64,000 nucleotides of DNA, taken from NCBI GenBank assembly GCA_903813345.2, contig CAIIXF020000003.1:5291815-5355814 (forward strand), in the 5' to 3' direction. The notes under the pieces were generated by a model. It made no database searches, was not told the origin of the DNA, and was given only the letters and a program-made list of their open reading frames with translations. Origin of the DNA: Owenia fusiformis. Taxonomy: Eukaryota > Annelida > Polychaeta > Sabellida > Oweniidae. Shown piece by piece: positions 1 through 64,000 of the stretch (position 1 is its first letter; each line of letters begins with the position of its first letter). The translations under genes and the position numbers were made by a program.

Positions 1-948
1 CCAAGCTATCTGCAAATCCGTCGAGTTTCAGCATGTAATCCCCATATCTGCAATCCGTGTCCTTGACGACCGTATCACCAATTAGGACACCAGTCACAAA
101 TGTCAGTTTGACTTTTAGTGTTCCTTATTACCCAACCAAGTTATCTGAATAGTGGGGAAGTGCTAACAATTTTTTTGTTTGATACTACGGATCATTCTTG
201 AGGATTCTAGCAATATGCGTTATAATATACATTGGACAAAAGAATCCATATCTTAGTAGTATTTCGTGTTCGTCAAAAATCCCGAGTGGATTTTGCTTCT
301 AAAAATCTCTAAAAATTCGTTTATGTCTCACGCTTCTCCAAATTGCTTCCAGGAGGTACTTATTACTGATATCCAAATTGACCATAATTAAAGTTGCGGT
401 GTTCTGCAACCTTAAAAACCTTAAAAAAAATTCCCGAACTTGTTGCTTTTACATCCATAATTGAACGTCTATTTCACATTCCAATTTTTTTTCATTGGGA
501 AACTTAACTGGATGAAAGGACGATACAATAAATACACATGTACATATTTCTATTGCTGAAATGTAATGTTAAATGGGTTCTTAAGATGATTTATTACTCT
601 GAATTCAGCGAGTGACTTGTGGTAAGTACATGTATAGAGGTACCGCACAATATTGGTGTAATTCTCGCAGTACCACAAGATACATGTATCTGCGGTGATG
701 CTAACTTTGTGGTCCTTTCTTGAATTAGAAATAGCGGTACCGCAGTGAGTTGCAGAATTGCACAGGTTTGTGGAGCTTTCACGAATCATTATTTGGAACT
801 TGCAAGCATAATTTTGAAACCAGTTTGTTCTTCAATGTGGAAACTGGTGAATCCTTACATATATGCATAAAGGCATACAACATGATGCAAGAAAAGTTGT
901 TTGGAGTACTTCCTTTTATGTGCAGTAACAAGTATTTGTTGGTTTTAG
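1..948. other. No recognisable gene; probably intron of the PEP-synthase-like gene
   Basis: I see no exon here that matches the PEP-synthase-like gene starting downstream, and the open frames are short and unlike any family I recognise. The segment directly precedes the acceptor at 947-948 (pyrimidine-rich ending TTTTAG), so most of it is likely intron. An upstream exon could lie here undetected. Confidence 0.4.
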
Positions 949-3900
949 GGCTGCTAAAAGACGACGTATCTTACCACAACAGATGTCACTACATTTCTCC
1001 CATCTCAATATGGGTCATCCAATTCCAGTAAGTTTATGCCCTCATAGAATGTAATATGTTCATCTGTGCAGGTTGGTAATGGACATTTTTATTATGTCAC
1101 TTTTTCAAAGTCCCATATTGTTGTCATCTTGTGTGTCTGGGTGTGTGGGGAGGCAGGCATGACAAAATCTAGCTTTCTGCTAAACAGAAATGTTGTTAAA
1201 TGTATAGTCTTCAGGCCCGTAGCCAGGATTTGACAAGGGGGGTTCACTTTTTGAAAAAAAAACAGGGGGGTTCACTTGTGACAATTTTGGTCCAAAAATG
1301 ACCAAATCACTTAAAAAGTGCTCAGAGAGGTGAAAAACTGCATGATTTAGAAAGATTATTTGGCCAGGGGGGGGGGGGGTTCGGGTGATACGGGCAGGGT
1401 CTTGCTTCAGGTTTGTGCTCTCCCCCTCCCCTTATCTACTTCACCACTTGAGGAGTATGTGTAATGAGGGGGTCACAAGGGCTTGTAGGTAGACTATGAA
1501 ATCTTTTGACAGCTGTTAAATGGAAATACTGTGTCTGATATGTATGTGAAGTCTGTTTTTTTCTTTGCTACTGTTTTCCACTGGACTGTTTGTTTAAAGG
1601 ATGACCTTATTAACATTTTATATCCAGGTAGAGGAAACAGTCTCTGAGGAGGACTACAAGACATTGACAGAGATAAAAGGTATGCCTGTCAGCCAGGGGG
1701 AGGTGAAAGGAACAGCCAGGGTTGTCACATCATTACAAGAGGCTAATGAAATTCAGGTATGAATTTGCATATTTCATTGATTATACCTTACATCGGGATA
1801 GAATCGACATTTCAAAATTCTCTTTTTAAATGTTGTATCACAAAAAATCCTGTATTGCATTCCATATCAGACAGTGTGACAATTTGAAAAAACAATCTAT
1901 TCTATTTCATCCATTATACATGTACCAAACTTTGTTTTTGTTAAATATAATGAAAAGGAGTCTGCAAAGGGCATCACATAAGCAGTCAAATAGTGCTAAT
2001 AAACTACATGTAATTATGAAATTGATATATGTAATTTACATGTTTGCAGTTTTAGATGTGGGTTTACAAATAAATATAATAAATAGTGAAATGTACTTCC
2101 ATATTTTGCGAATCAATTTCATACTTTACTCGAAGGAGGCATTATGGGCTAGGTTTTTGGTAAGCTATGCTTGATGATTTTAGACTGACTGCTAGAAATT
2201 AGATGATTTATGCACATTCGGTGACTTCATTTATATTCTATCACAAAGCAGGCCCGTAAGACACTTTTCTCCAAGGGGGGTGCGGTTTTTAGCTTACTAA
2301 AGAGAATATAAAATTGTCAATTTTTTTGCCGCGTAAATCAAATCGCGTAAGTCAGAGGGGGGGGGATGCTCAGTTACTCCCTATATTGGTTTGGAATTAA
2401 CAAATGCAACTTCCAAAAGTTCCAATTGTTTTGTGGGGGGTGTGAGGAGTGGTCCACTCCCCCTAGAAAATTTTACAGTTTTGAGATGCTATTTGGTGCT
2501 TTCTGGGCACTTTCAAAGTGTAAGTTTCCAAGTAGTATGCCACCACCATGGGAATAAGAGTTGAGTGAATAAAAAACCGAGCATTCAGGGGGGTCTCCCC
2601 CAGGAAAATTTTGAAATTTGGTTGTATTTGGAGCGAATTTGCAACCATCTGGTACGCCTGTGCGTTATAAGTCAATAAGAAAAATGTGTATTTTTTTCAA
2701 ATTCTTTTGGGGGTGTCAAAGTGGATGAGAGGGTGAAGTGGGATGTGGTGCCAGTAGGGGAACAAGGGGTTGTCCCCCAGAAACATTGACCATATCAAGG
2801 TGCTATTTGATGATGTCTGGGCACTTAAAAAATGTCTGAGACAATACATGAAATTCAGAATATTTTCTTTTGTTTTGTGGGGGATGTGAGGGGTGGCTAA
2901 CTCTCCTAGAAAATTTTACAATTTAAAGTGTATTAGTCAATAAAAACAGTGAAAAACAATCACAATTTTTTTCAAATTTTGGGGGTGTCGAAGGGGGGGG
3001 GGGGTGCCAGAGGGGGAGGTGGGGCTGGGGTGCCAGAGGGGGAGCAAGTTTTTGTCCCCCATCAAGGTGCTATTCGATGAAGTTTGGGCACTTTAAAAGT
3101 GTCTGTGCCTAAAAGTGCCTATTTCCCAAGAAAATTTTACAATTTCAAGATGCTATTTGGTGCTTTCTGGGCACTTTAGTCAATAAAGTCAATAAAAAAA
3201 ATTATGAAATTTTTTTTTTGTTTTTTTTTGGGGGGGGGGGGGTGTTAAGGAGGGGGGCTGCCAGAGGGGGAGGTGGAGTGGGGATGCCAGAGGGCGAGTA
3301 AGTGTTAGTCTTCCAGAATCATTAACTTTATCAAGGATGATGATGATGTCTGGGCAATTTAAAAGTGTCTGAGACAGTACATAAAACAAATTCAGAACTT
3401 TTCCATTGTTTTGTTTGGGGTGTGAGGGGTGGCCCCTAGAAAATTTTACAATTTTACAACGCTATTTGGTGCTTTCTGGGCACTTTCAAAGTGTATGAGT
3501 CAATTAAAGAATTTGAGAAAATCACAATTTTTTTTTTGGGGGGGGTCAAGGGGGGGGGGGGGGCGCCAGAGGGGGGGGGGGGTCTATGCAAGTGCAAGAT
3601 GCATGAGGGGGAGCAAGTCCCCCAGAAACACTAATTATATCAAGGAGCTATTTGATGATGTCTGGGCACTTTAAAAGTGTCTGAGACAAAACACTAAAAT
3701 AAATTTAGAACTTTTCTATTGTTTTGTGGGGGGTGTGAGGGGTGGCCAATACCCCTAGAAAATTGTACAATTTTAAGATGCTATTTGGTGCTTTCTGGGT
3801 ACTTTCAAAGTGTATGAGTCAATGAAAAAAAATTACAAAAAAAAAGTTTTCAAAAAAATATTTTTTTCAACTTTTTTTTTCAAATTTATTTTGGGGGCTG

Positions 3901-5209
3901 ACAAAGGGGGGGGGGGTGCGGTCGCACCCATCGCACCCCCCATCTGACGGCCCTGCAAAGTAAATTAAATGATTGTAACTTTATGGTGCCAATATCAAAC
4001 TCCTTATCAATGCCTTTGATTCCCTGCATTTAATGACATGCAAGCTGCAAGCACTACATCACGGTCATTATATTTCAGTCAATATCATCTTATTTCACAA
4101 CATGACATTCATATATAGTATATACTTCCCTCTCGTCATATGATTTCAGTATTCATTCAACTCCAATTCAAAATTTTTCTTTCCAGCAAGGAGACATTCT
4201 GATTGTACATTTCACAGACGTTGGGTGGACTCCATATTTCCCCCTCATCGCAGGACTTGTCACAGAAATAGGAGGACTCGTATCCCATGGTATGTCAGTT
4301 GCCCATTTCTAGTGCAGTGTCCTAGCCTGTAGCCAGGATTTGCCAAGTTCACTTTTTGAAAGATTCCAGGGGGGTCACTTTTGACAACTATGGCCTAAAA
4401 TCACTTAAAAGTGCTCAAAATGTTGAAAAATTGCATGATTCTGAAAGAATTTTTGGCCAGGTGGGAGGTTTCTTGCCTTCATTCTCATTATAGTAAATGT
4501 TCCATGTAGGCCCTATTACCTATAGAATATCTTGATTTATGAGATGGTTGAGTGCTTCACATATCCCCGTAAAACTTACCCAGCACCCAAATTATAGTCC
4601 TAAGTTTAATGTTTTGTAGAGGAGTCAAACACCTTGAACAGCCCTGAACAGCTCTGCTTGAGCTGATTCTGCATATCCATGTTTAAAGTGTATTTTATCA
4701 AACAGATGTGAACCATATTTTAGAATATCATTGTTTTTATTATTTACTAGGTGCTGTAGTTGCTAGAGAGTATGGACTACCATGTATTGTCAGTGCACCA
4801 AAAGCTACAAAACTCATTAAATCAGGTAATGAGAAATTGTTTTTCAGATAATGAATGACATGTAGACGTAGTCCCATTTTTTGAAAAATGACTGCCAATT
4901 TTACATGTGGTTCTGTTAGTTTTATGATACAGTAGCTATATACCATATTATGGCATGTTCATATATGAATATTGAAACGGAATTCAGAAATAAAGCTGAA
5001 TTGAATGACAATGTAGTGAATTTTTTGAAATGCCTGCAAAACTCCAGATGTATTTGCCACTAAGATGTTCAAAGAGATTTGCTATTCCTTTGCAATTACA
5101 TTATAACTGGTTATAAATACATATGCATCTTCTATATCATATTCCAGGTGATGAGGTGATTTTGAATGGAACTTTAGGAACAATAAAGAGAGTATTGAAA
5201 ACAAATTAG
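949..5209 (+). CDS. PEP-utilising enzyme (phosphoenolpyruvate synthase-like), C-terminal part, five exons
   Basis: This is the 3' end of a gene for an animal PEP synthase/rifampicin-phosphotransferase-like enzyme. Exons: 949-1027, 1628-1756, 4187-4289, 4751-4825 and 5148-5209 (stop TAG). All junctions are GT-AG and the phases join without a break. The peptide begins with a basic stretch (AAKRRRILPQ) and a linker, then the PEP-utilising swivelling (mobile) domain: KGMPVSQGEVKGTARVV, GDILIVHFTDVGWTPYF, then GGLVSHGAVVAREYGLPCIV. The histidine in LVSHG, split by the exon 3/4 junction, is the expected phosphohistidine carrier. It ends GDEVILNGTLGTIKRV, as usual for the family. The N-terminal ATP-grasp and central regions must lie upstream of the window. 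In this superfamily the swivelling domain shuttles phosphate between the nucleotide site and substrate; the animal substrate is not clear to me. The 2.4-kb intron 1757-4186 is full of repeats. Confidence 0.85.
1212..1385 (+). repeat. Dispersed repeat copy starting CAGGCCCGTAGCCAGGATTT
   Basis: About 170 bp lying in a PEP-synthase-like intron. A second copy sits at 4325-4475 in another intron of the same gene. Both share the GTAGCCAGGATTTG start, a CAGGGGGGT block, the AAATCACTTAAAA...GTGCTCA block and a TTGGCCAGG end. The start resembles the CAG(T/G)G-type termini of non-autonomous DNA elements elsewhere in this window. Confidence 0.6.
2249..3955. mobile_element. 1.7-kb G-rich non-autonomous element with short TIR and 5-bp TSD
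   Basis: It begins CAGGCCCGT and ends ACGGCCCTG, which are imperfect inverted repeats. It is flanked by the direct repeat CAAAG at 2244-2248 and 3956-3960. Its interior is a degenerate tandem series: a block reading CCCTAGAAAATTTTACA...GATGCTATTTGGTGCTTTCTGGGCACTTTCAAAGTGT recurs from about 2455 to 3810, separated by long G runs (for example near 2990, 3230 and 3545). No coding capacity is visible. It lies in an intron of the PEP-synthase-like gene. Confidence 0.65.
4325..4475 (+). repeat. Second copy of the GTAGCCAGGATTT dispersed repeat
   Basis: Diverged copy of the repeat at 1212-1385, within the intron between the third and fourth visible exons of the PEP-synthase-like gene. It shares the GTAGCCAGGATTTG start, the AAATCACTTAAAA block and a TTTTTGGCCAGG end. 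Confidence 0.55.
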
Positions 5210-5212
5210 CTA

Positions 5213-5218
5213 AATAAA
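5213..5218 (+). promoter_or_regulatory. Candidate polyadenylation signal AATAAA
   Basis: A canonical AATAAA lies 4 bp after the TAG stop of the PEP-synthase-like gene. If used, the 3' UTR is very short and the 58-bp minisatellite that follows is outside the transcript. Confidence 0.4.
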
Positions 5219-5389
5219 CTTAGCTATGTAATTTGCCATCAACTACAACATTGCCATAATTATAACAGACAATTTACTGAGACTATAATTCGATGGGTTA
5301 GTTTGAAAGACTGGTGTTTACAGTGCAGATCAAGGACATGTCTACTGATATGACTAAAGTTAGAGGTTTGTTAGATGAAATGAAGTCCA

Positions 5390-5965
5390 AGCTAGATAAT
5401 ACAGAATATGTTTTATCAAGTCCATATGCCACATTGGAGCAACATGCCTGGGCCATATTGGAGCTAGATGTAGATCTAGATAATACAGAATATGTTTTAT
5501 CGCGCCTGAACCATATTGGAGCTAGATGTAGATCTAGATAATACAGAATATGTTTTATCATGCCTGGGCCATATTGGAGCTAGATGTAGATCTAGATAAT
5601 ACAGAATATGTTTTATCGCGCCTGGGCCATATTGGAGCTAGATCTAGATCTAGATAATACAGAATATGCTTTATCGCGCCTGGGCCATATTGGAGCTAGA
5701 TGTAGATCTAGATAATACAGAATATGTTTTATCGCGCCTGGGCCATATTGGAGCTGATGTAGATATAGATAATACAGAATATGTTTTATCGCGCCTGGGC
5801 CATATTGGAGCTAGATGTAGATCTAGATAATACAGAATATGTTTTATCGCGCCTGGGCCATATTGGAGCTAGATGTAGATCTAGATAATACAGAATATGT
5901 TTTATCAAGTCCATGCCACATTGGATCTACAAGTAGATCTCGATAATACAGAATATATTTTATAA
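5390..5965 (+). repeat. 58-bp minisatellite, about 9-10 copies
   Basis: The unit contains AATACAGAATATGTTTTATC, CGCCTGGGCCATATTGGAGC and TAGATGTAGATCTAGA. Spacing is mostly 58 bp, with a few shortened or diverged units at each end. It starts about 180 bp after the PEP-synthase-like stop codon. Confidence 0.9.
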
Positions 5966-7379
5966 GGAGAACTCATAGTGAAGCTGCTAATGACCTGTAC
6001 ATGTATGTTGAGGTTATCATAGAAGTTTTTGTAGTATGCCAACAAACAAAAATTGGAACAAAAATACATCAAAGTAAGATATAAAAACATTCATACAAGA
6101 TATATTATAAAGTGAATCTACTTAAACTATATAAAGTATGTTTTGCATATTATTTTGATACAAGATATACATATTATGTAAGCCATGTTGTTACAATAAC
6201 AAAGTTGTGTAGTTGCAGGGTATATTTTACACACAAAGTTTATATTTTTCTACCACATGTATCTTTAAGAGCATGTGATCTCTTATATTTCAAATTTATT
6301 ATAGTCCAAATAGAAAAAGGACAATCTCTTTGTGGAAATACATGTACATTTCAAACCCCCCCCCCCCCCCCCCATTAAAATGTTGTGGACATTTCATTTT
6401 CTCAATCTTCTTGCTCATCTCAACCTTGACTTTGACCTCTATTCTACTTGCAATTCTCATGTCATTCAGAGCTCCTATGCCCCTCAGGCATCAGAAATTG
6501 AAGTTTGAACTAAATCTCTCCACAAGTTTTTGAGTTATCCAAGTTTATAATTCTTACCAAAAAATTAGCTGTCATTTTGAATTGAGTGGTAAATTTTGAA
6601 AACACCTCTTGAATATTGGATCAATGATAGGTTGTATTGATAAATTAGTGTCCAAGTGCATCTACTATGTGGGCCGAAATACATCAGGGCTTCATGACGA
6701 CTCCTCATCAAGAGCTTCATTGTATAATTGTGCATAAGAGCCAATTTTTTATAATCACTGTATCATTCTAGAATATTTGGATACTTTTGCATCTTTAACA
6801 CCTTTGCAGTGTTTTACATGTATGTTGTAGTGAAAATTATGAGTAAATTCAGGGAACAAATATCTCGCATCTAGAAATGACTCATGTTGGAATATACGAT
6901 ATTATTGGTCCCCAGTTTTGTAATATATCTGATGGATATTAGAGATATGTTTCAGCAATTTATGTTTCTAAACATCCTTTGCAGGGTTGTATACAGATTT
7001 GCTTATTTTAAAGGGTGGTGGGATAAATACTGACATTTAAAGGCCAATTAATCACTGCTGTAGGGTTGTAATATTACTGTTTACATGTACATGTTTGTAC
7101 GTAATATTTTATGTAACAAAAGTAAAATGACAAAAAAAAAATATGCATGTTTTGTTCAATATTAATAGAAATAATAAAAAGGTCCCTCATCAACCCCCAA
7201 TACAAAAGCCTGCCTTTCGATTAAATGTTCAAATGAAAAAAATAAGAATATTTTTCTCAATGTGACAATATTCAGTGCTGTATGTGCATACATACATGAA
7301 GGCATTTTTCAAAATGACTATTATTTAAAACTCAATAGTTTGAAAACGATTATTTTTAAGGCTCTTAATCCAATTAGCT
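5966..7379. other. AT-rich intergenic stretch without visible gene
   Basis: A homopolymeric C run lies near 6356-6373. I found no exon with good splice sites and no recognisable protein or transposon end. Confidence 0.5.
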
Positions 7380-7801
7380 AGATGCGAGTAGTAACAATCT
7401 TTATTTTTGTCATCAAAAATTCAAAATTCAGTCTAACTGTTGTCGAATTTGGAATCTTCATGAAAAATTGCATATAGAAATGTGGTTTTGAAAAGAGTCC
7501 ATCAACTTTAAAATTGAATTTTCATCGAAAATGTGACATTTAGGTCAGGGAAATTCCCCATAGTCCCCATGTTGTAAAACACAAAAAGTGAAATATCTTT
7601 CCTTGTGCTGTGCAGATAATATTTTCTTTTGTTGGAGATATCTTCATTTGTACGACTATCAGATACAAAATAGTAATATGAAATGTGAACCACTAAAAAT
7701 TAAGAATATTCAAGTTTAAGGGAACTTTGTAATACCCTGCAATGTTATTTCACCCGAATTAGCCACCTGGTGGGGAAAATGGTAACTACCTACTCGCATC
7801 T
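7380..7801 (+). mobile_element. MITE of the AGATGCGAGTA family, copy 1
   Basis: A 422-bp element whose ends are inverted repeats: AGATGCGAGTAG on the left, CTACTCGCATCT on the right. The interior includes the blocks CACAAAAAGTGAAATATCTT and AGCCACCTGGTGG. Two more full copies lie at 45248-45671 (inverted) and 45958-46381, and a partial one at about 28165-28340. There is no coding capacity, so it is non-autonomous. Confidence 0.8.
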
Positions 7802-7879
7802 GAGTAATTAAATAGGTTTTACATTTCTAAAAATGAAGATTTTGAAGCCAGTTTTATGAAATATTATGCCCAGAAGCAA

Positions 7880-9095
7880 AGAAACTTTTAGCAAAGATAC
7901 AATTTTTGTAAGCAACGATACAATCTTTGTTAGCAAAGGTACAATCTTTGTAAGTAAAGATATAATCTTTGTTATATTTTCAGCTGCTTATATTTCCAAT
8001 ATAAAGTGAAAACTATTATCTCACAAGACCTAATGAAATTGATTCTCCTATCCCATAAATATAAAATGTTGACACCAATGGTATCAGTGTGGCCATTTTA
8101 GAAACACACAATTTCAAATAAAGTAAAAATTCTTATTATGAAAGACTCCAAACCTATTTAAATGGATTCTACAACCCAATTAATGTATACTTTGACACCA
8201 TTCTTATCATTGTAGCATGCTTAGAAGCGAAGATATCTTCTTTGTTATATTTCTGGCAGCCATTTTAAAAAATGCATATATTTTGAATATAAAGTGCAAG
8301 TGCTGAATTTACAAGACTCGAAACCTAATTAAATAGATTCTACAACTACATTAATGTATTTTTTGGCACCACTCTTATAACTGTAGCATGCACAGAAGCA
8401 AAACTATTGTCTCTGATGTATTTTTGGCGGCCATTTTTCCAATAAAAAGCGCCATCTAGCTTGTGTCTTTGGATAAATTTGTTTCTATTGCCCTAAGGTA
8501 TTTCCATGCCAAAGGGGACATTTGTAAGGTAAGATATCTTAATTTGTAAGTATTCGTAAGGTAAGATATCTTCTTTGTTATATTTCTGGCAGCCATTTTG
8601 AAAAATGCATATATTTTGAATATAAAGTGGAAGTTCTTAATTGTCAAGACTCAACATCTAATAAAATAGATTCTTCAACTACATCACTGTATTTTTTGAC
8701 ACCAATCTTAATTGCAGCATGCACAGAAGCACAGATATTGTCTCTGGTGTATTTTTGGCGGCCATTTTGAAAAATGCATATATTTCCAATATAAAGCGCC
8801 ATCTAGCTTGTGTCTTTGGATAAATTTATTTCTATTGCCCTAAGGTACTTCCATTTCAAATGGGACATTTGCATCATACAATGAAGTCAAAATGTCTGAA
8901 TGTAGTTAACCCATCTACTAAGGCTCAAATCAGAAAAACAATACCATTCAAATTCCCACTAGTCACCAATACATGTTTCCACCAAATATGAAGAAACTAG
9001 TATTTGAGATATCTTCCGGACAGACAGACAGACGGATGGATGGATCGAGGGCTTCACTATATCCCTACAGAACTTTGTTCATTGAGATAATGAAG
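7880..9095 (+). mobile_element. Minisatellite-core element with ACYG microsatellite and 3' hairpin (Helentron/HINE- or CvA-like)
   Basis: Diverged tandem blocks recur with roughly 120-250-bp spacing. They carry AAGATATCTTCTTTGTTATA, GGCAGCCATTTTGAAAAATG, CATATATTTTGAATATAAAG and CACCAATCTTA...GTAGCATGC. They are followed by a GACAGACAGACGGATGGATGG tract (about 9019-9040) and an imperfect terminal hairpin (TATCCCTACAGAAC...GTTC...GAGATA, about 9059-9088). This architecture matches short non-autonomous elements common in molluscs; family assignment is inference. Related 3' ends occur at 37735-37805 and 38265-38330. Confidence 0.5.
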
Positions 9096-9332
9096 TGCAG
9101 TTATATGAAATACCATGTTCAGATAGGCTGGAATCAGACACATCTATGTGGGAATTTGATTTCATAATCTATTAAAATCCACATAAAATTCTCATCATGC
9201 AATTCAACCTTAACTGGGATGCTGAACAATAAACAACAAATACATGTTCATGTTTTTAATTATTTATCATTAGATTCAGTAAGTTAGGTAAAACAGAATG
9301 ACTAGTTTGGTTAATTAAAGCCCCTAGGCAAC

Positions 9333-9389
9333 GTTTTTAACATGATTCCTAAAACAAGAGTTGATTGTTTTAGGAATTGTGTTAAAAAC
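9333..9389. repeat. Near-perfect 57-bp hairpin
   Basis: The arms GTTTTTAACA-TG-ATTCCTAAAACAA and TTGTTTTAGGAAT-TG-TGTTAAAAAC surround a 7-base loop (gagttga). It is intergenic, about 600 bp downstream of the GGCT stop codon. The function is unknown; it could be a transposon remnant. Confidence 0.7.
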
Positions 9390-9518
9390 CCAGCGATATC
9401 ACCTTATTCAGTGTAGGCTATCAATTGAGAATTCTCAATTTTAGTAGATCAAACGAATTTGATACGGGAAATGTCAATTTTTTCTGAACTCTACCTACTG
9501 TACGTAAATTCTTAAAAT

Positions 9519-9776
9519 ATGACCATGATGATAGAGGAAGAAAAGAGCCTTAAAATGCGTTTTATTTGAAGCTTCTATCTCAATTTTGAAGGAAGTTACA
9601 TACATTTTTGTAAATTCAAAACAAATCTTACACGTTTTCTAATGATCTAATTATGTTATATATTCGTATTTTTCGTTTTTTTGGGTACCCATTTTTTTTC
9701 GACCAGGTACCGGGTACCAAGTTTGAACCCAGCATGGAGGATTTACTACCCAGTACCAGGTTTTTTCTACAAACCC
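9519..9776 (+). repeat. Dispersed repeat, pair with 43621-43850
   Basis: Starts GACCATGATGATAGAGGAAG and ends near TTTTCTACAAACCCTG. The internal GGTACC-rich block reads GGGTACC...CGACCAGGTAC(C/T)GGGTACC and continues AAGTTTGAACCCAGCATGGA. The second copy lies in DENND11 intron 1 on the same strand, with a few indels. Confidence 0.75.
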
Positions 9777-9989
9777 TGAAATTGGAACTCTTATTGACAA
9801 TCACAAACCTAGGCTTTGATGTAGATACTTGTATGTCTATTTACCCAGTCGACAGTCACTGATCTGGCGACATCAGCATGTTTTTTGAAAAGATTGCTTC
9901 AAACATTTTAATCAGAAAATCTCTATTCTTTGCTGCAACTTATATTATTAGGCACCAACGTTCACCATACAGATTAATTTCACCTTATA

Positions 9990-12900
9990 CTAAAGAGTAA
10001 TTCCCATATCTTTCATTATTTGTAATTCACCCCTAAACCCATTGTCTTCAATTTTTGCAAGAAATTCCAAATAATCTGCAGGTAGTCCAATTTCCTTTGC
10101 CCCTTTAATGATGACTCCTTTATATTGTGGGGAGGGCCTTTGATCAGCCGAAGCAGGACGAATCTGATGGTAGGACCTGCAGGAGAATACTTCTCCCTCA
10201 GGAGATGTCACCTCTATGTGTATTGGCTCATATATTTTGGCCTCAACTCCTTCTTGACTGGAAGTAAGAGCATAGCGTATTTAAATGTGAAGACTGTTAT
10301 AATTGCTACCAGTACTTCATTGATTCAGTCATGCATTAAAGGCAGTCAGATAGCATGAGAATGAATGGAGAATTTCCAACACTAAAATACACTTATACAT
10401 GTAGAATGTAGATTCAATCTGCTACTAGTATTTAGGGTACATATGGGCATTCTCAGATGATCTTTGATAATTCTATTCTAATTCAATCTATATTATTTCT
10501 TTATTGAAACTTCAAATTAGACTTGTAAAGAGTCTAACGATACCCTGGATTTGCACCTGATGCCAAAGGTTTGTCTGGGAATGCTCCGTGGCCTAAGATG
10601 CCCCTATGTTCTCTAGATCAAATTAGATTCGGGATAAAAAATATTCTAAGTGAAGGAAAATCTAGATGCTGAAATGTATTAGCAAAACTACCCTTGAATT
10701 GAACTCTGTAACAAATGTATATCTTACTCGTCCAGTGTTGCTTTATGTGAATTGTGAAGCATCCACACCATTCCCCATACACAATCTCCTGGTGATTTCA
10801 CAATAGTAGCACCTGCTCCTCTCCATGTACCGTCTTGCCCTCCATTGAAATCAAGCTTATAATCCTGAAAACAATATAAATATATATATTATACAAAGAC
10901 AATGTACAAAGAAAGGCAAAGGAAAATAATTATAGAATAACAATAGACATGTTAAGTCAATAAATACACATTCTTGAAATATCAGTGGTTTTCAGAGTTA
11001 CCATTGATCATGCACAATAATTAAGATTTCATTCAAAGTGGCTAAAGTGAGAGCAAGCAAGTGTGTTCAAAATAAAGTGAACCAAAAATTTGAATTTCAC
11101 ATGTGTTCGGCAATATTCCGCATCATAACTTCTGGAGCTCATGGAGAAGTGAGAATTATTCACAGTTAGTATTCTATCTCTTGGACATTGTGCTAAATGC
11201 TGAAATAGATGATTCCGAAAAGGTGAATGGATTACATTGAATAGTGCATTTAACTTCAATGGATGATGCCACAAAGGTGAACAGATTACATTGAATAGTG
11301 CATTTAACTTCAATGGATGATGCCACAAAGGTGAATGGATTACATTGAATAGTGCATTTAACTTCAATAGATGATGCCACAAAGTTGAACGGATTACAAT
11401 GAATAGTGCATTTAACTTCAATGGATGATGCCACAAAGGTGAACGGATTACATTGAATAGTGCATTTAATTTCAATGGATGATGCCACAAAGGTGAACGG
11501 ATTACATTGAATAGTGCATTTAACTTCAATAGATGATGCCACAAAGGTGAACAGATTACATTGAATAGTGCATTTAACTTCAATGGATGATGCCACAAAG
11601 GTGAATGGATTACATTGAATAGTGCATTTAACTTCAATGGATGATGCCACAAAGGTGAACAGATTACATTGAATAGTGCATTTAACTTCAATGGATGATG
11701 CCACAAAGGTGAACGGATTACATTGAATAGTGCATTTAACTTCAATAGATGATGCCACAAAGTTGAACGGATTACAATGAATAGTGCATTTAACTTCAAT
11801 GGATGATGCCACAAAGGTGAACGGATTACATTGAATAGTGCATTTAACTTCAATGGATGATGCCACAAAGGTGAACAGATTACATTGAATAGTGCATTTA
11901 ACTACAATAGATGATGCCACAAAGGTGAACGGATTACATTGAATAGTGCATTTAACTTCAATGGATGATGCCACAAAGGTGAATGGATTACATTGAATAG
12001 TGCATTTAACTTCAATGGATGATGCCACAAAGGTAAACGGATTACATTGAATAGTGCATTTAACTTCAATAGATGATGCCACAAAGTTGAATGGATTACA
12101 TTGAATAGTGCATTTAACTTCAATGGATGATGCCACAAAGGTGAACGGATTACATTGAATAGTGCATTTAACTTCAATGGATGATGCCACAAAGGTGAAT
12201 GGATTACATTGAATAGTGCATTTAACTTCAATAGATGATGCCACAAAGGTGAACGGATTACATTGAATAGTGCATTTAACTTCAATAGAAGATGCCACAA
12301 AGGTGAACGGATCACATTGAATAGTGCATTTAACTTCAATAGATGATGCCACAAAGGTGAACGGATTACATTGAATAGTGCATTTAACTTCAATGGATGA
12401 TGCCACAAAGGTGAACAGATTACATTGAATAGTGCATTTAACTTCCATAGATGATGCCACAAAGGTGAATGGATAACATTGAATAGTGCATTTAACTTCA
12501 ATAGATGATGCCACAAAGTGAATGGATCACATTGAATAGTGCATTTAACTTCAATAGATGATGCCACAAAGGTGAACGGATTACATTGAATGGTGCATTT
12601 AACTTCAATAGATGATGCCACAAAGGTGAACGGATTACATTGAATGGTGCATTTAACTTCAATAGATGATGCCACAAAGGTGAACAGATTACATTGAATA
12701 GTGCATTTAACTTCAATGGATGATGCCACAAAGGTGAATGGATTACATTGAATAGTGCATTTAACTTCAATGGATGATGCCACAAAGGTGAACAGATTAC
12801 ATTGAATAGTGCATTTAACTTCAATGGATGATGCCACAAAGGTGAATGGATTACATTGAATAGTGCATTTAACTTCAATGGATGATGCCACAAAGGTGAA

Positions 12901-15338
12901 CGGATTACATTGAATAGTGCATTTAACTTCAATGGATGATGCCACAAAGGTGAACGGATTACATTGAATAGTGCATTTAACTTCAATAGATGATGCCACA
13001 AAGTTTAACGGATTACAATGAATAGTGCATTTAACTTCAATGGATGATGCCACAAAGGTGAACGGATTACATTGAATAGTGCATTTAACTTCAATGGATG
13101 ATGCCACAAAGGTGAACAGATTACATTGAATAGTGCATTTAACTACAATAGATGATGCCACAAAGGTGAATGGATTACATTGAATAGTGCATTTAACTTC
13201 AATGGATGATGCCACAAAGGTGAACGGATTACATTGAATAGTGCATTTAACTTCAATGGATGATGCCACAAAGGTGAACGGATTACATTGAATAGTGCAT
13301 TTAACTTCAATAGATGATGCCACAAAGTTGAACGGATTACATTGAATAGTGCATTTAACTTCAATGGATGATGCCACAAAGGTGAACGGATTACATTGAA
13401 TAGTGCATTTAACTTCAATGGATGATGCCACAAAGGTGAACAGATTACATTGAATAGTGCATTTAACTTCAATGGATGATGCCACAAAGGTGAACGGATT
13501 ACATTGAATAGTGCATTTAACTTCAATGGATGATGCCACAAAGGTGAACGGATTACATTGAATAGTGCATTTAACTTCAATGGATGATGCCACAAAGGTG
13601 AACGGATTACATTGAATAGTGCATTTAACTTCAATAGATGATGCCACAAAGGTGAACGGATTACATTGAATAGTGCATTTAACTTCAATAGAAGATGCCA
13701 CAAAGGTGAACGGATCACATTGAATAGTGCATTTAACTTCAATGGATGATGCGCCACAAAGGTGAACAGATTACATTGAATGGTGCATTTAACTTCAATA
13801 GATGATGCCACAAAGGTGAACAGAGTACATTGAATAGTGCATTTAACTTCAATAGATGATGCCACAAAGGTGAACGGATCACATTGAATAGTGTATTTAA
13901 CTTCAATAGATGATGCCACAAAGGTGAACGGATTACATTGAATAGTGCATTTAACTTCAAAAGATGATGCCACAAAGGTGAACGGATTACATTGAATAGT
14001 GCATTTAACTTCAATGGATGATGCCACAAAGGTGAACGGATTACATTGAATAGTGCATTTAACTTCAATAGATGATGCCACAAAGGTGAACGGATTACAT
14101 TGAATAGTGCATTTAACTACAATAGATGATGCCACAAAGGTGAACGGATTACATTGAATAGTGCATTTAACTTCAATGGATGATGCCACAAAGGTGAACA
14201 GATTACATTGAATAGTGCATTTAACTACAATAGATGATGCCACAAAGATGAACGGATTACATTGAATAGTGCATTTAACTCCAACAGATGATGCCACAAA
14301 GGTGAATGGATCACATTGAATAGTGCATTTAACTTCAATAGATGATGCCACAAAGGTGAACAGATTACATTGAATAGTGCATTTAACTTCAATAGATGAT
14401 GCCACAAAGGTGAACGGATTACATTGAATAGTGCATTTAACTTCAATAGATGATGCCACAAAGGTGAACGGATTACATTGAATAGTGCATTTAACTTCAA
14501 TAGATGATGCCACAAAGGTGAACAGATTACATTGAATAGTGCATTTAACTTCAATAGATGATGCCACAAAGGTGAATGGATTACATTGAATAGTGCATTT
14601 AACTTCTATGAGGTAAGTGAGATTCCCATTTGTTAGCTAACTCTTATGTTTTTCATTCTAGCCAGTTAGTCATGAGGTGAAAGTGTGCATTCATATTTGA
14701 AATATGTATATTGTTACTTAAGCTGCTAAAATAGTGAATTTGTAGCATTTTATAGTGAGCAAATAATGAAATATCATCCTAACAAATGACCTTTTCAATA
14801 TCTATCAAAATTTTCAAGACAATTAAAAAAATATCATTAGCAAACAGAACTATTTACACAAGTTCCATGAAAATACTTTCTTAAGTAATATATTAACACT
14901 AGGAAAAATGTTAGCTTGAAATAAAGCAGTAAAATATGCCAGCAAGGCATTTCAATGGGGACTCCATGGACTTTCAACTAGTCTAATTGAAAGCCCATGG
15001 GGACACCTAGGTGTGGGGCACAGGAACCTGTATCAATACGTGACAGTGATAACACCTGACACAGGCCTGTCAACTGTCCCGCAATTTGCGTATTTGTCAC
15101 GCATTTGCTGAAGAATTTGAAGTCACGCCAGTTTTTTTTGCGTGACAGAAAATGTCACGCAAAATACGCATATTACCTGGCAATTGTCAAGCAAAAATAT
15201 TTCTGTAGAAATTTTTTCGAAATATGTTTACGATACGGTAAAAATACGAACGTCGGAAAAAACCGAACGCAATTTGTTCGGATTTGTCCCGCGAATCCCG
15301 TATGTGTCACGCATGTTCATTGGAAATTTTTCGTACCT

Positions 15339-15378
<40 letters not shown>

Positions 15379-16806
15379 TTGACGACATCGCGAGCGTAGC
15401 GAGCGCGAAAAATTTGAGGTGTTCAAAGAGGTGCTCAAACTTTGGCCAAAGGTGTTTAAAAGTTGGCCAAAGGTGTTCAAAATTTGGACAAAAGTGTTCA
15501 GATTTGGACTTAGGTGTCCAACATTTTGAAGTCACTCATATTAGGTGGTCCCAAGTTGACAGCCCTGCTGACAGTGATATCTATTGTTGACAGAACCCTG
15601 GGAATATATCTCTTATACGAGATAAAAGGGTTATATCTGTTGTTTGGTCACCAATAGATATCGTGTTATCACTCTCAGGTGTTGATACAGGTTCATGTGG
15701 TGTGGGGCACCTCTAGGTGGTATTTAGTTCAACGTCGTTAAACTCAATAACGGCGTTCTTTATTATTAGGAATTTTGTTGGGGCCGTTATTGAGTTTAAC
15801 CTCCTTGCTATTCTTTCCTTTGATGCAAGTTCTGAATCCATCGAAACCATTTTTTCGCGATAACGTACAACTGATACTTGACAATAATATAAAAACACAT
15901 AACATCAAGCGATTTAACACAATATTTTTGTGTTAAATGTTCATTTATACGAGTAAAATGAGGCCACACTTACCAATCTCTAAAGTGACATTTCCGCATG
16001 TTCCGTCATTGTGTCTGTTCGTCTGAGTGTCCCGGATCGTAAAATTAAACTACCAGCGAAACGAAATTGTTGTCAAATAGATTGATAATTATTATCGCGA
16101 TTACTCGGGATAAAAAGATCAATTTTGAGGATAACGGATATCTTTGATTAATTTATATAGCGCGTGTATACACGCAAAATAGTTATTAATTGCAAACCCA
16201 CTGTTCGTTAATGCAGTGCCGTGATGACGGTTAATTCCTGAAACGATTTGCAATTTCGATGTTACCGAAACTGACCGACATTTTCGTCATATTCCAAACC
16301 TGTCTCCAATATTTTCGTAATCATGCATCAATAGGGTCTAAGGGGGATACGGGACGGGGTGTATGTGTTTGTAAGGTATGTATGCATGTTTGAATCACAT
16401 TCTTTGTGTAATATTGCCATGTTTTCAGGGTTTAATTTGTTCCGCTTGTCGAAACCTGCTGAACGATTAAATTAACGCATCAAAGGCAAAATGGTCATGG
16501 AGGTTAGACCTAGCCGGGCCATAACACATGTCAGATAAGAAACGAGGCCCGGGCTAGGTCTAATGTTGTTGGACTAGGTGGTATTTAGCACAACCCCTTT
16601 TTTCTTTAAAATATTTTTTGCCTTGTCCCTGTTTGCTTTTTTCTTCCTCACTCTGTTAGCGATATAGCAATAATAATAAACATCGAAATAACACGACATA
16701 CCCGTAATTTTGCTGTGGACACTTCAACAGCTGAGGGGTTCTGTAGTAAAAGTCTCTTTTTCAATAAATTGCTTCCATATGCAAAGTACATGAATGTATC
16801 CGTCAT
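9990..16806 (-). CDS. GGCT: Gamma-glutamylcyclotransferase, complete, three exons
   Basis: GGCT converts gamma-glutamyl amino acids to 5-oxoproline plus the free amino acid in the cytosolic gamma-glutamyl (glutathione) cycle. Exons on the minus strand: 16806-16702 (35 codons), 10864-10728 and 10257-9990, joining in phases 0 and 2 to give 169 residues (human 188). Exon 1 encodes MYFAYGSNLLKKRLLLQNPS, with the substrate-binding YGSNL loop. Exon 2 gives DYKLDFNGGQDGTWRGAGAT and VWGMVWMLHNSHKATLDD. Exon 3 continues QEGVEAKIYEPIHIEV and ends LQIMKDMGITL. The glutamate in QEGV aligns with the catalytic Glu98 of the human enzyme, from memory of the family. The ATG at 16806 is the first in frame before the conserved YFAYGSNL; the Met five codons later is an alternative. 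Intron 1 (5.8 kb) carries the 54-bp array and two DNA transposons. Confidence 0.93.
11215..14606 (+). repeat. 54-bp minisatellite, about 63 copies, in GGCT intron 1
   Basis: Unit on the + strand: TTCAATGGATGATGCCACAA, AGGTGAACGGATTACATTGA, ATAGTGCATTTAAC. Units differ by a few substitutions (TGG/TAG in GGATGATG, AACGG/AATGG/AACAG) and rare indels. Because 54 is a multiple of three and the unit lacks stops in two minus-strand frames, long spurious open frames arise (18-residue periods such as ASSIEVKCTIQCNPFTFV). These are not genes: the array lies inside an intron and the frames switch at indels. Unlike the DENND11 and CPSF1 arrays, this one does not touch an exon of its host. Confidence 0.97.
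15062..15567. mobile_element. 506-bp CAGG-ended non-autonomous element with 6-bp TSD
   Basis: Begins CAGGCCTGTCAACTG and ends CAAGTTGACAGCCCTG (imperfect TIR). It is flanked by CTGACA at 15056-15061 and 15568-15573. The left part is rich in GTCACGC/GCGTGAC motifs. A run of 38 C residues spans 15340-15377. The right part repeats a GGTGTTCAAA-type motif five times. A copy of the left 275 bp is at 26860-27134, and a diverged piece (CGAACGCA...GTTCGG, GTCACGCAT) is near 18935-19020. It lies in GGCT intron 1. Confidence 0.8.
15725..16576. mobile_element. MULE-like non-autonomous DNA transposon, copy 1 (852 bp, 9-bp TSD)
   Basis: Ends TAGTTCAACGTCG...TGTTGGACTA form a short TIR (TAGTYCAAC). The flanking direct repeat GGTGGTATT at 15716-15724 and 16577-16585 is a 9-bp target-site duplication. 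Each end carries a subterminal hairpin: GTTAAACTCAATAACGGC with GCCGTTATTGAGTTTAAC on the left, and TTAGACCTAGCC...GGGCTAGGTCTAA on the right. No transposase frame is visible. The copy at 48345-49485 confirms both ends. The 9-bp TSD is typical of Mutator-like elements; that assignment is inference. Confidence 0.85.
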
Positions 16807-17510
16807 TTTAAATGCTCTGAACATTGACTACATTTATATGACTTGTTTGATTGGTTGTAGTGTACAGTTACTGCTTTTGAAATGTATTTATAGGCAATAA
16901 ACTAAATTCAGTAAAAAAATTTCACATAGCATTTTGCTAAAGCTCTCTAAAATAGGAGATTCAGAGCATACCGTATTTGATTTTCAAAACAAACACGCTG
17001 ACAACAGGAGGAAATATCCCAGAATTCATAGTGGAAGAATCTTTCTCTATATGTAAAGTCACCTCTGAACACAGGTTTATTTATTTATTTTGGGACAGTT
17101 TCCCCTCTCGCCTCCCCTGTCCTGCATCTTGGGGGGGGGGGTGTATAGAGATATTGTATATCTTATAAGAGGCTGAAAATTTATTGTATATTGTATAAGA
17201 GGGGGCAAAATTTATCGTATATGGTATAAGAGGTGTAAAAAATATGGTATATGGTATTTTAGAAAATATGGTATATGCTATCTAGAATTAAAGAAGGCTA
17301 ATTATGAAGAAATTGTACCCTAAAGTTCCCCCATCAACTCTCTTACTGTAACCGTGTTGGAGAAACATGGAAAAGTAGTCTCTATAATTGTTTTCAAATT
17401 CCAGGTCAATCGATACTGTTAGTTTAGAGAAAATCCCTCTCAAACTAAGAGTTTTGTGCCCTTTTCATTCAAAATCCACTGGAGGTGTTAAATACAGTCT
17501 CAAATAAGAA
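16577..17510. other. GGCT upstream region and AT-rich low-complexity stretch
   Basis: Contains GGCT exon 1 (16702-16806) and its 5' flank. Around 17120-17290 a tandem-like (TATCGTATATGGTATAAGAG)-type repeat occurs next to a G run and GTGTATAGAG. A related copy in opposite orientation lies at 26385-26530. No TATA box or other core promoter for GGCT was convincing. Confidence 0.4.
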
Positions 17511-18489
17511 TCACGCCCGGTGATCAGAAGTAATGAACGGAGGGGGGAGTAGATCTAGCTGATTTTCGGTAGAAAATTCAACAAATCTTGAAGATTTATT
17601 TTTTCAAGAGAAAGTTTACAATTGAATGGCTAAATGAATAGACGCAGTGGACGGGGGAATATGTTAGGTCTTTTTGGATTTTTTTAACTGTGGAGTTCTA
17701 AAATAAAAGATCTATTAAAAAAGTGCAGCGTCGCCAACATGCAAATGCCAATGTTTTTGCTATAAATCAACCAACAGGGGTCTCCACGACCTGTAATAAA
17801 TACTTGTAAGTGAAGTAATTATCACAAAACTATTGGGTTTTGTAAAACATGTTACCATACGTTATATAAAAAGTAATCGAAAATTATTAAAATTGAATGG
17901 AGGGGGGGGAGTAATTTGTCTATAAGACATATGAAAACTTCCAATAAATCCATATGTCCCCATTTTTCACTTTTCAGAGTTGTAACATCAAGTTACTGAG
18001 TAAGTGAGTTTATTTTTCAAGTACACGAATTTGTGGAATTTTCTTCCACCTTAAAGACATTTTACTCCCCCCCCCCCTCCGTTCACTCCCCCCCCCCCCC
18101 CTCCGTTCAATTTTAATCATTTTCGATTATTTTTTATCTATCATTTGGAAAATTATTTTAAAAAACCGGCAATGAATTTTGTGATATAAAAATGTCGCTT
18201 ATATATTTATTACATGTCGTGCAGACCATTGTTGCTTGATTTATAGCAAAAACATTGGCATTTGCACGTTGGCGAGGCTGCGCCTTTTTTAATAGACCTT
18301 TTATCTTAGAACTCCATCAGTTCAAAAAAAATCCAAGAAGACCTAACATATTTCCCTGTGCACTGCACCTATTCATGTAGCCATTCAATTGTAAACTTTT
18401 GCTTGAAAAAATAAATCTTCAACATTTGTTGAATTTACCGAAAATCAGCTACTCCCCCTCCGTTCATTTCATCAGATCACCGGGCGTGA
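17511..18489. mobile_element. Foldback element with about 400-bp inverted arms
   Basis: The left end TCACGCCCGGTGATC is matched by GATC(A)CCGGGCGTGA at the right end. The two arms match over most of their length: for example AATGAACGGAGGGGG, AAAGTTTACAATTGAATGGC and GCAAATGCCAATGTTTTTGC on the left all recur reversed on the right. G/C homopolymer runs (near 17902, 18066 and 18090) mark the centre. No coding region was seen and I could not fix the target-site duplication. Confidence 0.75.
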
Positions 18490-18649
18490 GACTGCCAAAT
18501 GTCATTGACCATCTTAACTTTGATGAAAAATATGGTCACTATGGTAGTTTAGAGAATACAACACCAAGAAAATGCATGCTGGTGGCTCCCAGAGGGTATA
18601 CACATTTTTCACCAAGTGCTTTTTTCATCTCCAATCAAATTGCAGGATT

Positions 18650-18766
18650 CGATCACGTGAACAATCATGGGCACATGCTCTCTCAGTGCTGCGCATGCGC
18701 AGAGTTAAATTTGAAATCATGGGAATGGCGTTTACATCAGTTCAACATCGTCATTTCAAACCTACG
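18650..18766 (+). promoter_or_regulatory. Possible promoter and first exon: E-box plus perfect NRF1 palindrome
   Basis: A TCACGTGA E-box lies at about 18653-18660 and the palindrome TGCGCATGCGCA, a perfect NRF1 consensus, at 18690-18701. An ATG at 18719 opens 16 codons (MGMAFTSVQHRHFKPT) ending in ACG|GTAATA, a usable donor. This could be the start of a plus-strand gene. No downstream exon is certain; 20294-20392 has the right phase. No homology was recognised. Confidence 0.25.
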
Positions 18767-19190
18767 GTAATACTATTGAAGTTACTCGATCCATACTTGT
18801 AAAGAATACTCATAAAACTACATTGAAAATTTGGAGATCCATTTCAACGGCAAATTGAGGCCTGTTTATAAAATTTGTTTTCGAACGTGCTAATATGATA
18901 GGGCATCTTTGGGGAATCTCCCCCCTGGCCAACACGGTAAAATACCGAATGGCGAAAAAAGCGAACGCATTCCGTTCGGTCTTTGCACGCGATTGCCGTT
19001 TATGTCACGCATTTAGTACAAAATATGTGTATATATCACTCATTTGTTTCGAAAATATTCACATCTACTATATATATTTTGCAAGTGGATCCAAGAGACC
19101 AAGTGGGCAAGTCAATTATTTTGCAGGGGTGGCATGATACACAGATTTCAATTTTGTATATAGTGAATTCCCAGTGATTGATTTTAGTAC

Positions 19191-19410
19191 AGTAAAACTG
19201 TCATAGTGAACACCTCTTTAGTGAAGATCTGTGCCCAGTGAAAACATGCGTCTACACTATTGAACACATGTGTATAGTGAACACCAATTCCCAGTACAGT
19301 AAAACTGTCATAATGAACATCTCTTTAGTGAAATACTGTGCCCAGCGAACATATGAGTATACTCTATTGAACACCTGTGTGTAAGCGAACACCAATTCCC
19401 AGCCAGTGAT
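19191..19410 (+). repeat. Two tandem copies of a roughly 112-bp unit
   Basis: Each unit starts CAGTAAAACTGTCAT(A)(A)TGAACA, continues TTTAGTGAA and TGTGCCCAG, and ends GTGAACACCAATTCCCAG. The CAGTAAAACTGTC start resembles the TIR of the Tigger-like element that follows at 19441, suggesting a related decayed element. Confidence 0.6.
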
Positions 19411-19440
19411 TTCAGTAACTTTTAGAGGGGATTGTACCTA

Positions 19441-19897
19441 CAGTAAAATCTGTCTAATCCAAGGGACCAGCTCAGAGCGTTCGGATTAGGAGGTGTTCAC
19501 ATTTTGAGGTTTTGCATTTGCAAGATTTGGGTTTTTGAAGAAATAGAAACAAATTCTCAATAAATATTATAGTTCTTTTGACTACTTAGCTTTGGCATTA
19601 GAGTGACATAAAAATCTGATTCAAATGAATTTAGTCATCCTAGAAAGCCCCACCATGAGTGAGATCGTTCAAGTTTTTTTTCAAATATTTGATCAATTTA
19701 TGGAACATGTGATATTTTATGTGTTCAGATTAGATAGGTTAATTTTCAAACATGACTGTTCACTGTCAAAATTGGGAGATGTTCATATTTCAAGTTTTTT
19801 AAACATTTGAGTCAATGGGAGAAAAAACGGGACCAGAAAATGTTCAAATTGGGAGGTGTTCGGATTAGCCAAGTGTTCAGATATACAGGTTTTACTG
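19441..19897. mobile_element. Tc1/mariner (Tigger/pogo-like) MITE with TA duplication
   Basis: Ends CAGTAAAATCTGTCTAATCC and CAGATATACAGGTTTTACTG are inverted repeats. They are flanked by TA on each side (19439-19440, 19898-19899). The 457-bp interior has GTTCGGATTAGGAGGTGTTC near the left end and AAATTGGGAGGTGTTCGGAT near the right, and no transposase frame. The CAGTAAAACCTGT-type end with a TA target is characteristic of Tigger/pogo elements. Confidence 0.8.
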
Positions 19898-19960
19898 TAC
19901 TACAATTGTTTTCAATCTTTTGGAGGAAAGTGTACATCATTCCAGAGAAATGACAGATGC

Positions 19961-20029
19961 ACTGTATATACAATGATCGCCTACTATTAAAAGTGCGTGA
20001 TCAAAGACTCGACAAGATGCGCAAAATTC
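19961..20029 (+). repeat. 69-bp duplicated segment, inverted partner at 23574-23642
   Basis: ACTGTATATACAATGATCGC through GACAAGATGCGCAAAATTC is nearly identical to the reverse complement of 23574-23642. Flanks do not match. Both copies keep the same open frame (DRLLLKVRDQRLDKMRKI). It may be an exon fragment or a transposon piece. Confidence 0.6.
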
Positions 20030-20293
20030 AAATATTTTGTAACGGTTACTTTTAAAAGATTTATTTGTGTTTATATTACAGGCTACTGGTGATTCAATTA
20101 GGTTTTGTAGGCACAAGAACACTCATATGCTTTGAGAAATATATATTAGTTTGACCATTTTTCGTATATGTTATTGATTTTACAATTTAAAGATATAAAT
20201 GCGATACAATATGTGTTATTTTATTTAAAAAGCTTGAAAATATCAAAAACAATAGAACGTTTTTACTCTCTTTAATTTTTTATACTTAGGTAG

Positions 20294-20392
20294 GGTCTTG
20301 GACTTCCATTTGACCATGATGAAATTCACGTTTCCCCTTCAATAACATGGAATAAATATTTTAACACAGAAACGAATGGATCAGCCAATAGC
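20294..20392 (+). other. Orphan exon-like segment, plus strand
   Basis: Preceded by a TTAGGTAG acceptor and ending AATAGC|GTGAGT, a strong donor, it is open for 33 codons: GLGLPFDHDEIHVSPSITWN then KYFNTETNGSANS. Phase 0 at both ends would fit the possible first exon at 18719-18766. I recognise no family. It may be a real unknown gene, a gene fragment or chance. Confidence 0.25.
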
Positions 20393-22418
20393 GTGAGTTT
20401 CAGCAAACCATACACCCATATCTATATTCTTTTCAAGAGAAGAAAATGGGGATCTCGCAAAATGTATGTCCAAACTGATTCAGTCAATTAAATGGTCACT
20501 GTGTGTGTGTTCATTTTGTTTTTCTGCCTAGATTTGAATACATTAGCATTAAATGATATATACACTGAACCTCTAGAACCTGCTAAGTGAAACACCTCTT
20601 GAAGCGTAACACCTTACAAGTGGAACCGTTTTTAAGTTCCATTTTAGTCCATTTATTTTACGCCTCTGATCCCAAAGTATGAGAACTATACACCTTGGCA
20701 TCCAAGATGATTGTCGAATTGTAATGTAATTGTAATAAAATATAAAATCTGAATTGTACATTATCTATTTCATTGCACACTGATTTCATAGATAGGCAAA
20801 ATGGAATTGAGGTCAACTGCTAGGAAGTTAAGCTGCAGACCAGCTGTTAATGCTACGCATGCTCAGTTGCTTGTTGTTATGATAAACAATACGGCTAATG
20901 TGCCTGTTCAGATTCCTCTTGATTCCATGGTTTTATTGGAACTACAACTATATGGTATACTTAATTAACATCTTCAGCAAATAAATTAATTAGCCTGTCA
21001 TCACTTTAAACCCCAACACTCCTTTCTCACCAATTTGATACTCTTAATAGCCATTAGTCTGATTTTCTTAACCTTAGGAATGCTAGTTTATCTTGATACT
21101 TTCCATCTTCAAAGTTAATTTAAGAAAAATCAGAAGTTTTCTGTACAAGAAGCATATAATGTAGTTGTTCTGAAAAGTTTCACGTTTGTCAATCACTAGT
21201 GCAATATTTTCTTTCATTTTTATTTTTAAATGAGTGAGATGAACTTTAATTTGGATTATGACAAGTTTGAACAGTAGTCACAATGCGGATTGTTTACTTA
21301 ACACCTGTAGGATATGTGGCAAAAAAGCACAATTTTCCAAGAAATGTCAATGTGAGTATCTGCTTATATCTGTCTGAGCTATAAATGTGATATTTCCAAT
21401 TTTTTACCTGGATATCGATTCTAATTATCCAAATTTAAATTGTTCAGTTCATAATTTGATCTACACTAAAATTCATTCATTTTTGATATAAAAAAATAAA
21501 AAAAAATGAAAGAAAATAGGTATTTATATCATAATACTCAGGTTGAACTCCTGAATATTTGTGTATAAACAGCATCATTGGGCAAACTTCAGTTATTTCT
21601 TTAATTATGTAAGAAGATGTCAAATTCAGTTTCAAATGTGAATGTTTATGAGAGGGTTGCAAATTGCTATCAATCAGTGTGTAGGGTATATTGCACCGAT
21701 TTAGAAGTTTTTTGGTACTTCTGGAAAGGAAATTGAATAAACAAAATTAATTTTCTAATTAAATTCTACAATTTGTGAAACATCCATGGTCAATATTACA
21801 AAATGACAGAATGACGGTTAATTACAATGGATTCTAAACCACAGTGTACTTTTAAATGCTGCTTCTTATCAGTAAACAAAACTTAGCATTAACGATTGGC
21901 CGCCTTACTGTTACTTGATGCCTGCCTATAGCAGAGGTCAGCTAAGGACATGATCACAGTTTCCATTAGGGAACTCAGTGTGATTGGGGAGTTAAATCAT
22001 TCTTTTGCAGCAAGGTATCAATAAGTAATGTAATGACGTAATAACCTTCAGTAGATGCCAGTAGTCAGTTCCCAGTTTCACCACGATGTGGCTAACTTGG
22101 GTCATATATAAATGACAGGTATTCAATATTCAGTAGATTTATTGATCAATTTTCAACTAAGGTCTATAAGTGATTAGCTTGAGAATTTTTGAATTGTATG
22201 TAATCGAATGCAAAATAAACGACCAGTGAGCGTTTTTAGAGAAACTCTACAAAATGTGAAATAAATACCATGCTATTATCTCTAATGACAGAGTTATGTG
22301 GATCGATGGGACCGAGTAAAAGTTCCAGTTTAGGCTTTGCTCAGAGGGGTATCATCTCAGATTAACTGGTGGACACTATTGGAGAATGAGAGTCTATTGT
22401 AATTTCAGAATCATTTAT
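20393..22418. other. Mostly featureless AT-rich intergenic DNA
   Basis: Apart from the zinc-motif exon-like segment at 21258-21351 I see no convincing exon, transposon end or tandem array. Confidence 0.4.
21258..21351 (+). other. Orphan exon-like segment with CxxC motif
   Basis: An ATG opens 31 codons: MTSLNSSHNADCLLN, then TCRICGKKAQFSKKCQ, ending TGTCAAT|GTGAGT, a strong donor. CRICGK resembles the first zinc knuckle of metazoan proteins whose N-terminus carries a short CRICG...C module, several of them transposon or RAG-like recombinase relatives. No partner exon was identified, so this may be a gene fragment. Family assignment is weak. Confidence 0.25.
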
Positions 22419-22716
22419 TGTCATTTCATTACTAATTGATATTCTCGTTCTATTGCAATTTCATTGGTAATTTTATTTGATTTTGTAGCAGTTGTTGAAT
22501 CAGAGATTCTGGATGATTTCATTCGATTATTGTCAATCACTGAAATTGTCATGAATTCATCACTTTCTACAAGTATGTGTTTATTTATTGATTTCACTTC
22601 ATTTGGTATTATTCCAGAGAAATTTCTTGTTATCATTCTAGATTTGCCTCTATTTTCAGTAATCTTTCTCATCTTCATCTCTTCTTCTTCATGATGTTCT
22701 ACAAGGTGGTTTATAA
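22419..22716 (-). other. Candidate 3'-terminal exon of an unrecognised minus-strand gene
   Basis: On the minus strand an acceptor (ACCACCTTGTAG) precedes an open frame of about 98 codons, starting EHHEEEEMKMRKITENRG and ending AIEREYQLVMK-stop. An AATAAA follows 3 bp after the stop codon. Composition is charged and hydrophilic, with no recognised domain. The TIR element at 22724-23117 abuts its upstream side. A second minus-strand exon-like frame ends with donor AAG|GTATGT at 23549, but its phase does not fit directly. Confidence 0.25.
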
Positions 22717-22723
22717 TGATTTG

Positions 22724-23117
22724 AAAGGACGATTCTCGGTTTGGAGAACAGTCTCCTGGGCTAATAATTTTTTTCATGAAAAATATAAAAATATTACCCA
22801 AAATAAACTATGAATATTCAAAAGAGGACATTTAAATCTACACGATGTAAAAATAACAAATTGGTCTGAAGCAGGGATAACGCTCAATTAGACCGATTCA
22901 ATAAAATACAAGTCTCGATTTGGGGAAAGAAGTTCATCAGTGTACTGCGCTAATATTTTTTTTGCGAAAATCTAGAAATATTACCCAAATTAAATTATGA
23001 CTATTCAAAAGAAGACATTCAAATCTATATTATGTAAAAAAATCAAATTTGTCCGAAGCAGGGATAATGCTCATTTAGATTGATAAACTTCGTTCTCCAA
23101 ACCGAGAATCGTCCTTT
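22724..23117. mobile_element. 394-bp TIR element (AAAGGACGATTCTCGGTTTG)
   Basis: The left end AAAGGACGATTCTCGGTTTG continues GAGAAC; the right end is its inverse, GTTCTCCAAACCGAGAATCG then TCCTTT. The inside is duplicated: AATATTACCCAAA...TATTCAAAAGA and GAAGCAGGGATAA each occur twice about 190 bp apart. No coding region. Confidence 0.7.
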
Positions 23118-23548
23118 AGGAGTTCGTAATGAAGCACAGTAAAATCATGTAAACCCAACCACTCTGAAATGCAAAGAACATATCATTAGAATCCACATGG
23201 TAAAATCACCCACTTGGCTGATCATAAATTGTTTTCATAACATCCTTCTTACTCGATACTGAAGGGGAGTTGGAACGTCTGATATGCATGTAATGTTAAG
23301 TATTATGTATATTAACCATAAGCATGTTGGTTTTGTGGTTTTGGTAATCTAAAAACAGAAAATTTGGTGAAATATACATTTTCATTCGGCGGTTTTTTTT
23401 ATTTTGCTTCATTTATTAACTCAGTTCAGGTATTTCGGTTGAACCAATCACCGAATCCTGTTACCAAATGAATCTTGAGTCTCTTATACAGCATATGGAA
23501 TACCATCTGTAGGTAAAATGTCATTAAGGTGGTAAAGAAAAGAGAAAC

Positions 23549-23735
23549 AAACATACCTTTCCTCCGACATTTCGAATTTTGCGCATCTTGTCGAGTCTTT
23601 GATCACGCACTTTTAATAGTAGGCGATCACTGTACATACAGTGAGGTGACACACTGTTATGGGAACTGGTCATATCAGATGTTCCCACGCTTTTCGTCCA
23701 GAAGAGGTCATTTCCCAGGATTATAGATGAACCCT
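23549..23735 (-). other. Orphan exon-like segment, minus strand
   Basis: An open frame reads KGSSIILGNDLFWTKSVG, then TSDMTSSHNSVSPHCMYSDR, then LLLKVRDQRLDKMRKIRN, ending GGAGGAAAG|GTATGT, a good donor. Within it lies the 69-bp segment also found inverted at 19961-20029. I do not recognise the peptide and see no clear acceptor upstream; it could be a first exon or a gene fragment. Confidence 0.25.
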
Positions 23736-24264
23736 TGGCCAATCAATGATATAGTTTACATAAGAGAAGTATGACTGTATGAATTCTGGGATATTCCTGT
23801 TTTGTTGAGACAGGTGAGAATAAAATTAACCCTTTGCAAATTTGATCAATACTGCCTCCAATCATCCAATACTTGGCTCAGTTAAAATAGTTGATTTATA
23901 TTTGAATTCGATAATAACATTTAAAAATTAAATGTGTAGTAGTAATACTTTAGTACCTCTTATTAATTAATGTATAATATTACAACATACATAATGATGT
24001 AGGCAATTTGTTTCATAAAAATCTAAACGTAAAATTCATAATTTAAATTTACCCTCTGGGAGCCCCAAAATTTTAGAAAATGCATTTTCTTGGTGATGTA
24101 TTTTCTAAACTACCGGTCACTATGGCTACTCGTGTTTCGGGGTATGTGGGATAAATCATGAAAATATTTGAGTATAAAGTGTTCATACAGCGCATGTTTT
24201 AATACAAGCATCACAATGCTAATATAGCATAATATAGCAAAAGGTGTTTATTTGGTCTTCAAAC

Positions 24265-24900
24265 CGTCATGTGTTGGATTTCGGCTTTTTATTGGGGATT
24301 TGAACAGGTGCATATGTTAGGCCAATGCATTAACTCCAGATCAAGCACTCATAGAGGTAATAAAATAATTTGAACTTTGAGACAGGGGAGGCTTTTCTGA
24401 AATGTTGTCCTTATTTTCAGCCCTTTCCACATATGTTTTTTCAATGTTTGATGCACCAATATGTTGCACTTTGAGACACAGTTAACCTCTAAAATATGAT
24501 TTATAATTGGGATAAAGTGGAAAACAGTACATGTATTTCCCATGTTAGGGAAAACTCATGTGATTCATTGTTTTCAGCTTAATTTTGGTCATCCAAAATT
24601 GATATCTTTAAAACCCCTGCATGAATCATATTTTCATTTAAAGATCTTAACCATGTCTCAAAACGCAACAGAGTGATCGATGCAACAAACATTGAAAAAC
24701 AGGTGTGGAAAGGGCTGGAAATTAGGACAACATTACAGAAAAACATGTTGATGGGGTGTTTGCACCTTCCCTGTCTTAAAGTCCAAATTATTTTATAATC
24801 TCTAGGACTGCTTGTCCTGGAGTTAATGCATTGGCCTAACATATGCACCTGTTCAAATCCTCAGAAAATAGCCAAAATCCAATATATGACTGAAATCTGT
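24265..24900. mobile_element. Palindromic foldback element of about 635 bp
   Basis: The left arm holds GGATTTGAACAGGTGCATAT, GTTAGGCCAATGCATTAACT and AGCCCTTTCCACA. The right arm holds their reverse complements in mirrored order (TGTGGAAAGGGCT, AGTTAATGCATTGGCCTAAC, ATATGCACCTGTTCAAATCC). The arms are near 280 bp with a short centre. A related half-copy at 27240-28130 carries a hAT-like insertion. Confidence 0.7.
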
Positions 24901-25452
24901 TGCGATACTGTCCGTGGTCCTTTAAAAGAAAGTTATTTCTAGTTACATAGAGTAGTTTTCATTCTCATCAATACATCTTTGCCTTGAAATCATTTGTGAA
25001 ACATGTGGTTTGACCTTCATGGAAATTTGCTTAATTTTGACACACCTTTGTTTAACTTATACTGTCTTTGAGGCTGCCTTATCTGAAACCCCGAAGTGTC
25101 TCATGTTTCAAATGTTTAAACAATCAAGTCTCATCTTGCCTTTATTTCAAACTCTAGTTTCCAGACTCGAGTCCAATCAAAAATAAATTATCTACATGGA
25201 AGTTTGTGAAGTCTTTTATTTCTGAAACTGTTTTAAATACTTAATATTTTCTAGGTAACTGCTTTACAAAATTATTGTGCATTGTGAATCTTCATTATCT
25301 ATCTGATAAATATTTTCCTCAGCAAACTTTATTTTCATAGAACACATGATGAATCTTTTATTCAACATTCTCAATTTTGCATCAATTATGTTTCAAGAAT
25401 TTTTTTCCCTGGCTCACTATGAAGGACATTTAAATAAGTCATGGGAAAGTAG

Positions 25453-25951
25453 TAGGGGTGGGACGGATAACCGAAATACCGAAAAACCGCGGTTCATAGC
25501 CTTCGGATCGGTTTTCGGATCACGGCCCTACTTTCGGATCAGTTTTTCGGATCGTTTTCGGATTAATATTTCATTGGTCAAGTATCAATAAAACAGTTAA
25601 AACACTGTTTTACAGCAACATTTTTGATATTCCTAGTTATCTTGTCTGTCTTGTCTGTTGCTAGCTCACTCGTTTACTAGATTCGTTTCGTATCCGCGTA
25701 TTCGTATCCCTCGGTAATCAATCATGTGGTGCCTGGTACCATATTCTTTAGTCGTGTATTCTAAATAATATGTATTGTTCATGAAATACTATAACATATA
25801 ATTCCATCTATAAAATATTGTTATAAGCAGCTAATCATGTCAATCAATACAAATCCTTAAAATGAATGAACCGAACCGAAAAAACCGAACTGACGGGTGA
25901 TGATCCGAAAAACCGAACCGAACCGAACCGAAACGAACCGTCCCATCCCTA
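25453..25951. mobile_element. hAT-like MITE with 8-bp TSD (GAAAGTAG)
   Basis: The TIR TAGGGGTGGGACGG matches CCGTCCCATCCCTA at the right end. The direct repeat GAAAGTAG flanks it at 25445-25452 and 25952-25959. Subterminal regions are packed with the short motif CCGAA (right) or TTCGG (left), as seen in many hAT MITEs as transposase-binding repeats. 499 bp, no coding region. Confidence 0.88.
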
Positions 25952-26384
25952 GAAAGTAGGTCATAAGAAAGAGGAGCACTGGGTTCCACCCATTCCAATG
26001 ATGCAGGTTTTGTGCGAATTTTGAATATCTTTATGGTACTTAGGTAATGGGCTAATGGCTTTAGCAAATTGCAGCAATGTCATAGTTAGTTTTTTTGGTC
26101 AAGTAGGTTGCTAAATCACTAAAGAGAAGTCATGAATCTTATATCATAAATGTGTTTTAAATCAACTTGTTTACCTGAAAATAAAATGTGGTCACAGCTT
26201 TTCTGATGCTGATGTACCCGAATGGTGTCTAATTCATAATGAAATAAATGAAATCATTGTGGTATGTATGTGGAGTCTAGTTGCCTTATAATAATACATT
26301 TACTTTAGTACATGGATTCTCTCCTAATATAATATTATTTCCTTATAAATATCCAAACTTTAATCAAAAGCAGTTTCAAAATTA

Positions 26385-26530
26385 TCGTATATTGTATTTC
26401 ACCTAAAATATCGTATATGGTATAAGAGCTGTGAAAAATATTGTATATGGTGAAAAAATATTGTATATGGTATAAGAGAGCTGAAAAATATTGTATATGC
26501 ATTTCCAAGACCCTCTATACACCCCCCCCC
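26385..26530. repeat. TATCGTATATGGTATAAGAG-type low-complexity repeat
   Basis: Several units of ATATTGTATATGGTATAAGA next to CTCTATACACCCCCCCCCC. It is the inverted counterpart of the block at about 17120-17290. Confidence 0.5.
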
Positions 26531-26859
26531 CATCTTGGGTTCTCAGATAACCGAAAAACCACAGTCTTACATCTAACATCCTCCGAAAGCTATGTGGATT
26601 TTGATAGATCTTCATCTATAATAGTTTCAAAATCTAACATGGCTCTCGAAGTGAGTAACACTTCTCAATAGTCCAATAGTCTATCTGCATAAATCAATAT
26701 CTGTAAGTGTAACATAGAGTGGATGTCCAAAATGACCCATAGTGTTTAACAGATGAATCCTCTTGAGTCCTGTCTTCATCCAAGGTCCTGTAGAGTACTT
26801 TAAAGAGTTTAAAGACTTGGGAATTGCTTTATTATTGTCATGAGCATTAAAGGGGTATG

Positions 26860-27134
26860 CAGGCCTGTCAACTGTCCCGCAATTTGCGTATTTGTCACGC
26901 ATTTGCTGAAGAATTTGAAGTCACGCCAGTTTTTTTTGCGTGACAGAAAATGTCACGCAAAATACGCATTTTACCTGGTAATTGTCAAGCAAAAATATTT
27001 CTGTAGAAATTTTTTCGAAATATGTTTACGATACGGTAAAAATACGAACGCCGGAAAAAACCGGACGCAATTTGTTCGGATTTGTCACGCGAATCCTGTA
27101 TGTGTCACGCATGTTCATTGGAAATTTTTCGTAA
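26860..27134 (+). mobile_element. Truncated copy of the CAGG-ended element at 15062-15567
   Basis: CAGGCCTGTCAACTGTCCCG onward is nearly identical to the left 275 bp of the element in GGCT intron 1, ending at GGAAATTTTTCGTA just before the position of the C-run in the full copy. The right TIR is missing. Confidence 0.8.
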
Positions 27135-27239
27135 GGTTTCTGTTGTGACATCAATCAACTAAGAACATTTAATTTTAATTAATGGGTTATTTTGAAAATC
27201 ACCTGGCCCATTATTTATTTTAAATTTTTGTCCATAAAC

Positions 27240-28130
27240 ATAATGTGGGTTTCCCTAACACCGCAAGAACACCTAGGCAAGACACAGTTAACCCCTTTTA
27301 AGGAATAATGAATTCCTTCAGGGGTTTTAATGATTTCAATTATGTGTGACCAAAATTAAGCTGAAAGCAATGGATCGCATGAGTTTTCCCTATGGGAAAA
27401 TAGCACGGAAAATATTATTTTCCACTTTATCTAAAAGGAATGCATTATTCCTTTTAAGGGGTTAACTTTGTCTGAAAACGCAACATATTCGATGATAATT
27501 TTTTTTTAAAAGCAGGGGTGGAAGGGGTTTAAATGCAGGACAATATTTCAGAAAAACATATGGAGGGGTTGTTTGGACCTTCCCTGTCACAAGTCCAAAT
27601 TATTTTATCTATATGAGTACTTTACCTGTAGGTAATGCATTGGCCTAACATATGCACTAGAGGTGTCATGGGTCAGTTATTCTTCGGGCTGGGTCGAGCT
27701 ACAAAGTTTGTGGGTTGGGTAATTTCGGGTCGGGTCACGAGAAAACTGAACTGGGTGAATACTGAATACACGGCACATTATAAGACTGTTTAAGCCTGCA
27801 TATTGTACTTTGATAAAGGAAAAATTATAGATACTTGGCATTAAATTGTTAGAGAAGAACTGAATATTATTTTCTTTTTGTAATTTATACGTATACAAGA
27901 AATATTCCAGCTATTTTGAACAATTTTACGATAATTTACGATATTCCTGAGTGTTCTGACCCGACCCGAAATTTGTAAGTACTTGTTCGTGACCCGACTC
28001 GAGCCTTCCCATCCGAGATTCGGGTCGACTCCAGGTCGGTGTGACACTTCTAATATGCACCTGTTAAAATCCTCAGAAAACAGACAAAATCCAACATATG
28101 GCTGTCTGAAATCTGTGGCGATAATTTACG
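27240..28130 (+). mobile_element. Diverged copy of the 24265-24900 foldback family, interrupted by a hAT-like element
   Basis: Shares AACGCAACA, TTCAGAAAAACAT, CCTTCCCTGTC...AAGTCCAAATTATTTTAT and GTAATGCATTGGCCTAACAT with the right arm at 24670-24880. The homology resumes after the insertion with CCTGTT(A/C)AAATCCTCAGAAAA. Confidence 0.65.
27658..28052. mobile_element. hAT-like MITE with 8-bp TSD (ATATGCAC)
   Basis: The TIR TAGAGGTGTCA pairs with TGACACTTCTA. The direct repeat ATATGCAC is at 27650-27657 and 28053-28060. The ends are rich in GGGTC/GACCC motifs (TCGGGTCGGGTCA left, GACCCGACCCGAAA right). The empty site can be read from the related element at 24835-24850, where ATATGCAC occurs once. 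395 bp, no coding region. Confidence 0.9.
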
Positions 28131-28164
28131 TGCTCCTTCAATTTTTTTAAATGTGACTGCTAGT

Positions 28165-28340
28165 TCTGGGAGATTCTCAATAGACCCCATGTTATAAAAT
28201 CACAAAAAGTGAAATATCTTTTCTTGTTTTGGACAGCTAATATTTTCTTTATCTGGCAACATATTTTAGTTTGCATAACTATTAGATACATAAGGGTGAT
28301 ATAGAAATTGCACCACTTAAACTGATGAATAATTAAGCTA
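28165..28340 (+). mobile_element. Partial copy of the AGATGCGAGTA MITE family
   Basis: GACCCCATGTT(A/G)TAAAA(T/C)CACA, AAAAGTGAAATATCTTTTCT and the ATAACTATTAGATACATAAG block match the middle to 3' part of the MITE at 7380-7801. The diagnostic ends are absent. Confidence 0.65.
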
Positions 28341-29035
28341 AAGGGAAAATCCAAAATGGCCACCTTAAAATTAACCCAGAATGCCCAAAAACTAATCAGT
28401 TGTTAACTTTGATATGTAGAAACATCCCTGTAAATTTCAAATGAATCCGTCAAATGGTTTGGCTGGAAACCTGTAGACAAGTCTTGAAAGTGAAGATTTT
28501 AGGACGGAAAATCCAAAATGGCCACCTTAAATTTTACCCAGAATGCCAAAAAACTTATAAGTTCTTAACTTTGATACGTAGAAACATCCCTGAAAATTTC
28601 AGATGAATCCGTCAAATGGTTTGGCTGGAAACCTGTAGACAAGTCTTGAAAGTGAAGATTTTAGGACGGAAAATCCAAAATGGCCACCTTAAAATTTACC
28701 CAGAATGCCCAAAAACTAATCAGTTCTTAACTTTGATAAGTAGAAACATCCCTGAAAATTTTAGATGAATCCGTCAAATGGTTTGGCTGGAAACCTGTAG
28801 ACAAGTCTTGAAAGTGAAGATTTTAGGACGGAAAATCCAAAATGGCCACCTTAAAATTTACCCAGAATGCCCAAAAACTAATCAGTTCTTAACTTTGATA
28901 CGTAGAAACATTCCTGAAAATTTCAGATGAATCTGTTAAATGGTTTGGCTGGAAACCTGTAGACAAGCTGAAAAGTGAGACGCCGCCCGCCCGTCAAGCT
29001 GACGACAATATCGTACCTTTATTAGGTACGATAAA
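28341..29035 (+). mobile_element. Four 162-bp tandem cores plus 3' hairpin end (HINE/CvA-like)
   Basis: Units at about 28346, 28508, 28670 and 28832 start AAAATCCAAAATGGCCACCT and include ATGAATCCGTCAAATGGTTT and GGCTGGAAACCTGTAGACAA. The last is followed by GAGACGCCGCCCGCCCGTCA and the hairpin ATCGTACC-tttatt-AGGTACGAT at about 29009-29031. A tandem core followed by short GC-rich repeats and a terminal hairpin matches Helentron-associated short elements; that assignment is inference. Confidence 0.6.
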
Positions 29036-29762
29036 AACTTAATCTTTAATAACTCAAATATCAGTGGATGGATTTTGTTCAAATTTTATATGCTGACTCC
29101 CGGGGACAAAGGAACTTTGTTCTGTGTTAGTCTATGGTATCAAACGGTAGCATACTGTATTTAAGCTGTACAATACTGTAGCCAAAATGGCACCATATAG
29201 TACCATTAGAGAGATTCATTTCTCAAAAGTTGCCATTTTCTACTCAAATACATTACTATTTCAACATAACATCACTAAACATATCATTTCTTATTTTTAT
29301 TATGTATTTATTAATTATTCAATTAGAAAAGACAATCTCATCCTTGGTATTGGATAAAGAAATATCTCATTCTAACTTCATTTTACTGCCTTGATATAAT
29401 TAACATTTCTGAGTTTCTAATGATTTCAACCATTATATAAGAAAGGGACAGCTTGGAGAATCGACAACCATGATTCTGATGAAATAATCCAGATCTGAAG
29501 TACCTGCACGATGTATAAATAAATAAAATACTACAAAACTGTAGTATAACATGCAGAACAGAGGCATCATGCAATATCAATCAATAATAGTCTATGCTAT
29601 AGCACAACTACAGTAATGTGTACTTTAGCACAATCAATTATAATAGCTTATAGCACAATCAATCACAATGACAGCAATTTGTACTACAATTGATTACAAT
29701 AACTTTTACTTTAGCACAATCAATTATAGTAATTTATACTTTAGCACAATCAACTGTAGTAG

Positions 29763-29968
29763 CAGTGATCTCCCCAGCATTAAAGCAAGTGGGCGCAGCA
29801 CCCACCTGAGATTTTGAAAATAGGCTTGCACCCACCTGAAAATCCATATGCACCCACTTGAAAATGAGAAAAATCATGAAAAATTGGCATATTTTGACCA
29901 ATTTTGGTCTGAATTGTGAAAATGAACATTTTGCACCCACCTGAGAAAAAATTGTGGGGAGATCACTG
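29763..29968. mobile_element. 206-bp TIR element CAGTGATCTCCCCA with possible 5-bp TSD
   Basis: Ends CAGTGATCTCCCCA and TGGGGAGATCACTG are perfect inverted repeats. AGTAG lies immediately on both sides (29758-29762 and 29969-29973). The motif GCACCCACCTGA recurs inside. A lone right end (TTGGGGAGATCACTG) occurs near 34760 in a DENND11 intron. Confidence 0.75.
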
Positions 29969-29973
29969 AGTAG

Positions 29974-31179
29974 TATCTACTATATACAAAACCAACAGGT
30001 TAATAATACCAATATAACTGCATCACTTGTAAATTGTTCTCATTTAAAAAGCAATTGATAATTCTAATGCAATACTTTACCATTTTATTACAACCATGAA
30101 CCATTTTTAAGAATTTCTTGATTGAATCTATTGTGCTGAATTTAAGGTTTACAAATTAAATTTTCAAAGTTTTTCTGATCAATCTAATTTCTCCCTGACC
30201 ATCAATATAACCTTGTTGGAATGGTATTCAGTGATAACAGAATTATCTACTCCAGACTATAAGTGGACGTATATGTTCAACATATGACTAAAAACATAAC
30301 ATATTTTCTGAGCCCCTTGTTTGGAGGACATGGTTCACACAGAGCTCAAAACTTAGAATCATGAGTAGACTGCAATTTGCAATCAGCTAAAATGGCCCAT
30401 TCATTGAAATACCACATATGTTGAAGGCCTAGAGATGCAAATGAAGTAACTAAAACTGAGAAGAAGGAAGAAGTTAACATCAGTGTTAGATAGTCCTCCT
30501 CAATGCATTTTGAACATTTCATATAGCAATTGTGTATAAGCAGTATATAATCATGGTATTTCTTCTCTATTCAAGGACCATTCTGAATTATGGAATTCTG
30601 TTTCTCATGGTTTATTACTATATCAGTGACTTTAAATTAATAGATTGTTGGTGGTCACACTTTATAATATACGTATAGTCCTGTAAAATCAATGACAATA
30701 AATAATTTGGACCATATAATACAGAGCATATAATTTTAAGCCTCTCAAGCAAATGAAAGGAAATATTCTAATTTACATTTCCAGAAAATCTCTTCATATA
30801 CATATCGATCAAACGAAAGACGCCAGATTCATGTATTATTGAAGTTGATGAGTGCTTTTCCAATGATTGAAATTCAGACATACATTTATCCGTCATCAAG
30901 TCACATGCTTATATATCACATGTTATTTACAATATAAATAGTCACTTACATATACACATATGCTTTTTTATATATTACTGTGTGCAAACATATTATAATT
31001 TCACATATAGTGTATTGCACAATATTGCACTTTTTGGATTTCATTCCTTTGAAAAATCAAATTCATTAAAAAGCATTTTCTGTTCTTGCTCTTCTCAACA
31101 AACATGCATTATTCTTAATCAAAAAATAAGCGTCCCATTTCTCACCTCAATGTCATGTTTCTCACTTTGTATGCAACCC
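29974..31179. other. AT-rich intergenic DNA, nothing recognised
   Basis: No exon with good splice sites, TIR or array found. Confidence 0.5.
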
Positions 31180-31835
31180 ATATCATTTGACATAAACCGA
31201 CATCATATGACATGAACCCACATCATATGACATACACCCACATAATATGACATAAACCCACACCATATGATATAAACCGACTTCATATGACATGAACCCA
31301 TATCATATGACATAAACCCACATCAAATGAGATGAACCCATATCATATGACATAAAATCACATCATATGACATAAACACACATCATGTGACATAAACACA
31401 CATCATGTGACATAAATTCACACCATATGACATAAACCCACATCATATGACATGAACCCACATCATATGATATAAACCGACATCATATGACATGAACCCA
31501 TATCATATGACATAAACCCATATCAAATGAGATGAACCCATATAATATGACATAAAATCACATCAGCTGAGATGAACTCACATCATATGACAAAAACACA
31601 TCATGTGACATAAATTCACACCATATGACATAAACCCACATCATATGACATATGAACCCATATCATATGACATAAACCAACATCATTTGACATAAACCCA
31701 CATCACATGACATAAACCCACATCATATAACATATGAACCCATATCATATGACATAAATCCACATCCTATGACATATGAACCCATATCATATGACATAAA
31801 CCCGCATCATATGACATAAACCCACATCATATTGC
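31180..31835 (+). repeat. 20-21-bp minisatellite, about 32 copies, downstream of DENND11
   Basis: The unit CATCATATGACATAAACCCA repeats with substitutions and small length changes. It ends about 280 bp beyond the DENND11 stop codon, so it could overlap the DENND11 3' UTR. Confidence 0.9.
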
Positions 31836-32116
31836 AAATAAATTAGGAAATGATATGACTTTTTTTTACAAATATATAAATTAGGAAAATGAAAAATTAT
31901 AAGCATTTTGTAGAACACAACCTTATGTCACTTTTGGTCATTACATGTTTCTTCAACTCTATTTCTCTCAAATTCAGAAGTGTCAGGATTCCCTAATTTC
32001 TATACTGTGTATGACAATGCCTTTCTAATGTAATCACTGCTATTTCCAATCCTTCCCGCTCTATTTTGTATTCTAAATATTATGGTTGTCTTGAGATTAT
32101 TTAAAGCCAGGATTTG

Positions 32117-35100
32117 TTATCTTGGACAGCATGGATTATCAACCATCAGCATAACATCAATTCCATAAGTTTCTACTAATTCCATTAAGAATGCTCGATC
32201 CCCTGTGGGATCCAATCCCATACTACGCATGTGATCAGAGGTTATACTGCGATCTTGCGATGAGGAAATGTCCAAAAGTGTCTGGAATAATCTGTTGTTC
32301 TGTTCTGTGAAAAATCTGAAAAAAATATTCATTGAACATCTTGAATGGCAATATACTTCGAAATAAATAATATTCTAGATCCTAGAATCATTAAAAATAT
32401 TGAGAATAAGTTATTTATAATTATAAGTTATACAAATAAAAATATGGAAATTTAACTTAAACCTCTTAGGTGACACAGAAACAAGTCAACAAGTCATCCC
32501 ACAATATACACCATGGTTTTTCCTAAGAGCTGTTCCTTATTCTACATTGTTTGATAAAGGACCTTTGCTTGACAGTTTTAGATAACATTCAAAACAAACT
32601 CATTAATAGCAGGATTACTTAGATATTTGTGATTGGAGTAACACAACACCCCAAGAGTAGTGATACAATGAGTTAAATGGCTTACGATGTAAATAGTTCC
32701 TCTTCATCTATGGTGTCTTCCCCTAACTCTTCCATACTAAACATCTGTGCAGATCTGCAAACAAGCATAAGGTGCATCAAATCATCATGCCATTTTAACA
32801 GACATGCCATGTAGTTTTCAAGATATCAGATCTGTATAAGTTAGCCTGTACTTGACACATGCAAATAACATTGGGCCACATACGAGCTCGTACAAGCCTC
32901 GAGAATTACGAGTTATAACAGGCAAAAAGGAGCACGATCTTTGCACAGGCTCGTACCAAGCTCATTTTCGAGGCCTGTATGAGCTCATACAATGCTCGTA
33001 ATTGTTGTTTTTTAGGAACGTACGAGGCTTGTAATTTCATGAGTTTTTACGAGACTCTTTTACAGCACAAAAAACAATTTTTTAATGTCATGCGTAGGGA
33101 CAAGAACAATGATCAAAAATCACGAGCTATTATGGGCCTTGTAATAACAAGCTATTATAAGGCTCAAAAATTAAAAGCAATTACGGGACTCGTAACGAAG
33201 CTCATACAAGATTGTACAGGGCCCGTTGACTCAACGAGCCTCGGACAGGCTTGTACGGGGTCTGATGTAATTTACCTGTGTACTGCTTAAGGTTCAAAGG
33301 TCTTAGTTAATTGAACCTAATGTTTGTAAATAAGATATACCCTCAAATTAATTGTGGTATTCAACATAGACATAAAAAAGAAATAAAGGATGAGTCTGGA
33401 TATATGCCCTTTTGGTCCCTCAGTTAAATGTTTGTGAAATATGGTTTTTATTACTGTCCTAGTTATATTTGATAGGTATTTTTACTTTTTCATGAGTTTT
33501 GATGCATAATTAACCCCCAGCTGAGAATCAGAATAAGTATCCTAACAAAAAAAAATTAGTCATTATCAAAGAAAAAAACACCAATGGCAACATGTATGAC
33601 ATACAAAGAAGAAATAACTTAAGACCCATGAAGAATTAAAAAGAAAATCATATTTTTGAAACATATTTAAGTATTAAATCTTTTTTCAAATTTTTGAATT
33701 TCCCGCCAGTTTAATTTGAAGGGGGAAAAACAAGATGGCTGCCATTTTATGTAAGAAATATCAGAAAAAAAATTGCTTCACTTTTGATTTTCACAATGAG
33801 CACAGTTTTCCGGTTTAGGTTTTTTGATTGATTCTGACTCTTCATAACCAGGGTCATGTATAGATTATAATATTAAAACCAAAATGTTGTGCTCAGCATG
33901 AATTTGACTGAAATATGTGTAACTTCACCAACACAATTGAAGTGCCAAAACTGGATGCTCAGTAACTTTGAGTGACTATAATCCCCTGATTACCCAAATA
34001 AACACCAATTCACTTATCCAGAAATACCATTCAATGTCTATACAAAGAAAGTAAGTAATGTTTTAGAGGATACGCTTCAAACTTTTTGTATAAATTATTC
34101 ATTTAATATCTGACATTGATTTTTTTTCAATTTTGGCAAAGTGATATGCATTGTCTTTGATGCTAATTTTCTTCATCATTTGTGATACAAATTGACATTT
34201 TTGAAATCTCGGAAGAAGGATAAGATATTGAAGTTTAATAATATGTGTGATTGAGTTGGTTTATCAGACATTACAATTTTCAATATTTTCTAAGTCGATA
34301 CCCAGACTCATTCCCAGACTCATCCTTTATCAATTTATATTTTAAAATAATACATAAATTTACCTTTGATTGTTCAATTTAGCATATTTATCTTTATCTG
34401 CATCACTGACATTCAATAATTCTTTCAGGAGTTTAGAAGGAGTGGTTAGATTCTGGTTATCTACATACACGTCGTATAAATGGGCCTTCATCTCAAATAT
34501 TTTCTCTGTTGTACCTGGAAAAGAAATTCTATTTTTATAGTATATTCTTATATTTCCAAAACATATTACTTTCTATAATTAAAGAAAGAAGCATCATTTA
34601 AATTAACACCAGATACAACCCTGAAGAGAAACTAAAGGTCTTCAACAAGATGGGCACCCAAAACTGAATCAGCTGTCGAACTCTAATATAAGTAGGAATT
34701 TGAAGAAAATCAGACAATCAGCCATGAGAGAGTAATTAAAGCACTCAATTGTTTCAATGTTGGGGAGATCACTGCATTGGTTTAAACATAGGAAAGACTC
34801 CATCAAAATAACTACCGTATATAATTTATCAATTCAGTACAAACCACTGACAAAATGTTTCATACAGCAATAGAAAGTACCCTAATTACACTTACATGCT
34901 ATATATGATATCTCAGTCTCCAGAGTTTCTATATCAGCTACATTCACATAAAAATGAGGACGTGGTTGACGATCACCAAAATAATTAATACTGTGGTTAC
35001 CTAGACAACAGGCGCAATATACTGAAACAAACAAATTACATTATGTTAGTTCATAAACAAAAGCTACCTTGTATAGATGTCACCATCTAGTAGAAATAAT

Positions 35101-38100
35101 TTATTTCTAAAATGCTCAGTGACAAAATTCATTACTGGTATGATTGTCAGGTATACAGCATCACATGAGGATAAAACTGTACTAAAAAGTAAAATCTTGT
35201 TTTTATCTAAGAGTTTGTTATGATGTTATTGAAAATGTAGCTTCAAATCATATAAGTCAAGGCACAAATTAAAATGCACAAAAACTCTCTATAAACAAAT
35301 AGTCCACCAAAATTGAGAAATCTCCATTGACCTCTAAAGGTAGGGGACATGCCCTGCCTAAGGTAATATAAAATTCTCAACAACCATTGTTTCTAGAATT
35401 ATATTAAAAACTGTGGATAGATTGATGATAGAAGATGGTGATGATAGAGTGGGCGTGGTAGAAAATATGTATTATCATACAAGGCCCGAGACATGACCTT
35501 TATATTAGGTGGTTAAATGATCAAGCAAACTCACCTCTATAACAAACAACTCCTATGGGTGGTTAAATGAACAAGCAAACTCACCTCTATAACAAACAAC
35601 TCCTATGGGTGGTTAAATGAACAATCAAACTCACCTCTATAACAAACAACTCCTATGGGTGGTTAAATGATCAAGCAAACCCACCTCTATAACAAACAAC
35701 TCCTATAGGTGGTTAAATGAACAAGCAAACTCACCTCTATAACAAACAACTCCTATGGGTGGTAAATGATCAAGCAAACTCACCTCTATAACAAACAACT
35801 CCTATGGGTGGTTAAATGAACAAGCAAACTCACCTCTATAACAAACAACTCCTATATGTGGTTAAATGAACAAGCAAACTCACCTCTATACTAACAACTC
35901 CTATGGGTGGTTAAATGAACAAGCAAACTCACCTCTATAACAAACAACTCCTATGGGTGGTTAAATGAACAAGCAAACTCACCTCTATAACAAACAACTC
36001 CTATAGGTGGTTAAATGAACAACCAAACTCACCTCTATAACAAACAACTCCTATAGGTGGTTAAATGAACAAGCAAACTCACCTCTATAACAAACAACTC
36101 CTATGGGTGGTGGTGATAGGAAAAGAACACGTTTCTGAAGAAGGACAAATTTCCATAAAATGAAAATATTCTCCCCAAAAAACTTGATAAATTGTGAGAA
36201 GCAACCTGCAGGATGTGTAATCTGAAATACACAAGAAGAGGATGTGTAATCTGAAATACACAAGAATAGGATGTGCAATCTGAAATACACAGCAATAGGA
36301 AATTACACACAAGCTATGGACCAGGTCAATATTTTGAAGCATTCATTTCCTTTTAAACAGCTGATCTTGTTCCTCGCTACATAGTAAAAGCAATGATATT
36401 GGATGTTAAACACTCACAAAACCTTTTAAAACCCAACACCTCTAATTATATTTGAAGATGGTAGTCACCTTGAGTTCAGGTAGTATGTCACTGGAGGTTG
36501 TAGTGCTAGAGGTACTCATTAGTGAACTGGTCAGTGAGTTGGTGAATGGAAGACGTCCTATCGTGGCTTTTTTGTCTTCATAAAAAGCTTCAAGCTGTGA
36601 ATATGTACCTGGGGTCTCAAGCTGGTGCCTGAAGCAAAAAATGCATTAAATCCAAATAACATTTCCTACAATGTGAAGTGCTATGACAGAATCAATAAGA
36701 TGCATGTACCTGACTTGGGAATTGAGAAACCAGAACAACGGCAACGCAAAAGCGTAGCAAATCCCATCGAACAGCCATGACTGGCATTTTTACAAAGTAT
36801 ACAGCAAAAATGGCAGCCATTTTTTCAAAATGGCCACCTTCTACCAAAAGTATTATTAGACAGTGTGCCATGCTTATAGTATTCACATACCAAATATGAA
36901 CAAAATCACTCCCCTACTTTTCGAGTTATAGTAAAATATGTTTAAATGGCAGCCATTTTTCAAAATGGCCACCTTCTACCAAAATTGTCATTAGACAGTG
37001 TGACATGCTTATAATATTCACATACCAAATATGAACAAAATCGCTCTACTACTTTTCGAGTTATAGCAAAATACGTTAAAATGGCAGCCATTTTGAAAAA
37101 TGGCCGCCTTCTACCAAAAGTGTCATTAGACAGTGTGCCATGCTTATAGTATTCCCATACCAAATATGAACAAAATCGCTCCACTACTTTTCGAGTTACA
37201 GCAAAAATCGTAAAATAACGAGTAAAGGCCGCCATTTTTCAAGATGGCTGCCATGTGCTTTTTTAATATCTACATTTCTAGCTTTATTAATGTCCTACAT
37301 AATTTTTTTACATTTACAACATATTGCTATTACAGTTTTACATATTGCACCTAAATTACTGTAAAATCGGCACTAAAATGGCCGCCATTTTTAAATGAGT
37401 CCTACATAATTTTTTTACATTTACAACATATTGCTATTACAGTTTTACATATTGCACCTAAATTACTGTAAAATCGGCACTAAAATGGCTGCCACTTTTA
37501 AATGAGCAGCCGTTTTGAAAATCGGCTTTCGAGCAGAACTTCTACCCCCATAGGGTATATGTGTACAAAATATGAACAAAATCGGGCCAACGGTATTTGA
37601 GTTATTGCCCGGACGTATGGACGTCTTTTGTTGCTGCATTAGTTTCTTCATTCATTGTCTTCTTTCTTTGTCTTGATTTGATTGTGATGTTATCTTTCTT
37701 CAGGATCCACAGACTTGAGACTGCGCGTAGGTGGGTTAAACGTTTTGATCCAGACGGACGGAGGCGTTCCCTATATCCCTTCGAACTTCGTTCGATGGGA
37801 TAATGATGTGTCAACAAAAGTGTATATATTAAGTTGCTATAAAACAACAAATCAGATTAAGTCCTTGCCTGCATTGGGGCAATATATAAAGGTTGCAACG
37901 AAGCAACCAATCACTCACCTGACTTGGGACTCTAGAAACTGCATGTGTCTGTAGAGAAGTGTATATGATGTTGCTAGGATCCCAACAGACTTCATTCTGG
38001 CTCCTCTCTCAATCTCACTCTCCACTCGCATGTTTTCAAAGCAGGCCAAGCCAAATAAAGAATCTTTTCTAAAATATCTGAAACAAAGTGCAAAAATGAT

Positions 38101-41100
38101 TGAAGTATACGTCGCAACATCTGAAGATGGCTTTTAATGAGAACATTGAGTAGCCAAGATTCGTCTTTCAACAGGTCATTAAATCTATTGTGTGATATTT
38201 TCCTGTGGAATATCTCAAAACTTTGCACTTGGGTCATCCTTTGAAATGGAACATGAACCCACACAGAAAGATAAGCAGACAGACAGACAGCTTCTCTATA
38301 CTCCTTTCAAAATTCTTCAGTGGGATAATCATAATCACTGTAAGCATAATTGAGGTTCACTCTAAAATTAATAATATATTTACTTACACAAAATCACTCA
38401 TTTGGGTATGAGATCCACTTGACATAGCTTTGAACTCTACACCTTCCAGATTGGCATCTTCCGGGAGACACCATTCTACCACATTCCCTGCAATAATAGA
38501 ATATAAACCATGTGTTAGCCATTCTACCACATTACCTACAATAATAGAATATAAACCATGTGTTAGCCATTCTACCACATTACCTACAATAATAGAATAT
38601 AAACCATGTGTTAGCCATTCTACCACATTACCTACAATAATAGAATATAAACCATGTGTTAGCCATTCTACCACATTCCCTGCAATTATAGAATATAAAC
38701 TATGTATCGAACATTCTACCACATTCCCTGCAATTATAGAATATAAACCATGTGTTAGCCATTCTACCACATTCCCTACAATAATAGAATATAAACTATG
38801 TATCAAACATTCTACCACATTCCCTGCAATTATAGAATATAAACTATGTATCGAACATTCTACCACATTCCCTACAATAATAGAATATAGACTATGTATC
38901 AAACATTCTACCACATTCCCTGCAATTATAGAATATAAACCATGTGTTAGCCATTCTACAACATTCCCTACAATAATAGAATATAAACTATGTATCAAAA
39001 ATTCTACCACATTCCCTGCAATTATAGAATATAAACCATGTGTTGACCATTCTACCACATTACCTACAATAATAAAATATAATCTATGTATCGAACATTC
39101 TACCACATTCCCTACAATAATAGAACATAAACTATGTATCAAACATTCTACCACATTCCCTGCAATTATAGAATATAAACCATGTGTTAGCCATTCTACC
39201 ACATTCCCTACAATAATAGAATATAAACTATGTATCAAACATTCTACCACATTACCTACAATAATAGAATATAAACCATGTGTTAGCCATTCTACCACAT
39301 TACCTACAATAATAGAATATAAACCATGTGTTAGCCATTCTACCACATTCCCTGCAATTATAGAATATAAACTATGTATCGAACATTCTACCACATTCCC
39401 TGCAATTATAGAATATAAACCATGTGTTAGCCATTCTACCACATTCCCTACAATAATAGAATATAAACTATGTATCAAACATTCTACCACATTCCCTGCA
39501 ATTATAGAATATAAACTATGTATCGAACATTCTACCACATTCCCTACAATAATAGAATATAAACTATGAATCAAACATTCTACCACATTTCCTGCAATTA
39601 TAGAATATAAACCATGTGTTAGCCATTCTACAACATTCCCTACAATAATAGAATATAAACTATGTATCAAACATTCTACCACATTCCCTGCAATTATAGA
39701 ATATAAACTATGTATCGAACATTCTACCACATTCCCTGCAATTATAGAATATAAACCATGTGTTAGCCATTCTACCACATTCCCTACAATAATAGAATAT
39801 AAACTATGTATCAAACATTTTACCACATTCCCTGCAATTATAGAATATAAACTATGTATCGAACATTCTACCACATTCCCTACAATAATAGAATATAAAC
39901 TATGTATCAAACATTCTACCACATTCTCTGCAATTATAGAATATAAACCATGTGTTAGCCATTCTACAACATTCCCTACAATAATAGAATATAAACTATG
40001 TATCAAACATTCTACCACATTCCCTGCAATTATAGAATATAAACCATGTGTTGACCATTCTACCACATTACCTACAATAATAAAATATAATCTATGTATC
40101 GAACATTCTACCACATTCCCTACAATAATAGAATATAAACTATGTATCAAACATTCTACCACATTCCCTGCAATTATAGAATATAAACCATGTGTTAGCC
40201 ATTCTACCACATTCCCTACAATAATAGAATATAAACTATGTATCAAACATTCTACCACATTCCCTGCAATTATAGAATATAAACCATGTGTTAGCCATTC
40301 TACCACATTCCCTACAATAATAGAATATAAACTATGTATCAAACATTCTACCACATTCCCTGCAATTATAGAATATAAACCATGTGTTAGCCATTCTACC
40401 ACATTCCCTACAATAATAGAATATAAACTATGTATCAAACATTCTACCACATTCCCTGAAATTATAGAATATAAACTATGTATCGAACATTCTACCACAT
40501 TCCCTACAATAATAGAATATAAACTATGTATCAAACATTCTACCACATTCCCTGCAATTATAAAATATAAACCATGTGTTAGCCATTCTACCACATTCCC
40601 TACAATAATAGAATATAAACTATGTATCAAACATTCTACCACATTCCCTGCAATTATAGAATATAAACCATGTGTTAGCCATTCTACAACATTCCCTACA
40701 ATAATAGAATATAAACTATGTATCAAACATTCTACCACATTCCCTGCAATTATAGAATATAAACCATGTGTTAGCCATTCTACAACATTCCCTACAATAA
40801 TAGAATATAAACTATGTATCAAACATTCTAACACATTCCCTGCAATTATAGAATATAAACCATGTGTTAGCCATTCTACCACATTCCCTACAATAATAGA
40901 ATATAAACTATGTATCAAACATTCTACCACATTCCCTGCAATTATAGAATATAAACCATGTGTTAGCCATTCTACCACATTCCCTACAATAATAGAATAT
41001 AAACTATGTATCAAACATTCTACCACATTCCCTGAAATTATAGAATATAAACTATGTATCGAACATTCTACCACATTCCCTACAATAATAGAATATAAAC

Positions 41101-44100
41101 TATGTATCAAACATTCTACCACATTCCCTGCAATTATAAAATATAAACCATGTGTTAGCCATTCTACCACATTCCCTACAATAATAGAATATAAACTATG
41201 TATCAAACATTCTACCACATTCCCTGCAATTATAGAATATAAACCATGTGTTAGCCATTCTACAACATTCCCTACAATAATAGAATATAAACTATGTATC
41301 AAACATTCTACCACATTCCCTGCAATTATAGAATATAAACCATGTGTTAGCCATTCTACAACATTCCCTACAATAATAGAATATAAACTATGTATCAAAC
41401 ATTCTACCACATTCTCTGCAATTATAGAATATAAACCATGTGTTAGCCATTCTACCACATTCCCTACAATAATAGAATATAAACTATGTATCAAACATTC
41501 TACCACATTCCCTGCAATTATAGAATATAAACCATGTGTTAGCCATTCTACCACATTCCCTACAATAATAGAATATAAACTATGTATCAAACATTGTACC
41601 ACATTCCCTGCAATTATAGAATATAAACCATGTGTTATCCATTCTACCACATTCCCTACAATAATAGAATATAAACTATGTATCAAACATTCTACCACAT
41701 TCCCTGCAATTATAGAATATAAACTATGTATCGAACATTCTACCACATTCCCTACAATAATAGAATATAAACTATGTATCAAACATTCTACCACATTCCC
41801 TGCAATTATAGAATATAAACCATGTGTTAGCCATTCTACCACATTCCCTACAATAATAGAATATAAACTATGTATCAAACATTCTACCACATTCCCTGCA
41901 ATTATAGAATATAAACTATGTGTTAGCCATTCTACCACATTCTCTGCAATTATAGAATATAAACCATGTATTGGTCATTCTATCACATTCCCTGCAATTA
42001 TAGAATATAAACCATGTATTGGTCATTCTATCACATTCCCTGCAATTATAGAATGTGTCGGCCAATCTACAATATTCCATGCAATTATAGAATATAAACC
42101 ATACATTAACCATTCCATCTAATCACATTCCCTGCAATTATAGAATATATTTACCATGTGTTGGTCATTCTACCACATTCCCTGCAATTATAGAAGATAT
42201 TTACCATGTGTTGGTCATTCTACAACATTCCCTGCAATTATAGAAGATATTTACCATGTGTTGGCCATTCTACCACATTCTCTGCAATTATAGAAGATAT
42301 TTACCATGTGTTGGCCATTCTACAACATTCCCTGCAATTATAGAATATATTTACCATGTGTTGGTCATTCTACCACATTCCCTGCAATTATAGAAGATAT
42401 TTACCATGTGTTGGCCATTCTACCACATTCTCTGCAATTATAGAAGATATTTACCATGTGTTGGCCATTCTACAACATTCTCTGCAATTATAGAATATAT
42501 TTACCATGTGTTGGCCATTCTACAACATTCCCTGCAATTATAGAATATATTTACCATGTGTTGGCCATTCTACAACATTCCCTGCAATTATAGATTATAT
42601 TTACCATGTGTTGGCCACTCTACAACATTCCCCAGGGTTCTCACTAAACTTTTAGACTCCGGAGATTCTCCAGAGTCTAATGTCTTAAAACCCTCTTGCT
42701 CCAGAGTCTAATAGCTTTTCCGGAGTCTAAAGTGTTTTTTCTGGAGTCTAATTTTACATTTTTGTTACATTATTTATGGTAGAACTCTTGAGAAAATACA
42801 TAAAACTGGATACAAACAAGGAATAGGAAGTCAGAAACCTTTTAGAAATAAATATTGGGATTAAAATAGCAAGATAATCTTGTTGAAAAGTATACTAATA
42901 GGATATCTCTGATCTCACATGGGGGAGAAGTTGTCGGGATACCGCGAAAAAAGTAGTCACAATACCGCTAAAAATCTGGGGTCTAAAAATTTCCTGGTGA
43001 GAACCCTGTTCCCTGCAGTTGACTGAAAAGACTGATGAAATGCAAGAAATGATATTCATAGCAATGATATACAGGCACTAAAGTTAATTTACTTGCTTCA
43101 ATATTAAAAGCTAGTTTAATGAATTTTGTTTAAACATGTAATATTACTGTCCCTGAGATTTCATAAACAAGAATGGATCAATACAGTTAATGTAGAAGAT
43201 CATGCAGGTTTCTTGTTAAATCATATGTATTTACTATTAACAACATTCATATTAGAATTTACCATTTATGATGGTGAACGTTATCTATAATTATTGGTTC
43301 TTAATGCTGAGAAACAATATTCAATCAGAAGTTGAAGACATAAATGCATCCCCCTCCGTTCTGACTGGCATAAATTCCTGAAATACTCAGATTAGTCTTT
43401 CAAATATCAATTAACAGAAATTTATATAACAAACATATAGACAAATTCATTCAATAAAATTCCAGATATTTTCATTGGTTATGGGGGGGGGGGGGGTGCG
43501 ATCGCACCATCGTAAGATTGATTTGTCATGTTTTTCAAATCGTCTTACAATGTCATAGGCGTAGCCAGAAGAGGGTTCAATGGTGCTATCGCACCCCCCC
43601 CCCATAACCAATGAAAATATGACCAGGATGATAGAGGAAGAAAAGAGCCTTAAAATGCTTTTTATTTGAAGCTTCTAGCTCAATTTTGAAGGAAGTTACA
43701 CGTTTTCTGATGATCTAATTACTGTATGTTATATATTCATATTTTGTTTTTTTTTGGGTACCCGGATTTTTCGACCAGGTACTGGGTACCAAGTTTGAAC
43801 CCAGCATGGAGGATTTACTACCCAGTACCCAGTTTTTCTACAAACCCTGTATATTGAAATGTTAAGGTTCAGCGGAAAGTAACATTTTGCTAAAAAATTG
43901 CTATACCTGCACATGTTATTTTCTGGTACAAAATTAAGTATGAGGGCATGTGTGTATTTCCTTGCTTTTTTCAGGAAAGGATCATTACACTGTCTACTTT
44001 TAGTAAACCTTGAAACAGGTCAATGGTAGCTCATGTGTTCTCATGTGATCTCCACAAAATTCTTGCTAACCACCAACATGGATTCAGAGCTAAACACTCT

Positions 44101-47100
44101 TGTGAAACCCAACTTGTAAACACCATAGAACAGATTTCACGAGCTCTTGATAACAACAAACAAACAGACTTATTAGTACTGGACTTCTCTAAAGCATTTG
44201 ATACAGTCGCACACGAGCGCCTGCTCCTTAAGCTTAATCACTATGGAATTCACGGAAACAACTTGAGCTGGCTCAGATCTTGGCTCGTTGGAAGGTCCCA
44301 ACAGGTAGTACTGGATGGAGAATCTAGTACAAGAACACCAGTGAAATCGACCACTCTGCTCCCTTGTCTATATCAATGATATGGGCAGCGACTTATCAAC
44401 AACAACCAGCCTCAAACTATTTGCAGATGACAGCCTCCTCTTCATGTCTGTCGAGAACCAAAAGGATGCACTGACACTCAAGGATGACCTTGACAAGCTG
44501 GTCTCCTGGGCAAATACATGGCAAATGAAATTCCATCCCTCAAAATGCTATGTACTGAGTATTCACGGACGTAAATCACCCATCACACACAAGTACACTA
44601 TGTTATAGACTATTAGGAGAAGAATTAAAATCTGTGACCAACATTCCATATCTAGGGATCGAAATCACAAACAACCTAAACTGGACGACACACATACAAA
44701 CAGTAGTATCAAAATCTAACAAGGTACTAGGCTTCCTCCGGCGCAACCTCCACCAGTACCCAGAGAACATTAAAGCCCAGGCGTACAAGTCACTAGTACG
44801 GCCTAACCTAGAATATGCTAGTGCAGCATGGGATCCTTACCGCCAGAAAGATATCAACATACTGGAACAGGTACAAAGGAGAGCAGCCAGATTTGTTACC
44901 AAATGTCACTCTAGGGAACCAGGCTGTGTCACCCAAGCTCTCCAACACCTGCAGTGGGAATCACTACAATCCCGTAGGGAGGCTACTAGACTTTCCCTCT
45001 TCTACAAAGGAACTCACAACTTAGCAGCCATCACTATACCCACTTACTTCAGCCCTCAAATAAACACAAACACTAGACAGTTCCATCCATCCAAATTCAT
45101 CCAACCAGATGCCAGAATGGATGCATACAAGTTTAGTTACTTTCCAAGGACAATGGTAAAATGGAACACTCTACCCAGTGATATTTTAGACAGTGATAGC
45201 CTATCCAGTTTAAAATCTTCTGTAAGCAAGGAGCTTAACAATTACCCAAATGCGAGTAGGTAGTTACCAGTTTCACCACCAGGTGGCTGATTCGGGTCAA
45301 TTAACATGGCAGGTATATAAGAAAGTTCCCCTAAACTTGAATATTATCAATTTAAGTGGCTCAATTTTCATATAACCCTTATGCGTCTGATACTTATACT
45401 AATGAAAATATGTCCAGTAAAGCAAAATATTATCTGTCCACTAAAAGAAAAGATATTTCATTTTTTGTGATTTTATAGTATGGGGTCTATGGGGAATCTC
45501 CCCGAGCTAGAAGTCACATTTTCAAAGAAAATTAATTTTTCAAAGTTGATAAACACTTTTTAAAACCACATTTCTAGATGTAATTTTACATGTAGATTTC
45601 AAATATGATATTACTTTGACTAAATTTTGAATTTTTAATGACGTAAATCAAGATTATTTCTACTCGCATCTGGGTTATTAAGGTTAAGGTTTTCAATATT
45701 TTGACAATCGGTTAAGGTTCAAATTGTATTCTATTCAAATTATATCACTGTTAAACTATATATCTGCTTTAATGGGCTTATTAGCCTTTTGCGGATTATT
45801 GATGTGGATGTGTTGTCTGGAAACTTTGAAAGAAAATTTGGGAAAATAGAAAGTGTGAAATATCAGAATTTCGTGGAGTTCCTATTGAACTCCTACTATA
45901 TATTCTTAAAGAAGACAATGTAATGATACTTTCCTGAAAAAAGCAAGGCAATATCCCAGATGCGAGAAGAAATAATCTTGATTTACGTCATTAAAAATCC
46001 ACAATTCAGTCAAACTGATGTCATATTTGGAATCTACATGTAAAATTACATCTAGAAATGTGGTTTTGAAAATAGTTTATCAACTTTTAAAATTTAATTT
46101 TCTTTGAAAGTGTGACTTTTAGGTCGGGGAGATTCCCCATAGACACCATGTTGTAAAACCACAAAAAGTGAAATATCTTTTCTTGTGATGGGCAGTTCAT
46201 ATTTTCTTTTGCGGGATATATTTTAATTTGTATAACTATCAGATACATAAGGGTAATATGAAAAGTTAACCACTAAAACTGATGCATATTCAAGTTTAAG
46301 GGAATTTTGTAATACCCTGCCATGTTAATTCCCCCGAATCAGCCACCTGGTGGCGAAACTGGTAACTACCTACTCGCATCTGAGTAATTGACACATGTCT
46401 TCATACTTTATTTTGTACCAGAAAATAACATGTGCTGGTATAGCAATTTTTACCGTGACCAAAATGTTACTTTCCAGCTGTACCTTAATTGCTATTTTTA
46501 TTCTGTCAATTAACATACTATGTATGCATTATGACATTGGTTGCTTGATTTATTGTCTGAGTGATTGACATGATATCGATGATTGTTTCTTTTGCTGGTT
46601 AGTTTATTTTAAGAATTTTTCCATCTAAAATGTCATTCGACTTTTTGGCAATTAAAAGTCCCTGCCTGCATTTAGTAATCATATTGTCATGTGCATAATT
46701 TTGAAACCATATCCTAATTATTTCACAAACCCTTTGTTGATTCTGCCATAGTTTCCAATTTGTAAACAGCATTTAGCCTTTTTAATTGGGAACTTTTTTG
46801 AAATTTCCAAAATGGCTGCCATGTGATTCCAGAATTAACATGAGTGTGACGTGACATCACAGTTGCTTGTTCCTAGGTAACAACAAGATCACAATTGCTT
46901 GTTTCTAGATAGCAACAAGATTTTTGATAAAATGGCACAGAATTACCCTGATTAACACCCTTAAAATCCGATTTTCAAAGAATATATTTGGAGAAACAAT
47001 AAAAGGTAAGTGGAATAAATTAGAAGATGGTTTGAAGTTACCAGTGTTACCACAGAAGTCAATTTGAAACTCAAGAATGCTTTCTTTGACTCATAATCAC

Positions 47101-47882
47101 AAAAAAGTCGAGTGACATTTTAGATGGAGAATTTCTTAGTTGGTTGCTTGGTTGGTACTTGGTAGGTTGTTTAGTTGATTGTTTGGATGATAAGTTGAGT
47201 TAGAGGTCAGTTTGGGTGATTGGTTGCTTGGATTGGTCATTGGCGTGTTTTAGGGCATAAAATGAAAAAATCAAATTCTAACCCTGGTAGGAATGTTAGG
47301 TGTCCTGTCATTCAGTTACCCGATCACCCATTTACACAAACCCCAAGTAATTCGATAGACTCAAGTAGAGCTAAGCCCCGACGAAGTTCACCAAACAAAA
47401 AAAACAAATTCCCAGCTAAATCGGTGAAGGATAATTGAAGATTGTCCGACAATGCCCCGTGTCCAAGAATACCCATTTAACAGATGGTACATTTGAGACA
47501 GATGTTATATACTGATTAGCTTGGGAAAGAAAATTGTAAGGTGAGCTTACAGTATACAGATATACGAACATTATCAACAGAGATTTGTTAAAACCAAATT
47601 ATAAACAAACACTGGATTGTAAACAAAGCTAATCTCACCTGCTTTAGTATCGAAAGCCACAACAAACACTGCAACAACATGGTCAGGCTCAACCAAATTT
47701 TGAAGAGAACTACTGGCGCTTATATTAATGAATTTATTGCCTTCTGTTGGACTAGAGATAGCTAAATGTTTATCCTTCTGGTACAAGTGTCTAATCCTCA
47801 GCCTTGGCTCCTCTAAATTGTCTACATCATGAGATATTCCCTCTGAATTGTCCAAAAGTGGCCTTTTCTCATCCTCCGCCAT
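32117..47882 (-). CDS. DENND11: DENN domain-containing protein 11 (LCHN), complete, nine exons
   Basis: Exons on the minus strand: 47882-47639, 38487-38388, 38077-37919, 36628-36469, 36221-36083, 35021-34896, 34514-34364, 32754-32686, 32315-32117. All are GT-AG, phases agree at every junction, and the product is 448 residues (human LCHN 455). Family landmarks in order: [167 protein letters not shown], and [10 protein letters not shown] before the stop. DENN proteins are mostly Rab exchange factors; I do not know the target here. The start at 47882 (AAAAATGGCGG) is preferred over an in-frame ATG seven codons upstream. Intron 1 is 9.2 kb and holds the splice-acceptor array, several transposons and a LINE fragment. 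Confidence 0.95.
32885..33260. repeat. CTCGTA/TACGAG-rich degenerate block in DENND11 intron 8
   Basis: CTCGTA, its complement or one-base variants recur many times within about 375 bp (for example TACGAGCTCGTACAAG, CAGGCTCGTACCAAGCTC, AACGAGCCTCGGACAGGC). CpG is far denser than in the surrounding AT-rich intron. There is no periodic unit, no coding and no clear TIR; it may be a very degenerate transposon. Confidence 0.5.
33261..34363. other. DENND11 intron 7, AT-rich
   Basis: Remainder of the intron between exons 32686-32754 and 34364-34514. It includes an AAGATGGCTGCCATTTT motif near 33731 as found in the HINE-like repeats. No other feature seen. Confidence 0.4.
35508..36107 (-). repeat. 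50-bp array of 12 copies carrying the DENND11 exon-5 splice donor
   Basis: Minus-strand unit: CCTATAGGAGTTGTTTGTTA then TAGAG|GTGAGTTTGCTTGT then the ATTTAACCACC tail. The exonic part (IGVVCYRG codons) and the donor TATAGAG|GTGAGT of exon 5 (36221-36083) form the first unit, and eleven more follow in the intron at 50-bp spacing (one at 49). Nearly all retain GTGAGT; one reads GTGGGT. Fifty is not a multiple of three, so use of a later donor would shift the frame. Confidence 0.95.
36211..36297 (-). repeat. 29-bp triplication spanning the DENND11 exon-5 splice acceptor
   Basis: Three units (36211-36239, 36240-36268, 36269-36297) each read, on the minus strand, TGTGTATTTCAG|ATT(A/G)CACATCC. Each therefore holds an acceptor plus the first codons (ITHP) of exon 5. 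Only the unit next to the exon continues into PAGCFSQF. Use of an outer acceptor would add 29 or 58 nt and shift the frame. Confidence 0.9.
36825..37805 (+). mobile_element. Tandem-core element with ACYG tract and perfect terminal hairpin (HINE/CvA-like)
   Basis: Three units of about 134 bp start AAAATGGCC(A/G)CCTTCTACC and include GACAGTGTGCCATGCTTATA and CTACTTTTCGAGTTA. Then come two units of about 107 bp (CCTACATAATTTTTTTACAT onward). After a unique segment lies CCAGACGGACGGAGGCG and the hairpin TATCCC-TT-CGAAC-TTC-GTTCG-AT-GGGATA (about 37774-37802). It sits in DENND11 intron 3. Helentron-associated identity is inference. Confidence 0.55.
38265..38335 (+). mobile_element. Degenerate 3' end of the same ACYG/hairpin element family
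   Basis: GATAAGCAGACAGACAGACA then a decayed hairpin ending GTGGGATAATCAT, in DENND11 intron 2. Only the terminal part is recognisable. Confidence 0.4.
38471..42632 (-). repeat. 48/50-bp array of about 85 copies carrying the DENND11 exon-2 splice acceptor
   Basis: Minus-strand unit: ATAGTTTATATTCTATAATT then GCAG|GGAATGTGGTAGAA then a variable 10-14 bp. The acceptor and first codons (NVVEW) of exon 2 are the last unit. From 38471 to about 42070 the unit is 48 bp, alternating two main types (TTATTGTAG| and TAATTGCAG|), so every unit keeps an AG acceptor in the same phase. From about 42110 to 42632 the unit is 50 bp. The 48-bp part is open on the minus strand from 41938 through exon 2, more than 1,100 codons, with period [16 protein letters not shown] / [17 protein letters not shown] 376-bp transposon splits off the last partial unit (43009-43020). 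Confidence 0.96.
42633..43008. mobile_element. CAGGGTTCTCAC-ended MITE with 5-bp TSD inside the array
   Basis: Begins CAGGGTTCTCACTAAA and ends TTTCCTGGTGAGAACCCTG (TIR CAGGGTTCTCACYA). It is flanked by TTCCC at 42628-42632 and 43009-43013. The empty site is simply the array unit (ACATTCCCTGCA), so the insertion postdates the array. The interior has repeated CCGGAGTCTAA/CCAGAGTCTAA motifs. Confidence 0.85.
43466..43620. repeat. Inverted repeat with G/C homopolymer arms
   Basis: ATATTTTCATTGGTTATGGG...GGTGCGATCGCACCA on the left is mirrored by TGGTGCTATCGCACC...CCCATAACCAATGAAAATAT on the right. The middle includes GGCGTAGCCAGAAGAGGG, resembling the ends of the GTAGCCAGGA repeats. Probably a small foldback element. 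Confidence 0.65.
43621..43850 (+). repeat. Second copy of the 9519-9776 dispersed repeat
   Basis: Matches from GACCA(G/T)GATGATAGAGGAAG to TTTTTCTACAAACCCTG, with a 30-bp-scale deletion relative to the first copy. Confidence 0.75.
44023..45262 (+). pseudogene. LINE reverse transcriptase fragment (CR1/jockey-like), broken
   Basis: Three frames carry pieces of one non-LTR retrotransposon reverse transcriptase. 44023-44347 encodes [18 protein letters not shown] and the motif [20 protein letters not shown]. 44350-44596 encodes [10 protein letters not shown] and the catalytic-type box [11 protein letters not shown]. 44604-45262 encodes [29 protein letters not shown] and a C-terminal [16 protein letters not shown] segment. 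The expected GVPQG...GPLLF motif between the first two pieces is deleted with a frameshift, and there is a further one-base shift near 44600, so it is inactive. The 5' half and the endonuclease are absent. The last codons (NASR-stop) come from the MITE inserted at 45248. It lies antisense in DENND11 intron 1. Confidence 0.88.
45248..45671 (-). mobile_element. MITE of the AGATGCGAGTA family, copy 2 (inverted)
   Basis: Starts (A)AATGCGAGTAGGTAGTTACC and ends CTACTCGCATCT, about 424 bp, in reverse orientation to the copies at 7380 and 45958. Inserted in the 3' end of the LINE fragment. Confidence 0.85.
45958..46381 (+). mobile_element. MITE of the AGATGCGAGTA family, copy 3
   Basis: Starts AGATGCGAGAAGAAATAATC and ends GGTAACTACCTACTCGCATCT, 424 bp. 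It interrupts the right arm of the TTAA element, where the uninterrupted left arm reads TTTCCTTGC next to CATGTGTG. With copy 2 it makes a large inverted pair separated by 286 bp. Confidence 0.85.
46490..47638. other. 5' part of DENND11 intron 1
   Basis: Mostly unremarkable AT-rich intron with an AAAATGGCTGCCATGTGATT motif near 46809. A plus-strand frame at 47262-47438 ([20 protein letters not shown], then a proline- and lysine-rich tail) looks protein-like and could be a LINE ORF1 scrap, but this is weak. Confidence 0.35.
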
Positions 47883-48128
47883 TTTTGTTTTCGTCCTACA
47901 CATCACGTGATGAGATCATCAACTTTGACCCCTAATTATTATTATTTGCTGTTTTTGAAGGTAGTTGGTTTTAAATTATAATTGTATTTCGATAAGTATG
48001 CTTTCCAGAATTATATAGTTTACTCAATAAATCTATTATAACGGGTCAGTGAAATATCATTATGATTCATAATTTATAATTAATACACAGAATGATAAGT
48101 CCCCAATTGACATCCGGGCATTTTCAAG
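47883..48128. promoter_or_regulatory. Bidirectional promoter region between DENND11 and the TMEM186-like gene
   Basis: The two start codons are divergent and 246 bp apart. The palindrome ATCACGTGAT (core CACGTG, 47904-47909) lies about 22 bp upstream of the DENND11 ATG. AAAATGGCGG at that start codon resembles a YY1 site. No TATA box was seen, as usual for head-to-head housekeeping pairs. Function is inferred from arrangement only. Confidence 0.5.
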
Positions 48129-51100
48129 ATGTCAGCTCCCATGGTGAGGTAACTATATTTTATATATTTATGCGATTTTAAAACATCAGAAGCATAGTCG
48201 TATGCATGATCACAGGTAGATGACGTAGTGAATAGTTTGAGGCTGCGTAGTGACTATCTTGACTAATGTATAGTTCAATGGTAAAGACAATGGTAAGTAG
48301 ACTAAGCTTAGATCTAGCAATTAATTTTTTTGCAGCCTAGAGTCTAGTTCAACGTCGTTAAACTCGATAACGGCGTTCTTTACTTTTAGGAATTTTTTCT
48401 TGGGGCCATTATTGAGTTTAACCTCCATGCTATTCTTTCCTTTGATGCAAGTTGTGGATCTATCGAAACCACTTTTCCTCGCTAATATGACACTGATACT
48501 TAACAATAATATAAAACCATATTTCATCAGGCGATTTCACATAATATTATTGTGTTAAATGTTCATTTTTAATCGTAAAATGAGTCTTATTCTTACCAAT
48601 TTATGAGACGAATATTTCAACCGGCAATGTCTGTCTGTGCGTCGCCAAAGTAAACTTGGTCAGCGAAACGAAATTGTTCTTCAATATTGATATTTATTAT
48701 AACCATCCAGTATGACATGAATCTTTGCTTTATTCAAACAGCGCGTGTATTCACCCAAGTTTACTCTATTGTTATTTATAAAAACTTTAAAAAGCAATAC
48801 TCGCAACATTATTGATGCATTTGATTACTGGTAATTTCAGCTCAAAGAAATATAGATGTCATTGATTGTGCTAGATTGTGATTGTGTTGAATAATTGTGC
48901 CTATGTGTTTATGGTTTTCTGCTTGCAAAAACGTACCTAGGAATACACTCAATTGTTTATAACTGGGATCATGTATTTTACTCAGCATACATGCTTTGTA
49001 ATAATTGTTACATTTTAATAACTTCAATGTTTATCGCAAGCCTCCTACAGTATTACAATATTTTGTACTTATATATAGGATAACCGGGGTTCGTTTCGTT
49101 TTATGAACTTGTTTCGTTCAGTGTTGCTAACGGCGGTTTATTCCTGAAAGGATTTGCCATTTCGATGTTACCGGAACCAGAACAGAGTTTTCTAAACTAA
49201 GAAAAAGCCTTCTCCCAACATTTTCATAATTATATATCGATGAGGTTACAGGGGGGTATGTGATGATTTGTATTTATTCATAAGGTATGTATGCATGCGT
49301 TGATCACATTATTTCTGTAACGATACCATCTTATTACGGTTAATTCGTTCCGCATGTCGAAACCTGCTGAACGATTAAATGATCGCATCAAGGGCAAAAT
49401 GATCATGGAAGTTAGACCTAGCCGGGGCCATAAGACATGTCAGATAAGAAACGAGGCCCAGGCTAGGTCTAATGTTGTTGGACTACCTAGAGTCCATTTC
49501 ACTGCTTCATTTCGTCAGTAGAACGGCAAAAATAAGAAATTGGGAGACCATTGTGCAATAATATATGGAAAAGTATATTCATATTGTACATGAATGACAT
49601 TTGTATATTTCAGATTTTTTAGTTTTTTGTGCAATAAGCCTGTGCCGTCTTGTAATTTGAAGAATTTCAGCCATGTTAATCTTATTGAAAATAACATGGC
49701 AGAGAAGCATCCAAATATAAGAGGCCACACACTTCATAAGCTAAACTAGAAGCAATCCAAGATATACAAATGTCATTCATGTACAATAGGAATATATTTT
49801 TCTATATATTATTGCAAAATGATATTTTGATTTCTTATTTTTTAGCTTTTACTGACGAAGTTAAACAGTGAAATGGACTCTAGAGATCTACAAGGGGGGG
49901 CGGGGTGTAGGGGGGGCTTACGGACAACTCATCCGTGGACATCTCATCCCCTGGACAAGTCATCCCCTAGACAACTCATCCCCTAGACAACTCATCCTTC
50001 ATCACAGATGCTAAATTGTAGTGTTCATAGGCCCCGGGAACATGTATAAAATAGCGAGTCGACATCTGTATTACTACTCCTTCTTTCTAACAGAAGAAGT
50101 AGTAATACAGATGTCGACTCGCTATTTTATACATGTTCCCAGGGCCTAACAGAAGAAGTAGTAATACAGATGTAGACTCGCTATTTTAAACATGTTCCCG
50201 GGGCCTATGGTAGTGTTTCTTGAAAAGAAATACTTCATCTACATCTATCATTATACTAAGCTCTTTATAGAGCAACACAATTAGTTTTGGAAGTCATCCA
50301 AGCTAAAAATCTAAAATGGCAGTATGTACAATTAAAATACTGTCTAAAAACAGGTCTTGTGTCATGAGCTAGCCCTGCTCAGACTTAGACTAGTAAATAC
50401 ACCTTGGACCATTCAAAATAATATTTTTCACTTTATTGACACAAATAAACAGTCAAACGATGCCATTAAAACTCGCATCTCTTATTCTTACATTACATGT
50501 ATATGACTCAATATTTCCTGACCAAACAAATAAAGTTCTCTTATGTGTCCCAATTTAAGGTTCAGATAATTTGAATAAATGCCATAATGATTGTCACTTT
50601 GGGTAGAACTATTTGAAGATTATGCTCCCCAAATTTTATATGATCATTTTATATAGGATGCTTTTTTGTACAAATCATGATTTTTTGACTGCGAACAAGA
50701 TTTGAGTCCTAAAAATAGCTAGGCTAGATTGCGAAATTCTGCTTTGTTAAACAAGGTATGGGCATAGTCCCATTGCCACTACTGATGATGTATCTCCATA
50801 GGCAGTATTGATAAACACTTCATGTTTTTTATTCATGAACTTATTTATGACCATTCAATGGGAAAAGCCACACTGACATGTAAGAAAATCACTTGACACT
50901 GGAAAAGATGGAGGGACAGCTGGGAGAGACTTGACTGTGAGAGAACACGCAGTAAGGAATGTGTAGTACAGGCTCATCTATAATCTCTCTGCTTGAATGA
51001 TCGTACTCTTTGTAGGCAGAGCTTGACCAGTATGTACATTTCAGAGGCTCTCATTTATATTCGAGTATAGCTGAGATATTTTGGGCCTAATTATCACAAT

Positions 51101-52502
51101 GGCTAGGGTAAGAATAACAGAAGACGTACTGAAATAGGGATTTTATCCCTCTAAAAATGTGGCTAAAATAGACAAAGTTTATGAAAACTATTTTATCTCT
51201 TACTGTGCTCCAGGTTGTGTGTAGGCATGTTGTACAAAGGGAACATGATGTGGTGTATGAGGAGAACAAGTGACCTAGCTAGATCCAGAGGCTACCAGAC
51301 CATGCTTTACACATATCAGGTTAGTTACTTTTCTTGTATAGAGAGATCGTTTATAAAGCAGAGTGATGTACCTACATATCATATTGCTCTCAAGCCAATT
51401 TATAAAAAAATGTATTTTACAATAAAAATTGTTGGTCTTTTCCAAATAAACATTCATTAGACAAAGTTACCAAAGTGTGCAAATAAAATAGATATTGATA
51501 ATTTATGAGTAAATGAAACCAATCCAGAAATGACTCAAAGACAAATAATCATTATATTTTTGAACAGTTTGACTCAAAAGAATGTTAAGAATTAAGTTCG
51601 AAATGTGATTTCTTGTTTACTCAATGTTGTTGATGTAATATAAGTACAAAGCACTGATCATATACTTTATGTAGCAAACAAAATAATTCCATCAATATTA
51701 AGAAAGTTATTGTATTCCAAAATTAGGATGTCTGTGACTTTAAATTTGTATTCCATTTTTAAAAGTGCAAAATTTAAGAAATATATGGAATGTGTGAATA
51801 AGAATTGTACACAAAAAGATTCGAAAACAATTTAGCAAAAGGTTTATTGATATTCAATGTTCCAAGCATTCTACATTTTAATAACTTTACTTACAGAGTG
51901 GCATCAGAGGAGCACAATCTGGTAGTGCTAAGACAGCCATATTCCAAAGATGCTTCAACTTGAAAAAAGCTTCCCTGAATGTGACAAGACTCTTCATGCA
52001 GAAACCAAATAAGTTTAAGCCACGTCATAATGTAGACAAACTTCCGAAAGAACACCTAATGATATACTCCAACAATTTGAACAATTATGTACTGTGGTGC
52101 TCTTTGTTGTATTATGGATGTGCAGTACCACCTTGTGTGTATGCTATATACCACGCTTACAAATGTGTCAGATCAGGAGTCTACACATCACAAGACTTTA
52201 GCTTCTTTTTTATGGGATTTGTTGGCCTCAGTTTAGGTGCACTATTCTACCTGTTTAGTAAACGACAATTAATTAGGATCTATTATGATACAAAAAAGGA
52301 AATATTTACTGGAATCAAATGGACATTATTTATGCAATCGCGAAAGTTCACTTTTAAGGAATCAGACTGTATCATGAAAGCTCCAAATGCGGCTCTCAGT
52401 TTTGCTACAGGGAACGTCAGAATAAAGAACAATGGCTACTTGCTGATGCCTGGTGACTTTATTAGCCCAACATTTTACAATAAATTAACCAGGGATTATT
52501 GA
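48129..52502 (+). CDS. TMEM186-like mitochondrial membrane protein, three exons
   Basis: Exons 48129-48148 (MSAPMV plus two bases), 51214-51319 and 51897-52502 join in frame (phases 2 and 0) to 243 residues. The N-terminus is basic and free of acidic runs (KGNMMWCMRRTSDLARSRGY), consistent with mitochondrial import. Two hydrophobic segments follow (about LLYYGCAVPPCVYAIYHAY and FSFFFMGFVGLSLGALFYLF), then a soluble tail with RQLIRIYYDTKKEIFTGIKW and NVRIKNNGYLLMPGDF. Topology, length and the hairpin-then-RRxxGxxY-like order resemble TMEM186, a mitochondrial complex I assembly factor (human 213 aa). Identity is from pattern memory; TMEM223 or TMEM70 relatives are possible. Exon 1 was chosen because its GAG|GTAACT donor gives the right phase and it sits head to head with DENND11. 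A second ATG (51100, ATGGCTAGG|GTAAGA) splices out of frame. Confidence 0.65.
48337..49883. mobile_element. Palindromic foldback element split by a MULE-like insertion
   Basis: The left arm CTAGAGTC at 48337-48344 resumes at 49486 (CCTAGAGTCCATTTCACTGC, then CGTCAGTA, AATAAGAAAT, GCAATAATATAT and TTGTACATGAATGACATTTG). The right arm is its mirror (CAAATGTCATTCATGTACAA ... CAGTGAAATGGACTCTAG, ending 49883). Removing 48345-49485 plus one 9-bp duplication restores a continuous palindrome of about 400 bp. Confidence 0.75.
48345..49485. mobile_element. MULE-like non-autonomous DNA transposon, copy 2 (1141 bp, 9-bp TSD)
   Basis: Same ends as 15725-16576 (TAGTTCAACGTCGTTAAACT ... GTTGTTGGACTA). Target duplication CCTAGAGTC at 48336-48344 and 49486-49494. 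Subterminal hairpins are conserved (GTTAAACTCGATAACGGCG with GCCATTATTGAGTTTAAC; TTAGACCTAGCC with GGCTAGGTCTAA). The middle is about 290 bp longer than in copy 1. It lies in intron 1 of the TMEM186-like gene. Confidence 0.87.
49918..50003 (+). repeat. Short 17-bp tandem repeat (GACAACTCATCCCCTA), about 5 copies
   Basis: Units vary as GGACATCTCATCCCCTG, GACAAGTCATCCCCTA and GACAACTCATCCCCTA. They follow a G-rich run just right of the foldback element. Confidence 0.8.
50026..50209. mobile_element. hAT-like 184-bp MITE with 8-bp TSD (GTAGTGTT), internally duplicated
   Basis: The left TIR CATAGGCCCCGGGAACATGT pairs with the right ACATGTTCCCGGGGCCTATG (one mismatch toward the inside). GTAGTGTT flanks it at 50018-50025 and 50210-50217. 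The right arm is present twice in tandem (50093-50147 and 50151-50209), both as AGAAGAAGTAGTAATACAGA onward, giving a three-arm structure. Confidence 0.88.
50218..51213. other. 3' part of TMEM186-like intron 1
   Basis: No repeat or exon recognised with confidence. It ends in a good acceptor (TCTTACTGTGCTCCAG). A consensus-context ATG followed by a donor (CACAATGGCTAGG|GTAAGA, 51100) might be an alternative first exon. Confidence 0.4.
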
Positions 52503-52982
52503 GAAATGAGCAGTTTCAAAATTGAGGTTTTATCGAACTAAGAATTGACTTAAATACCTTAATGACCTTTTATTGTTTCTCAAAACATATTCTCCCGAAA
52601 TCAGGAAATAAGGGGGATGAGCAGGGAAATTCTGTAGGGAAATTCAGTCACAAAAAATAATGATTGACAACTAACACTGCCCCCAAGTTTAATGACTATC
52701 CAAAATGACCTTGACATTAAGCAAAATATACTTCGCTCACTAAAGGAAGTCAAAAATTATTCAACACATCTTGTTTAATTGGTCTTCAAGAGCAATTTCA
52801 TGTTCACAAATTAAAATAAAGTCTCATTCTTTTAAAAAATGTATTTTCATGTTTTTTGCATACTTTACAAAGTTACAATTTCAAAGGGCAATATTTAAAA
52901 TTTTACAACATCTCAATATTCCAATTCTACTCCTACATTTGGCTTTGAAAGTTGTGTTGTAATTTGAATACAACTATTTTAC

Positions 52983-52988
52983 AATAAA
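52983..52988 (+). promoter_or_regulatory. Candidate polyadenylation signal AATAAA, TMEM186-like gene
   Basis: A canonical AATAAA 480 bp after the stop codon, on the sense strand, facing the CPSF1 3' end. Confidence 0.4.
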
Positions 52989-53068
52989 TTGATTGATGTA
53001 ACAAATATGGAAAATTATTAATTACTCTTAAATGTGACAAATACCATGAACAATCTTAACGGTCTGGT

Positions 53069-53350
53069 CTGCAGCGTAACCAGGATAAGCCAGACGAGGC
53101 CTCATCGCTTTTTTTTTAAACTTCCTTTGAGGACTATTCCTTTATCAATGAAATTATAAATTAATTGCACAACTTTTATTGATTTTTAAATCTGAATGAT
53201 GGAAATGTTTCTCACAAAAAGATGATTTTTCCATGATTGAACCTAGCCTAGCCAAGGTGAGGCAGACGAGGCGCTTCCCTCGTCGCTTTTTAACAGATTT
53301 TAAAATATTTTTCAACTCGTCGCTTTTGTGTTCCTGACTACACCACTGAC
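53069..53350. mobile_element. Decayed GTA(A/G)CCAGGA-type element between convergent genes
   Basis: The left end CAGCGTAACCAGGATAAGCC and right end TTCCTGACTACACCACTG are weak inverted repeats of the CAGTGGCGTAGCCAGGA kind. The motif GCCAGACGAGGC(C/G) and TCGTCGCTTTTTA recurs inside. The CPSF1 3' UTR may run through it. Confidence 0.45.
53175..53180 (-). promoter_or_regulatory. Candidate polyadenylation signal AATAAA, CPSF1
   Basis: On the minus strand AATAAA lies about 610 bp after the CPSF1 stop codon. With the plus-strand signal at 52983 it would leave roughly 190 bp between the convergent genes. No closer canonical signal was seen. Confidence 0.3.
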
Positions 53351-53787
53351 AGTATGATATATAAATGAGATATGTGTTACTGCAGAGCTCCACAAACAAT
53401 TAGTCCAAGGGCTCTATGTGATGCCTTGATATAAATACCAGTATTCTGTCAGCCAAACAGGAATGGCAACTAAGTCAAAATGACATTATAGGCAATTCAA
53501 TAACACCTTGATTCCCAATTCCTGGTCATATACAAATGGGAAGTGTCCACTTGTGTTCACTGTATTATATTTCCTATTGTAGTTGCATTTCTTGAGCTTC
53601 ACCAGCAATATGTGATCTGAGTCTCCATTTCCATGGCAATGTATCCTCTACACTTAAAGTTATACAGAGTCTCACTATTTCCTAAAATCATATTCAAGAA
53701 GTATAGGCCTGTAGTCTGGAAGTTAGTAGTCACATTGCAAAGGCCCACCTGAAGATTCTCTCATAAAAGGTGTATGTTTGGAGCTCT

Positions 53788-56700
53788 CTAAAAGTGGGCT
53801 GTTATTCTGTCTATTTCTGTGAGATCATCCAATAACTGAAAGAAAATTAATTATTCTAGTATAGGTATAATAAATATGTCACACACATTACTTATTTTGG
53901 TCTCTTACTTTTCCAGTTGATTTCTTTTATCAATTTGAATCTGAACAATTTCTCACAAACAGAAAGTGAACTCCACATCTAATGGCTAACCTGTCTCTTA
54001 ATATGTCTATTTTGACTATTGATTTTTTTAAATATTTAATAACCACCTTACTTTCTTAAAAAGATACTCAAATGTAAAAGATAGTCTGGGGCAATAACAG
54101 GAGTAAACATCCACAGGGAATATTACCTGATCAGTGGTAGTTCCAAGTTTTTTATTGATCTCATTTCTCTCATTAACACTGAGATTGAGGAAGTTCCAGA
54201 CCAGTTCACCATCTAATATACATTTCTGAGGGTTGCTCAATGTTTTATGACTTTGTTTATAGCTTCTGAAACAATAAATCAAACATTATTAGTTTGTAAA
54301 GTATTTTTACCAACATGCTATTGTCTCCTATTATTTTGAATTGCCTAAATATGCAAAGGATTGGTATCGATATGGCGAACTAAATTGAACATTGTTTTTC
54401 TCTCAAACCATTTATTGAAAACATTCTGTGAAAAAACGATCCTTTGTGTAATTGGTCACTGATTGACAACAATTTAATGTGAAAATTATTTATATATATT
54501 TTATTTATTGTATTATTATTATCTCAAAATTATAGTTATACAAAGGAAAGTTTGGTTCAATTAGCAAAAAGTATTCAAAAAATTAAACAAAGTTTAACCC
54601 AAAAATAGATAAAAATTAAAGTAAACCTTTTATTTCATTAACAAGATGAACCAAACTTTCCTTTATACAATTACAACATTGAGAGACCTAAACACGTTGT
54701 GTATATGTCATTTTGTTCCGATGAGGTTCGGATAGAGTTTCATTTCATTCTGAACATATAATATCGAGAACAAAATAAGTGTCCAATGTGTTTTCTAAAA
54801 CAATATAAAGTTGTTTTTTTTACATTAAAGTGTTACCATACAAAAGATACTGTAGATTGGGTTAATTTGGCGCTACTTAATTTGGCGATTTTGCCATTTT
54901 TGGTATATTGGCGGCTATTTAATTTGGCGGATATGCAAAAAAAGTTCAAATTATGCGCTGTTTGCGAATTACCATGTAAATGGGCATGTTAATGGCTAAG
55001 TCCATTTTTTCTTTTGAGGACCACTGCCGATATTCACCACGTTTGTACATTTTTGTGAGATCATTCTTTACATTTTGCACCTCGATCGATGCTGCTACTA
55101 TAGCACGCTTTTCCTTTCTAGTTTTTCCCTGAGTATAAATGAGTGACTGACCAGTTCTGAGCAAATTTATGAGAAACATTTTTTCATATTTTTGGAAAAA
55201 AATTAAACCAGAAGTGACCTAAATACACTGGACGAAATACCCTGGATAATTCTCGGGGATCTGAATTTTGGCGAAGATTTATATTGGCGAATTTTTCAAT
55301 TTCGCCAAATTAAAGCGGGCGGCAAATTAACCCAATCTACAGTACTCATTAAATTGACGATGTGTAAAATTTTCAGAATTTTTTGATGACTGGTTTAAGA
55401 GAAACATGTGTTCAATTCAGTAAGCCATATCGATACCAATGCTTTATTCCTTCAGGGGTATGCAATGAGTTTCCCTGAATGTTCCAGTTTTTAAAATCTT
55501 CCATCATAATGAAGCAGTCGCTTAATTCATTTCAAAGTCAAGATGATAATTTTCTCTTTTTGAAAACTTCTCAAGATGCAAGATGCAACAAACCTGAATG
55601 CTTTTGGATTGAGGCCTGCTATATGCTGAAGGTTGATGTTAAGAGAATTCTGCAACATAAGTAATCTCCTATATACAGCTTCTTTAATTGGTAGCACATA
55701 TCCTATACTGCCATCCAGGGATGCTACAAGCACATGAAAATCTTGGTAAGAAAATACATCATGAGATGCCAAATTTGGAAATTGATACCATTAGATATTG
55801 GAGAGAGAGAGAGTAATATACTTGCTTTCCAATGGTAAAAACAATGTCTTGATGATCCCACTCTATTTTACTTTAGGATCTCAAAACACGACTATTATTG
55901 CAATATTTGCCTCAAAGCTTCATTTGATATGGACTTACCAATAAATGTTACATGTTTCTTCTCAACTACACCACTGGCTCGTTTAGATGTGGATGGATCC
56001 GTTATCTTGCAGCGTAGTCTAAACATTGTATTCATATTGCTTCCTATATTAATATCTGCCTTGCGTACCAACCTTTGACCTCCATGACTCTCACGTGCTG
56101 GAAAATAATAACACAATCTACTTGACTGTACAGTTATACAATTATACTATACATTGTTTAATGTTTTTGACACACATATTCTGGAGCTAGTGACACATCA
56201 TTCGATGACACACATCATTTGGCATTCATCAACAAAGGTTTCACATAATTATAATCAGTGCTTTATATGTCACACATTTTGCATGATTCATACAATTTGT
56301 AACACATATACATAATCCGTATCACATGTGAGTTTACTCACCTTCTGGACTGTAGGTGAAGATCATGAGATTCTTTAGCTTGTCTGCAACTGAAAATATA
56401 TTATTTCTTATTAAATTTAAAATTTGGATTTTAATTATGTAAAGTGTTTTTTTGAAATATGTACTGATAGGTGTACTAAATCCTATCTAAAATTGAAGCA
56501 CAACTTTGATATCATAGCACTGGTCTGTTCCTCGTGATACTGCATGTATATAAATCATAGTCATGTTTTAAATGGGAAATGGTTAAAATGAGTAAAAGGA
56601 ATGTTTTCTTACCTACGAATCCTAGCTGGGTGTTGTCAACTAGAAACTCAATTCCAAACACTTCCATTGGTTTAATATCCTGGAATAATATTTAGGAAAT

Positions 56701-59700
56701 ATATCAAGGAAATGAAACGAACATGTTGAATAAGATGACATTAGGACACTAACTTGTTATGCTATTTCCCATATTGTACTACTGTAGTATGTAGTTCAAT
56801 GGGTGAACAATATTGCACCCCTGAGTCGATTATCTTACAAACAAAACTACACTATAAAGAATAGATTTCAGGACAGAAAATCAAACATGGCCAATTGAAA
56901 ACCAAGAATGCTCAAAATCTATGTAAAAGCCAAAATTATTAACAGTACTTTAATTAACCCAGCATGCTCAAAAATGAATCAATACTAGATTATCATATTA
57001 AGAAACAGGATTCAATCCTAATCCTATTAAGATTACCAGATTGACTGCCAAGTGGGAGCAAAGTCGATAGATAGTTGTAATGCTTACCCTGCTTACAATG
57101 GAGAGCACCTTCATGTCACTTTGGTACCTCAGCACACAGACACTCTTGATGATGTCTGCCACTAAAAGAATGTTGTGGATCACTTGGATGGAGTGGATAT
57201 AAACATTGGTGTCAATGAATGCAACAGCACTCAGATCGTCATCTTTCAATTGGAATATATAGATCTACAATCATGAAAGTAAACTACATTAAATAACAAT
57301 ATGTGAATATTCAATTATTTTCATTCATTTAGTTGTGCTTGAAAAAACTTAACTAGACATAGTTTTTTGTTCTGTTGCATTTCACTTAAAACCCACCATA
57401 AAATAAACCCTAAGCATTGTGCACATGGGATTTTCTAGAATTTGTGTCCCATTTTAAACACATCTCATCAAGTCTGAGACATGTGTATGGTAGCAGTTTT
57501 CATTTTTTCAAATGTTACCAATAGTGTAAATTGTCAAAAGATAATGTATGATGGTTCCAATATCTATAAAATTGCTCTTATATTTTCAATTAGCTATCAA
57601 GTAGTATGATACCATCATTTAGACATACTTTTTGGCCTATTGCTGCAACTAAGTCACCATCAACAGAGGCCACTGCAGTTACTGGTCCTTTCTGCTCCTT
57701 GTCATATATCATCTTCAACTTGTTCTTAGTAAGTGGCTTCCCAGGCTCTGGGACAACCTCTATGATGTCATAGAGAAACATCTGGAACATCAGGTTATCA
57801 GATTAATTCTTGTACAGAGCGCAGCAAGGAACTAACATAATGGGTTTAAAACATATATCCTCTAGAATAGTACCCCAGCAGAATGCAACAAGGAACCAAC
57901 ATAATGGGTTTAAAACAAATATCCTAGAGAAAAGTGCCCCAGCAGAATGCAGCGAGCCAACATAATGGGGTTTATTTAATACATATATCTTTTAGAATAG
58001 TGCCCCAGACGAATGCATCCAGTAACCTCAGTTATAACCAATTTACATCTGAAAACTATTTTGCCCCAGTTATCAAACATGCTTCCTATAGTCTAAACTT
58101 GATGGCAACTCATATTCTCCCTGACCACAACTCACCCTTCCTCTGGATGCCACTTCTTCACCATAGGAGTAATTAGTGCCAAATGCAAGGTAACCATGGA
58201 GACCTGATATAGTTCCCTGACTGGTCAGGTAAACAATACCAAGGCAGATTATAGTCTCCCACTCATCTGTTTCAATTCTGAAATTGAATAAAATATTTAA
58301 AAAATTGTTATCAAATATCAAACATTATTCCTGATCATTTATACATTCCTAATCTTTTAAGCTCCAATCATCTCACTATACCCAAAAGAAACCATTCAAA
58401 GATTTTGCTCCTGAATGCCTGAGGTCATTATATCTCCTCCTTGACTCCATATACATATTATTATGTCATATGAAGAATGTAATCCTATTTTTCACAGCTC
58501 TTATAATTATTGCAAAATGGAAGTACAGTAAAGTAGTTTGACTTTCTCATTTTGATGAACTTCTGCATGGATAATAAGACTTACTTTGTGTTTGGAATGA
58601 CTTCCCAGCTGACTGGTGAGAATAATTGCATGCTGTACTTTTCAAGAGTGGGGTAGATGTATCTGTCATCTGAAAAACGTACATGGCTCAACTTTTCAAA
58701 TCAGATATATTTAAGAGTGGATATTAATGTAACTACATGTACTTATTTTTCACATATTCAAATTTTAAACAGAAATGCATGCTTTAAATTGAAACACAGA
58801 ACAATTAAGAGCTGACCTCTTTCTATATGTTCATATTCCTTCTCGTCATCCCTGATGCGGCAGATCTTATTGCAGAGCTCACTGGTACTAGTTACCACTG
58901 CATAAATCTGAAATAAATATGCTCATCCTTATTAAAGCAAAAATAGAATGTAAACATAGATACTGATTAGGTTGAGTCAACATTCTAAATTGAAATGAAA
59001 GACACTTCAAGAAAATGCAAGGCATTAACATGCAAAATGTCACCACCACAACAATGAAACCCAACACATTCATGTATATTTTATAAAAAAAATCAAAACA
59101 CGTTTTATCATATTTCATCATGTTATACATTTTATTTTTGGCCAAACAATTCTCCATTAATTTATTGTGTGGATGTATGTTGATAAGACTGCTGGGACAA
59201 CTGCTGACCTTTCAAAACTATTAAAATACATATTGATTAAATGGTGGTGCATTGGGCCTATTAGACCTACCTTAGTCACCTGATGGTACTGTATATAATG
59301 TGGGGCACATTGGGCCTAGTAGACCTACCTTAGTCTCCTGATGGTACTGTATATAATGTGGGGTACATTGGGCATAGTAGACCTACCTTAGTCTCCTGAT
59401 GGTACTGTATATAATGTGGGGTACGTTGGGCATAGTAGACCTACCTTAGTCTCCTGATGGTACTGTATATAATGTGGGGTACATTGGGCCTAGTAGACCT
59501 ACCTTAGTCTCCTGATGGTACTGTATATAATGTGGGGCACATTGGGCCTATTAGACCTACCTTAGTCTCCTGATGGTACTGTATATAATGTGGGGTACAT
59601 TGGGCCTATTAGACCTACCTTAGTCTCCTGATGGTACTGTATATAATGTGGGGCACATTGGGCCTATTAGACCTACCTTAGTCTCCTGATGGTACTGTAT

Positions 59701-62700
59701 ATAATGTGGGGCACATTGGGCCTATTAGACCTACCTGAGTCTCCTGATGGTACTGTATATAATGTGGGGTACATTGGGCCTATTAGACCTACCTTAGTCT
59801 CCTGATGGTACTGTATATAATGTGGGGTACATTGGGCCCATTAGACCTACCTTAGTCTCCTGATGGTACTGTATATAATGTGGGGCACATTGGGCCTATT
59901 AGACCTACCTTAGTCTCCTGATGGTACTGTATATAATGTGGGGCACATTGGGCCTAGTAGACCTACCTTAGTCTCCTGATGGTACTGTATATAATGTGGG
60001 GTACATTGGGCCTAGTAGACCTACCTTAGTCTCCTGATGGTACTGTATATAATGTGGAGTACATTGGGCATAGTAGACCTACCTTAGTCTCCTGATGGTA
60101 CTGTATATAATGTGGGGTACATCTAAGTGGCACCTTTCTAACTGGCCATGGAGCATCATATGACAGATGAGTAGGGAGCACTGATATTCTTAGCTCATCC
60201 TGCAAAATACAGCAATTATTATAATAAAGATAATATTAAATTATGTAAAAGAATAACTAAAAAATGTACATAAATTCCATATTTAAACATGTATAGATAA
60301 TGCAGATAATTATTAATGCATCAATATAAATAGGCATGCCCTATTCATAATATCTTCAGAAAAAAGGATCACTCACCTGTCTGTTGAAATAGAGAAAACC
60401 TTTGGGACAGTTGACATTATGAAATGGTGCAAAGCATGTGATCCAGCCATCAATGCTCATAGGATGACACCGCAGGCTCCCTCTGGTGGTCATTATCAGC
60501 CAATAGGGACAGGGACCACTAACAAATACCTGGAATAAACAAAAAAAACACTTTTTCGGAAAAGAGGTCTTAGAGCATATCTTAAAATTGGAATGGAGCA
60601 AAACAAGAAAACAGCCATGAAGCAAACTGAATAAGAATAGGATGAGACTGATTTGGAGAAGTTGGAGGTATATACAGTTTTAAGTGGCTACAACTCTTAA
60701 GTATGTGTCAGCATGCACATCTCTTATATTATGTATGCTTTCTATGTACAAATACTTAATGGTACTGTATTGTCACATCTGCTTTATCTTAATGTTTAAA
60801 AGTGACGTACACCATTGTATCCCGAGACATCAGTAAATTGTGTCAAGTATTTTCCTTGTTCCTTTTCTTCCTCATCATCTTCTCCTTTCTTCTTTGTCAT
60901 CCCTTGCTTCCTCTCTCGTATTAGTAGCCCATGGGACACTCTGTGGTAGCGCAGCTTAAGGTGAGATGTGTCAAGTTCAGGGGCACCATTATATGGGAAT
61001 GCTTCATAGATGTAAAGTTCATCACCAACAATAGCCTAAAATAAAATCATAATTCAAAAATTGAAATGAATTCAGAAGATTATGGTCAGCCATGACTGTT
61101 TTCTTAAATATGGTCTAATGCTAACCATTGGATAGGGCCTGGTCTTATTATTGGATAGTGCCAGTTCTTACTAGTTCTTGATTACCATTAAATTGGACCT
61201 AATTCCTATAAGATAAGGAAAGTAGCTACTATAATATAACAATTCACTATAATAATTCCTAAGGCTTACCATTATATAGGGCCTAGTTTGTTTGTAACCC
61301 ATGCCTACAATCATCAGCTCCTTGACAACTGGCAAGTCGGAATGTGACTTCTCCATGCTATAAAACAAAGAAATAAGTTGTTATAGTGATATATATATCT
61401 CAAATTTTTATTTCAGGTTCATATTTCTTGTATTTTTATACATGAGCAATCTATGTATAAAGTGTTTACATTATTTTTCTCTCGATTTTTCTAAAAGAGT
61501 AAAGTGAATATTCAAAATTGAAGAAACACACTCTAAAAATATATATCAAAAATGCCAATGCATAGAAATTGATGATATTTCTGAATGATTCTCACCCTGT
61601 CCTTGATTGGCCAAGATCTGTCGTATTATCTGTAAGAACCTTATTTCCCACTGGAAAATCTCGTACACAGTAACTCAGTTTAAATTCTGGCATGGAATAG
61701 ATCTAAAAATAAGGACCAGTATTAATCTCCAAAGTATTGATATGAAACATTAAAACAAGTGACACCATCTGTAACAGAGTTAGAACCTATAATAAATTTT
61801 CATATTCTAAATTCATCAATAATTATAATGTAAAGTCATATTTTATTAAATGAAAATTTACATTCTTCTAGTTAGTAAACTACATGTTAACATAATAGAA
61901 AAAAAAATATTTATGATTTCCACAAAACAAAGCATGATCTTTTTGCTTTAGGGGGACAAGAAATGATGTATAACTAAGACAATTTTTGAATAGGTATTAT
62001 ATATTTTTGAAGAGGTTAGATTTACTTATATGCTTACCTCAAGCTTGCCATTTTCTTTACCTACAATAGCCCAGAAAGTTGGCTCAACTTTCTTCGTTGC
62101 TGATTCACTTGAGGGCCTAGAACAGAATCAGAAAAGATGAAGGTTTAATATTTATTGTCTCCAATTAAGGAAAGCACTATATTGGATTGCATGTTCATAG
62201 AAAATATAGAAAAAATTCATAGAAAATTGAGTAAAAGTTTCAAGTTTAACTCGAATTTTGACTAGGTTCAAAGTGAAGTGTAATATATAGCCTAGGCTAT
62301 AGAAATATTTTGATATGGATCTATAAAATGATTTTCTGCAAATTACATTTCTTTCTCTTCCTCTGTCTTTGTAGTGTCTCCAAATATATCTCCAGTGCTA
62401 TCACCATAAAGAAGTTCATCTTCGTCATCCACTGTGCTGAAACATCAAAGGATATCCATAACACAAAAGTCATGACAAATCAATCAGTCAAGACAAAAGT
62501 CATGGCAAGACAAAAGTCATGACAAATCTAGTCATGACAATCAAAAGTTAAGATAAGTAAAAAGTCATGGCAAGTCAAAAGTCATGACAAGTCAAAAGTC
62601 ATGGCAAGTCAAAAGTCATGCCAAGTCAAAAGTCATGAAAAGTTATGGGAAGTCAAATGTCATGATTTCATGGCAGACAGTTTAACTAGTAAACTTGTAA

Positions 62701-64000
62701 TATATAAGCTTTTATAAACAGATGTTGTGCCTTGACATTTTTGAAGAATTTCAAATCTGGGAACATGTGAACAACATGTGAACAACATGTGAACAACATG
62801 TGAACAACATGTGAACAACATGTCAATAATATATGAATATTGTTACCTTTGATTGAAGCTAAAGTTGCCAGTGTCTAGGAAGCTTGACTTTGGTGTCTTT
62901 GATTCACTGGTCTTTGTCACTTCTTCCATCTCCAGCTTTGATGTAAACATTCCACTCAAATCCTTATATGTACAAATTGATGAGGATTTTGATGACTAAA
63001 ATTGAAAATCATCATTATTATTAGATATTCTGAAATGCAGTGATATTGTTTAGGAGCATATACAAAGGACTTCTGCATTTATTGTCTCAACTCATTCCAA
63101 GAATATGATGTAAGATTCAAGATTTTATTGTGTTTCAAGCCAAAACAATTGACTTCCTCACAAAATCAATTACAAGACATAATTATACAGTTATACAGTA
63201 AAATGCATTGTTCAACAAATATTTAAATATAACTATCTTACAAAATGTATCAATTCGTTTACAATTTCATAATCATCTGAAATCATTAAAAAATCTTCCA
63301 CTTCCCCCTTATTGCAAATTTGACAAATTCTGTCTTTTACTTCAAGTCGATTCTGTTTAGGGCCTTCTTTTTTCTTTCTCTCATGTCTCTCTGTTTCAAT
63401 TTTTAAATTATGGTTTGCTGATCTAAACCTGGCCATTTTAAAAATTAACATTTTGTTCACACTTAAAGTTAAATATCTTTCAAGTTTGTAATCAGTTTTC
63501 ATATAATTTCCAAGTTTTCTATTTTCTCTTATGGCTCTATCGTTATATTCTATATATTTTCTTTGCAATTCATGTTTAATTCCTTTTAGAAGATTTTTTA
63601 TTCCAAACGTACTCTTATTTTCAAAAACATGTTCAAAATTTAAATACTTTAATATGCATTCCATATGTTCGACAAATATGTTATTCTTATCCCGAAATGA
63701 TATTTTTACTAAACTATCTGCGTTTGTTTGATGCACACACTTCAACCAATATGTATCAATAAATGAAAGATTAGTAGTGTCAAGGGTACTGGGCGCACAT
63801 GGCAAATAACATCAGACATGAGGCTGGAATAAATTAAAACTCTGGGCTCTAGGCTTTAGTAAGCTGCTCCCACCTGATCAATATTTGGATGTAGGAGGCT
63901 CAACTTCACTTCACTACCAGAACTTTCCTCTCTTAGTTCAAGCATGACCAACTCTCCAGTTTCCGTTAGCAACAGTGTGTATGGGTCAGCAATTGAACAG
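53788..64000 (-). CDS. CPSF1: Cleavage and polyadenylation specificity factor subunit 1, C-terminal 790 residues, 20 exons
   Basis: CPSF160, a nuclear subunit of the CPSF complex that scaffolds recognition of AAUAAA in pre-mRNA 3' processing. Exons on the minus strand: 64000-63874 (continues upstream), 62995-62847, 62436-62347, 62116-62038, 61702-61596, 61357-61270, 61035-60811, 60529-60377, 60199-60083, 58907-58817, 58669-58585, 58277-58136, 57781-57629, 57264-57088, 56679-56613, 56389-56342, 56097-55939, 55723-55594, 54265-54127, 53835-53788. Phases agree throughout. Landmarks: [166 protein letters not shown] and [15 protein letters not shown] before the stop. Beta-propeller C and the CPSF_A C-terminal domain are covered. 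The N-terminal half lies beyond the window. One donor is embedded in a 58-bp array. Confidence 0.96.
54360..55440. mobile_element. 1.1-kb TIR element in a CPSF1 intron, with a nested MITE
   Basis: ATTGGTATCGATATGGC...TGAACA...CTCTCAAACC on the left is mirrored by GGTTTAAGAG...TGTTCA...GCCATATCGATACCAAT on the right. A further inverted pair (GAAAGTTTGGTTCA near 54546, TGAACCAAACTTTCCT near 54645) is inside the left half. A TA-flanked MITE (54850-55342) is nested. Confidence 0.7.
54850..55342. mobile_element. 493-bp TA-flanked MITE (CTGTAGATTGGGTTAATTTG)
   Basis: The left end CTGTAGATTGGGTTAATTTG and right end AAATTAACCCAATCTACAG are perfect inverted repeats bounded by TA (54848-54849, 55343-55344). 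The ends are rich in AATTTGGCG / CGCCAAATT motifs. The TA target suggests the Tc1/mariner group. It sits inside the 54360-55440 element. Confidence 0.85.
59234..60121 (-). repeat. 58-bp array of 15 copies carrying a CPSF1 splice donor
   Basis: Minus-strand unit: TGTACCCCACATTATATACA, then GTACCATCAGGAGACTAAG|, then GTAGGTCTACTAGGCCCAA. The first unit is the real 3' end of the CPSF1 exon 60199-60083 (codons [13 protein letters not shown]) and its donor. Fourteen further units fill the intron, each keeping GTAGGT (one has CAG|GTAGGT). The unit length is not a multiple of three, so a later donor would shift the frame for most copy numbers. Confidence 0.96.
62466..62660 (+). repeat. 15-16-bp tandem repeat (AAAGTCATGACAAGTC) in a CPSF1 intron
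   Basis: About 12 units with substitutions (GACAAG/GGCAAG/CCAAG). It lies in the intron between exons 62436-62347 and 62995-62847, close to but not touching the acceptor. Confidence 0.8.
62758..62826 (+). repeat. 11-bp tandem repeat (ATGTGAACAAC), about 6 copies
   Basis: Perfect units ending about 20 bp before the donor of the CPSF1 exon 62995-62847. It does not include the donor. Confidence 0.85.
63100..63805 (-). mobile_element. 3' end of a non-LTR retrotransposon (LINE) in a CPSF1 intron
   Basis: A minus-strand open frame (63805-63233, about 190 codons) encodes the C-terminal region of a LINE polyprotein. It has [32 protein letters not shown] and [16 protein letters not shown], where the CxxC is the start of the usual zinc-binding tail; the expected downstream His/Cys pair is lost. 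The 3' tail runs to AATAAAATCTTGAATCTTAC (about 63115), resembling LINE tails with a short terminal repeat. It is 5' truncated, in the sense orientation of CPSF1. Confidence 0.75.

Follow-up and report, generated by a model that had tools for sequence, protein, structure and literature searches.

Tandem arrays that span exon-intron junctions recur in the annelid Owenia fusiformis and correspond to amphioxus 'mirages'

Minisatellite-like tandem copies of exon-intron boundaries have been described in amphioxus under the name of 'mirages'. According to the accounts in PMC3087553 and PMC3902484, the repeat units of 10-160 bp cover both 5' and 3' boundaries, the examples being Adh3 and the globins BflGb6 and BflGb9, with troponin C and PGBD5 added by report. 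The splice signals are present in many of the copies, regular splicing is reported to be undisturbed, and mirages have been proposed to feed intron gain (PMC3087553, PMC3902484). As presented in these sources, the amphioxus cases so far are reports on single genes. For amphioxus huntingtin, the portions of PMC2206037 at hand mention tandem repeats and name no junction array. A related route to new introns is the tandem duplication of AGGT sites, in which the duplication itself copies the splice signals, as outlined in PMC4974935. In human, paralogs derived from primate-specific segmental duplications are described as carrying minisatellites, some of them at an exon-intron boundary, which may make new introns; coding sequence harbours half of the variable repeats, and transcripts retain some of them (PMC2812944). 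For the annelids, PMC12783039 reports minisatellites within the first intron of an earthworm metallothionein gene, and, in one clone, duplicated copies of exon 4 that do not appear in the transcript. These exon 4 duplications may be an annelid precedent; whether the junction is repeated is not stated in the sections of PMC12783039 at hand. Within the literature on mirages and junction minisatellites, as represented by titles, the beginnings of abstracts and a few passages, no annelid case of a junction array was found.

The window analysed here is a 64,000-nucleotide stretch of the Owenia fusiformis genome in which four tandem arrays straddle exon-intron junctions. These arrays are best read as mirages, a structure already known from amphioxus; their occurrence in an annelid, together with an estimate of their frequency, would be new as far as the literature considered here goes. 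The earlier note, which was made from the window alone, had thought that a mechanism favoring junctions would be new; the phenomenon itself had been described before in the amphioxus reports (PMC3087553, PMC3902484). As in amphioxus, the repeat unit spans the exon-intron boundary, in all four of the window arrays and in 20 of the 102 arrays of an exon sample from the same genome; donors as well as acceptors are affected (two and two in the window, 9 and 11 in the sample); and the copies are local and derived from the gene, as seen for the 50-, 48/96- and 58-bp arrays among the matches listed. Unlike the amphioxus mirages, the Owenia arrays are found in an annelid host, reach up to 87 copies, come with a frequency over a gene sample, and are known from genome sequence alone. 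They also differ from intron gain through AGGT sites, in that the window units copy one type of authentic site and it is the existing intron that grows. With the human segmental-duplication repeats, in the parts of that work at hand, they share the position of a minisatellite at the exon-intron boundary.

The four arrays belong to two genes on the minus strand (Table 1). DENND11 was identified by two segments that match Pfam PF09804 with E values of 6.7e-14 and 1.4e-38; its first exon is at 47639-47882, and the last was located near 32.2 kb by visual inspection. The 3' part of CPSF1 was modelled with 20 exons from 64000, the window end, to 53788. The resulting 790-residue model aligns end to end with human CPSF1 (E 6.5e-262), the protein used for the alignment having one wrong residue at the exon 3/4 joint.

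Table 1. Junction arrays and associated exons in the window (positions within the window)
Feature	Positions	Strand	Basis
50-bp tandem array, 12 copies (x12.1), each with the DENND11 exon 5 end and donor	35508..36111	-	Tandem Repeats Finder and gene model
DENND11 exon 5, array at both ends	36083..36221	-	Gene model, Pfam PF09804 match
29-bp tandem array, 3 copies (x3.1), each with the DENND11 exon 5 acceptor	36210..36300	-	Tandem Repeats Finder and gene model
DENND11 exon 2	38388..38487	-	Gene model, Pfam PF09804 match
48/96-bp tandem array, 87 copies traced, with the DENND11 exon 2 acceptor	38471..42632	-	Tandem Repeats Finder and copy tracing
58-bp tandem array, 15 copies (x15.1), each with the CPSF1 exon 9 end and donor	59246..60122	-	Tandem Repeats Finder and gene model
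CPSF1 exon 9	60083..60199	-	Gene model, alignment to human CPSF1
Decayed copy of the CPSF1 exon 6 donor junction	61115..61143	-	24/29 bases; authentic donor 61270/61269

In all four cases, the authentic splice site is contained within the array and not just near it. Based on the gene models, the exon 5 donor of DENND11 (36083/36082) has 29 bp of exon within its array, the exon 5 acceptor (36221/36222) 12 bp, the exon 2 acceptor (38487/38488) 17 bp, and the exon 9 donor of CPSF1 (60083/60082) 40 bp. Judged from the sequence, the copy contiguous with the exon appears to be the functional junction in each array. The splice dinucleotide is nearly always retained in the extra copies: GT is intact in 11 of 11 in the 50-bp array and in 14 of 14 in the 58-bp array, and AG in 2 of 2 in the 29-bp array and in 84 of 86 at DENND11 exon 2. 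In the last of these arrays, the 96-bp period returned by Tandem Repeats Finder (x43.2) consists of paired 48-bp units, and the far end, at 42053-42632, has a period of 50 bp. No similarity among the four array units was found beyond that of shuffled sequences. The observation that two acceptors and two donors are straddled by arrays of unrelated units of 29, 48/50, 50 and 58 bp, as read from the letters in the earlier note, is therefore borne out by the gene models, Tandem Repeats Finder and the shuffles. A search of the genome with the 50-, 48/96- and 58-bp arrays returned, among the matches listed, their own locus only, with one candidate place scored for each.

The earlier note had also held that four boundary cases would hardly arise by chance. 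Of the 13 arrays in DENND11 and CPSF1, 4 straddle a junction compared to about 1.1 expected (P 0.016; the arrays of the other window genes are uncounted), which speaks for that claim, but the arrays had been picked before the test, and an independent sample is thus the better one. As a stand-in for a genome-wide count, the assembly (498 Mb, 525 contigs) was searched for exon matches of four Pfam families, myosin head, kinesin, DHC_N2 and AAA_6. In this assembly, 38 forkhead matches fall on nine of the twelve large contigs (C1, C3, C4, C5, C6, C8, C9, C10 and C11) and none on C2, C7 or C12. Provided that the contigs are sorted alphabetically by chromosome name (C2-C4 being 10-12 and C5-C12 being 2-9), these nine are chromosomes 1, 2, 3, 5, 6, 7, 8, 11 and 12, as given for the Fox genes of O. 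fusiformis in PMC9539403. That paper also places a tight foxC-foxL1 pair on chromosome 11 and tandem foxQ2 genes on 5 and 7; close pairs or groups of matches are seen accordingly on C3, C8 and C10, and from their spacing these are presumably foxC, foxL1 and foxQ2. An amphioxus origin of the DNA, considered in view of the mirages, was dropped in favor of O. fusiformis or a very close relative. From the 404 listed match rows 357 were kept, some of which contain stops; 12 myosin rows from one cluster of like exons and 18 kinesin rows from a single array (L001, see below) were left out by eye, and 17 further kinesin rows were left out for gaps, stops or weak scores. The 357 exon matches, with 400 bp of flank, form 165 exon-centred regions of 278,157 bp with 714 exon edges, those in the last 33 regions being raw, unrefined match ends in the array counts and shuffles. 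Tandem repeats were called at a period of at least 12 and a score of at least 50, with overlapping rows merged. Straddling, taken as at least 6 bp of exon, was judged by hand; one array was struck out for a misplaced junction (L105) and one was added by hand (L018).

The 20 straddling arrays of this sample are located in myosin, dynein and kinesin genes, and one of them is weak (L057, score 55). Another 4 arrays were counted as touching a junction only (L076, L075, L092 and L047), 2 are exonic and 76 intronic. At a score of at least 100, 19 of 57 arrays straddle. About 2.8% of the 714 sampled exon edges carry a junction-straddling array. When junction-spanning 40-mers were compared with up to 600 bp of the adjoining intron, 24 of 615 junctions had a copy there (score at least 16), a list that includes the misplaced L105, where junction windows taken from other loci give 0.17 expected. 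Junction-spanning tandem arrays are recurrent in O. fusiformis, and the suggestion that the window arrays belong to a shared phenomenon has been upheld by both counts. The kinesin array L001, which was met through the kinesin search itself and stands outside the sample counts, has 18 copies of a 159-bp unit comprising an acceptor and 127 bp of exon. At two other loci, L104 and L056, strong intron copies were seen in the 40-mer test that are absent from the tandem-repeat list.

The best reading of these arrays is probably ordinary local tandem duplication, tolerated since the exon-contiguous site works, as for mirages. We infer that a short stretch which happened to span an exon-intron junction would have been duplicated in tandem and in place, with the array growing by unequal exchange or slippage. 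One complete junction would stay joined to the remainder of the exon, leaving the first donor or the last acceptor intact. The spliceosome could use this exon-contiguous site and the extra copies would be removed with the intron; on sequence grounds, the outer site is presumably the one used in the mRNA. Junction-spanning duplications may be tolerated because the exon-contiguous site still works and the extra copies are spliced out; they would then be no less tolerable than purely intronic duplications, whereas those within exons would be purged. An array freed in this way could grow, and its copies would drift almost neutrally. In support of this reading, the units hold the authentic site, three arrays match their own locus only among the matches listed, and CPSF1 aligns with human CPSF1 without an insert at the array junction, the alignment being gap-free across the exon 9/10 junction. 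The whole-array shuffles, the spread of exon shares, the periods and the within-array variants described below are in its favor as well. Counting against it are the excess over exon-sparing placement, the silent surplus over all copies, the lean of the kinesin array L001 towards silent variants and the retention of splice dinucleotides in the extra copies. That the copies are tolerated by being masked through splicing was one of the options raised in the earlier note, and it is the best supported of them.

Whether the arrays prefer junctions depends on the null chosen. By point coverage in the first 132 regions, 14 of 552 junctions (2.5%, one of the 14 being the struck-out L105) lie inside an array with a score of at least 100, compared to 4.4-7.3% of intron points (24/547 at 40 bp and 28/382 at 360 bp). 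Point coverage was rejected as the main null, since arrays cannot extend far into exons without destroying them. Shuffles of whole arrays over all sequence gave 22.0 straddling arrays expected vs the 19 of 57 observed; the excess over shuffled positions anticipated in the earlier note did not appear in the sample. When the shuffles were made to spare exons, 9.1 were expected and 0 of 400 shuffles reached 19. A single-unit version of the exon-sparing null gave 9.4 expected with the best period (P 0.00065) and 7.1 with the shortest period (P 7.5e-6), these P values being approximate in view of the hand-made straddle calls and of the unrefined exon ends of the last 33 regions. The exon-sparing null is in our view the appropriate one, as an array running through an exon would be lost. 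Against it, the observed number is 2 to 2.7 times what tolerance alone would give, and a modest two-fold residual beyond tolerance is present in the sample. The excess is carried by arrays of high score and long unit. At a score of at least 200, 17 of 36 arrays straddle, and those scoring below 100 show no excess (1/45 vs 1.1 expected). Among arrays with fewer than 3 copies and a period of at least 25, 7 of 16 straddle vs 3.1 expected (P 0.015). Any of three causes may underlie the two-fold excess: arrays anchored on a functional copy may survive longer, duplications may be born more often in or near exons, or a process may be aimed at junctions.

A mutational process of the last kind, involving R-loops, stalled polymerase or spliceosome-linked breaks, would cause duplications to be born at junctions more often, and both the exon-sparing counts and the surplus among arrays of few copies are in its favor. 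However, we consider it improbable, given that the plain shuffles show no excess, that junctions lie inside arrays less often than intron points do, and that the arrays scoring below 100 are without excess. The ends of the units also fail to cluster at the junction. Exon sequence makes up between 0.14 and 0.90 of the unit, with a mean of 0.56 (n=23, with the shares capped at the period minus 12 for L006, L016, L039 and L147; KS vs uniform P 0.06). With the share so widely spread, the ends of the duplications show no concentration at the splice site, which speaks against breaks at the junction itself as mentioned in the earlier note. The mechanism favoring junctions proposed there keeps the two-fold excess over the exon-sparing null and loses any excess over plain shuffles.

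Equally improbable in our judgment is that a functional edge copy, kept by selection, acts as a master copy that re-seeds the array and thereby gives it longer survival or expansion. The kinesin array L001 fits such a role, with 8 silent and 2 amino-acid changing variants where about a quarter silent would be expected. Within the array, after subtraction of the three differences that set the functional copy apart, there are 5 silent and 2 changing. These three variants separate the functional copy from 16-17 of the 17 others in L001, the array in which the mirage trait of a uniform interior with a divergent edge was looked for. The concentration of straddling in the large arrays points the same way, but the low-scoring arrays have short units and would rarely straddle anyway. 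When the exon-derived parts are pooled over arrays (L114 and L057 being absent from the copy-by-copy analysis), the within-array variants comprise 26 silent and 59 amino-acid changing ones, a silent excess that is not significant (20.2 silent expected, P 0.09). Counting all copies, including the functional copy's own differences, there are 36 silent and 66 changing variants (36/102; 24.2 silent expected), with part of this silent surplus stemming from the functional copy's own changes. As a set, the array copies drift nearly neutrally, much like intron sequence. The master copy as a general rule is unsupported by the pooled silent and changing variants.

It is quite unlikely that the extra splice sites are functional, serving as alternative or decoy sites by which splicing is tuned or peptide units are added. 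Such a role would be compatible with the reading frame of DENND11 exon 2, in which no stop occurs between 41977 and the exon, a distance of about 3.5 kb made up of 48-bp units; each inner acceptor would thus add 16 residues in frame (48/3). Of 204 extra copies over the arrays analysed, 192 retain the splice dinucleotide, but much of the unit is preserved at least as well: in the nine arrays with at least 7 copies, 40-100% of the unit dinucleotides are kept as well as or better than the splice dinucleotides. Periods divisible by three number 9 of 24, as by chance, and the copies therefore do not look selected as coding insertions. In the arrays with units of 58, 50 and 29 bp, lengths that three does not divide, splicing at a neighbouring inner site would change the reading frame. 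Insertion at junctions of introner-like mobile or satellite DNA carrying splice sites can be set aside as extremely unlikely, since the units contain the exon's own coding sequence and, in place of the dispersed copies at many loci that mark introner-like elements, three arrays match their own locus only, among the matches listed.

Local tandem duplication under tolerance, with its residual two-fold excess, may bear on how introns grow. With mirages at about 3% of the sampled exon ends in an annelid, the phenomenon seems to extend beyond a single lineage. They are frequent enough to be studied by counting, and this opens a way of testing whether introns lengthen, and new ones arise, through tandem duplication of junctions. 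It is possible, though on the whole doubtful, that in some animal genomes, those of amphioxus and of Owenia (whether independently or by shared ancestry), junctions are duplicated and amplified at a high rate beyond tolerance, by which several percent of exon ends would carry arrays of spare splice sites as a standing source of longer and new introns. The arrays are also a hazard for annotation, one exon, DENND11 exon 2, having 86 additional, nearly perfect copies of its acceptor region in front of it.

The 52 junctions of DENND11 and CPSF1 were also screened for copies in the adjoining intron. Apart from the four arrays, this screen found the decayed copy of the CPSF1 exon 6 donor junction, with a local score of 18.0 vs a best of 10.8 in 60 shuffles. 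In the same screen, a borderline match was seen at CPSF1 exon 13, scoring 12.2 vs 11.6 in shuffles.

The 159-bp unit of the kinesin-gene array (region L001) includes the acceptor together with 127 bp of exon, and silent variants predominate among its copies (8 of 10; 5 of 7 when counted within the array). In DENND11, the exon 2 frame runs without a stop across the ~3.5 kb of 48-bp units, so that inner acceptors, if used, would add 16 in-frame residues per unit.

In two exon-centred regions of the sample, L104 and L056, the adjoining intron holds strong copies of the junction window, with scores of 40 and 25.6, respectively, in the junction-window test. The repeat list contains no straddling tandem array for either region.

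It was also observed that the same segment of the myosin head (approximately positions 18-84) is matched 12 times on the minus strand of G000:C9:37986009-37994334, a stretch of the genome outside the window, at spacings of 0.3-1.9 kb. These matches look like a cluster of alternative exons.

Features within the window and the kinesin-gene array
Feature	Position	Strand	Remarks
54-bp tandem array	11204-14606		63 copies
162-bp array	28344-28978		
135- and 107-bp tandem repeats	36807-37506		inside DENND11 intron
Open frame through 48-bp units	38487-41977	-	DENND11 exon 2
Transposon-like open frame, with breaks	44014-45260	+	DENND11 intron; named by look only
Transposon-like open frame	63236-63811	-	CPSF1 intron; named by look only
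Kinesin-gene tandem array	G000:C2:23266345-23269188 (L001 446-3289)	-	159-bp unit, 18 copies

A Pfam search of the piece 44559-45257, within the transposon-like frame of the DENND11 intron, gave no match. The 54-bp array is read as lying in intron 1 of what looks like a gamma-glutamylcyclotransferase-like gene, judged by a YFAYGSN frame near 16788 and an AIG2_2 match near 10 kb; the array does not reach the exons of this gene as placed by eye. The 135- and 107-bp repeats contain words resembling AAAATGGCNGCCATTTT, and similar words are found in the 162-bp array.
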